Assembly: GCF_035083965.1 (NCBI RefSeq)
Contig: NC_089724.1
Coordinates: 9,728,910 to 9,792,909, forward strand
DNA length: 64,000 nt
Direction: 5' to 3'
Origin: Branchiostoma lanceolatum
Taxonomy: Eukaryota > Chordata > Leptocardii > Amphioxiformes > Branchiostomatidae
Positions 1 to 64,000 of the stretch are shown piece by piece. The position numbers were made by a program, and so were the translations under genes. The notes under the pieces are model-generated. The model saw only the letters and a program-made list of their open reading frames with translations, made no database searches and was not told the origin of the DNA. Position 1 is the first letter of the stretch. Every line of letters starts with the position of its first letter.

Positions 1-1003
1 ATTCCTTTTGTTCCCGTTCAGTTTGCTTTCGTATTGATTTGTTTCGGTGTTGGTTTTTTCCAACTGTTTGTTTCATGTCACTAACACCTGACGTTCCCAG
101 GAACTAACAAGTTCGGAAAGCTAACAGGAACTCACATTAAATTTTCACGGATTATATTTTATTAACAAAATAACAGTAATCAAAGCATTGAACTTGAAGC
201 TGGTCCACAGGAGTTCGAGCATCGAGACGGATTAACCACCATCGGCTGCATTTTTCCGGACCACGGTAATTTGATACGCAGTATGTTAACAAGAGAAGAA
301 ATACTGAAATAATATGATAATGTAAATTGCTGAAAGAAATCAGGAAATACAATCAAACTACGAAATGAAAGTTGCAAACATTAAAAGAGATAACGAACTT
401 TGTCGATGCAGCTCAGTTGTCCAGCATCCGAAACTTTCGTCTTGCCCGTATACATTTCTTGTCACCGACGGCAAACGAAGGACTACTGAGAAACGAATGA
501 CTACTGAGAAGAAACGTATTGCCTTAATTTAGTACTCCTAGATGGTAACCAGGGTGTTATGATGGTTATATCAATAAGGTTTTTTCAAACATTGCATTAC
601 TTTAACTGAATCTCGCACTGGATAAGCGCCTTTATTTGTAACGTTCAAAAACATGCTGCGACTTGACTAGTGACTATGGACTGACTATGGGATTCGGAAT
701 TATATTGTCAATTTATTTTCATTTAACGAATATGATTATGGAATATTGAAATATTCCTCCCAGTCTTACTGGTGATTCTTGCCACAGTTAAACCAATTGC
801 AAGCACTAAGTAGCGCAAAAATCAGCGCATATTTCCGCGCAAAGTGCAGCGATTTGGGCCATTAGAAGTTGACGGCTCCACGAAAAATTAAAAAAGAACG
901 TTTGTTCACAAACTGTTGGGATGTTTTCTAGTTTCAATAAAAATGCATCGCTTTTGTTTCCAATTGTAAGTACATGTAACAACCATTTTTTTTTCTTTTC
1001 CAG

Positions 1004-1157
1004 TGTCCCAACTAGGCTAGGAAAGATGTATGATGATGGCTCACGTGCTTTGTTAGCGTTGGCAAAGACGCCGTCAGAACAAAACGACGAGTCAACTAGT
1101 AGAAGTGCAAGGACAACACCCAGAGACCGGAGGCCTTCATCAAGGAAGCAGATAGAG
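1004..1157 (+). other. possible isolated coding exon, unrecognised
   Basis: A long pyrimidine tract ends in TTTTCCAG at 1003. An ATG at 1026 opens a frame reading MYDDGSRALLALAKTPSEQ and then a Ser/Thr/Arg-rich stretch, up to a plausible donor (ATAGAG|GTGGAT) at 1157/1158. The frame stays open upstream to 921. I recognise no family and found no partner exon nearby. It could be the start exon of an unannotated gene, a relic exon or chance. Confidence 0.25.
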
Positions 1158-1284
1158 GTGGATGTAAAAAAAAATTAAGAATAACAAAACATCAAACATG
1201 GTAATATAAACATAACATCATAAAAGATAAAAATAAATTAAAGACATGTTGACTGTAACAGTGAAAAATAAAACATAGAAATGA

Positions 1285-1365
1285 ATCGATGGGCTCGAAC
1301 CTGTAAATCTTGCCTGGTTAGGATTGATGGACAACAACACTACCAGGTGAGCTATCAGCGCTATT
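1285..1365 (-). repeat. tRNA-like relic (SINE head or tRNA pseudogene)
   Basis: On the minus strand a box A-like TAGCTCACCTGGTAGTG is followed by a box B-like GGTTCGAGCC at about tRNA spacing. The acceptor stem does not pair convincingly, so it is not called a functional tRNA. Confidence 0.35.
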
Positions 1366-1656
1366 CAAATTACGCTCGTTAGATCGTGTATATGATATGA
1401 GCACTTATCGTCTGTTAAAAAAAATCGCGTCAATTGTTCATATTATCACTTTGTTAGCGAACGACGACCAGCTGATATTTATTAATGAAACGAAATGTGT
1501 GACATGTTAGAATAGAATTGAACAAAACAAACAGAAACACGTAACGTTCGACCGTAGAACAATGCAAGTATAGTCATTACGGACTGCAGCTGTGGAACCC
1601 CACGTGATGGGCCGTTTGTATTAAAGTGGTTTGAAGGTATTGTTACCTCGCCGCAA

Positions 1657-1745
1657 TATTTAGCTCACCGCGATACGCCGCTTGCGTTTGCGAACAAATG
1701 GCTGCCGTACGGCGCCGCGAGCTGTAGGTTCGATTCCGGGTTTAT
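1657..1745 (+). repeat. tRNA-like relic
   Basis: TAGCTCACCGCGAT resembles box A and GGTTCGATTCC is a good box B about 55 bases downstream. There is no clean acceptor stem. This is probably a tRNA-derived retroposon or pseudogene. Confidence 0.35.
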
Positions 1746-3233
1746 ACTTCCGCGTCCTTTAAATGAATTTCCTTGGTTATTGAGAACTTATCGATGTTTC
1801 CTCGTTTATAATATCTTAACTATGCTTCCCATACTTGCCGATTACAGAATTCTACAGAAATATCGTTCCTTTTAATATCTTTTTTTTGCCGGTTGCAATA
1901 AAAGCTTTATTGACAAAACAAACAGTACAGCGAGTTCGGCACGTTCTACTACAAACTACGTACAAACTAAGTCTTTTAACCAAGCAATAAAAGTTAACAT
2001 CCGTAAATATCAAATATGGTGCTGGAGAACAGCTGATCGATTATCGTCTGAAGTTTCCTTTTTATTAAGCTGCGTGCCGCGACGATCATGTGCTTGTCTC
2101 TCGGCTGTCAATCATGCAGTGTCCATGGTAACCAGTACCGCGGCTACCCGTCAATCAACGCCGTTGCCATAGTTTCATCCAAGCCGGGGAGTCCCCTCGC
2201 CGTGTTTGTTACTTGTTGCCTTGACGACAGGCATCGGAAGTCTGTGGGAAAAAGAAACGACGTATTACCGACAAATTTGTCGGGAAACATGGGTTTCTTA
2301 TCAGGAATTTCGAGACCATCGAAAAATCACCGTGTGTATGTCGGGAAATGTACATCGACCGATGCAACACCGATGGTGCTCCGACCAGCCTATTAAAAAT
2401 CCGGAGGACAACTGTTAACGTTTCCCGATACATTCCCAGAGAATTGTGACTATGTGTTCCCGACATGTTTCCAGTGTATACCCGAGCACTGTGTACGAAC
2501 TTCGCAAATTCCATATTTTACAAACCTCCATCCTTCATAGAAATCAAAAGATCGTAAAATATGATTGTTCAGCTTTTTTCTGACCTAGTATAGTCAACTG
2601 TTTGTGTCTTCTATCAATGTGGAGACCGTAACAAAACAGCCGTTCTGGGTGCCCCATATGGCGGCCGTCATAGCGTGTTTCCTGGCTTGTTGGGGCCCCA
2701 AATGGGGTATACCGGTATACCCATACGGGTACCTATACGGGTACGGGTACCTATACAGGGTTTTCCCCTTACCCATTACAGGCCCGTTGTGTAACACAGT
2801 GGCGGCACCGTGTAGCCGTTGCTTGAGAAACGTTCGTAAACTGGGGGGTCTTTCAACGTCGAACTTTCCCGATCATAACGTACTCCCTGTCAACAAAATT
2901 TTTCACGACACTCAAGACACTGTACTACGTGGTTGCAGGCCTTGGAACACTTGTATGCTGTGAACTGATTTTATGCGTACTCTGTAAACAGTTTAGCGGC
3001 CATGTTTGTAGGCAGCTGGGGAAAACATTTCCTCGCTCGTCGATAATGGGTCATTTCCAGTAGGTGAAATTGGATTTTGTAGCGAAAAGGATGTGGGGCT
3101 GGAGACTCTTTGCATATAATAAAACAGTGATCAGACGACTTCGCATTCCTTGGAAATTTAGAGACCGTCGGACACCGAAAAACTTCGCTGCAGGGTGAGC
3201 ACCAACATGGCCGCCCACGGAGGGCAGGGGTGA

Positions 3234-3340
3234 TGACGTCACGTGAATACGCGGAGTACCCTTGGCGTACTGTTCACTCTATTTGGCCGACTTCTACTAT
3301 TTTCCCAGCGATCCACGGAGCCTGGTAGAGGCTATATAAA
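3234..3340 (+). promoter_or_regulatory. CRE/E-box plus TATA box, promoter-like module
   Basis: A perfect CRE octamer TGACGTCA (3234-3241) overlaps a perfect E-box CACGTG (3240-3245). About 90 bases downstream lies a strong TATA box, TATATAAA (3333-3340). Its orientation would drive plus-strand transcription starting near 3365, about 1.46 kb before the SLC6 start codon. It may serve an upstream non-coding exon of that gene. It also lies just beside the hAT-like element starting at 3384. Confidence 0.4.
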
Positions 3341-3383
3341 GGCGGAACTAAAACTCTCAAATAGTGTTAATTACTCTGAGGTT

Positions 3384-3792
3384 GTGCTGCATACCTAAAC
3401 TCCGGACCTAATTATAAACTGGACTTCTAAAAATGTTTAGGTCCAAGTCCAACAAAAACCTAAACGTCAGGAACCAAGTCCGGACTTGCAAAAAAGTATC
3501 TCTCGCTTATATTCTCCTTTTTGTTCAAAACCATCTAAACGTTAAAACCTTAGATCGTGAAATTTGCACTGGAAAAAGACGAAAACGTTGTTTTTGTGCT
3601 TATTACTCAGCTTTTGTGTTAACTACTGACTGTATGTATATTTTTTCAATTTGAATGTCAACTTGATGTCAACATTTAACACGTATCCACACGCCACGGT
3701 TTCAAATCCGGATTTATAAGTCCGGACCTGAACCTGAACCCCTGGACTTGAATCCGGACCTGAACCTGAACATAAGTTTAGGTATGCAGCAC
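3384..3792. mobile_element. non-autonomous hAT-like element with inverted ends
   Basis: The ends are inverted copies: GTGCTGCATACCTAAAC at the left and GTTTAGGTATGCAGCAC at the right. Subterminal CCGGACCTGAACC blocks match those of the 41137-41957 element, which has a clear 8-bp target duplication, so both belong to one family. No clear target duplication remains here. No transposase is encoded. Confidence 0.6.
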
Positions 3793-4824
3793 TACTCAAT
3801 TTTCAATGCATGTCTCAATTTTCTGGCATAGACAAAGGAGGTTAAATACAGAAGATAGACATCATGTAGTGATCACACATCAACAACGCGAATAACCCGA
3901 TAATAGTTTCGACACACCCTGCGTCTGATGGAGATAGATATCGAGCTGTTTCCTTTACTTGTACCGTTTACGACCAGTCAACTGGAAATGAACTTAATGA
4001 AGTCATGCTTTTACTTTTATCTTCGAACAAACGGGTCCTGTGCTTGAGGTAGAGCTGGCACACTTTATCTCGCTACATACTGGGCGCTGGGCCAGTTTTC
4101 CCCACAACGCCATTGACGCCTTTAGTATCTCCAAATCATGGCGATATTGGAAAGTTTCTGTCATGTTCTTTAATTCAGCTGACACTCCCTCACAACAGAT
4201 TATAAAATACTAGGAACTGTCGGCATGTTTCTTTGTAGTTTTATCTTCGCTCGTGACTTTCTATCGGAAACGCGCGCACGCGTCCTTTTTTTGTACGTGA
4301 TACCGTAGAAGCAAGGAAGTTCAGTAAAGATTTATTTTACTTTCAAGGCAGAGAAAAGGGAGAGAACTGAAAGAAATGGCGAAGTACAAAGAAAAGGAAT
4401 GATGAGTGAAAAATATGTACATTAGAAAAGAAAGCAGAACAGCAACAAGGAACGAAAAGGAAAAGAGAGAAAGGAAAATAAAGTGGGATAAGAAGCAGCC
4501 CCTGTAGACCGCGACGCCTCCACCGATGGAGTTAACGAACCGCCCCCACCGAAATATTATTTCCATCTGGCCTTACTTTGCTGGCTGTCCCGGTTTCCGG
4601 CTGGAGGAAGGAAGGCCTCTGGTGCTGGGAGTGTGCCACAGTGAAGCACAGATAACGGACGCCCCTGTCTCTTACGCCTTTGACTTTGACCCTGAACTGA
4701 CGCAGCGTTTACACGGCGTGTAGAACTTCGCAGTGGGGCACAGGACAGTCGGGCGGGTCTTCCAGGAAGAAGGCGTGAGGAAAACGGGAGGAAGAAAATC
4801 GCCTATTTCCCGAACTCACTCAAA

Positions 4825-7800
4825 ATGGAGACCTCGGCGATCGAGATGGAGGAGCACCACGATCAAGCCGAGAACGGGAAAGATTTGGGCCAGGTAAGTT
4901 GTTGAACAACGTGATCACAAGTTTGTAGAGATATTTGGTTTGTTTGATGTTGAATAAGCGGCTGTCTTATAATTATTTTCACAACAACGTGCTGCTCACT
5001 GTATACAAAAAGCGCAACAGTTGGTTTTCGTACACCCACAAAAACAAAGGCGACCAAATTACACGCTGAACGGGCCTGCCACGACCTTGGTGTCGGCATG
5101 TCCGGAAAATTCGCCCCTCTCTTGTGCTGGGTCCCTAAGGGTGGTAACGGTGCCTGCTGGCGACTTTGAACGTGACCTGATTTAATGGAGTGATCCCAGC
5201 CTTACTTGTGTCAACAGTTAAGGAGGGGCGGGGACATTTCCACGGTTTGGAACTAGCCTGAGATATTTGCTGAAAGGAACATACCAAGTCACATTTCCTC
5301 CACTTACACGCTAGCCTGTCATTTTTCTTAGACTTCAAACTCACAGCGTCTTTAAAATATGACCCTGGGAAGAAGATCTTAAATAGACCTACTCCAAACC
5401 TTTGCGCAGAAAAGAAATCGCACTGAACTTGACGTAACTTGTAAAGGAAGTACATGTATTTGGTGTGTACTTGTGAAAATCTTTAAAATGTGATCATGGT
5501 TGCCAAGTTTTCCTTTCCAGTGTACAGCAGACATGGCAAGGGGATTTACCATGTGTTCTGAGGGTCAGCAAAGGAAATATGCTTGAAATTTTTGTTGGGT
5601 CAACAAAGATTTGATACATGGAGGAATGACTATTAAAATGATAAGAGAGAGGACCAAGAAAATATTTAAAATTTCAACTTAAGAAAAGCAGTTGCTAGCA
5701 TATTAAACAGATAAATGAACAGCTAAACACAGTTGAATACATTAATGTCTCCAGCTTAAAAATATTCTCAGTCCCACACATTTTTTGGAGCCAATGTTGT
5801 TAATTTTCATCGTTCAATATGTCATTTTATGCTTATGAAAACACAGTTCCTTCAATTTCATGTTGTGAAGTTCAAATTTTTCTGGGTGAACTTTTTGTCA
5901 GTCCCAACAAGCAGATCTCCATCCCAGGATGGAGGAATGGGTCCAGGAGACAGATCTGGTCTATTGGCATGTTTTTTGCCATATTTGGCAGGGGAAACAG
6001 TGGATTCTATCAAAAATAATGTGGCAGATCTGGAGGGATTGGTACACATACAGAGACTTAATTAACCCATTCAAGAATAGAAGAGGGATCTTCTCTAATC
6101 CTCATGTGATAAGTTATCTGTATTTTGGCTACTACCATGTGGTTTTTATCTGTCACGATGGTCACACAGTTGCAGTAACATGTGATTGGTGTCATCGCCT
6201 GTTTTCTACTGTCTGTCACTAGATAGACCTTACTGAGGACATCAGATACATTGTATGTCAGCCTTCTATACATATCAATTAGACATCAACAACAGTCAAG
6301 ACCATATCAAATGTGTAGCAGTTGTTGAGAAATGTATCACCTCATACCATAAATGTATAAAGAAACCAGAGATATGAGAGGGTCTGCATGGGGGGTGCCG
6401 ACAACGCTTTACACTAAATTCAGAACAACCCTTAATGTTTTTATCATGTCACATTCCAAGCATATTCATGCATCTAGTGGTCAAATTGATCCAAAACCTT
6501 TAACCTTGCTGTCAGAGTAGATTAGATTAGACCCCTTCATACATGCCCTCTGTCCAGTTTATATGTCAGAGAGGTGGCAGGGTTGTAGAAGTTCTAAAAA
6601 ATTCACTCACATAAAAAGTCTACTCGCCCGAACCAACTTTTCACTGTCCAAAATTTGAATGACATTTTTCAATGCGTTTATTTTTCAGTAAAAATATCTG
6701 TCAGTGATACTTGCTGGGACGGCTCATGATGTTTGCATATTACTGTATCAAAACCAATATTTGGAAGGCTAGGTTCAGCTTGTAAGTTATAGCTTTATGG
6801 GCATCTGACAAGCTTCTAGGGTTGGTCAATGGGCGAGCCGTTAGGAGCGAAGTCAGGCTTGTGGACAGATATCTACCAACATCTACCCATGGAAAAATTG
6901 CAGCCATGGAAAAATCGCACTGCCCCAATCATGACAGTATGGTAGGACATGCACTTGCCCGATTTGCACATGTTGAAAATTGTGTGCACATACTGAATCA
7001 TCACTCCTAAAACGCCTAACACCAGGAAAAATAAATTTGACACTTTTCTATGTTGTCCATTACAACGTTTCTTGCGCTTGACTTTGATCAGTGGAAATGT
7101 AAAGAGTTACTCCACTGGACACAATCAGGTTAATGGACTCAATCCTACTGATTTCCCCAGGCCCTTTCTTGTCATCATTTCCACCAGGTGTGAACGATAT
7201 GTATTAGAACCAATTGTAGATGAAAGTGTCCACCTGTTGAATCTGGTGGCTATCAGCACAATTACTTTTCTGCATTAGCAACACGTCGTCTGTCTAAGAA
7301 CAGTCAATATGGCAAAGATAGTCTAGAATTGTTGTGACAGTGTGGTTCAAGCGCCACTTACTGACCATGCAGTCTAACTGGTCCAGACTTTTAGCCTAGT
7401 GGAAAGCATGTTGGGCTTTGCTAGCGGCCCGGGTTCGATTCCCGGGAGCCAGGAGACTGCACTACTCGCCCCATGCGTTTCAGTGTGCACCACACTTTCT
7501 TTTCATCCCGTACTGCAATTTGCCAATGATCTCTGAGCAGCTGTAGAAAGGCCTGCTGCTCCATAGAACAGAGAGCTTGAGAAACGAGCCTTTCTACATC
7601 TGCTTGGAGATTATCCATAAGGTTCATAAAGCTAGTAAACCAAACTTATGCAACTTGTCTCCTTCACACTTTTTTTAGAGCAGCATATTGTTTGGAATTT
7701 TTGCTTCCTGTGTGATTCCAATCTAGCCTATACACAACACAGAGTCTACCTCAGTTCTATGTCACTCTTCACTGTGTAGTGTATGGAAACACTCTGGAAT

Positions 7801-10800
7801 GCAGACAAAGGTGGATGTCTGCCACTTGTTTATTTTGGTCCCACCACAAACTCTTGGAACTGCTAACAATAACATAGATAGAAACAAAATCCCATTCAAA
7901 TCAATAGCTTCCTATGGAGGCCACACACGGAAAATGTACACACAAAGTGAGGGTCAATTCTTGTAGTGTCAGTGCTTTTGGTGAGTAAGGATTTTGATGG
8001 GGTAAATTCTGCGCTGCCAAAGGTATGAGAATGCTAGTATTCCATTCTTGTCCATGAATTGATGATTGATATATGTTAAATCCAGATATCTAGAAACTTG
8101 TAGATTTTTGTTTTACCAGCTGCTCTTCTCAGTAATAAAAATTCTTATTTTCTCTTCTTTAAGAATCTCCTCACCTGGATCAGTTTAACTTGTGTGATAC
8201 AGGTTGTTTTTACTTCTAATTCTAAGGGGAAGTACTGTAAATGCATTTAACTTCGCATGGTTTTTTTTTCGCGCTAAAGAGAAAATGGAGTGTTTGCGGT
8301 GGGTTTAAGTTCGTGGCAGCACTATAGTCACATACTGCTACAGTATTGGACAAAAATGTTTGCGGTGGGTTTATGTTTACGGTGAAACGGTCGCAGCGAG
8401 AACCGCAAACATAAAACCACCGCAAACATTTCTGCATCTACAGTAACCAGTTTCTGTTTGTGAACTAACCTGTCCTCTACCCATGTTTGTACCAGAGTCT
8501 CGCTGTCAGCCCCTGGTTAATGCTGTGTTTACGTCTTGGGAAGAAGGTTTACCCCAGTCCCAGCTCACTTGACCCAGATCTACCCTTACTAACCCACAAG
8601 ATTGAAAAAAGATGTTTTGCAAGAAGCGAGACACAAGATTAACACTCTAAGGCCAGACTGAGTTGAACAGACTTTCTCACTTCCAAACATATTCGGATGA
8701 TGTCTTCTAGCATCATCTCAGACATGGATTACGTTATAACATGGAGCATATATACATGTCTTGAAATTTCTTGGCCAGAGCAGAATGTTTTGGTCATATT
8801 GTGGCCTTTTCTCAGGGATGTGTTCTCAAATATTGTTCACCAAAAATATTCAGTTTGGTATCTTTTATTGAACCATGATTTGCACATTTGTTGCTAGTAT
8901 AAGTGAGAGATTACAGCATTAGCTACTGTATTGTTGACGTATCAGGTTTCAATTAATATAGTTTACATTCCTGACATTCACAGTTTCTTAGCTCACAGGG
9001 AGGGCACCTTAATAGCAATTAAGGTTGTCACTTACGTTGTGTTATTTTTTCTCTTGACCCCTGATTTGAATACTTTTTCTCTTGACCCCTGATTTGAATA
9101 CGGTAAATTCTGATAACCCATCCATATTGGTTAGACATCTTACCTGGAAATCATAATAAGATAAATTTCATATTGCCATATGCAAATGCAAAGTTGGAAG
9201 AAAATGTCGTAAGCCGTAGTTACTGTTGCAGACAGTTTTTTTGTTGTTACAGTTGAAAGAAGCTGTTAAAAGATTTCTGGAAGGATGTAAAGCAGATCTA
9301 GCCTTCACAGATCCACAGGAAACAAACAATGGCTTCCTTGTACTTGAACCAAGCCAGGCTTTTCCCCTTATAAATGAAATGCCCTGGTCATGCCCCAGTA
9401 GGGCTCAGGGTCCCTTGTATGTATTTAGCTGTGTTGAATGCCTCAGAAATTCAGCAGTCTGGCTTCACGCATGAATGGGTTGTGTTAAACATGCAGGCTG
9501 CTGACAAGAGGGCCTAGCGTGGGGAAAGTCACAAAGGTTTTTCTTTTTTCAGTGATGCGTAGAATTAATGCTATAGCGAAGATACGTTTGGAAAAATGTA
9601 TTGTAAATCTTATGAACAACTTTTCAGAGATGGTTGTGGTAATGTTTAAACTCGAGCATATTGTCTACTACAAACCACCTTATATTTACGATATACCGTT
9701 TGGAATATAAGCTGCAGTACAAGTAATAATGAGATCCTAGATCTCTTTGGTCTTCATCGGTCACAGATAGTCATTTGGTCACAAATTCTGATTTCTGTGA
9801 TTATTTTTTTCCTTAAGTGTAATTTTTAGCAGACCTTTGGTGTTTTACTGTATATACATTGTATGATGAAAGGTTTCAGTTTTTGATATAGAAATTGTTG
9901 GATTATTGAGTGGCACAGATGAAAACAGTCTTGCCTTCAGTCGCACTAGAACTGCTGTTTGTAGGTAGGTCCCAAGAAATAGTATTATAGATATGTTGAA
10001 AATGTTATTTGCACTCCTCCAAGAATAAAAGGAACATTTACCTAATAATTTGATATTGCAAATGTAAGAGGGACTTATTTTATGTTTGTTTGATTGATTG
10101 ATTGCATGATATAAAATATTCTTCTGGAGTAACATATTGAACTGTGAATTCATCCCTACTTGGGAATTCCCCTTTTCTCAGTGGTAACAGTGCGGCTTTG
10201 TAGTTTGTACCTGACAAAAGCAGCAGCCTTTCAGTGGCCTCCGTTTCTTCCAAGAAACAGATCAACTGGATAGAATATGAAGGACTTACAAATTGGCTTT
10301 CATTTCTGGTGCTGTACATGTGATGATGAACCAAATTGATCTAATTCAGAGATGCGGTTTGAAACGGACCCCGTGGCAATATGCACAGTAACTTCTTTGT
10401 ACATCGGCCAGAGATGAAATTTCAAAGGCACAGAGATTCCCTTGTGAAATGCATAAGAGCTGCTGCTGATGTTGACATGAACACAATATTTCTTGGCCTT
10501 GTAGTTGTACACATCTTATGAAGTTCCAAGCTAGATTGAAAAGCATTGGAGAAGGCTCACTGAATAATAAATTCCAGAAATTTTGACTCTGAGATTTCTT
10601 CTTGTCTAGGCTTGTTGCAGTTGCATGAATTTTTGTCAGTTCAACTTATATATTAATTAAAACCTATAGTATACAGATTTCAAAAGCTCATTGTTTGTAT
10701 TGGAGCTGGACCACAAAGTGGGAGGGGCTGGGAATGAAAAGGAGAAATATATACAGATAAAAAAAAGCTCCTTTCACAATCATCATAGTCTTATATTAGA

Positions 10801-13800
10801 TATGAAATATCTGACCATTTTAGACAATGGAGTACATAATAATGGTATATGGGCTATTTTGCAATTGCCATTGTGCCCCTCTTTTTTCTGCAATAGCCTC
10901 TAGATCACATTCATCGGGCATCATAATTCTGGTATCACAAAGCAAAAATGGCACAGTCACTGTGCCAGTGTGAGTTTGAGAGACTTTAGAATTTTGCTGT
11001 CGAATAGCTCAGCTAATATCTTCTTTAACGTTCCCCATTTTGTACGCATAATGGCTTGAAAGGAAAGATGGAGTCTTTAGTATTCTCAGTAAATCCTTGC
11101 AACAGCTGTCAGTTCTGAATCAGATTATCCCTATTCTTATTCTTATCGGCTAATGTCTTCCTGTGGTGTTTAGTACATACCCATGTAAACCAGTCTCTAT
11201 CTATGCTACACCTAAATAAGGCCGGTTTGGTTGCCCCGGATGAGACAGAAATCTGTTTCACATATAAAGAAGGAAAACCTATTTTTGTGGGAAACAATAT
11301 GGTAAGTAGGTTTTATATACTTTTAAATGAAAGGACCTAAATGTGGATGTTCATAACGTATTGCAAAGAGCTGTGGAAAAATGAAGCTAGCTGGGCCTAA
11401 TGGCCTACTAGTCCACCTTGTTACTGTTAGTTTCTCCACATGCCTGTCTTTCTCTAATAGTAATATCTAAGCTTATGAAGAAAGGCAAAATCATTTATCA
11501 AGCTCCTGTGTATCATGTACAGACTGATATTATGAAAAATACGGGTTTCGACATGTAACCTCCATAACATTAATCTGCCGGGTTACAAAAATCTGCCACT
11601 TTGAAAAACAGTAGGTTTGAGAGATCTCTAGTGCAGCACCTCAGGTATGCACAGTTTAGATAATTTTTCATACAAAAGTGCATTGTACTTGGGGACGTTG
11701 GATTGGAGATCTGTTTGGGTGTATCTTTACAGGTTGGCAGAATTACCATATGTACCCTTGTGGAATTATGTTAGTACATGTAGATGTTACAGTAGTTGCC
11801 AACTTCAATTTTGTCAATTTGTGGGTTCTACATACCTGTAATAAGCTATTATAAGTTGTGTCCAAACTTGTAGATCCTAGATAAAGTACATGTAAATATA
11901 GACAAAGAAGAACCAGATACCAGGAACATTGGATACCTATAAATGGGTACATATCTCCCATGACTATCTCATTGACAAAGGGACTTTTGGGAATAGTCTA
12001 TCAGCCCAGCAGTGACCCCAAGTGACCTCTAACAGCAGCATACAAGTGATTCCAATTTCACTACTTGTAGGGACTGTCCAGTAATAGCTTGGAGGAGGAA
12101 AGATGGTTAACATTAGAACACCTACGATGAAAATTTTGATTATTGTTTGACATGTATACGGTTAGATGTAAAAGCTATGACAGACAAAACTTCATAACCT
12201 ACTTCTATTGCCATGTATTTTCTTTGACCAGAAAGTCTGGTACATGTACCACTACATTGTAAGTTTTGAGAATAACAAGTTGGCAGTTGTGTGATGCAGC
12301 AGTGTGGTAACAAGAAGCCAAGGGTCAAGTACCGTATTGTTGACAAACACCGTACCTGTCACTGTTATGTGGTCAGGCTGTGCAGACTTTAGTAGGAATC
12401 TAGGATACTGTAAATGCATTTAAGTTCGTGTGTTTTTATTTCGCAGTTGAAACAATAGTAGCGCTACAGTCATAGGTGGGCAACAAGTTTCGCTGAAAGT
12501 TCACCGCGAAAACTTCGAACGTAAAACCACTGCAAACACTTCAGCATTTACAGTATCACTGCATGTATTGTTAGTTGACCAAAATTGTTATTTTTAGCTG
12601 TGCAATGTGTGTATGCTGCCTGAACAATGGGAAATAACCAGCAAATCACCATGGATTTCATGCTCAATTTATCGTGAACAAATTACACACATGCTAGAGC
12701 AGTTACTTCTTTCAGAGGTTTTATTGTCCCTTTTTTAAGTTGCACAAAGCACACAAATAGGTATTCAAGTTGGAGCAAATTCTGTTACAAGTGGAGATAG
12801 GCAGGACTGTATATATAATATTCTTTGAAATCTGTTTACTCATTGTTTTCTCTAGTATGAATTATGACCCACCACAGTCTGAGCCAACTGCTTGCAGAGC
12901 TGGTATGCTACACCAGTTGGGTTTCTTTTGTGGCCAATTGCAATATAGATACAGATATACATATTTAGAGTTAGACCAACAATTGTGCAGAGATAACATA
13001 CATGTAGCCTGAACTACAATTTTGTTTATACATGACTAAGATGAGATAATGCTAGCAGAACCCGAACTTTGTTGTGCTTTTTTTTCCTGAGTTCAATTGG
13101 CATTCCTTATGGTGGCAGAACATCTATGTAAATCCTATCAGCTTCATGCAGAGGTCTGACACTGGTGTAGTTTTCCATCCAAAGCTTCCTACTGTGCCTG
13201 TCAAGGCAGATAACATGACCCAAATGTCAATCAGCTTGGCAAGCCAAGATAGCCAAGGGGGGAACCGTTTCATCTTTGGAAGAACGCAGAACGCTTCTGG
13301 GCTCAAGCCTGCAGCTTCTATGGATCTGTGAAGGCAGTTGCCTGCATGCTTTGTATTCTGTTAAGTTGTATCTCTGTGACTGATGTTTTTTGCAGGTTGC
13401 CACATTTGTTTTCTGATATCAGACTCTTACCACTTACAAAGATGTTTTCTGTGACTTCTAACACTCCACATCGCTTCTGTCTCGGATCTGTGAAGGCAGT
13501 TGGCAGCAATTGCTTTCGTATCTGTAGTTGTATCTCTGTGACTGATGCTTTTTGCTGGTTCCCACAATTGTTTTGTGATATTAAACTCTTACCACTTACA
13601 AAGATGTTTTTGCGACTTCTAACGCTTCACATCGCTTCTGTCTCCTCCAGGCCTCGGATGCTGCAGTATGTAGTTGTATCTCAGTGACTGATGTTTTTGC
13701 AGGTTCCCACAATTGTTTTCTGATATCAGACTCTTACCACTTACAAAGATGTTTTCTCCGACTTCTAACGCTTCACATCGCTTCTGTCTCCTCCAGGCCT

Positions 13801-16800
13801 CGGACGCTGCAGTGCACAACGGCAAGATGGAACCTGCCGAGGAGAACCCAGACTCCTCCGACATCACGGAATCCACGCGACCAATCTTCATCATGGACGA
13901 GCCGATCGAGGAGCCGTCCGCCACGTGCTGCGGGTGCGGGGAGGAGAACAAGGAGCGCGGGAACTGGACGTGCCAGTGCGAGATGATCCTGACCTCCATC
14001 GGCTGGGCGGCCGGGCTGGGACAGCTGTGGAGGTTTCCCATGCTGTGCTTCAGGCACGGAGGTCAGAAGTACTTCTGATTGTTGGCATGGCAGACAACAT
14101 AACAGAAAACAATAATCGGGAAACAGTCTTTAGGTATAAACCATTTTTGGACAGTAAGTGCAAGCTGCATTAGACTGGGCTGTAAGATTTGATCAACTAC
14201 TAACTCACACTGGGTTGGACGGGTTCGTTAAGGTGCTCAAAGTGTGGCTCTCCTCAAACACCAGAACTTCAGTTTTACATCCTATCCGATAGAATGTTGC
14301 AATCCTCCGCTAGATATTCATTATAACTAGAGCACAACATACTGGGGATTTGAACCCAGAAACCTTTAGACTCGAAGTCAATGACCCTAACTACCAGACC
14401 ATTTGCCTCCAACAAGTATTATAATTGTGTGCTTTTGGGCAGAGCCTAAATTATTCAATTATATGCACAGCACGAACTCTGACCTGTGCTCATAGTCACG
14501 TGATTCCGTCAGCCTAGTGCCTTGCAACGGCAGAACGTTCCGTGCTCTCTAGAGAAAAAATTCCTAGCCCACTGATTCCTCTCTAGTTATTGAGTGAGAG
14601 TGCAGATAATTATATTCCGAACCACCTGAGCTCTGCCACTGTTGGAGTCCATATCTGAGGGCACGAACCTCTACCAAAGAAGCATAGTTGCATTGAGATG
14701 CATATGATGTGCTTTTTAAAAGGTGCTAGGGGGATCTATGATTAATTTTCCTTATCTTAAGGTAGAGTTACCTACAAGGAAAAAATCTGGAAAATCCATA
14801 GCGTGTAGCTTGTGGAATTATCAGACTAGTGAAAACATAACAGTAAGGTATGTATTGGTACAAGAAGGAATGTTTGTCTTGGATGTGTAGATCCAATAGT
14901 GCACATTCATGGCATAGCTAGGAAGGTTGACAAGACTCCATGCTTTGTATTGCTTACTTTGCAGGCAAAGAAGTAGTATATAATGTGACATGTGGTGATT
15001 GTTTTCCAGGAGGGTTTCTTGCAGTGTGGCTGGGTATGCACTTCACCTTGGGTTTCCCTCTGGTTCTGTTGGAGATGACGCTGGGACAGTTCACCAGTCA
15101 GGGTCCACCTCGGGCATGGAGGGGAGTCCCACTCCTTCACGGTACACCAACTTCTTAACCTTTAGCACTCCGAAGTAGCTGTTTGGCACCCAATTCCCTC
15201 TTGGTTACAGAGTTAGGCAGCAGGGAGAAGGTTAATCTCACTTAGCCTGGGTGTCATCTGATTACTACTGGGGCGCCTATGCTCGCTGGGGCGCCTATGC
15301 TCGCTTCCCAATAGGAGCCCCGGTAGTAATTGGATGGTGCCCACTAACCCAGTCTAAGTCTTACTATGTACTATTTGCCAATAAGTTATGATCATTCTTA
15401 GGTGTTTTGTAGTATAGTCTTGCACTTGTAATTTTAAAGCCTTCAGTTTAGTGGCAACTTCACTCATAGTGGAGCTGATAGAAAAGTCAAAATCTTAAAC
15501 TGATTGAGTTATCAAGGTTATGTCTTCTTCTACTTCTTCTTTATCTTCTTAGCCTTCTTATACTGCTGTTTTGAAAACTCTTCAGTATCACTGTGTATTT
15601 ACTGTAATTTTGAACACTGTTGTTTCTACCGTTACAGGTGTTGGGTTTGCAGTTGTTGTTATGATGTCCATCCTAGCGATTTACCAAAACACCAGCATGG
15701 CGTATATCCTACACTACTTGTTTGTGGGCAGTCTGCGAGATCTTCCGAACATAATGCGTTGTGACAACTACTGGAATACTGTGGAGTGCAATGGTGAATA
15801 CAACTCAATGGGTATAGACTTAGCCTGATTCAAACCCTTCACATGTTGAAACTATGATGATCATGATGACAACTTCTACAGCTGTATCCTACCAGGAGTA
15901 ATTTGAGCTATCAATCTTGGCATAGCCTGTCATAAAAGAGTCACAACTTTTGCCAGCTCTGCAACCATTTTCAGACCTTTCCTCTACTGTTTGTCATTCT
16001 CTGTGAAGATATCTTGATTTGTTGACGTAATTTTCAGATTATGGTCTCACCAACACGACGCGCTGTCGTGAAGTGGCCGGCTTCATGTGGTACGATGACA
16101 GCACAGGATACTGGCAAAACTACACACAGTGTCCAACAAAGTCCGCCCCTGAAGAGTATTGGAGGTACGATAAAGATCTCTTTCATTGTTTATTCTAAGT
16201 GGAGTCAGTCAAAAGTATGTCTTTTCAAGTTTTTCCCAGTTCAGTTTTCATTTCAAACAGACTGCCACAACTGTATTTATGAACAAGTGCATGATGATTT
16301 AGTTAAAGATACAAGTGATTGGAGATAAAAGAGACGAAACAACATTGACATTGACCCCCTCTCTTCACTTCCCCAGGAATTATTTGCTGCAGATATCAGA
16401 TGGTCTGGAGAACATGGGGGCGGTACAGCCAGGTCTGGCTGGTTTTCTGTTCCTGTCCTGGCTGATGGTGTTCCTGGTGCTGGCTTTTGGTATCAAGTCT
16501 GCTGGAAAGGTGCGTAGAACAGACCTTGCGAATCTTTAGGGTGGTCCTTTTAGTTAACTGAGTACTGATTTCCAAGGGTGGCCTTAGAAAATCATATCAA
16601 ATCAGGCTACAAACAAGGATAACTTACAAAAACCTCACAGATTGTAACTAGGTTCATAATATTCACTTGAGTCCTTGACAAAGGTTCTAACTATAGAGGA
16701 AAAGATTATCAGTAAGGCTACAAAAGTCTCTTTTGTACAGAGTGTAGTTCCAGTACTCTAGACACTACACATGTAGTCATGAGTCTCCAAATGTTTCCAA

Positions 16801-19800
16801 TCTTGTACAAAGAATGGCATATATACACATTCATGTTGTTTCATGGTTTAGGTTGCATACCTGACCACAACCATCCCCTTTGTGCTTCTGGTGTTCCTGT
16901 TGTTTCGAGCCATGTCCTTGGATGGGGCAGTGGATGGACTGATATATCACGTCACTCCGTACCCGTATGCAGGCTTTGATGTAAGTGTGCGTGCAACACA
17001 TGAACAGTTCACTTTTCATTTGGGGCGATTGGTTACAATTTTACTTGGTGACTATATACATTCAGTTTTATAGCTCTAACAATACATATATAATTGTTCG
17101 ATAACTGAATACAAGTCACTTTTCAATGTCACTGAGCAACTACAATGTCACTGAGCAACTACAGACCATCTGTCGGCTAATTAGGAGTATACTTCTGTAA
17201 CATTTATTATTGTGGAGACATACCATCCTGTATTTTTTTGTCTTTCTGGCTTACCTTATTTTCTATACAACAGCATAAGGCCACACCAATTTAATTTCTT
17301 GGTTAATGAATTGTTATTTTCCAAAAAAAGAGAAAATTTTAGAAAAAGAAAATTCATGAAAACAGAAGGCTAATGGCCAGTCTTCTGTTTTCATGATATT
17401 TTTTTCTAAAATGTTTTTTTTTTTTAAACAAAAATCCGTTAACCAAGAAATTAAATTGGTGTGGCCTAAGATAATATTTTATGTTAAAATGTGACGTCCA
17501 GTGTGTCACACGATGAGAAAAAGTGTAATCAAATTTTCCTTCTGCCACCCCTTCCCTCCCCCAGCGGACAGACCTGTGGGTCGATGCTATGATGCAGGTG
17601 ATCTACTCCCTGGGTGTGGGGTGTGGTTGTTACACCACGCTCAGCTCCTACAACAGATTCCACAACAACACAGTCAGGTCAGGGAGGGACATCATATTTA
17701 CTTTTCATGCCTCATATTCCTCTGTATGAATGCAGGAAAGGTTGTCAGAACATCCAGTACCTTGGAGAGTGCTTCTTTGGCCACTTTGTCCGCAACTCAA
17801 GAGTGTATTGAATTTGCAAATTCATTGTTCCTTGTCAAAACTTTGTAAAATGGCACCAGAAACAAATGCGATGGCCTTGATTGACAGTATTTTGGATGAA
17901 ACTTTGACTAGCACAGATGTTACACCAGTGGTGTTAGCATGCTTTTTGCAGAGTCTTGTTTTGTAGAAACTAGAATGAAAACATGTTTAGTGGACTAATT
18001 TTTTTTAATCTGTCATTCTCAAAACACAAAATATTGATTTCTCCTGTCCAGAGACGCAGTGCTGGTTGTGTTTGCCAACATTTTGGTGGGTATGCTGTGT
18101 CTGTGCATGTCTGCAGGCTTTCTGGGCTTCCTCGGCAAACAGTTGAATGAGCCCATAGAAAATCTAGTGTCTTCAGGTAACATGGGACTTCTCTTTATTT
18201 CTTGACATTTCATATATTAAGTTTCTCGGAACCCAAATCTGAATTGATTTTTTTGTACCTAACATTACATGTCATTGAATGCAAGAAATATTGGAAGTAT
18301 GATTAGAAATTACTTGAAAATCCTTCACAGCTGTTGTTGTTGATTGTTTTGAAATCAGATACACTTATTGGGTCTTGGGCAAAATCAAATCACTTTGTGT
18401 ACTCTGCTTTCGTGCCACTTCTCAGGCTGACCCAGCTTTTTCCTGGTGTTTCAAATATGGTGAATGGAGGTGCTCACTTCATAGATGGGGATAAAAATTT
18501 ATTTTCCAGTAGTTCTATCCTCCAGCTTTTCACAGCATTGATCGGTTTGTAAAGCCATGTTGATTTGATTATATGGATGACATCCCCAAGGGGCCCCAAA
18601 ATTGATGTGAATGTGCGAATAAAAGAATGTCCAAAAAAAGAAAAGTTGTCTTTATTATGAAATCTACATGATCAGGAAGAATAAACAAAACTTTAACACA
18701 CAAAATTATTATATACCGAAATGAAGTTCTCATTTTTGTTTTTTCAAAACTTTGAATACTTCTTTGACTTTAATTTGGAATTGACTTTGGCTTTCTACGA
18801 CATTAGTATTCGTTTTTTCGAAATAATTTTTTCCGCAACTTACAGCATGCATTTTCTCATTTCACAGCTGCTCTTTCGATTTACAGTATGGCCAAAGACT
18901 TTTTTTTGTGTAGAAACGGACAAAAATTAATGCACGCGTGGATGTCATCCATATAGTGAAATCAACATGGCCTAAGAAAAGAATGTGCAGCGACTCCTGC
19001 CGTCCTCTCTAGTCTTTGCTTCACGTTCTCATTTAAATGTTCACATTATGTAATCTCCATTACCGTTAAAAGTAAGACGTTCCTGACATTAAGATATGCC
19101 ACATATAAGGTACGCAACTGCCGTTTTTAAAAGCTAGAAAAGTTTTAAGTCATCATAAAAACTACAGTTTGACATCTTATATCTGGCATATCTTTATGCC
19201 AGGAACGTATTATTTCAATTGGTAACGGAGATTACAAAATGTGTACATTTAAATGAGAACGAGCGTCACCTCCTGCTATCTTGCAGGTCCCCACCTGGTG
19301 TTTGTTGTGTTCCCCCGTGTACTGGGGATGCTGCCTGCCTCCTACCTGTGGTCCATCCTGTTCTACCTGACTCTGCTGCTTCTCGCCTTCAGCTGCCAGG
19401 TAATGATATCACAACAGGTGTCATGACTGTCAATTTTAAAGACAAAGGCAACACCTTCCTCATCCTCTTCCAGCAGGCCCGACTCGCTACTGGTGACATT
19501 ACTGACAGTTGCTTATGAATAATTAGCCTTATTTGGCAGAAACAGCCGTTATTTTGTTCTGAACCCAAAGTAGCGATGTAAGATGTAACCTGATTGGCTG
19601 ATAGCGTCCCAGCGACCTTGGCGGATTTCTACAAAACGAGCTTGTGGCTATCCTCTGATTCGGGCTGAAAGCTGTTTGGTGGTGATGATGTCACCAGTAG
19701 CCAAAATCAAGGTCCAGAAGAGCAGGGCCAATGTGGGAGGTAATGTACCGAGCGAGTCGGGCCTGCTGAAGGAGGATGCACTTTCCTCAGAGCGCAACGC

Positions 19801-22800
19801 CAACATCCTGTACATCTCTGACAGCCCTGCTGCTAAGCTGAGAGAAGACTGATTGAAAAAAATTCAACACAGTTTTCTTAAACTTTATTTTTTCTTCTCT
19901 ACAGACATTTCAACAGATTGTCTAGATCTGCTGACTTCATCAGTGCAAAGTATTTAACTTGTCCTATAGTGACATAATTTTGTCACAATAGGACAAGTTT
20001 ACTTTGCACTGAAATATTTGTAGAGAAGAAAAATAAGGTTGCGTACAAGAAAACTATGTTGAATTGTTCCACCTTGATGAAACTTTTTACAGATAATTGA
20101 AGAAATGTTATGATTTGGCTGTCCTGATTTGTTTGTAACAAGAAGCTTTGATGGGATTTATTTTCTAAAAACACATTCTCTTATCCTGCAGTTTGTAATC
20201 GTGGAGACCATTGTGACGTCTCTACTGGACCTGTTCCCGTCAGGCAACAACGGCACAGGTGGGCTGTGTAACCGGCGCATGCTGCTCCATCTACTGCTCA
20301 CCTTCACCAGCTGCATCCTCTTCTTCCTGCTGGGACTGCCTCTGGTCGCACAGGTCAGTAACCTCTGGGTCAGTGACCCTTCAGGAGTATGCCAACATTC
20401 TACACAACAGTGTTTTATGTGAAACATTGTATTACCACCTTACACCTTGACACACAATGGCTAAACCCCAGGTATTAGATTTTATGCTCCAATGGACTCA
20501 ATAGTTTATCAATTATCTAGTAGCTCAATCAAGCTGTCCTAGTGTCTTGTATGATGAAACATGCACTTCAGTAATGCTAAATTGGCTAAGGCTAGCTTTA
20601 AACATGACATGACTAAATGCTTATCAGTAAAACACTTAGTAACACAAGCAATAAAAAGTGTTATCAGCATTAGAAGACAGCATCATCAGCTAACCATCCA
20701 ATAACAATCATATATAATTACATTGGGCTGACTATGTCGTAAATGCCTCATTTGAGGGCATTTTAAGACTGTCCATCTCTATTGTGTTCTCCAGGGTGGC
20801 ATGTACCTGTATAACCTGCTGGATAATTTTGTGGCCTCTGGGTTCGTCATCCTCCCCATCCTCCTCCTGAAGAGCATCGGCATCTCATGGTTCTACGGTA
20901 AGTGCCGAAAAATCTTCTTTCATCTGCTTTACTTTGTTGACAGTTGAGGAAATGTTGAACTCGTTGAGATGACGGCTCAAAATACTGGGTGCATGTGCAC
21001 TTTTGTGCACCCAAGATTGGAGCTGTGCACCTTATTTTTGACTGGGGGCACCAGTACACCTAGATATTAGGCTATAGGGTAAAGGAACATATACTAGTGT
21101 ACACTAATACACAAAATATTCTTTAAGTTCAAGTATCAGAAAAAAAGCCATAAAACCTTTGTTGTACTTTGTTGTACTACTTCTTTAGAAGTTTGAAGTC
21201 AGCTATAAGATTACAGTAGGGTTGGTAATTATGCTTTGCTGACATTCTACTTTATTTCATGTTATGCACCTAAAATTCTTTCTCAGCACCTAGATTTTGA
21301 ATTTGGAGCCCTGTGATAAATGATGGATTTGGACGTGGATTTCTGTGTTTCAGCGATCAATCGGTGGGGTCGTGACCTGAGCCACATGCTGCAGTATTCG
21401 TGCTGTTACTGCTGTAATAAGTTAGTGACGGTGGTGTGTCAGGTGTGCTGGTGTCTACCCATCCCCCTGATGCTCGTGGTGAGTGTCAGCACTGATCGGT
21501 GGATCTATTTCCTAGTTTCTGTTTTTGATCTATTAAGGTTTTGAACTGTCATGTTTAGAATTAACCTTTAGCACTCTGAAGTAGCCATTTGGCACCCAAT
21601 TTCCTAGATCCTATTGGTTACAGAGTAAGGCGGCAGGGAGAAGGTTAAGCTAGATTCAGTGTTAATATCAAAATCGAATGGTCAAGATAGTGAACTTTCT
21701 CTACAAGTCTTCTCTATTACACTGTACCTCCAAACTGTTGATTATTGTTTATAGAGATTTCAGGAAATATCTACATACATGTATGGACACTGAAGCATAC
21801 AAGTGAAGCAAACAATGCAAAAGGAGAAACCATATTTGTACATAATACTTATTTTGGAATTAGCCAATGTGTTGCTGGCTGAATGCATAGCCTATGGATA
21901 TTAACTATGCAGTAAATTACATAATGGCCAATTATGATTAACTCAAACAATCAGATCTTCAACTTCTAGACAGAAAAGTCAATACATGTAGATACCAATA
22001 ATACCAGATGACTTTTCAACTTCTTCCAATATCATCATTTTTTTCTTACAGGGTTCTCTTTTATGGACGTCCCTACTGTGGCCCAATGAGGTGTATTTTG
22101 AGAACTACAAGTACTCAGAGGGACATGTTATAATGGGATGGCTCATTGTCGGGGTAGAGCTGGCACCCATTCCTATTGTTGCCATCATCAACTGCTGTCT
22201 GGCATGTTGTGTAAGTATTGTGATACTTTTTCTGAGGAATATTTCATTGGAGAAACTTCAAACACACTAATATACACACTATCCACAAATAGATGTGTCC
22301 TCGGTGCTGAACAACATCTACACACAAACAGACCTGTCCTTGGTGCTGAACACCATCCACACAAATGCACACAAACAGAAGCTAAGCACAATCCATACAC
22401 ACACACAAACAGACTTGTCCTTGGTGCTGTACACCATCCAGACACACGCACATACACACATTGGAGCTGAACCTTTTGGTAAAATCCAGGCGGCAGATTT
22501 TGTTTTACTGGCCGAAAAGAGCTACATTTGTAGAGGAATGTGCCCAGTAGAAAGAACCTGCAATGCTGCCGCCCATACATGTAGATGTATCTATCCTAAG
22601 CAGTGGAAGATAAACTCGTCATTGAGCTTGACTGATCTGACATCACTTCCACTTTATTGCAGAGATTAGCCTATGTCTAATCTTTCATTACAGGTCAAAG
22701 GTCGCACCATCATCAGACCCCCTGCGGACTGGGGACCGTACCTTCAGCAGCACCACAGAGGGAAGAGGCGTGGCAAGGTGCTGAGTCAGCCCCACATCCC

Positions 22801-22849
22801 CCCCAAACCCACCATCATGGTGGTGGACTCAACCGTCACCAGTTTGTGA
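4825..22849 (+). CDS. SLC6-family (neurotransmitter:sodium symporter-like) transporter, 15 exons
   Basis: Predicted 694-aa plasma-membrane symporter. Exons: 4825-4893, 13797-14061, 15010-15141, 15638-15811, 16038-16164, 16377-16509, 16852-16980, 17565-17677, 18052-18176, 19287-19399, 20192-20353, 20795-20897, 21354-21478, 22052-22210, 22694-22849; all phases join. The family is shown by TM1 GLGQLWRFP (residues 96-104), TM2 LEMTLGQFTSQG, TM6 QVIYSLGVGCG, SSYNRFHNN and TM8 CQFVIVET. The N-terminus is acidic with a Cys cluster (CCGCG). The TM3-TM4 loop has NTT and NYT glycosylation sites. The TM1 position that is Asp in monoamine carriers is Gly, as in amino-acid and glycine carriers. Odd points: the TM1 Asn that binds sodium is Gln (Q99), one residue is missing after GGG, and TM8 ligands differ. 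Substrate is unknown. Start choice: the first ATG of a 23-codon exon 1, in phase with exon 2. Confidence 0.92.
7391..7455 (+). repeat. tRNA-like relic
   Basis: TAGCCTAGTGG is a good box A. CCCGGGTTCGATTCCCGGG is a perfect T arm with box B. The segments that should form the acceptor stem do not pair, so this is a pseudogene or a SINE head rather than a working tRNA. Confidence 0.45.
8233..8444. mobile_element. foldback MITE, ACTGTAAATGC family (copy 1)
   Basis: The termini ACTGTAAATGC and GCATCTACAGT are inverted. Internal GTTTGCGGTGGGTTTA is mirrored by ACCGCAAACATAAAACC. The same family recurs at 12407-12554 and 45942-46098. No coding potential. Confidence 0.65.
12407..12554. mobile_element. 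foldback MITE, ACTGTAAATGC family (copy 2)
   Basis: Begins ACTGTAAATGCATTTAAGTT and ends GCATTTACAGT. The body is shorter and more diverged than the copy at 8233. Confidence 0.6.
13318..13813 (+). repeat. tandem array spanning the SLC6 exon 2 acceptor
   Basis: Three imperfect copies of a unit of about 150 bp, recognisable by TTGTATCTCTGTGACTGATG at about 13366, 13528 and 13674, each followed by CTCTTACCACTTACAAAGATG. The third copy ends with the real acceptor CTCCAG at 13796 and the first exon bases. The second copy carries a near-identical decoy acceptor at 13650 followed by GCCTCGGATGCTGCAGT. The first copy has lost the CTCCAG segment. Splicing to the decoy would add 146 bases, shift frame and run to a stop in exon 2. 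Confidence 0.85.
14339..14410 (-). repeat. tRNA-derived relic in SLC6 intron 2
   Basis: On the minus strand TGGTCTGGTAGTTAGGG resembles a D arm with box A, CTTCGAG sits where the anticodon loop would be, and CTGGGTTCAAATCCCCAG is a paired T arm. The 5' and 3' ends do not form an acceptor stem. Likely a SINE head. Confidence 0.45.
15155..15235. mobile_element. short MITE, AACCTTTAGCACT family (copy 1)
   Basis: TTAACCTTTAGCACTC at one end and GGGAGAAGGTTAA at the other, with GGCACCCAATTCCCT and GGTTACAGAGT inside. Related copies lie at 21561-21648 and 55175-55247. Confidence 0.55.
15242..15358. mobile_element. foldback MITE, TTAGCCTGGGTG family
   Basis: The ends TTAGCCTGGGTGTCATC and GGATGGTGCCC..ACCCAGTCTAA are inverted. 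An 18-bp motif with GGGGCGCCTATGCTCG is duplicated in the middle. It is one of at least six family members in the window. Confidence 0.6.
17279..17466. mobile_element. 188-bp MITE with TAA target duplication
   Basis: Termini GGCCACACCAATTTAATTTC and its exact inverse, with arms extending beyond 25 bp. TAA flanks both ends (17276-17278 and 17467-17469). A 3-bp TAA duplication is typical of PIF/Harbinger-type elements. It sits in SLC6 intron 7. Confidence 0.8.
18553..18972. mobile_element. 420-bp MITE with TAA target duplication
   Basis: Left end AGCCATGTTGATTTGATTAT and right end inverse of GGCCATGTTGATTTCACTAT, continuing through GGATGACATCC / GGATGTCATCC. TAA flanks both sides. A diverged relative lies at 56649-56878 in TM7SF3 intron 9. 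No transposase; the ORF at 18721 is AT-rich noise. Confidence 0.75.
19023..19262. mobile_element. 240-bp foldback just upstream of SLC6 exon 10
   Basis: Arms of about 85 bases pair imperfectly (ACGTTCTCATTTAAATG against CATTTAAATGAGAACG, and TAATCTCCATTACCGTT against its inverse). It ends only about 24 bases before exon 10 begins at 19287, so the branch-point region lies next to or inside a strong hairpin. Confidence 0.65.
19861..20075. mobile_element. foldback element in SLC6 intron 10
   Basis: AATTCAACACAGTTTTCTT at the left is inverted as AAGAAAACTATGTTGAATT at the right. Inner arms include TTCTTCTCTACA and ACTTGTCCTATAGTGACA with their inverses. Typical MITE shape. Confidence 0.6.
21561..21648. 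mobile_element. short MITE, AACCTTTAGCACT family (copy 2)
   Basis: TTAACCTTTAGCACTCTG to GGGAGAAGGTTAA, closely matching the 15155 copy. Lies in SLC6 intron 13. Confidence 0.55.
22280..22460. repeat. minisatellite, GTCCTTGGTGCTGAACA-type unit (SLC6 intron 14)
   Basis: About four copies of a unit of 40-50 bp with the core GACCTGTCCTTGGTGCTGAA joined by CACACAAACA-rich linkers. The same unit forms the larger array at 25255-25870. Open reading frames through it arise from the periodicity and are not genes. Confidence 0.8.
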
Positions 22850-23528
22850 TGTGCTGGCAGCAAACACTAATTAAGACTATTCCATTATATTCAGGCTTTT
22901 CGCTAGAATTTATAGACAGGGCATCCAAACATTTGGGAGGGGGGCAGACTTCCCCAATGGGCTCTATACTATAGATTAACACTATTACCCAGTAGCTTTG
23001 CATGTCAATCAATTTTCATGCTGTCCCAGTGTCTGGTATGAAGAAAAAACAACAGTGGCAGTGTGTTGGGGGGATGGACACATGTGCTTGTGTATGTAAT
23101 TACCAGGGAAACAGGGTGTCCCCTGCAAAAGGTGGGCGTCAAATTTCTTTGTTTTCTTAGCGTAGGGCGTCCAGAAGAGGCCCTAATAGCTGATAGCCTG
23201 ATTATATGAGAGTGATAGAGGGGAGTCAGCTAACTTTGCTCTTCTCATTTTCATTTAATTGGTGTCTCCACTTTGTCAAAATTGGAAGAAAAAACATACT
23301 CAAGGTTTAAATGGGTACACAAGGTTTAGATGGGTAGTCCCAAATTTTAGAACAAGGGGAAATTTGAGGCACACGTACAATGAGAAGAACAGATAAAGAT
23401 GGATATTCAATGTCTACTGCTGTATCTATTTTTGCCATTGTGCAGCATTTTAATGTGTTAGATTTGAGATGGTAGGACATTTTAAGATTTTAACTTTTTA
23501 ATGGTTTTTATGTAAATGATAATATGGC

Positions 23529-23614
23529 TTAGCCTGAGTGTCATCCTGTTTCAGTTCCAGGCTTTACCTTCACAAGGTAAAGCCTGGAACTGAAACAGGA
23601 TGACACTCAGGCTA
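23529..23614. mobile_element. perfect 42-bp-arm palindrome MITE with 8-bp target duplication
   Basis: The left arm (23529-23570) is exactly inverted at 23574-23615 with a 3-base spacer; it begins TTAGCCTGAGTGTCATCC. Both sides are flanked by AATATGGC (23521-23528 and 23615-23622), an 8-bp duplication as made by hAT elements (the last arm base overlaps the duplication). It lies in the probable SLC6 3' UTR. Because the arms have no mismatch, it is probably young. Confidence 0.85.
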
Positions 23615-24133
23615 AATATGGCTGCCTTAAAACCCTCCTAGTGCCTCGGTACCTCAACATTCTTATGAAAAGAAGGGTATAGCTGGGAATTATGTGCCTT
23701 TTTTACATGTAAGTGTTTTTAGTCTTTGGAAACGAAACGTCTTCAAGCCTATGTCAATCTTTATTTCATAAGGTAAGCTGTTCTCCAACTCAATCTATGA
23801 TGAATGCTGTAGTAATGTTATAATTAGATTGAAGAAACTGAGAATACCATCTAGATTGTAAACTATTTATTATGTACTGATTGCACAGTTTGTTATACAC
23901 TTATGATTAGATTTACTAAACTTAAAGATGTACTAGCCTTTTTTTAATTGTTGAGGCAGTCACAGTGAGGTAGAAATGTATTTTAGTTTGAGTTGTGACA
24001 AAATGTTGAATAGTGATACCAGAGTAGTTAAGATATAGAACTTTATTACTAAAAGATAGATCGATCTAGGTTTTGTAAGTGTGAATACATGAAGGTGTAA
24101 ATATGTTACAACAAAAAAGGAACGATGTTAATG

Positions 24134-25027
24134 AATAAAACTGACTGTGAAACAGTAACGTGTACATGTACTCTGTTTTTAACGTAAGGAATTAGTGAAC
24201 CATGGATTGGAATATACAAGTATTTAAGGTACGCTCTGTTGAATGTTTGTGAACAGTGCATGATAGGAGTGAAGTCTTAACGTCTGAATGTTTGACACAA
24301 AGTTTGTGTGGACTGATGTAAGTCAGTGCTTGTTTTTGCCAATGTGTTATGGTACTATGTAATTTTGATGTGTAAGGCATTACTAGTATTATGTTCAGAC
24401 ATTTGGTTGGACGGTGCTTTTCTTGCATGCTGTGTCCAAAATTGAATTATTAACATTTCCAAATCCGGTACATGAATAACAAATTTTGTAAAGAAGGAAC
24501 AGAATCATTTGAAATTCAATTAGTCCTTGACATGGTTTAGAAAATAAAATAGTGAACGCATATATACCCTGGAAAACTATGTTGTGCACATTGCAGTGTG
24601 ACCATTTGTTATAAGGAAATCCCTGACTTGTGTAGATCTTTAGGAAAGCTAGCAGGGGAAAGTGATATCCAACTGCAACTGCATTTGTAAATAACAGACA
24701 AATAATTGAACATGTATTCATAATTTGGTATCTCCAGTAGGTATTCATCATGACTACAGACACAAATATCTTCTCCGTGTGAGGGCAAAGTATGATCACA
24801 TTATGATAACAGTGTTTGTATTACATGTTGCTCTTGTAACAGGACTTGACTGCAGGTTTTCACTAAAAAAGAAAGTGTTTTTGCATGTTGATAAGATCTT
24901 ATTGATGTACTATCTGCAAGCTTAAGTAATGATGTGAATCCGAAATGTATTATCTTTATGTTACACCTGTTGTTTGTCATCTATGTGTAAACACAGTAAA
25001 CCAATGTCTTGTCCATTATCTAATAAA
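24134..25027 (+). promoter_or_regulatory. candidate polyadenylation signals for the SLC6 gene
   Basis: AATAAA at 24134-24139 and again at 25022-25027, which is 1.3-2.2 kb after the stop codon. Which one is used cannot be told from sequence. Confidence 0.35.
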
Positions 25028-25254
25028 GAAAGTACTGCTGAATATTGGATTCATGTTAAGTGATTTGTTGACAAAGTTCTGCAGTTGAGTGAAAGAAAAG
25101 TGTAGGCCTGTCTTGATTCAGAATGCCATCCGCATCATAGTAGTTGTAACGTTATCTGTCACAAGTGCTAAACAAATTAGCAATAGTCCTGTCATTTGCT
25201 GTACAATTTCATCATCAGCATTAAAGCACACCTTGAATTGACACTACTCACACG

Positions 25255-25870
25255 AAGGTCAACAGACCTGTCCTTTGTGGTGTACACTATCTATGCTCAG
25301 ATCCAAACAGATCTGTCCTCGGTGCTGAACACACCTTCTATACACACAAACCTGTACTTGGTGCTGAACATCCACACACACAAACAAGCTTGCAGACCTA
25401 TCCTTGGCACTGAATATCATTCACACAAAGACAAATGGACCTGTCCTTGTTGCTGAACATCACGCACACACAAGCAGACCTATCATTGGCGCTGAATATC
25501 ATTCACACAAAGACAAATGGACCTGTCCTTGAAGCTGAACACGCACACACAAGCAGACCTATCCTTGGCGCTGAATATCATTGACACAAAGACAAGCGGA
25601 TCTGTCCTTGGTGCTGAACATCACGCACGCACAGGCACACCTATCCTTGGTGCTGAACACCATTCACTCAAAGATAACGGACTTGTCCTTGTTGTTGAAC
25701 ATCACGCACACAAGCAGACCTATCCTTGGCGCTGAACATCATACACACAAAGACAAACGGACCTGTCCTTGTTGCTGAACATCACGCACACAAGCAGACC
25801 TATCCTTGGTACTGAACACCATTCACACAAAGACAAACGGACCTATCCTTGGTGCTGAACACCAGCCACA
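25255..25870. repeat. minisatellite, GTCCTTGGTGCTGAACA-type unit (upstream of AHCY)
   Basis: About fifteen copies of a 40-bp unit, organised partly as an 80-bp dimer: GACCTATCC recurs at 25394, 25477, 25556, 25716 and 25796. Linkers are CACACAAAGACAAA- and CACGCACACAAGCA-like. The unit is the one in SLC6 intron 14. Overlapping ORFs are by-products. Confidence 0.85.
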
Positions 25871-26108
25871 CAAACATACATCCTATTGCTGAAGCTGTCA
25901 TGAAAATGTTGTATCATAATAGTGGGGATCCTTTTTTTACATACGTTTTAGCGTTGTTATCAAAAGAATGCAGTCATAAATTTGTAATCCAGTTCATATC
26001 TGATAAGCACGAGGGCGCTGTTGCACAACCCAACGGACAGGTGAGGCAAGTTCCAAGTTACTTCACCTTTGACCTGCCAAGATAGCCGATTCCAGAAGAA
26101 GGCTCATC

Positions 26109-30734
<4,626 letters not shown>

Positions 30735-33044
30735 CTGGTACAGGGTTGGACATATTATTACTGTGAAAGTCTTTATCTATAAATGACAGATTTGGAAGAA
30801 TGAAATTTTAGGGAGGTAGAATTTTTTCTATATTACTCTAGGCAGAATGGGTACTATGTAACTTTTTACATTCCATGATTTTTTTTAAATACGGCTTGTG
30901 CAAATTTTATATTCTACGGGTGCAGGTTTTCTCTTCCATTTCTATACTATGCTGTGATCTGCCTTACATGTCAAAAAGTGCCTTATACACTAGTTATATC
31001 AGTCTTCAAACGATTGTGCTGCATTTCATGTAGGTATTGGTACATGACTGTGTCATGATAACAACTGAAAGGGGAAAGTGGGAACTGTGCATCAAATCTA
31101 AAGGGGGTGAAAGTGTGCTATTTATATAGTCTAGAATCCCTTATGTTACAATTAATAAAAGCAGGCTGATCATAACCATCATACCTCTGCTTGAGTATAT
31201 AGAAACTTTGTGAAAGACTTGTTACACAGACCATATCATAGAGACAAAACGGTATGTGAAGATCAAGTTATTTTAATAAGAACACTCTGTGACTGTATCT
31301 TAATACATTTTAGGTCTTTGAGACCATGTTTCCAAGAAAGCTCATTAACAGTCAGAAATGCAATACTGTAATCACATCATACTCACAGCAAAGTGATTGT
31401 CTATGCTATCATCAAGTGAAAGCCGCTACTTCGATAATTGCTTTACAAATAGCTCTATATATCTCTAGTGGCAGACAGGTTTCACTTCTATCATACAGCT
31501 GAAAAGTGAAAGTTAACCAGGCTTGGAGATGTCACAAACCTTTTTAGTTACATGCCTTCCTTCTCTGAAATTCCAAATATTGATTCATTACAATTTGTAC
31601 TTGTTTTTGAATCTTGTAGTGAATATTCCGCCTCATAACAGATCCAACATGGCATGTTTTGTAACAGACGATCAACATTACACTTTGGTCTGTTAACATA
31701 TCACACTTTCATGTGTTTGCTTCTTTTCAAGTTAATCTTTATTATATATTGAATGAACTTTGCTTAGCTGCCTTCTACTTTTGCCCTTCTACATGTATTC
31801 CAGGACAACTTTGGGGTGATATTGACCTATTCTATCAATTTTTGTGTCCATGCTTAACTTTCACAGAGGGTAATGTAGTAGTAGTAGTTACTGTAGTAGT
31901 CAATACATTCATAGTGGCTACATTTCTTATGTCTGTGACACACATGAAGACACAGTCTATATCCTAACAAAATGCACTCTCCTGATAGAGGTCAGAAGCA
32001 GCATGTTCCTTTTTGTACCCACATACAAAAAGTAGCAAAATATCTACATTTTCTCACAGTACATTTCTCACAGTGTATTTCAGTTTTTCCTTTTCAAAAG
32101 CTAATTTACTTTCAGGTCTGAATTTTTACACAGAACATCTAAAAACCTCACAACCTCCCTTTTGATCAATCAAATATCTTTTAGTAATTGTAATAAATTG
32201 GGCAAAACACAAACAAGACCTTACATCATTGATGCATCAACTTTTCTACCTCCAAGGATAAAGTTTTCTCTCTCAGCCTTTCAGAAATAAAATATCTGTA
32301 TTTCATCATGTACATATACATGTATGCAATAAAAATATGGGAAAGATTATCATCTCTTAAGTACAACTTCCCTTTTGACAGTTTCCTTTGGTATCAAGAC
32401 ATACATGTACACATTTTGATTTTTTCCATGTTACTGTACATTTATTATTCATTACATTGGCTACTTATGTCATCTACTATTTGGAAGGGTTTGCCTCAAT
32501 TGTGTGAAAAGAGCCCCTTGCAGATGTTAGTGGGATTGCAGGATCTTGACTTTTTTTTGCTGTTAAGGTTTCTTCACAGCATAGAACCCAAGGTTGATGC
32601 TGGGTTCAGGGGCAGTGTGGGCTTTAAGTCTGGGAATTAGTTCTTCACTACATTGGATGCCATTGCTGATAGTGATATTGTTCTTTAGATGTTCTTCTTT
32701 AGACAAGTTGTGTTCAACTACGATACATTTAGAGTTTTGGACTGTCGACTACCTCTGTCTCTACCACAACACATGTAGAGAGCTACTAGATCATTACAAA
32801 AACATGTAGCAAACATGAACCACACCTGGCCATTCCTTCAGCGAAGAATGGCCAGCGTGCTTCAAGACAGACGTGGTGTTCGGTACCGCTGATCAGGCCC
32901 AGCGTTAGCCTGTTCGGCAGTCGATACATGATAGGACAGTCCGCACCTCCAACACTGGCAATGGTCTTCCCAGAATTCCTCAAACTCCTCCCACAGTATT
33001 TCGAGACTTTCGACCCGGGAGTGCTGTCGCTCCCGAGGCTCTTC
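30735..33044. other. convergent 3' UTR / intergenic space between AHCY and TMEM117
   Basis: AT-rich, no gene seen. AATAAA for AHCY at 31154-31159 or 32286-32291. TTTATT on the plus strand at 32441-32446 and 31738-31743 are possible minus-strand signals for TMEM117. The two transcripts could overlap tail to tail if distal sites are used. Confidence 0.5.
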
Positions 33045-36000
33045 TCACACATTTGACAGCACTTGAACTTTGACCGGTCTCTCCGTAGTGGCCGCTGCTC
33101 CGTTCTGTGCTGGGACAGCTAGTCCCCCGTTTTCTCTTTCCGTATCGGGGATGTCGTACGTTGCCGGCGGCGGCGGAGTATTCAATGTCTTAACGTTTGT
33201 TAGCGACACTAGAGTCGTCTTAGGTTCGGTGGCATTCCTCTGCCACATCCTCAGTTTCTTCGACCTCTTCCTCTTGACGTAGCGGTCCGCGTGGGGATCT
33301 TTCTCGTTGGGCTTGAAGCGTCCGTACCACCAGATGAGGACGCCAAACGTGACAAAGGCCATGAGGCCCGGGACGAAAGCGATACCCTTGACACTCAGCG
33401 TGAATCCGATATATTTGGAATGCATATGAAGGTCTCTTTCCAAATATGTCAGATTTGAAGCCGGGTCAGTGTGGTTGGCACGCCAGTCGTATGTGAGCGT
33501 GGTCCGGTTGAACAGGTCGCCCTGGAGCGTGGTGATGTCCCGGACAAAGTGGATGCTGCCGTCCGGCCCCACATACTGCCCGTAGTCGAACGGCTTGTAG
33601 AAGATCTGGTTCTTCCACATGTTCAGGTCCAGGATGATCACCAACATGATGATCCCGTAGTTGAACCACTTCCCTGAGAAAAGTAGTCTGCATTAAGAAA
33701 GCAGTCTCATACAACATAGGTGAAACATTTGTGAATATTAGACATCCAGGTCACGTGAAGGAAGAACAAAAATTGAGTGTTTACTACTGGATTACTGAAT
33801 TTTTATCTCAGACCTTTCAAACGCTCATCCGACATTTTTGTCAATGAGGAGATAATGTTTATTTACATAATTATGTGAACAAAAATTAATGCAACTTAGC
33901 AACCACACTTGTGATGCTTGCCTGACTAAATCAAGCTTCTAGCAGCCCTTCCACTGGTCAGGCCCCTAGGAAGGAGGCCCAATCACAGCGACAGATTGTA
34001 TAACACAGGCTAATGTGCTGCGTACTGCTTCCTTACCTGTGACGTGTATCGTCCACTCGTCTTTCCGCAGACACTTGGGGATGTGCAGCCTGATGTGGGT
34101 GGTGTTGATACCGGGCAGTTTGATGTCCAGACTACCCATGAAGTGTGGGAAGTCCCAGTCCTGTAGGGAGGAGCACAGTGATACAAGTTTTTCATGTACT
34201 ATCTTTCTTCAAGGATATTCAAATCCCTTTATCCCGAATCTCAATATGAATTCTCTGTATATGTAGAGTATAGAACATTAAAGTTCCAGGAATAAAGCCG
34301 GTATCTCACTGCACTACACCTAATTGCCCCAAATTGCATAAAACATTCCTAAAGTGTCGCCTGAAATAGCATATTTTTTCGCACCTGGTAAATGGGCCCC
34401 GAACAGTGCAATAATGAATCTCAACCGTTGTACATTGGGTTTGACCGTAAGGGAAAATTGACGAAATATGCAAAGTTGCTGCAATAATTTGGTGCAATAA
34501 GGCACAGCTCAGTGCGATACCCTTGCAACAGTTTATCCCCCATCTAACTTCAGGCAGAAATCTGTCCTACCTGCATGACAATGAGCAGGTCCATGACCAG
34601 GATGAAGGAGGCCAGGATGGCTCGGCTCAGCTCATTGGTCGGCAGGAAGCCACGGTTCAGGTAGTCCCAGTCGATGTAGTCGGCGGTGATCACCATGACG
34701 ACGATCCCGGTGAGGGACAGCAGCACGGCCCAGAACAGGATGATGCGGTGCCAGCCTTGGCGCCACCAGTGGCGGACGGGTCGGGCCCACGTCTCGTAGA
34801 GGGTGTCCTGGAGCATCATATCTGTCACCTGGGGGAATGGTGGCGGGGAACATGTAGCAGCGTAAGTGTATAAATTATGTGCTGGGAAAATGCAGGTTTG
34901 TGCTGGTTTCTATCTTATTAATCCTGTAAAAATATTCAGTGACAAAGAAAAACTGCACACATCCTCACTGATGTAAATTTCTGCAATACATGTAATTGTA
35001 GCTACATGTATGAAGGGTATAAAGGGATGAAGCAAGACCCAAGAGTTGCAAAACTTCTAGCTGACTTCTAGTCGCTTTGTAGTACCAGGACCTAGTATAC
35101 ATAATAATAATGAATAATAATAATAATAATGGTTTATTTCACAGAAGCATTTCGCAGCCTTTAGGCTGAATTGCACACTCCTTTCACATGAGTAAAAAAT
35201 CGACTGTAGGCAATACAATTGATTAATATACAGCTGGGTAAAATCCTATACATAAAATTCACGGCCTTAAAGATTAAAAGTATTTTTTTTAAAAATTCTA
35301 TTGATATGATTAACAGCAATAGGATAATCTCAGCGTTTGTATTGCTTACTAATCTTGAACATTTTACATTGGTATTTGGTCGTCGATACAATACATGATC
35401 ATTTAACAATACAATAACAATACAAGAATTAAAATTTGATGGGGTTTTCATTCACATATCAACTTATGCACCTGTCTACATACTGTTATTTAGCAAAGTA
35501 GTTAGATATGGAATTGGGCTGTTTCTGTAGCGCTCTGTGTGTACTGGCAATGTTACTAGTTGATTGTTTTGTCGCGTTACCCTACCGCTGACGTCTCCTC
35601 TACGCTTGGGAAGCCAGTGTCGGTACTCGTCTGAGGCGTACAGGCTCTTCGCGAACTTCAAACAAAGGGCATCCCGTCTATCATTGAGTTTCTCTAGGTT
35701 TAATACTTGACATGACAGTGAGTAACTGTGGTAGCTACTTCCCAGTATAATCCTCGTTGCACGCCTCTGTATGTTCTCAATTTTCTTCCGTTGTCCGTTT
35801 GTCAGACCTCCATGCCACACAGGGGCGGCATACTCTAAAACTGGGCGAACAAAGCACTTGTAGACCGTCAGCAAATCCTCCACTGGTAAGTTGAATTGTC
35901 GAAGTCTGCACAGCAAGTATAATCGTTGGTTTCCCTTCTTGGTCATTTCTGTAACTTGACTTTCCCAACCCAGGTTTGCTTGAAATATGACTCCCAAGCA

Positions 36001-39000
36001 TTTTGCAATGGGCACTACCTCCAGCACATGTCCATTGATGGAAAGAGGGGGTGGTGGTGGAGGGTTGTGGGCAAAGCAGATGTGCACAGCCTTGCACTTA
36101 GAGGGGTTAAGTTTCATCTTGTTTTTCTCGGTCCAGCTTGACAGGTTATCCAGGTCGTTTTGCAGCTTAGATGGTTCGGATGTGCGCCTTGATTCGACGA
36201 GGTTCAAATCGTCAACAAAGGCCCTCGACGGTGAGTTCATGCTGTTTGTTAGATTGTTGACGTGAGCTATAAACACTATCGGGCCCAGCTTGGTGCCTTG
36301 AGCGAGCCCGCACGTGAGTTCCTTCTTCTTGGAAAGCGCACCATGGTATCTGGTTCTCTGCGAGCGTTGTGAGTGGAAACTGACAATCCAGGGGATAATT
36401 TCTGGCCTGACTCCCAGGTTGATCAGGTGCTTCATTGCTACTGTATGATCCACTAGGTCGAAAGCTTTGCTAAAATCCGTCAATACCCAAGTGCTGGAAG
36501 TTCCTCGTTTGTCTGCTGCCTCATAGAGTTGATTAGCCAAAGTGATAAGACAATGCGTTGTTGATCGCCCCTTGAGCCCCCCAAACTGGTTTGGAGAGAT
36601 ACTGTTCTTCGTATCCTGCAGCATCCAAGTTGCCACGAAGTCCTCACATACTTTTGAGATGAGGGAGGTTAGCGAAACGGGTCGTAGGTGGTTGATGTCT
36701 GGTGGACTAGTCTTCGGGAGCGGTACCACCACTGCCTCTTTCCACTCGTGTGGCACCCTACCTTCAAGCAAAGAGGAGTTTAAGATGTTGGCAATAGGTT
36801 CACTCAGTTCGACTGCGTATTCCTTGAGCAACCTACCGTCAATTCCGTCAGGGCCTGCAGATTTTGTTGTTTTGATCTTGCACAGTTTCCAGTACACATC
36901 CCAAGGCTGCACTGTTGGAGGGGGACGGCTTGGGAGATACGTTGGTAAGTTAGACAGGTCGAGGGGTGGTAGTGATGTTGTTACGTCGGTAAATTTCTGG
37001 TTGATGAAATTTGCCATGTCGTGATGATTGTCTGGATCGACCCCTTCGGCTTGGACGGTCATGGCGAATGTATACTACACGTGGCTTGTACATGTATAGG
37101 CCCAAGTCAAGAGGTCCTATACTAACTTAGACTCTAATTCTGTATCTTATTGTATACACATTGACATAGCGGCCCATCTCTAAGCCATCTATGAGGTTAC
37201 TAGTACTACTGGTATCCCAGTACCATCCATTAATTGACCATCTTCCTAATTCTGCATTTTACTGTATGCAAATTGACATAGTGGCCCATGGCACATTGGT
37301 AAGCTATCTACAAGACTATTCCAGTACCATCCATGCAGTGACAAGGTCTCTCCCTAATTCGGCATATCATTACATACACATGATATAAAATTGGTACAGT
37401 GGTACAGTATGTGCTATATATAAGACGGCATAGTACCATCCATGCAGTGACAAAAGTCTTCCTAATTCTGTATCTTACTGTATACACATTGATTAAGTGG
37501 CCTATCTACAAGACTATGCCAGTACCATCCATGCGGAGACAAAGATTCTTCCTAATGCTGCATCCCATTATATACACACACATAAGATACACATTGATCA
37601 TATCGTGTCCAATGTATAAGCTATCTGTTAGATTACTATCCCAGTACCATCCATGCGGTGACAAAGTCTCCCATCCAGGTGCCGAGGGCTGCAGCCTTCA
37701 TGAAGGAGGAGTTGCGCAGCCCCATGACGTCGGAGATCTGCAGGTCGTAGGTCAGCCCCGCGGCCAGGATGATGCCGTTGTAGATGTTGGAGAAGATGAA
37801 GAGGCTCATGAGGGTGGTGAGGAACATGATGAACCACGAGCCGCCATCACGGTGGAACATCTTCAGACGTAGCAGGCGGCCTTAGGGGGTGGTCAGGGAA
37901 CATGTTAGCAAAGTTGTGGCACATCTTGAAAAAATGAAAAATGAAATCCAAGATTCTGTCTGCCACAAACCTAGGACATAAAGAATCGCACAACTTTCTA
38001 CACAATTTAGAATTAAAAGTTTCCAATAATTTCATTTTGCAAGAATCAATACAAATATTGTACACTGATCTGAGTATTGAAGTCAAAGCTAGTAAAAGCA
38101 ACAACACTAGTACTCACCAAAGAACAGCTTGTGTACAAGAAACTTGCCCAGGATCATCCCTACAACGATGGCCAGGAGCCACATGAAGACCTTGAACACG
38201 TTCCACGCACCCCCTGGGTACTTGTCCACGATAAAGGAGTAAATGTTTCCCACGACGATCACATTCGCTGGTGTGATGCTGGCGAAAGAACAAGAAAAAG
38301 ACATGCCTTCAAGTACCAGAGTTATCAACCCAGGATTGATGAGGTGTTTCCCTAGAACTATGGTAGAGTGGAACTCATTGCCACCAATTGCAAGTACATG
38401 TAGTACATGTATGCCTAGGAGCATCATCAACCAAGCTTTAAACAATGCTTGCCGTTAGATGTGCAAAGGTTAAGTGTGACAGGTTGTTTAGTGTAATATA
38501 ACTAGCTGCTACTGCACCGTGTGCCTACGAAGCTGATGTGTTATGCTGAAGAGGGGTTATACCAGCACACAGATAAAGACGCAGAAACAGAATAGGGTTG
38601 AGCAGGATTAAGGGTACCGTAAGTCCGTAACACACTGTGATTTTTCTGTCAGAAACAGAATTAGACATGAGGGAGACAAATGACCAGAAAATAGCCAAAA
38701 CAGATACAGATAGGATGTGTACCAAAGGTGTTGCCAGGACTGTTCCAAATGAAATTAAGTCCTAAAATCAGAATGGTTCAGCCACTTCAATGTCGCCATC
38801 AATGCTTATTTGATTTGGACTGAGACACTTTCAAGGCTTACATGTATCATTAGGTAGTGGCTTACTGCCAAATCTGCAATTTTCCTAGAAATCTCCCTGT
38901 AAAGCTATTTTGCAGAGGCTTCACGTAAGCAGTTATGCTGCTTAATGACAGAAATTTCCATTCACAGGTATGGCAAACTTCTATTTGAGACTGGGAACAT

Positions 39001-42000
39001 ACAGCCAATCTCACCAGTGTTACGGATATTGTATATATTGTATCTGTTTTGCCCATGCATTGTGACAGCATTTCTTCTTATATATGCATTATGATAACAG
39101 GTAATACACAAGGGGTCTTGCTGGTAAATACCAATAAGTAACCCACAGGTCCTGATTGAATATTGATGATCATGTCATTAATGTATGATTAATAATCATA
39201 TATTAAATGTTTCTGATATTAATCATCTCCAATCCTATGTCCAGTGACTGCGGTTGATTAGAATGGTTTGATTAGGAGTGAGTATTAATACTATTATCAA
39301 ATATGCCCACATTTGTTTATTTGAACCTTAATTCGTTCATGAAAAAGCTCAAGTCGGCCTACAGGCCACTTTCATTGATGTCATATAACAACTATACACT
39401 ATCATACAGACTACATGATTGATGTCATAATATCCATTTTCTTACATCAAACAGCAAAATTTTGCATTTTTCAACAAGTCTGATTCCTACAAAAGGCACG
39501 AAAGAGAAGAACAAGAAAGGCGGGAGACCAACCCGTGGGAAACAGGGTCCTCCGCAAACATCAGGAAGTTGCACAACACGACAAGGTACGCCACGAACAG
39601 CCTCGCGTACGGGTGCTGGAAGTAGTAACGGAAGTCCTTGATCATGTGGACCGACCACATGCTGGCACGGTCCGGCTCATCGTACGCTTCCTCCGCTGCC
39701 ATCGCCTAAAGAGGAGAGAGAGAAAAATCTCTATAAGTTGGAAGAGTGAGTGAGACATACTACAACAATCCTACACAGATTTCGAAGCATACATACTCTC
39801 ACCTCTCAAATAGAAGTACCCCCTGGAATAGAAGTACCCCCCGGACAAATTTTCAAAATGTAATATAAGTACCCCCTGGAATAAAAGTACCCCCCGGAAA
39901 ATTTCAAAAATCGACAGTCGAGGCTAGGTAAACTGTGTCCATACATGTACAACTGTCACTGTCAGAGGGAAATAAGATAATAAGCAGGTAGGTAACTTAT
40001 ATTTAGTCAATTATGCCATACCTATTAAGTATATAGATATTGAACAGAATAACTGTCCATAGCTTGTTCAAATCATGATGATCTTCCTCGCCTCTTCTTC
40101 GTAAAATATAATAGTAATATTGAAAAATTGGGCATAGGTTCCCCGCTATGACCCCTAACCGGGGGCCACGGTGCTTTCAAATTCAACAAGTGAAAATGTA
40201 CATGATACATGCTTTTTCTACTTGGAACTTGAAGCAAGTGATCAAAGAAAATTGTTATATCATTTTATTATGACTGACAATCAGTGACATATAACAAAAA
40301 TCATCAGAGTACTTTTAAAAGTTAAATGTACTCTGATCATATTTTCTAAAGACATCAACCACAAAAAAACACAAATATGAACACAGTCCTTCCATAGAAG
40401 AAATATGTCTATAAACTTTTGCTCCATAGCGTCGAAAACAAAGTGAGACGCTCGGATTTCGAGTTCCCGCGGTAAATCCCACAATATTGAATAGAGATCG
40501 ACTGTAAAAGTAGCTCAACGTCACAGACCGCACATACTAAGAAGTTACCCATTACGTGTTGACACTAGAAACCCGCGATGAACCGCCAAAATTGGGAAAA
40601 TCTTACGATTATTTAAAAAAATGAACCCTCTGAAAATAAAAATTGGCGCTGTGTGTCTATCGTTGCCCAAAAAATATAATATTTCCATGCGTTTACGGTA
40701 TCATTTTAAAGATCGGTATCCGCACTACGCAATATGCTGCTAGTTTTACTGTCGCCATGCCTGAGAGTGGCGGCCATGTTTCGCGATTTCGCGCTGTTGT
40801 TTACCGAATCATATCGGACATATTTCTGCCGTTTTAGAGATTTTGTGGCCTCAAAACACATATCACAAGGGAAGTTAAGTTATGATTGTTGTTTTAACGT
40901 GTTACAGGTCTTCTGCGAACAAATAATTCTTCCGCCGCGCTGCCGATACTACGGATATAGTGGTCAGGAAATTATTATTCCCTGTGTAGGCGAGCACCCT
41001 ACTCCACACGTTTTTGATCAGCGTGCTTTGGTTTACGATGTAAACAGAGACTATCTCCAAGTTATTTATATGAAAATTGTATTTTAAAATGTCAATGTCG
41101 CGTCTTATTTTCCGGTTTACTTTGTAGCGTCATAGCTAGTGGTGCGGATCGGTCCGGCCGGACCGGTTCCGGACTTGTAAAACGTTTCGGTCCGAGTCCA
41201 AAAAAACCGAAGGGCTGAGAACCGGTTTTTGGACTTGTCAAAATAATTAGCACTTATGTACATATGTACATCCTCTGTTTGATCCTTAACTCTCTAAAAC
41301 CTTCCATAAATCACGAAGTTTGCGATGGAAAAGCCGCAAACATTTGTTGTTGGCTTCTGATATGGCCGCTATGGCCGCTATTGCCGAAATCAGGAAGTCT
41401 CACAACTCCTCGCAAGATCTGGGTGACGTCAAGGGAACCTAGCGATGTGATTGGCTTAGCCATGTCATGCGTTGGGGGACTTCCCCAATGGGCCCAGTGG
41501 CGGCCATGTTTGACCTGAGATAGAGAGAAGAAGCTTTGTTTTGCGGCCTTTGCCTGCAGCCCGGGAACATTGCGTGTCACAGGGTACAGGTCAGGTAAAC
41601 ACAATGCCGGCAGTATGTGAGAAAAATGATCCGGTGTGCCGGGGGCGTCAAAATATATTGCAAGGCTCTTGAGACGCCACCAGAAACAACCCGACATGTA
41701 GGTCACCACGCTGATTAGAGAGCATACTAGTACTTTTGTTCTGAATATACACGTTGTTCTGACTGCAGACGTGTTTTTGTGTGAATCTTTCCCTAGTTTA
41801 GAGAATTAAGGGGGATTAACAATGGTAACAGCATCAGTCACATAATGTGACGGCAATGTTTGGTGCCGGACCGGACCTACAAGTCCGGACCTGAACCGAA
41901 ACCTCTGGACTCGAGTCCGGACCGGAACCGGAACGTGCGTTTCGATCCGCACCACTAGTCATAGCGATATCGACCGATATGTTACGAGTGCCGCCAGGAT

Positions 42001-45000
42001 ACTTTTCACAAGGCCGTCAAAGCGGCGAGAAAATCAACGCCGGTAGGCCGAAAAATAGCGAATTACGAGCAAAAATACCGGGGAAATATGGGCAGAAAAA
42101 CCTTAACTTACGATTTTAGAGGGATTCCTGGTTTGCAAAGCCTCAATTTTTCAAAAAATAATAAACGTACCGTCTAGAATAAGAAAGTACAGGGTGGAAC
42201 TATTGGCGAAAAAAAATAAACGTACCGGTACGTTTATTTGAGAGGTGAGAGTACCAACTTGAGCTGTGTTCTCACTTACGGGGACGGAAGATGGGGAACA
42301 ACAGACTATAAACCAGATAGTGAATGTGTGACTGTGAGTAGCAATTCCTGCACATGGCTACTTGAGGAAAAACTGGGTCGATGCCAATACGATAATCTGT
42401 CCTTGCAATTTGTAGGACAAAGCAAAAAGACACTTCCAAAAAAGGATTTGTATCTTTTCATCATTTTTCTATTTCTTTACCTTAACCTTACGAAAGTTAA
42501 TTCCTGAGTACAAATAGCAAAATTTGAATGCACAGCTACGTATATTTTAAATTCCATCAGTTACACACTAATGTACCTGTTACAAGGGCTTATTGGATGG
42601 GGAAGTGATCGTAAAACCTTGATTACCATGCATTTTTTAACAGTGTTGTTACGGAAGGGTGAAATAATTTGGGGATCTACTGTTTTAATCCGCATAAAAA
42701 ACACTGAAAAGATGATGCAAAGAAGACCGAAGAAAGTCCAACAAGATGTTTAACCTTGTTCCTGCTACCTAAGCTTAAGCCCAAAACCAATACAAATTTG
42801 GTGCCAAATGTCTATCTTAGCAGGCTGAAGGTTGAATACTAGTAGGTACTTCCATTTTGCAGAGGGGTAGAGGGCTACCATATTTGTAACCATACAACAA
42901 TAACAAACAACAACATCCATTGCTTATACATAGGCTGTACAGTGTAATATTAAAGTGGAAATTAGTTCTTATGATCATGGACATACCACCTTACAAAAGT
43001 TAACTTGTCGTTGTTTGCTGTTGCTGTAATTGGTCACAAAAATCACCTCTTTTAAAATCTTTTAGGTCTGGACATTTGTCATGGGAAGTTTCAGTCAAAA
43101 GGATGTGTTCTTTTTTTCTTGCTCTTCTAACAATAAGCTGACACATATATCCAAAATGACTGTGCAGGTCTAGCAGGTCATACCATTACCAGGGAGAGAA
43201 AAAAGGCTTTACCAACTACATGTAGATTAACAGCAATTTTTCTATACCTGACTGAAATAGACTTTGACAGTAATAAACCAATTACCACAATGACACATCA
43301 ATCATTCTGGACAGAAAAATGACTGCCTAAAATGCTTGGATACACAATGTACTTCACATTACACTATCGCTTCATAAGAAATGGATATCATGATCCAAAT
43401 GGCTTTTTAGTTCAGCAAAACTACATGCATGTTGAAACATTTTCAGAAGTAGCAGTAACATACTAGTAGGTATAAGTTTCTATTACCTGAGTTGGACATG
43501 GAACAATATGTGAAGAGCTGTCGTCGTCTAACATCTTGTTCAACAGTACCGGTAAGTAACTCGGCAACAAATGGTCGTTGGCTTATAAGGGATTGCCCGA
43601 TATATTCCCAAGGGGATGGTTATTAACAGGGTTTATATGAGGGGATTTTCCATTCATAAAATATGTGGAGTATCAGAGTCTCCACCATAATTGCTTCACG
43701 TTTGTCCAGAAATCAATTATTCAGAGCATCAAAAATAGAATAACTAAATTCTAAGTCAAAATTTCAGTTGCTTACCATACCAAAAGTCACAGCTACAATG
43801 TATAACTATAACTTCCTATACCAAACTAGAGGTTTATTAGTGGGTGACAAGATATGGCAGGTTCTATAGAAGGCAATATCCACTGGTAGAGTGGGCGGTT
43901 CCGGAAGTTTCTCACATCAATAATTTACAAGGTTGCTGGAGTTTTCATTGATAGGATTACATTCCGTTACCTTCTAAAATCATTACTCAGCTTTTGATAC
44001 TTTCTGTGGTATTGGAGTATACTTCTATGGCATGTAACAGGACGTGGCAAAGTTTCTCATACAAAATACATACAAACTTAAACAGGGTTAAAGTTTTAGT
44101 CTAACTATAAAACACATCCAAAAAAGAAATTGATTCAGTAGTTTCAAATAGCACTTGTTTCTAACTAATCTAAATTTTAGAAAAATACTTCTCGACTTCA
44201 AGACTTCTTCTCAACTAAGCTTAAAAAACATAACTTCTTCCACTGTGATGATTAGAAATGCACATAGAAGTGGCCTAAAAAGTGGCTAACAATTTATATA
44301 AGCTTCTTAGGGGCCCAAGGAGAAACTGTCACATAAAAAATACTCAAATTTAGCATAAACAGGCCATATCATGTTATACGTTCATATTTGATTCAAGAAG
44401 GCAAGAGTAAATCTGCATCATCAGTCAAACCGCTAGTCAACTTCAAGTGCCTTTGCTGAACAAATTTTCCAGTTTCTGCTCTGTTCCTACTTCCTGTGGC
44501 CCCATGCCAAAATGCCCTACTCCTGGCCATTACCATATAATTAGTTTCCAACATCCTTCTAATTAACTTTACCCTGCATTTCCTGGAGCTATAACTACAA
44601 AAGTTCGCTCCGAATGTACTGACGGCAGCAACAAAAATTATGGCATATGGCAAATGGTAGTTTAATATCAACATGTACTGTTGGAAGAGTGATTCCATGA
44701 TTTTAGTTTGACCATCCTACATTTGTATATAATTGATGAGTACCTATTATAATTTTTTCTTGTCAATGGAAACTTAACAATAGATTAGAAAAGTCATATT
44801 TTAGAACCTGACAAAATTGCAAAAGAATGGTATTGATTTCCCTCTAATTGTTATGGCCATTTTGGCTGGGTAATAACTCCGGAAATAGATGACATTGTTA
44901 TTCATAACCTCATTAAGGATAAATTAATCAAGGGGTATCATTCATAATGCATCTTTATTTAATTGCAAATTATTGTAAATGTAGCACACAGAATAATAAT

Positions 45001-48000
45001 ATTTCATAATACTAAAACAGCTGGCTGGTCAGATATATGATAAAAGTCTCTAAAAATGATAGAATTGTTTGTTTTTTCTAACACATGAATGTGAAAGTGA
45101 TGATCAATTATGATCTTTAAAAATATTCTGGTGTGTGTTTTTAAGGTTTTAAAAAGCACAGTATCATTGAATTATCTGCAAGTGAAAAACATAATCTGAC
45201 AGGAACGCTTGAAGAGAAAGAGTGGGCTTAGTCCTGGCGGTCAAAATGACGATGATGTAAAGCACCCTTAGCTGGTATCCAGTCCTCTTCAGCCTTAGTC
45301 TACTCCCCAACAGTCACTCATGGACATAGGGGAGAACCTACCATTTTGAGAGCTGTTCATGACTCCAAATACCAGACTAAAAGTAGTCACCATCCACCAC
45401 CTACATCCAACATGTGTCCTCTACTAGTAGTTGTATTTTTCACAGGGTACATGACAGTGCATATTTCACCAGAAGACATGCAATGTAAAGACACCCATAA
45501 AGACACTTAAAGGTTAAGGTGGGGCTTGGGGTCAGCCCAGGTCATGAAAGACCCTCCTTGCACCAAAGGTCAACAATCACCCCCTCTGGATTGATTCCCA
45601 GGCCAAAGTGTCAACTGCTATCAACAGCAGGGTGTGCCATGGAAAACCCATTACACGCCACCATCACCCCCTGATTATATACATTAATCATGACATTTTG
45701 TATGAATGGTGGAGGGAACCAGGGCTGACACCAGGCCAGATAATTTCATCTGAAAGTGTGTGGCCTGGTCTTTGGACATTGGTCATGCCATTATATATAC
45801 ATCAGGGACAAATTCTATTTTTGAATACCATCCTTGCCCTATACCAACAAGCATGTGACACTCATAAAACTGGGAGGTTTAAAGTCATAACATTACCGTA
45901 TATATATATATAAACATGGATGGTCTTGTCAAAGTATTACAATTGTAAATGCAGAAATGTTCCCAGTGGTATTATGTTGTTCCATTGTGTGACTGTACTA
46001 GTAGTGGTACTTTTTTCAAACGTGGCTCAAAACCAAGGACACTCCATTTTCTCCCTACTGCGAAATTAAATCCCGGCGAACATTTCTGCATTTACAGTAA
46101 TGTGGACAAAGTATTTGTGACACCTGTGGACAACTATTTTTTCTCAGTATCCACATGATCGTTTTAAGAAGGTATAACATAAAACAAGTAAAATTTCTGA
46201 AATGTCTAGCCAATAAGAATATGGAAATCTATTTGACATGCCGCTGATTGACCTTAATTGAAGTGGATCCATACTTTTATTGATGCCTGTCCCACTTCTG
46301 CAGTAATCATCCTAGAGAAATTGGCTCAGGCTTTAAGCCTGATATGTAACAATGTCACCTTACCTGGCAAGGCTAACAGTACACAGTGCTTTTCCAATTA
46401 ACACCCTAAAAAAACAGTCCCAAAAGAGATGTGACTATATGAAAAAAAAAAAGAATACATTTAGCAGGTTTCTTGCGCGTGAAACAAGAAAAATAGAAAT
46501 TTCAATAATTATTCATGGGGGACATGGACCTTGATGTGCCTTGGCAATAACATTTAATGATACCTGAAACATCTGCCAACACGCCTAAGAATTGCTATCA
46601 ATCACGAAGATACACTGTAACCATTGTGTTCCCGTGGGATATCTGAGGCACGTACCACACGTACATGTGAAGATATGCCAAGATATGTATTACCTCAAAG
46701 CCCTAAAGTAATGATGAGTTCACCTGGTACATCTTACAACTTTTCCACTAGCGTTTATCTAGACGTAATCTGAAATTATCAAGAGTCCATTCTATTTGAA
46801 GATAACTAAGTTAACGTTATCTAGTTATAGCACTGTGTCAGCTGGGTTTCCCCATGATCAAATTTCATTCCAAAATAGATGGGGAGCAAGTACATGTATA
46901 TGGTGGCACTGACAATGTGTTGAGCTTTAATTTGGGTTAATAACATAAATCTAAATGCCAGATTTCAAATGGCAGTTTTCAAATCTCTGTTTGGCTGTTA
47001 TTTCTGAGTTGAAGTGAGTTGCTGTACTGCAAGCAGTTAGCGATATGGATTCATAAGGCCAAGGTTTGTTTGAATCCTGCTCCAGCACCGTGTAAGGGGT
47101 TTCATTATATAATGCTACTAGAAGTACTAGTCCTCTTGGATGAGAATTTAAATCCATGTGGGATTACCAGGCATCAAACCTCGGCAGGTAAAAGAACCCA
47201 ACACACTTCTCGAGAAGAGTAGGGTTGACCCGGTATATGATTGGCTGAAAATGTGAGCCTTAGTAAAGTCACATTGTATACGTACTACTAGTACTTAAAA
47301 ATGCATCACGCTTCACCTCTGTTGAAGATGACTGAGTAGAATGACACTCTGCAACTTTTACCAAAAAAATTTGGACCGTTTTTTCTGGCGTTAACGTTGA
47401 ATTTAGTCTCTTCTGAGGCTGTTTTCACCATATACCAAACTTTGCCATTAATTTATTAAAGTTTAAACAGTACAGTAACATCTGATGACTGGTAAATTTG
47501 CATGCCTGCACACTGTAGGACAGATCTCTAATTCAATTTGCTGTCGACTTCAATTTCCAAATGCATACTTTTGAACTAGGCTTGCATGTACAACTTTCCA
47601 GTCACTTAATTATATAATTAGATTTGCTGGGTAAAGCTTATCTCTTTTGAATATTTAAAGCATTCTGGTACTGTAGGTCATTGACTTGAAAAATTTCAAA
47701 CTACTGTACATATTTTCGTATTTATTCATTTCATTTCGTGTTTCATTTGAAAGCATAGCCATGCATTGCCAATGATACTAATTTCCCCAAATCAATGACA
47801 GTATTGAGATTGTTAATTTGAAAAATAATACTTCCTAGATCTAAGTATTGTATGATGGAAAAGTATCTCCTTGCAAGCATGATAAACATGCTCAGCATGC
47901 AAGCACATGCTCAGTCATATGACCTACAATCACATGGTATGTTAGACTACTAGTAATTATTCGATCCAGGAAGTATTCCTATAGCCAAGGAGGCATCAAA

Positions 48001-50024
48001 TACTGGCATTGGAATATTGCCAGTACTGTGATGAACTTCCTCTGGTGATCTAGCACTGAGAATGACATAAGTAAGGTCACGTTGATGAAGGTTATACATC
48101 CAGGTAATAAGATACGCCAAAAATAATCACTCAAGCAACTGGATAAGATTTTGAGGATAAGTAAGGTCAGTCATGACCTTGTACTGTTGTCTTTTTTATA
48201 TTCCACTCATCTTGCTTTGTAGTCTTCATTCCTACTACAATGGTTTATGGTTTGAATGAACCCTCCTATACAAATGCTGGACATCTAGGAAGGGATCTGA
48301 AAGGTCCATATACAACCAGAAGAGGGTCGGGATCTGTGAAATGTGATATTTCTGATACTAGCTTGGATGCCAGACCCCCAATCTCTAAAATATCTATCGT
48401 GTGGGATATATCATATGATAGATATTTTAGAGATTGGGGGTCTGGCATCCAGGCTATATTTCTAAGGCTTTCATTTCAAATACACTATCTCTCAATTTTC
48501 CTGTGCAAGGTACTAGACTGTACTTTTTCTTTATCTCTAGATCTGTTCACTTCTCTCATTTATCATATTTCATGTACTATTGGTATCCCACTGATGATCA
48601 TGTCCATTGAGTCATGAGTTGAATTCTGTACCTCAAAGTAAAGTTACTGCCACTGATTTACTGGCATCACATGGTATCAATGAATGACCAGTCTCAAAGC
48701 AAAAAAGAGAGACACCACCCTACTTTCATTTGTCTCAATGATATAGATCTGATTTTATGGATAAATTTCTCTCTTTGTTATTGATATTTGGATAGTCTGG
48801 CATAGGTGATCATGATTTCTGGGCAGTCAGACATATCCTGAAGCAATACCAGGAAATAATCAGATGTGCTTTACGTACCGCACCTTGACGTTAGCTCGGT
48901 GTTGCCTAGCAACAGAGCCCAGGGACGTCACTTTAACGTCAGAACGACACTAGCCCGCCGCCTACAAACCAATATCTAATCATTTCTTCCACCTGCGGTT
49001 GTCAGCGGAGATGAGAAACTGCCTGGGGTACAACCACCGTGGCATGAAATCTCCAAATTGCGCGAAAACATTCCACATCGGTGCTTTAGAACACGGAAAA
49101 ATCTTAAGACTGACAAATATTGACACTTAATCTGTCGTAATTAGATTATTTCACAACAGGATATATCTGTTTGCTCTCACTCTGTGACAGGCCATCCCAC
49201 TTTTTTTGAGAATTGACATATCACTCCCTTGACGCCTCAGTAAAGAGCAATTTTCTTGCAAATTGTAAAAGATGGCTTACAGTATTAACAGAGCCAGCAG
49301 TGCTAAACATATCATTACAGATTCATGATAAGGTTGTATCCAAAACAAAAGATGGGGATGAAATACATGTATTACAGCAAGTTGAATGATGGTTATCGTT
49401 AGGAAAAGCTTATTCTCCTCCAAAATACTGTCCCTTTGTGTTACGCCATGGCCATAGCCGGCCTGCCACCATCAAAACATTCCGTGACGTCAAATACCTG
49501 ATATGGAAAGAATGGAGTAAAAACGGATCGATTGAAAGAAGGGGAGAAACATAAACCGCACAGATGCGGTCAAAAGCAACGGAATCTTTCAGCTTTAACG
49601 TTTTTGTTGTGATCTGAAAAGGAGATTTTAATTAACATGTGAATCGTTTAGGAAATTGCTAGGATCTTTTGCGGTAATGATATTTAGACCGTGACGATTT
49701 GGTAACAGATACCACCGTGTTAGATTACGTTGAAAGATTTGTCTCAGTACTTACGGAATCAGGCTCGTCTTTGGCATCTCCTGCTGGATTTCCTTGATCT
49801 TGGGGCGTTGTCGGTGCCTCGGGATCACGATCGGGATCCTTACCGTCCGTCTCGGCCCCTCCCCCCTCGTCTACCGCGGACGACACGGCGGCCTCCCCGC
49901 CGTTCTGTCCCCCCGCCCCGCCGGCTCCCTCCCCTTCCCCGGTAGACTTCAGCGGGGTGTTCGGCGGCGTGTAGTGCCTCATGTCCTGGACATCTTGCGG
50001 CGTTTTCCCCGGTCCCGAAGCCAT
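33045..50024 (-). CDS. TMEM117: TMEM117 orthologue, multi-pass membrane protein, 7 exons
   Basis: Predicted 615 aa (human about 514). Exons in transcript order: 50024-49755, 39705-39533, 38278-38118, 37880-37648, 34828-34571, 34160-34037, 33673-33045; phases join. Diagnostic stretches: KDFRYYFQHPYARLFVAYLV, FAEDPVSH, ANVIVVGN, RLLRLKMF, GTWMGDFVTAWMVTDMMLQD, LNRGFLPTNELSRAILAS, DLLIVMQDW and LDLNMWKNQIFYKP. Eight hydrophobic segments can be counted. The NRT, NHT and NLT sites lie between the last two. Human TMEM117 has been linked to ER-stress signalling; biochemical activity is unknown. Odd: exon 1 and the start of exon 2 add about 100 acidic, Gly/Pro-rich residues before the conserved core. 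A Met at exon 2 (AMAAEE) could start a shorter form. Intron 4 holds a LINE and a donor-copy array; intron 1 is 10 kb. Confidence 0.93.
33916..34013. mobile_element. short repeat, GCCTGACTAAATC...TAACACAGGCTA family (copy 1)
   Basis: GCTTGCCTGACTAAATC at one end and GATTGTATAACACAGGCTA at the other. The same pair of ends recurs at 55291-55364. TMEM117 intron 6. Confidence 0.5.
34829..37647 (-). other. TMEM117 intron 4
   Basis: 2.8 kb intron. It holds, in plus order, the LINE 3' tail (35098-35140), the LINE RT frame (35476-37062) and the exon-4-donor tandem array (about 37085-37672). Almost nothing else is left, so the intron has apparently grown by these two processes. Confidence 0.8.
35098..37080 (-). 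mobile_element. 5'-truncated CR1/L2-like non-LTR retrotransposon with open RT frame
   Basis: A 528-codon frame at 35476-37062 encodes reverse transcriptase: KTTKSAGPDGIDGRLLKEY, motif A DFSKAFDLVDH, motif B GLAQGTKLGPIVF, motif C AFVDDLNLVE with both catalytic Asp, then LEYAAPVWHGG and IQRRATRIILG typical of CR1/L2/Jockey-type C-termini. The endonuclease domain is absent, indicating 5' truncation. The 3' end on the minus strand is GTGAAATAAACCATTATT followed by (ATT)n, a short-repeat tail rather than poly(A). Same strand as TMEM117. The frame has no stop or shift, so insertion may be recent. Clade is by eye. Confidence 0.88.
37085..37672 (-). repeat. tandem array spanning the TMEM117 exon 4 donor
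   Basis: Units of about 90-120 bp. The plus-strand landmark AGTACCATCCATG occurs at 37219, 37323, 37432, 37521 and, as the real exon 4 end, at 37643. On the minus strand each unit reads GTCACyGCATGGATG|GTACT, i.e. the last codons of exon 4 plus donor, followed by intron sequence with TGTATACAGTAAGATACAGA-like text. Retention past the real donor gives Met-Val-Leu-Gly then TAG. The LINE fragment abuts the array. Confidence 0.85.
39796..42251. mobile_element. 2.46-kb inverted-terminal-repeat transposon with TA flanks
   Basis: Left end CTCTCACCTCTCAAATA is exactly inverted at the right end (TATTTGAGAGGTGAGAG is the mirrored strand), each flanked by TA (39794-39795, 42252-42253). Subterminal AAGTACCCCCTGGAATA and AAGTACCCCCCGGA units repeat at 39811-39900, and a perfect palindrome AAACGTACCGGTACGTTT lies near the right end. 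No transposase is recognisable. The hAT-like element at 41137-41957 is inserted inside it. Confidence 0.75.
41137..41957. mobile_element. 821-bp non-autonomous hAT-like element with 8-bp target duplication
   Basis: Begins TAGTGGTGCGGATCGG and ends with the inverse TCGATCCGCACCACTA. The flanks are identical 8-mers GTCATAGC (41129-41136 and 41958-41965). Subterminal GGACCGGTTCCGGAC-type blocks are shared with the 3384-3792 element. An 8-bp duplication and TAGTG ends fit hAT. No transposase frame. Nested in the TA-flanked element. Confidence 0.88.
45942..46098. mobile_element. foldback MITE, ACTGTAAATGC family (copy 3)
   Basis: ATTGTAAATGCAGAAATGTT at the left is mirrored by AACATTTCTGCATTTACAGT at the right. 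TMEM117 intron 1. Confidence 0.7.
46975..47240 (+). repeat. probable tRNA-derived SINE
   Basis: A tRNA-like head (GCAAGCAGTTAGCGATATGG and GGTTTGTTTGAATCC) is followed by GGCAGGTAAAAGAACCCAAC and GAGAAGAGTAGGGTTGACCC, a tail I associate with abundant short retroposons of marine invertebrates. Ends uncertain. Confidence 0.45.
48082..48152 (+). mobile_element. solo arm of the 54266-type foldback element
   Basis: GTTGATGAAGGTTATACATC, AAGATACGCCAAAAATAATC and ACTCAAGCAACTGGATAAG match the left part of the element at 54235-54412, but no inverse follows. Confidence 0.5.
48359..48456. mobile_element. palindromic MITE with perfect 35-bp arms
   Basis: The arm at 48364-48398 (starts TGGATGCCAGACCCCCAATC) is exactly inverted at 48417-48451, with an 18-base loop. 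The outer TAGC/GGCTA ends place it in the TAGCCTGG family. TMEM117 intron 1. Confidence 0.8.
48890..48950. promoter_or_regulatory. RFX-type X-box with flanking CRE half-sites
   Basis: GTTGCCTAGCAAC (48901-48913) is a perfect palindromic X-box, the RFX binding motif. Around it lie TTGACGTTAG, GGACGTCACT and TAACGTCAGA, CRE-like sites. It is 1.1 kb inside TMEM117 intron 1 and could act as an intronic enhancer or an alternative promoter for either neighbouring gene. Confidence 0.45.
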
Positions 50025-50847
50025 GGCAGCTGCGTTTCCTTGCCGTTTCTAAACCTACATTTCACGTAAAGTACCGTGAAACGCCCACGTACAACGGTTT
50101 ATACACGCCTTTCCAAAGACCAATCTGCCGCCACGGTATCTCAACTATCTTCTGGTGATCGTCAAGGACTTCCTGTTTGGACCACAAGGGGTCATCCAAA
50201 AACAAACTGAGGGATGGTGACGGAAGGGAATTTCTAGTTTAAATATGTCTATCTATCTGGACTTTCAAATGAAATAATGAAATGTATTAACAGTATTACA
50301 TTCATTTCGTTTAAAACAAAGTTAACTACCCAACAGACTGCTTCGATCCACACAGTTTGGTCTTATTGATCGGTCCCCACTTTAGAGCGCATCATAACAA
50401 GGTAAAGTATTTGTTATCATTATTTTTATCTATACAATAAAACAATATTTCAACATAGAAATAACAGAGTAGTAGTAAATATACAAAATTAGATTTTATA
50501 AAATACTGGATTGATGTTTGAAGTTGTTACGAACAGTTAATTGATTTCTTCGTCTGAATGTGCGTTTGCCTGCTCACCATTGATAAAGTTGGCATGATTG
50601 GAGAGCAAGTTTATTCTTCGAAAGGAAGAAAATAATCTCTGAAAATCGTATTCTGACATTTAGAAATTTTCCATCACGAAATAGCAATGCATTATCATAC
50701 AAACAGCTGGAAAGAAAGTATCTTATCTCTATAAAGAAAATTACAGAACTCAACCTAAAAGTTCTCAATGGTATCTCCCAACTAAGATGGCTGCCAGAGG
50801 AAGTAATATTTTGTTTCGAAGATTTCAGATCATGTAAAGTTTACACC
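50025..50847. promoter_or_regulatory. head-to-head promoter region of TMEM117 and TM7SF3
   Basis: 823 bp separate the two divergent start codons. The TMEM117 side is CG-rich and continues into its exon 1. An ETS-like ACTTCCTG lies at 50168-50175. On the TM7SF3 side, AAGATGGCTGCC (50784-50795) is a classic YY1 motif of the kind found at or just after start sites, 53 bases before the ATG. No TATA box is seen near either gene. The centre (50220-50770) is AT-rich with nothing specific. Confidence 0.6.
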
Positions 50848-53800
50848 ATGGCAGGTTATCCTCGCAAGATGAGTTGGTGGTGTCTCGTGGCTGTTTTCTT
50901 TTCAACCCTGATGACGCTAGATGCACGAAATCGAACCGGTAAATGATTTATTAACTGTGCAAATGTCTTGACTTTTGTTGCTGCCTCAAACTCAAAGACA
51001 TTTCCTAAATGATATCCTTGCTATCTCAGTATCTGTGCACATCACTGTTGACATCTTAACACGATAACAAAATTTACCTCCACAGTCTATATGTTTTCAA
51101 TTCAAAACTTTGTGTTTCATTAACAGCAAAGGATGAACAGCATCATTTGAATGATATGTAGAAAATCTTGATAGTCGAACATTAATATGCATATTTCAAA
51201 GTTATGAGGAGCATGCAAATGACATCAGTGTTTTCAGCCTAGTTTTACGAATTCAGATTCCCAAATCTAGTGTAGTGCGTATAGGAATGTACGCCAACTT
51301 ATCTACTAGCAAGGTAGAGCATTGCCGGCCTTCCTGAATTTACCCTTAATTGCCTAAGCTCTCTTAAATCTACCGTTAAGCATTGGCCTGTACCCCCCAT
51401 GCAGATCATCATTGTTGCACATGATAATGTATGCTCAATTAAAGCAGCACTTATCAGCAAATAACCTTATTCCACATTTTCATCTTTTATTTCAGAAATA
51501 TCGCTATTCAACAACACATGGACCAACTTTACCCTGGGATCAGGCGACACATTAGATGTCACCCTGTCCAACATCAGTGTAAACAGCAGCTTTGCAATGT
51601 TGCATGTTCACGCTATACACACGTCCGTGGTGGGGTCACTGGCCCCGGACTACCACACCTACACAAGTGTCAACAGCTCCGATGTGGGCCTGCTGACCCT
51701 GCTGGAGAAAGGTCAGAGTTCGGTGACCTGGTTTGTCAATTCTACGCGTAATGAGACGGATGGTACCAAGGTCTGGATGATGGCGCTGGAATATAACGCT
51801 TCAGGTAATTACCGACATAAGAAATGGAGGTATAGTTTTTGGCCTGTGTGTGTGTGTGTGTGTACGTTGGTCCATGTGTTGTTGAATAGCGATATTTCTG
51901 AAATAAAAGATGAAAATGTGGAATAAGGTTATTTGCTGATAAGTGCTGCTTTAACTGAGCATACATTATCATGTGCAACAATGATGATCTGCATGGGGGG
52001 TACTGGCAATACTTAATGGTAGATTTAAGAGAGCTTAGGCAGTTAAGCCAAGCTTAAGGGTAAATTCAGGAAGGCCGGCGAGTTGGTGGTGTCTCGTGGC
52101 TGTTTTCTTTTCAACCCTGATGACGCTAGATGCACAAAATCGAACCGGTAAATGATTTATTAACTGTGCAAATGTCTTGACTTTTGTTGCTGCCTCAAAC
52201 TCAAAGACATTTCCTAAATGATATGTGTGTGTGTATGTGTGTTTTTGTGATTTTGTAGTCAGCATAACTCAAGAACCTACATGTAGGCGTCTTAATGAAT
52301 TATGATGATATTTGGTGTTTCGATAGGTCTTGTTATTGATATCACTGCACAGTTACTGTGTTTGAGCATGACAAGTCCGCACTCATTTTTATAGCATGGT
52401 AATCAAAACTTTCTCAAATAACAAATGGAAATTTCATTTTTGTCTGACTACAAATATGATTATAAGTTGAAAAACATTAGTAAAGCTATTGGTGTTTTTC
52501 ATATCCTAATTTGTATATAAAAGATAAGCATGGGACCATCATAAATAAGGTAAACTTTCCATATGTCTGAAGAATCTATGAGCTTTGGAGGGCAATATCT
52601 ATTATGCCCCATGCTGTTAAACATACATAAAGTTTTTGTGTTGTTTTAGATCCCATTCCCGGCGCCTGTAACCAGGAATTCCCCCTCGAGAACGACCCAA
52701 ACATCCACGTCCACTACAACCTCTACGAGACCATCGTTCAGTTCCAGTTCTCCAACGTCGGTTTCCCGCGCCAGCCCAAGGGCATCCCGGAGTGCGACCA
52801 GGGCTCGTCGGGGGACCACCGGCTGAAGTACGATGTGTACCAGTACTACCTGCCCGAACACGACTTCAGCGAGGCCAGTCTGGTCCAGGGGCTGAAGAGG
52901 ATGACTCACCCGGCAGACATCATTGCTAATGGACATCTGGTGAGAGAGAAATCATTTAAATCATCAGCGCAATGCTTTTTTTTGAGTTTGTGATGGCTAA
53001 GCTTAAGGAAGAAAAGATTCTGACATATTTCCAAAATACAGCAGAATGTTTGTTTTGGAGTAAAAATGTATTTCAAAAAAAAAAATCATTGATCTCTTGC
53101 TCTTTTATATGGAGCAGCTTCATGCAACTAAAAGAACTATTAGTAAGTACATGTACATTTTTGCGGAACTGCCACAATTTGTTTTGTATCATACGGGAAG
53201 AAAACCCTCCTGTACCTTACACATGTAGTGACTTGTGTAAAAAAGATAAGTATGTGATACAATAAGCAAAACATTTTTGGAACATCTTTTGTTTGGTATA
53301 TCTTTTGTGTCATGTTTTCTTCTATTAGATAAGAACCCTGGACAGCAAGAAGAAACCAAACATGACCCTGGCTTCCTTCAAGGGACAGGGAGTCATCTAC
53401 AATGTGATTGTACGTGATCCCAAACTGAACACCTCAGCCTCCTACATTCCTGTACACACATACGCCTGCAGCTTTACTGATACCGTGGCTGGCTGTTTCG
53501 CAAGTAAGTACCAATATAGGATATTTATGGCGTTCATAACAGCGTCAAATGTTTCCTCCTCTACCCCTCCCCCTCCCTGAAAAATGTTCAAAGTTTGCTT
53601 TTCCTGAGGATTTATTCCCTTTCACATTTCAAATCTTTTGAAGGATAGGTGTATCATATTAAGAGAAAATACATAGAATGTACATGTATGTTTGACATTT
53701 TGCTAGCCTTCTGTAGCACCTCACAATTAGTTATGTTATTTTTACTATATTTCTTTAATAGATAATGATGTAGCAAAAGCCCTAAGTACCATCGCTGGTG

Positions 53801-56800
53801 TCATCGGTCTCTTCCTGTGCTTTACTGGACACAGATATTTTAAAACAGGTGGGATTTTTATTGCACCATTATATTGAAATGTACTAGTACATATCAGTGA
53901 AGGCTAACATAGTAATGAGTTCTGACTTTCAAATGCTTGACATAGTTAAGAAAGAATTCAAAAGCTGCATTGCTGTAAAATGCAGATGTGTTATAAACGA
54001 TAAAGACATTTTACGTATTACTGTATAAGAACCATCCTAACTTTTTTTCATGTCCTGCAGAGCTGTTTATATTTGGTTTCCTGGCAACCATGCTGATCAC
54101 CTTCATCCTCATCTCCATGTACTCAGATGAGAGTCATGCTGGTGAGTCAAGATTTCTCAAAAGATGTTTTGCTGCAGTCGTATAGATAATCCAAGTATTA
54201 TTTTGTAGAAATCTGTCATGTTTTATCATACGTTGATGAAAGTTAGACATCCAGGTAGTAAGATACGCCAAAAATAATTACTCAAGCAACTGGATAAAGT
54301 TTTGAAACAGTCAGACGTTTCAGTCAGTCACTGACGAAAGACAGTGGATGCTGTCTGAAACGTCTGACTGTTTCAAAACTTTATCCAGTTGCTTGAGTAA
54401 TTATTTTTGGCGCATGTTTTATCATGTTTGTATTTTGAGCCAATTTTTCTGCCAAAAATCACTACATCTTCTTGCACTTAAATTACACTTTGATTGTATT
54501 GCATGTCCAAAGACAACAGTTCAATGGCTCGACCCCTGTGCACATGCCAAAAACAGTCTACATCTCCCACATAGTCCGTAGTTGTTAATATTCCATGTTA
54601 TTTGCCGTACATTGTACCTGATGCAATTGTTGTGCAATAAACTTGACTTGACTTGACTTGACTTGACTTGACTATTTTGTGTTGCACTCTCTGGATCATG
54701 TCAAACATTGTGTCTGTTCCTCCTCCCCAGTTCGTGTAGGGATCTCCTGTATGGTAGGATCAGTAGGTGGGATCCTGTGGACCCTGTCAAACATTGTGTC
54801 TGTTCCTCCTCCCCAGTTTGTGTAGGGATCTCCTGTATGGTAGGATCAGTAGGTGGGATCCTGTGGACCCTGTCAAACATTGTGTCTGTTCCTCCTCCCC
54901 AGTTTGTGTAGGGATCTCCTGTATGGTAGGAGCAGTAGGTGGGATCCTGTGGACCCTGTCAAACATTGTGTCTGTTCTTCCCTCTCAGTTCGTGTAGGCA
55001 TCTCCTGTATGGTAGGGGCAGTAGGAGGGATCCTGTGGACCCTGTTCTGGTGGAGGTTTGGGCTGGCAGTTCTGAGTGTCCTGCTGGTCGGCCTGGTGCT
55101 TGGGTACATGTTTGCCTCCATCATCTTCTTCACACCATTTGGTAAGTCAACGATGGTTAGGAGTTTTCTATATTTCAACCTTTAGCACTTTGGCATTCAA
55201 TTCCCTATTGGTTACAGTGTTATATTAGGCAGCAGGGAGAAGGTTTACTAGTATATCAATAAGGAAAGTCTCTAGTGTGTTATGCAATTTGCCTGACTAA
55301 ATCTCGCTCCTAGCTAACCGGTCTATTAATCCCCGGCTACAAGAGATTGTGTAACACAGGCTAGTTAAACAACCCACTTTATAAACACCTGCTTACAATA
55401 GAGACTGAAATATGTGTTTTTGTATACACTTAATAAAATTTCATCTGTGTTGGTAGATAAGGACAAATACTTGTGTTGGAAATTGCAGTTTAGCTTTGAT
55501 ACCGAATGAAGTATATACAGTTTATATACTTTTTATCTATATAACATCTGGCCAATTTTAGATATCTTATTGCTACCACTGACAAATCATGTTTTGCACT
55601 ATTTCAGGGAACCTGAATGTGTGGCTGAATGACTTCAACTATGGCATGTCCTTTGCCTGTGGGATCATGATCATCCCTGTCTTTCTGCTGGCCTTTACAA
55701 AAACTGTGAGCAGAACTCTTCTAATCTTTTATGGACAAAGTTTAGCATCACCTGAAATCTTTCAAAGTTGTCAATGGAATACGTGTTGCCAAAAACATAA
55801 ATGACCAGCTCCTAGCTATGCTGTTAGGCAAAGTTCTGTTAAGATGTGCTGTAGAACTGTGAGGGGGTGGGGAGTTGATGGTACCAGAATGAAAAACAAG
55901 AGAGGCAGTAAAACGTATTGCCATGGCGATGATTGAGTGGCTATATGTAAGTGGTGTTTATGATTCACATTTTTAAGCTATGTTTTGACATATTGCAGCT
56001 AAGGTGCCAGGCCGCGTGTGAGTAACATTCCAGAAATACCAACCCGGTATAGCTGGGATATATGGAATTCTTTGGAACTAAATACATAATATACCTGTTT
56101 GGCGCGCTCCTGAAGCATCGCCAAAAACTGTGAATTACATAAAAGTAGTCAATGGGACATGTGTGATCAACAACATGCAGTGATAGATAAATGTCTAGTT
56201 AAGTTAGGGAGTAAACTTTACATGGTATGCATTTCTTCCTTGATGAAAACTCATCCGTAAGAGTTCTTAATTTTTACTGCATGTGATGACTATACCGGTA
56301 TCACCACCTTCTGCCATTGCCCTCTTATCGACATGTTTCCTTGTTTCCATCAGTTAAGTATCGTGTCCTGTTCCGTGATTGGCTCGTACGCAGTCATCCT
56401 GGCGCTGGATGCATACCTGTACACATGCCTGTCTTACATCGCTCTCAATCCTATCAAGAGGGCTGTGGCACAGGACTTCAGGGTAGCTGTCATCAGTGCA
56501 CCATTCCAGGTCAAAGGTATGGTGCAGTGCTGCCCCCTAGTGGCAAGTAAGGGTAGTGCAACCTTTGAATGAAAAGTACCACATACATCATTTAGCAAGA
56601 AATGTGTTGTAGTTGAGCCTCCCACACAAAGACTGCAGTGTTACATGTACACCATATTGATTCGATTATATAGATGACATCCTCCAGGAACCCCAAAACT
56701 GATGGGAGCAAAAATTTGGCCCCCAATAAAGTTACCCTCATTATGAAATCTAAGTGGTTAGGATGGTTGAACACATGACTATTGAAATGCACTGGTGTAC

Positions 56801-57264
56801 CGAACAATAGATTCTTCATCTCTGCTCTTTAACATCTCCTTCTTTGACTTTGGAATTGAATTGAATCAGCATGGCCTTACTGGAAAATCAAATCATCGTG
56901 ATTTAACCACAGCTTGTATTTGTAGTGCAGCACTTCATAATCAGGGAGCCCAGATCCATGTGTGTACTCTACATGCAACCACAAAACCCTCTGGAACATT
57001 CATTGATGTTACACAATCCTGACAGATTACGTCCTGGTGGCGCTGTGGGTGCTGTTGAGCATCCTGGGAGCGGTGAGTCAGTTCTACCGGGAGCGCGGGC
57101 GCGAGGACTTCCCGCCGTGCCCGTACGAGCTCTACAGGAAGAAACGGCAGGAGTCGCTGCCGCAGCCAAACATCCAGCAGCCAGACCAGCAGGACAGGGA
57201 GGAGACAGAGCCACTGCTTAGCAACCAGGAGGCTCCAACATATGTCATCAATCATGTGACATGA
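50848..57264 (+). CDS. TM7SF3: TM7SF3 orthologue, seven-transmembrane protein, 10 exons
   Basis: Predicted 561 aa (human 570). Exons: 50848-50938, 51496-51804, 52650-52939, 53329-53503, 53762-53848, 54061-54141, 54989-55141, 55608-55705, 56354-56516, 57026-57264; phases join. A signal peptide (WWCLVAVFFSTLMTLDA) precedes an extracellular domain with many N-glycosylation sites and family motifs DPIPGACNQEFPL, YDVYQYYLPE, GQGVIYNVIVRDP and SASYIPVHTYACSF. Seven hydrophobic helices follow, including GGILWTLFWWRFG, FASIIFFTPFGNL and SVIGSYAVILALDAYLYTCL. The cytoplasmic tail has YRERGREDFPPCPYELY and ends with ETEPLLSN, an acidic dileucine-like sorting signal comparable to the human TPLLL end. 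Human TM7SF3 has been tied to cell survival under ER stress; molecular activity is unclear. Odd: an exon 7 acceptor array, and a rearranged copy of the exon 1 and 2 edges inside intron 2. Confidence 0.93.
51324..51527 (+). repeat. inverted-repeat arm A (intron 1 end and exon 2 start of TM7SF3)
   Basis: This 204-bp segment, containing the real exon 2 acceptor TTTCAG|AAATATCGC, reappears inverted at 51866-52079 with few differences and one roughly 10-base insertion. The two arms enclose most of exon 2. Confidence 0.9.
51845..51864. repeat. (GT)n microsatellite
   Basis: About nine GT units at the left breakpoint of the inverted copy; another GT-rich run lies at 52225-52240 at the right breakpoint of the direct copy. 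Confidence 0.9.
51866..52224 (+). repeat. composite duplication in TM7SF3 intron 2: inverted exon 2 edge plus direct exon 1 edge
   Basis: 51866-52079 is the inverted copy of 51324-51527. It is followed without a gap by 52080-52224, a direct copy of 50871-51015 (145 bases, about one mismatch) holding the second half of exon 1, its GTAAAT donor and the start of intron 1. Both ends of the block sit on GT repeats. The high identity shows it is recent or haplotype-specific. Confidence 0.88.
54266..54412. mobile_element. foldback element with perfect 58-bp arms
   Basis: 54266-54323 (starts CGCCAAAAATAATTACTCAA) is exactly inverted at 54355-54412. The spacer includes CACTGACGAAAGACAGTGG. It is in TM7SF3 intron 6. 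A related solo arm lies at 48082. Confidence 0.88.
54642..54673. repeat. (CTTGA)n microsatellite
   Basis: Six CTTGA units following GTGCAATAAA; the layout looks like the tail of a retroposon. It lies only a few bases upstream of the exon 7 array. Confidence 0.8.
54680..55046 (+). repeat. 86-bp tandem array spanning the TM7SF3 exon 7 acceptor
   Basis: Exon-like starts fall exactly 86 bp apart at 54731, 54817, 54903 and the real 54989. Each unit has about 29 intron bases ending in CCTCCCCAG or CCTCTCAG and 57 exon bases encoding VRVGISCMVG(A/S)VGGILWTL. The copies are nearly identical. Because 86 is not a multiple of three, entry at an upstream copy runs into GTG TAG in the next one. Confidence 0.95.
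55175..55247. mobile_element. short MITE, AACCTTTAGCACT family (copy 3)
   Basis: CAACCTTTAGCACTTTGG to GCAGGGAGAAGGTTT; a shortened version of the copies at 15155 and 21561. TM7SF3 intron 7. Confidence 0.5.
55291..55364. mobile_element. short repeat, GCCTGACTAAATC...TAACACAGGCTA family (copy 2)
   Basis: GCCTGACTAAATCTCGC to GATTGTGTAACACAGGCTAG, matching the ends of the 33916 copy. Confidence 0.5.
56649..56878. mobile_element. diverged relative of the 18553 MITE
   Basis: ATTGATTCGATTATATAGAT, GATGACATCC and TTCTTTGACTTTGGAATTGA match the 420-bp element; the right end is AATCAGCATGGCC. The middle is shorter. TM7SF3 intron 9. Confidence 0.6.
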
Positions 57265-58744
57265 TGTGATTTACTGTTGACCAATCACAAATTTACAATA
57301 CAGGGGACCTTTGAAATTGGCATGATGGGAACAATGGACTACATGGTCAAGACCACTTGGACTGTTTTTGTTTTGTTATGACATTTTAAAAAGTCAGTGA
57401 CTCAACAAATATTGGAGCTTTTTATGAAGATGTAACTGTGCAAAGTAAATATTGTAGTATTTGTAAAGCTGTGCATACCATACAAGGGAACTATATTTAT
57501 CATGTAATGTTCCTTTGGGGTTTGGCATAAGGCAAGCCACATTTTCACCCCCAAAATCTGACTCCCAGGCCGGACCCTTGCTTAGTTTTCTGAGAAAACA
57601 GATTTGAATAGTAGTCATTGGTTGTTTTGAGGTGTAGGGAATGTATGGGTATTTATAGATGTGTTATGTGGTATTGTAGTAGAAAAGACAAGTTATCAAT
57701 TACAAAGTTGTCTCTAAACCATAAGCGAAATTCTTACAAGTAGCTGAAGGAACAAATTTCTTACAACTGGCTGTAGGAGTCACAGTAATTTTTCTCTAAT
57801 TCTAAAAATGAGGAAATGGAAAAAAAAAAGTTTTTTACTCAAGTATTGCTTATTTCTTTAATCATTTGTTTTTACATGGTATACAAAGCATAAAGAACAA
57901 AGTACCACTTCTCAACTGTGTCTACAATAGTTTGAGGTCAAAAATAGCTTTAGAAGGTATTATGTTCTATATTGACACTATATAGGGCAACAATATAAAC
58001 TTTGTAGTTCAGAGTATCATATTTTCATCGAATCAATGCTATGCTTTAGTTTTCCTCCATTATTAGTATTTCCCACTGGATTCATGAAAAGGTCTTTTAG
58101 ACTATACTAAAATGTTTGATATATTTTATACTTAAGACATCATACAAATCAATGAGGAAGGAAAGTCTGTATTTCTGTATGAAAGAGTTTGTTTGAAAGT
58201 ATTATCTATAAACAGCAGTGAGCTGAGTGTATCTTTATCAGCATTATGTGTGTATGTAGTTTTGACATGAAAACAGCATAGCCTGAAAAACGTTTAGTAT
58301 ACGTGAGTTAGGTATATTTTTATACACCCAAAATACATGCACATTGTATACATTGTGGATACTCTCACAGATCATGTTCTCTGCTACAAAGAATGGAGCC
58401 ATGTTTATTGTAGCAGATAAGATTTACTATCCCAAAACTTGGACATCATTTGTATGAATATGTATTAAAAGGCAATGGTTTTACTGTCATTTCAGAAAAA
58501 AATTACCTTTGTCTTTTTTCTTATTTACAATTTTCGACCCTCTCTATTATATACGAAATGTTACCAGGGTTATATCTAGACAGTTGTGAAATTGGCCATA
58601 CGTTTATTCTGTTTGACAGAGAAGGTAATTTTACTAACTATGCTTCGAGATCACTCACAATGTGTCTGTTCTGATAATCTTTCTCACTGCAGATTTCATA
58701 GTTTACTACATAATATTGTTATCTATTTTGTTATTTATATGCAG

Positions 58745-59376
58745 TAGGGATGTGTACTTCTGGTATCCATGCAGTACTGGTATATTACTGCGAAAATCAT
58801 ATAGGTACAGGTACCGGAATATCAAATACTGATATTGTACCTGAATAGATTACACTCAAGTGTATAACTTTTTTACTTATTTTGTTACTAAAAACATATT
58901 ATTCCTACCACAAAATTCAGCAGTGGAAAAGATGAAAACATTGTGTGGTGGTTGAAATCGTCACCATTCTGATTTGAGATCCTCTCAAAAGCATCGTGGT
59001 TCTCTGCGTAAGATACCGTAGGGCCCTGTCACACTTGTGCATATATTCAAGTGCGCGTGAGTTGCGCATTAACATTTTTTTTGGTTTAAGTAAGGTTTTC
59101 GGGGAAAAGTTGTTTTCTACTTTGACCCACCGTTGTGCAGCATAGTGATCGAACCTAAGAGTCACTTATTCATCTGCAAACTTATTCTAAACCAAAAACA
59201 TGTTAATACGCAACTCATGCGGACTTGTATATACGCACAAGTGTGACAGGGGCTTTAAGTCTGAAGAAACTGTTAACTTTTTATTTGAATAGTTGAGGTA
59301 CAGATGAAAGTCCGAATCTGTACCAAGCTAAACCTCTGTACCTGTACTTGATGTTACATTTAGAAACACATCCCTA
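58745..59376. mobile_element. hAT-like element with TAGGGATGTGT ends
   Basis: TAGGGATGTGT at 58745 is inverted as ACACATCCCTA at 59366-59376. Subterminal GGTACAGGTACC- and CTGTACCTGTAC-rich blocks correspond. No transposase. It is interrupted by the foldback at 59021-59255. Confidence 0.65.
59021..59255. mobile_element. foldback element nested in the 58745 element
   Basis: GGGCCCTGTCACACTTGTGC is mirrored by GCACAAGTGTGACAGGGGC. Inner arms GAGTTGCGCATTAACAT and ATGTTAATACGCAACTC also pair. Confidence 0.75.
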
Positions 59377-59841
59377 TTGTCCAGCATTATGCTCCAGGCT
59401 AATGATTGATGAAAGGAAAGTCGGAAATTATCACGTCATGTGTGCGTCGTGCCCAGTGGTCCACATCAGCTTGATAACGTTGGGAACTTCTTATTAAGAG
59501 TTGACGGCGCATTAATTCCCTCCGTCATCACAGCCGTCGACGGGAAAGTTGCACAACTTGAAATCAAAACGTCCGCGGATGCGTGGCGATTATGACAGAA
59601 TTTAAAGTGCCCGGTCATAGCTAAGGTAAACTGGAGACGCTGGAACTTGTCTCATCTTTCAGACCAAACGACCTACATGCATGTTATTTGTCGGATGTTT
59701 CGGATGTCACTATGCTTTGGGGGGTCACTTAGCAATCATTTGTAGACACAAAAGGATGTCTTGGTTTCCAACACCTGGGGCATACCTGCGTGTTAGCTGT
59801 CAGTACTTTTTAGTTAGCCAGAACACTATAATGTCCTTGGT

Positions 59842-59955
59842 TAGCCTGGGTGCCATCCTAACTACCGGTATCCCATACTCGCACCCAAACAAAATATTTT
59901 GTAAGGGAACGAGAATGGGAAACCCGGTAAACTAAATAGGACAGCACCCGGGCTA
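59842..59955. mobile_element. foldback MITE, TAGCCTGGGTGCCAT family
   Basis: TAGCCTGGGTGCCATCCTAA to GGACAGCACCCGGGCTA; ACTACCGGTATCCCAT pairs with the inner right arm. Sixth family member in the window. Confidence 0.65.
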
Positions 59956-60843
59956 ACTTCTAGTGCGTCTCACGCGTCGAAAAATAGCGAGACAAATAGA
60001 CAATCCAAGCCTGCGAGTGAATAGCTACATACAGCAGTACTACATGATGTTACGAGGGAAATGATGCTTCTCAAAATATCTTCTCGAACTAAAGGTGATT
60101 ACCCATCTGTAGGAACTCATGACAAGGGGCTTCTCCAGACATCACTCATCAGACGAGCTGGCAACAAATTAGAATTAAAATTACCCTTTTTGGGGAAGTT
60201 AACGCATCTCATACCACCTGTTGGCGCGCCTTTAGACAGAAGATGTGCATACCTGTTATTGTTTAGGTGTGATGAAGTGGAAAGTGACCCAGGTGACAAC
60301 ACAGGCAGGCACTGTGTTTCTAGGATGTCAACATCTCTTACTAGGCCGCGGGATTTACCGGTATCTATATGATATACGTCGTTCATCCAGTGTTTTGACT
60401 GAGAGGGCAAAGGTTAAGACGTTTCTAAAAAAAGAAGGTGTGATGACAATCGACTCTTAATCTCCTTGTGGTATCTTTAAATGTATATGTCTTTGTTCAA
60501 AGAGATGAAAGATATTCGAGAATGAGTGAATAGTTGAAATGTTGGGCTCGACAATTTTCTCATTACTGTTTTTATCAGGACGCAATCGCATGTAAAAATT
60601 GACAACGTCCATGGCTACCAACACTTGAGACTTGAATAACGAACTCCGCCCCTCCTACCACACTGCTACTTATTGACACTTTTCTTCATTACTAAACATG
60701 CCATTACCATTAGTGTAATCACAAAAATTACACAAACGTACAAAAGCCTAAAGGTTTCGTTTGACGTAGGTTAACACACAAATTAACGCTGTTGAAATAC
60801 TTCCGACGATTACCATATACGGGCAGCAAGTTCGAGGCCGCTG

Positions 60844-60851
60844 TGACGTCA
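60844..60851 (+). promoter_or_regulatory. CRE octamer upstream of the TRIM-like gene
   Basis: A perfect TGACGTCA 203 bases before the start codon, in a locally GC-rich stretch. Followed by two copies of GACCCATCCC at 60866 and 60902. A plausible promoter-proximal element. Confidence 0.4.
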
Positions 60852-61053
60852 TGTTCAGGCGATGAGACCCATCCCGTGTTCCCTCCTTGTTAGGAAGGTA
60901 TGACCCATCCCACCTGACTCAACCGCCCGGCTTTGTACCGACACAGAACAATAGAACTAGCTGGGCCCAAATAATTGCCCGGGCTGAAAATTGCTTTCGC
61001 TTGAAGTGTAGCGCTGGCGAGTGGCGCAGACGGACTGGGATCAAGCGCTCGAC

Positions 61054-61488
61054 ATGGCTTGTGTCGCTCTGACGCAGATATCAGACGATCTTTTGCAATG
61101 CGGGATCTGCAAGAAGGACTTTAACAGACCCAAGCTGCTGCCTTGTCTTCACTCTTTCTGCGAAAACTGCCTTACCAAGCACTTGGACGAGTCTCCAAGG
61201 AACGGAGAAGAGTACGAGGAGGTCCCGGCATGTCTGAAGTGCCCTGTCTGTTCGACGGAGGTGCCCGTGCCCGACGTAGACGACCTACAATGGCTGAAGG
61301 ACAACCACTTCATCGTGTCTCTCGCCAACAGCGTGGAGATCCAGAAGAGGCTGATAAAGTCAGACGTGGTGTGTAACGTGTGTGACGGCGGGCAGAAGGC
61401 CACGGCCCGCTGCCTGCACTGCGAGGAGTTCCTGTGTGCCGAGTGTGTGTCCGCCCACCAGAGAGTCAAGCTCACACGAGACCACCAG
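61054..61488 (+). CDS. TRIM-like RING/B-box protein, first coding exon (3' part outside window)
   Basis: 145 codons from ATG 61054 to a good donor (CACCAG|GTGAGA). RING C3HC4: Cys16, Cys19, Cys31, His33, Cys36, Cys39, Cys63, Cys66, with the sequence LLPCLHSFCENCL and CPVC; the loop between the third and fourth pairs is long and acidic. A B-box follows: Cys107, Cys110, Cys120, Cys123, Cys128, Cys131, His135, His144. This order is that of TRIM proteins, which act as ubiquitin E3 ligases. The coiled coil and C-terminal domain that would define the subfamily are missing, so no symbol is given. An in-frame GTG at 61021 precedes the ATG but there is no reason to use it. Confidence 0.8.
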
Positions 61489-64000
61489 GTGAGACCCTGT
61501 ACTGTGTCTAAGACACAATTCACTTATTACCTCTTAATTCATTAATTCAACAAAACGTACCTGTACTCGTACGGCACATATTATCTTTGAGTTCTGCAGT
61601 GATGAAGGTCGACGAGATCGACTGAAATTCATGGTGAGTGCTTTCTTTGTGCTGGAACAAAGTTCAAATTGTACAATTATGTATTCTACCAACACAGATG
61701 AGTGAATCTCTAAGTTGTGTTTTTGTTTGCTTTGTTTTGTACCTCGATTTCGACCTGTCAGAATTGTGCGACACGATTTTAGACCGCGTCCATATCGTAC
61801 ACGTAGACGCAGATGCGATGTTTTTCTTAGTACGAATCCAAAGCATCGTTTAAACAAAGCATCGTTTAAACACACCATACAACACACAGAGAGAGGGACA
61901 TCAAAGCTGTGGCCAGAATACCCTCCCGAGTGTAAAATGTTGTCTGACATCATACATTAAACACAAAAACCCTCTGGCGCAACTACGCACTGACTTAGTC
62001 AGCTGGGTGTCATTATATAGAGGTCACTTGTCACACCCCCTTACGGTTTTCTCGTTCTTTCCAACATTCCATAGTCCCCTCCCACCCTGTCGATTAGCTC
62101 AGGTCTTTCTGATTGCACAATAGTAACTTTACCATAATTAAGGACAAGTCTTTGCCACTGTTCATTGTTGTCAAAAACACTTCGCGATTTTACTGGCATC
62201 TAATTGTAGACAAGAAGTGTCGCACAGAGGACATATTCTGTGCAGTCAGGCAAGAGGCATCCTTGAGATATTTGTGCATACCCGTGCTCCAATTGCAGCA
62301 TATACCTTGTAGACATGACTGAATAATTGCAAGCTGTAAAACATACCAGCTTTTAAGGCCTATGACTGAGAGCGCCTGCATTTAATACCAGTGTACAATT
62401 CATGTTGTGGTTATCCTTGATGAGAAAATAGTATTAAGTGTTCCTGATAGATTTAATGGTGCATCTTTAAACGGTACTTACCTTCAGTATCTTTTATCTC
62501 AGGACTACGTAAGCATACCAGACTGCAGTTATGATATCTACTTAACATAATTCCACCAGGGTAAAGTTACATAATTCAGCCACCCTGAAAAGATACGTCC
62601 AAACAGATCTTCCACCCAACGTCCCCCAGTATAACACACTCCCGTATTATATAACTGTGCATACATGGGGGTGTTGTACTAGAGATCTATCAAATCCACT
62701 GTTTTTCACGGTGGTGGATTTATGTAACCCAACGGATTAATGTTTATGGAAGTTATACCGATGAAACCAATTCTTGATTTCAATATTCATTTGTTATATT
62801 CAAAGCTTCTGAAAAGTCCCCGTCAATATATATATATGCATCCGAGAAAAACAACCTCTAGCGTGACGTCTCTTGGAGCAGAGGTCAATCCACTTAAGCC
62901 TGTGATCTTGCAGTAGTTACATTTGACTTGCTGATCATCTCCAAAACATTGTTATGTCGTAATAGCTACAAGCATATCTTATTTTGAATATGTGTAACCT
63001 GTAAAATGTAGGATATACAAGCACTTCAATATTATGACAACTAAATGTGCTCATGTTGAAATTATAACAATCATGCACAGCAGATGTATGGAAAAGCAAA
63101 ATAGGCTGATTGCGTATTTGTTGGCACTGTTTGTCAGGAGAAGCACTATTAGGACTGTTACCGAAATAGATACTTGGCAGATCAGTGGACAGTTAGAACG
63201 AAAACACAACACTTAAGGGGGTGCTAGCTCTACAAAACATGCTTGTCATCTTGGAAGCGACAACGGGCATATTATCTCCTATGTTTTTCTCCTGTTTGGA
63301 AAAATGCTTTTCTTGTGGGCAGCATTTATCATATAGCACAACAGAGTCAACGGCCAACATAAGCGGTATTCAAATAGCTGTTAACGCACCGTATTTCACG
63401 GTCTACAAAACTTGATTGCATTTTTGTTTACTCAAACGCTGAACGAGCTTCGACGATGTTTGCGATCAAGCACCGAAACATACTCATACATGAGGGTAGC
63501 GTACACATGCGTGCATGCACTGCACACCTCCAAACGCATAAGACAAAGAAAACGCCATTTTCAGAAGGAAGTGGCTTCCACATATTTCATGCGTGTGTGT
63601 TGCGTGACAAATTTACCAGGGAGGCAGTGTGTAGTGACCCCTATGTCATATGACAACATGACATCGGTATCTTTGCCCTTGGGGTAGTAACAGTTATAGT
63701 AGTGTCCCTCTATATCTAGTCCTAGTCAATTGTCTTATAAAATATTATAAAAGGTACACACCATTGTACATGGACCCTTGGAAAGTATTTCCTTCAACAT
63801 CTTTTAAAGGAATATAACTGATATCAATTTAATTATTGATGGCTGTCTCTTTTACGAGGTGCAGGTGTTCAAAAATAGACTAAAACAGATCTATTGTTAT
63901 GAGGACGCTACCAGATCATGTCCAAAGTCTTCTCGAAGTCCCCGAGTCAGTGTCTTATTGAATCTGATGCACATAATCTGCTTCTTTATGCAACCGAAGT
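61489..64000. other. probable TRIM-gene intron up to window end
   Basis: No exon continuing the B-box/coiled-coil region was recognised. Several 60-140-codon open frames occur (for example 61534-61953 minus and 63412-63687 plus) but none shows a known motif. The stretch is AT-rich, without the clear foldback elements seen elsewhere. Confidence 0.45.

Follow-up and report, generated by a model that had tools for sequence, protein, structure and literature searches.

Four new mirage-type minisatellites on splice junctions within a 64-kb window of the Branchiostoma lanceolatum genome

Introduction

What are tandem arrays doing on the splice junctions of four genes, SLC6, AHCY, TMEM117 and TM7SF3, that lie together in one stretch of lancelet DNA? 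The window analysed here (the whole stretch of 64,000 nucleotides from B. lanceolatum) had been annotated in a first pass from its letters, and that annotation placed an array at a junction of each gene and likened the arrays to the "mirage" minisatellites of amphioxus. Mirages were reportedly named by Canestro et al. in 2002. Published amphioxus examples, as given in the available portions of the two sources, lie in Adh3, the globin genes BflGb6 and BflGb9, troponin C and PGBD5 (PMC3087553, PMC3902484). For the amphioxus huntingtin scaffolds, the available portion of PMC2206037 mentions tandem repeats and names none at junctions. No genome-wide survey of mirages appeared among the matches listed in our literature search, which subscription papers mostly fell outside.

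Gene models and splice junctions

The SLC6 (GlyT1-like) gene occupies 4825..22849 on the plus strand in 15 coding exons, and its model is identical to the deposited B. lanceolatum protein P0241 at 688/688 residues by protein comparison; P0241 fixes the junction between exon 1 (4825-4893) and exon 2. TM7SF3 (50848..57264, plus strand, 10 coding exons) agrees with a second deposited B. lanceolatum protein, P0001, at 560/561 residues, which sets its exon 6/7 junction. These two matches also place the window in an amphioxus genome. AHCY (26844..30734, plus strand) was modelled as coding exons 2-8, its first coding exon not having been located, and its exon 6/7 junction is fixed by alignment to solved adenosylhomocysteinases. 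TMEM117 (33045..50024, minus strand) has 7 coding exons, the first at 49755-50024; its exon 4/5 junction is set by P0121, which is 96% identical and carries no insert there, and also by the Pfam TMEM117 family. A total of 72 junctions were modelled (36 donors and 36 acceptors, in agreement with the 36 introns counted in the first pass), all of them GT/AG, or one per ~890 bases of the window. Judged by protein comparison rather than cDNA, all four array-bearing boundaries are real splice junctions.

Structure of the four junction arrays

The arrays themselves are borne out, three of them by Tandem Repeats Finder and that of TMEM117 by self-comparison, an ungapped scan that covered every offset between 8 and 2000 and dropped low-complexity matches. 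Their highest scores for an ungapped self-match reach 164, 146, 94 and 477, against a best of 34 in three Markov-simulated windows. In 4/4 arrays the tandem unit spans the exon-intron boundary, and the unit sizes and exon numbers first assigned to them were right. The first-pass annotation had also taken the outermost copy to be the real exon edge, which is true yet near-definitional, as whichever copy runs on into the remainder of the exon counts as real.

Three units of ~146-162 bp make up the SLC6 array (13322..13813, plus strand), which sits on the acceptor of exon 2, itself fixed by P0241; Tandem Repeats Finder reports 13322-13813 with periods of 162 and 146. The real acceptor is at 13797 and a decoy acceptor at 13651. 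The repeated unit includes 17 exonic bases (13797-13813); the exon part is present in only 2/3 units, the first being without it. On the exon 7 acceptor of AHCY, as positioned by the alignment to solved AHCY proteins, the array (29498..29706, plus strand) holds seven copies of a 28-bp unit (Tandem Repeats Finder: 29507-29702, 28 bp x 6.9) that includes 18 exonic bases; the real acceptor is at 29684 and decoys lie at 29513, 29544, 29572, 29600, 29628 and 29656, those at 29544 and 29572 having lost the AG.

The TMEM117 array (37134..37672, minus strand) comprises five degenerate copies on the exon 4 donor, a junction located by P0121 and Pfam TMEM117. It is absent from the Tandem Repeats Finder list, and self-comparison shows it at 37134-37672 as GGATGGTACT x5 on the minus strand, with spacings of 122, 89, 109 and 104 bp. 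The real donor is at 37648, and the decoy donors at 37526, 37437, 37328 and 37224 each have GT. A retrotransposon in the TMEM117 intron adjoins this array; it was rejected as an influence on the array, nothing beyond adjacency having been found.

The TM7SF3 array (54689..55045, plus strand) has four 86-bp copies on the exon 7 acceptor, the junction being set by P0001 (Tandem Repeats Finder: 54692-55045, 86 bp x 4.1). The unit contains 57 exonic bases; the real acceptor is at 54989, with decoy acceptors at 54731, 54817 and 54903. The three intronic copies are 1-2/86 bases apart from one another and 8-9 from the exon copy, the pattern described in PMC3087553 as homogenisation within the cluster with the edge excluded. 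Partial misassembly of these nearly identical copies is possible. In the one haplotype covered, the single residue that differs from the deposited B. lanceolatum protein, A355S, falls inside the repeated part of exon 7, and residue 355 is variable across 120 aligned proteins.

Relation to published mirages and other systems

The four arrays are new members of the published mirage kind, with the same structure as the amphioxus cases to which the first-pass annotation had pointed. As in those cases, tandem units cover both sides of an exon-intron boundary, at acceptors or donors, with units of 10 to ~160 bp, AG or GT signals within the copies and a normal protein (PMC3087553, PMC3902484). Unlike them, the present cases involve four new genes and fall within one 64-kb window; the TMEM117 array is also very degenerate, and TM7SF3 has a composite, partly inverted copy. 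The internal tandem repeats of human segmental duplications are likewise described as minisatellites at exon-intron boundaries that alter intron structure (PMC2812944), but there the genes are recent paralogs with changed transcripts, whereas the coding sequence is unchanged in the amphioxus arrays. Duplicated splice signals also gave rise to extra possible splice sites in the intron gains reported for Cryptococcus CNN00420 (PMC2395259) and potato RdRp (PMC4974935); in both of these accounts new introns arose, whereas the amphioxus arrays merely lengthen existing ones.

Origin of the arrays

We consider it highly probable that the four arrays are amphioxus mirage minisatellites made by local duplication of a junction and subsequent growth, with the real site kept. 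A short stretch crossing the junction would be duplicated head to tail through local misalignment in replication or break repair, and the array would then grow while unequal exchange or slippage partly homogenised the copies, as the relationships among copies suggest. The copy continuous with the exon preserves the coding sequence and would stay the functional splice site, so that the protein is unchanged, the other copies becoming intronic decoys; selection would remove any duplication that changed the mRNA. The real site would be chosen by pairing with the other end of an exon of normal length.

Each array holds the exon and intron bases of its own junction, and the units differ among the four. 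As first noted, they are unrelated in sequence: none has an off-locus match within the window. Local duplication fits, and the idea that one mobile element is common to the four junctions was rejected on this ground within the window, where the related copies at unrelated places that mark a transposable-element family were not found for these arrays. No Rfam families were found on the four junction arrays.

Replication slippage, one driver proposed in the first pass, or duplication mediated by short repeats is plausible, and the ends of the TM7SF3 unit favour it, forming a 9/12 imperfect direct repeat (P 0.0005 with fixed breakpoints, 0.015 allowing +-3 bases). The ends of the AHCY and SLC6 units show no similarity above random pairs (+-3 bases, P 0.34 each). 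Microhomology as a general feature is unsupported beyond TM7SF3, with AHCY and SLC6 tested and TMEM117 inspected only.

Junctions as sites of duplication

Enrichment was calculated post hoc for 10 arrays in this one window, under a null that collapses each array to one ancestral unit and another that uses whole extents, and the excess of junction-spanning arrays over chance depends on the null chosen. With units collapsed, 4/10 arrays cross a junction where chance would give 0.83 (P 0.0035 by circular shifts, 0.0052 by random placement), and adding the dispersed TM7SF3 duplication gives 5/11 (P 0.0009 or 0.0014). With whole array extents, 4/10 compares with a mean of 2.03 (P 0.115), and a per-position scan for local direct duplications scoring at least 36 finds them at 4/72 junctions vs 89/2500 random positions (5.6% vs 3.6%). 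No junctions were found in the twelve further Tandem Repeats Finder rows (short two-copy repeats and microsatellites); these rows were excluded and, if included, would slightly raise the expected count. Tandem Repeats Finder also reports a perfect 2 x 28 bp repeat at 9046.

One reading is coincidence: with minisatellites numerous in amphioxus introns and junctions so dense, some arrays must touch one. It agrees with the whole-extent test and the per-position scan, but the extents take in copies added after the original duplication, the unit-collapsed tests with and without the dispersed duplication go against it, and the published cases lean toward a junction excess too; we hold it to be a serious possibility at less than even chances. 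The opposite reading makes splice sites and their surroundings hotspots of duplication, with breakage during transcription, R-loops or brief resemblances of the pyrimidine tract to the exon as candidate causes. It draws on the unit-collapsed enrichment, on the involvement of four genes with three acceptors and one donor, and on the only two larger off-junction arrays (22284-22458 and 25304-25879), which match each other and are mutual relatives, unlike the four junction arrays. Against it stand the small post hoc sample and the extent-based result, and chance combined with selection against purely exonic duplications could yield part of the pattern, leaving junction-specific mutation a tentative proposal, less likely than not.

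Decoy splice sites

The 14 decoys tested, from all four arrays, retain AG or GT in 12 cases, and splicing at any one of them would lead the reading frame into a premature stop, at a distance of 4 to 112 residues past the junction (14/14). A splice-site weight matrix was built from the other 33 acceptors and 35 donors of the window. Scores for 8 of the 14 decoys, in SLC6, TM7SF3 and TMEM117, lie within 0.6 bit of their own real site; the first AHCY decoy outscores the real acceptor (12.5 vs 8.3), and the remaining five score lower than it, from 7.3 to -6.4. The spliced models match known proteins, and the deposited proteins have no insert at the junctions. Because the local splice signals of the decoys resemble the real one, exon context probably selects the real site over them.

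The decoys might instead be functional, tuning splicing or yielding unproductive transcripts through which nonsense-mediated decay could regulate the genes. The retained dinucleotides and universal premature stops accord with such a role, as does the exon-plus-donor block of TMEM117, whose between-copy likeness is 0.74 against a highest value of 0.69 and a mean of 0.47 for intronic windows of the same width. Unconstrained sequence would give stops anyway, however, 2/6 AHCY decoys have lost the AG, and copying from a constrained exon would equally keep the TMEM117 block alike; regular splicing is moreover undisturbed by mirages according to the available text of PMC3087553, and functional decoys appear improbable.

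Amphioxus is highly heterozygous, a circumstance in favour of assembly artefact or collapsed haplotypes. A globin mirage was indeed misassembled in the draft (PMC3087553), but in AHCY and TMEM117 the copies show clear divergence, which an assembly error would not produce, and the PGBD5 repeats were confirmed with new Illumina data (PMC3902484), which makes an artefact very improbable as the explanation of the arrays.

A composite copy in TM7SF3 intron 2

Local duplication in TM7SF3 also reaches two further junctions. Segment A (50871..51015, plus strand), with the end of exon 1, the donor at 50938 and the start of intron 1, is copied to 52080-52224 at 99.3% identity. Segment B (51324..51527, plus strand), with the end of intron 1, the exon 2 acceptor at 51496 and the first 32 bases of exon 2, is copied in inverted orientation to 51866-52079 at 92% identity. 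The inverted B is joined directly to the direct A in a composite of 359 bp in intron 2 (51866..52224, plus strand), with GT-rich repeats on either side. This arrangement of two junctions, one of them inverted, suggests templated break repair.

Implications for lancelet genes

Junctions with a mirage number 4/72 in the window, or 6/72 counting the two copied TM7SF3 junctions, and four cases side by side suggest that mirages may be common in the lancelet. A wider proposal, which we offer as speculation and think rather unlikely in full, is that junction-spanning duplication is a genome-wide and still active amphioxus habit that would affect a few per cent of junctions, proceed by templated break repair favouring the neighbourhood of splice sites, and feed amino-acid variation through exchange between decoys and exons. 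Mirages offer a natural test of the way in which the spliceosome chooses among several near-equal sites, and they have been proposed as raw material for new introns (PMC3087553). The frequency of 4/72 suggests that a survey at the level of lancelet chromosomes would be easy and informative, bearing on the rate of duplication, on whether junctions are hotspots and on arrays that may be in the midst of changing gene structure.

Splice-junction minisatellites

Each of four genes in the window carries a tandem array whose repeat unit spans an exon-intron boundary. In SLC6 (plus strand), the exon 2 acceptor lies in an array of three units of 146-162 bp (13322-13813), with the acceptor and 17 exon bases present in units 2 and 3 and the exon part missing from unit 1. 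The array at the AHCY exon 7 acceptor (29498-29706, plus strand) consists of seven 28-bp copies with 18 exonic bases in the unit, and that at the TM7SF3 exon 7 acceptor (54689-55045, plus strand) of four 86-bp copies with 57. The TMEM117 exon 4 donor (37134-37672, minus strand) is found in five copies spaced 89-122 bp apart, in an array absent from the TRF output. Within the window, none of the four arrays has a match outside its own locus. The coordinates, exon numbers and unit sizes of the first-pass annotation were correct; its statement that the outermost copy is the real exon edge also holds, yet is close to a matter of definition. The TM7SF3 array is preceded, at a distance of ~16 bases, by an (ACTTG)6.6 microsatellite (54641-54673), and TMEM117 intron 4 contains an open reverse-transcriptase frame of 532 codons (35479-37074, minus strand; Pfam RVT_1) that stops ~60 bases short of the mirage array.

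Open reading frames and splice signals were the basis of the four gene models. The SLC6 model, a GlyT1-like transporter, is identical at 688 of 688 residues to the deposited Branchiostoma lanceolatum protein P0241, and the TM7SF3 model matches P0001, also named as B. lanceolatum, at 560 of 561. The TMEM117 model matches Pfam TMEM117 and is 96% identical to P0121, a protein recorded under B. floridae x B. japonicum, and the entire modelled length of AHCY is alignable to solved adenosylhomocysteinases. The fifth gene, encoding a RING/B-box protein, enters at 61054. All 72 modelled junctions (36 donors and 36 acceptors) carry GT or AG. A perfect (TTG)15 repeat (27922-27972) reaches within 5 bases of the AHCY acceptor 27972, where it seems to act as the pyrimidine-rich tract. 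TMEM117 and TM7SF3 are arranged head to head (49755-50848) with start codons 824 bases apart, and TMEM117 coding exon 1 is ~10 kb away from coding exon 2. Palindromic stretches of ~90-240 bases (17278-17467, 19024-19261, 48359-48456, 54260-54418 and others) are possibly small inverted-repeat elements.

Decoy sites and splice choice

AG or GT is kept in 12 of the 14 decoys, as the intronic copies of the splice sites are termed here, and use of any of the 14 is predicted to produce a premature stop 4 to 112 residues past the junction. Under a weight matrix trained on the other acceptors and donors of the window, all eight decoys of SLC6, TM7SF3 and TMEM117 score no more than 0.6 bit from the real site. 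The first AHCY decoy, in which the original pyrimidine stretch upstream is retained, reaches 12.5, above the 8.3 of the real acceptor; the remaining five range from 7.3 to -6.4. Local sequence alone is therefore insufficient to explain site choice. The real site is probably picked through exon context, since no other copy is continuous with a complete exon and the splice site at its far end. The bases upstream of the working AHCY acceptor are exon-derived (TTGACCCTTACACCCTCC) and, judging from the sequence, would now have to act as its branch region and pyrimidine tract.

Junction overlap and chance

An ungapped repeat scan (offsets 8-2000, low-complexity matches dropped) detected 11 local direct-repeat clusters scoring at least 40, versus a maximum of 34 in three simulated windows. 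These comprise one dispersed duplication in TM7SF3 and 10 tandem arrays, four of which span a junction. With arrays collapsed to one unit, 0.83 overlaps are expected (P = 0.0035 when the junction set is shifted circularly, 0.0052 when placement is random); inclusion of the dispersed duplication gives 5 of 11 versus 1.0 expected (P = 0.0009 and 0.0014, respectively). When full array extents are used, the expectation rises to 2.03 (P = 0.115), and a per-position scan at a score of 36 gives a weak signal, local duplications covering 4 of 72 junctions compared with 89 of 2500 random positions. Collapse to one unit represents the state before duplication and so addresses initiation, for which it seems the proper null in a test that is post hoc and drawn from one window.

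The two larger off-junction arrays, 22284-22458 and 25304-25879, are related to each other. Their units coincide with the stretches matching Rfam mir-2060 on the minus strand above the gathering score (22283-22366 and 25788-25875), and the mir-2060 miRNA family may itself be a minisatellite unit.

Origin of the arrays

Pairwise differences among the three intronic TM7SF3 copies amount to 1-2 of 86 positions, compared with 8-9 between them and the exon copy, a pattern that fits homogenisation within the array with the edge excluded, as described for globin Gb6 in PMC3087553. At the ends of the TM7SF3 unit, TCTGGATCATGT (intron) and TGTGGACCCTGT (exon) form an imperfect direct repeat that matches at 9 of 12 positions (P = 0.0005 with fixed breakpoints, 0.015 with a shift of 3 allowed). 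For SLC6 the match is 7 of 12 (P = 0.02 and 0.34), and for AHCY, where CCCTC is shared exactly, it is 6 of 12 (P = 0.07 and 0.34). Misalignment at short repeats is thus supported for one array, TM7SF3, and is only possible at the others.

The sole residue differing between the TM7SF3 model and the deposited B. lanceolatum protein, A355S, falls within the 57 repeated bases of exon 7 (54989-55045). Intronic copies 1 and 2 would encode serine at this position, the residue of the deposited protein, and copies 3 and 4, the latter being the exon, encode alanine. Decoy-exon exchange would give this difference, as would a single mutation.

TM7SF3 intron 2 also contains a 359-bp insert of two parts that abut without a gap: the exon 2 acceptor region (51324-51527) copied in inverted orientation at 92% identity, and the exon 1 donor region (50871-51015) copied in direct orientation at 99.3% identity. 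GT-rich repeats flank both sides, and the simplest reading would be a break in the GT repeat that was repaired with a switch of template. The insert shows that local copying of junction sequence uses more than one route. The inverted copy and its source (51324-52079) are predicted to form a hairpin of ~200 base pairs (-471.6 kcal/mol versus a mean of -213.8 for 20 shuffles) with the exon 2 acceptor inside the stem; such a hairpin could mask exon 2 from splicing, or serve as an RNA-editing target.

Relationship to known mirages

The present arrays all have the structure that defines amphioxus mirages, a name that PMC3087553 takes from the study of Adh3 by Canestro and colleagues (2002). That paper gives units of 10-72 bp in Adh3 and 150-160 bp in globins, cites two more amphioxus loci, describes both haplotype differences in length and splicing that is normal, and puts mirages forward as a possible origin of introns; PMC3902484 adds PGBD5 and troponin C. 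The first-pass observation of junction-built arrays in four of five genes was a correct and perceptive one, of a phenomenon already known in amphioxus. The additions made here are four further genes and the density at which they occur, the analysis of decoys and the composite copy in TM7SF3. No genome-wide mirage survey was among the papers listed by a literature search whose coverage excluded most subscription papers. That junction duplication is common in amphioxus, the genome-wide habit proposed at first pass, is suggested but not proven by these data; the claim is an interesting one, and is amenable to test on an annotated lancelet genome.
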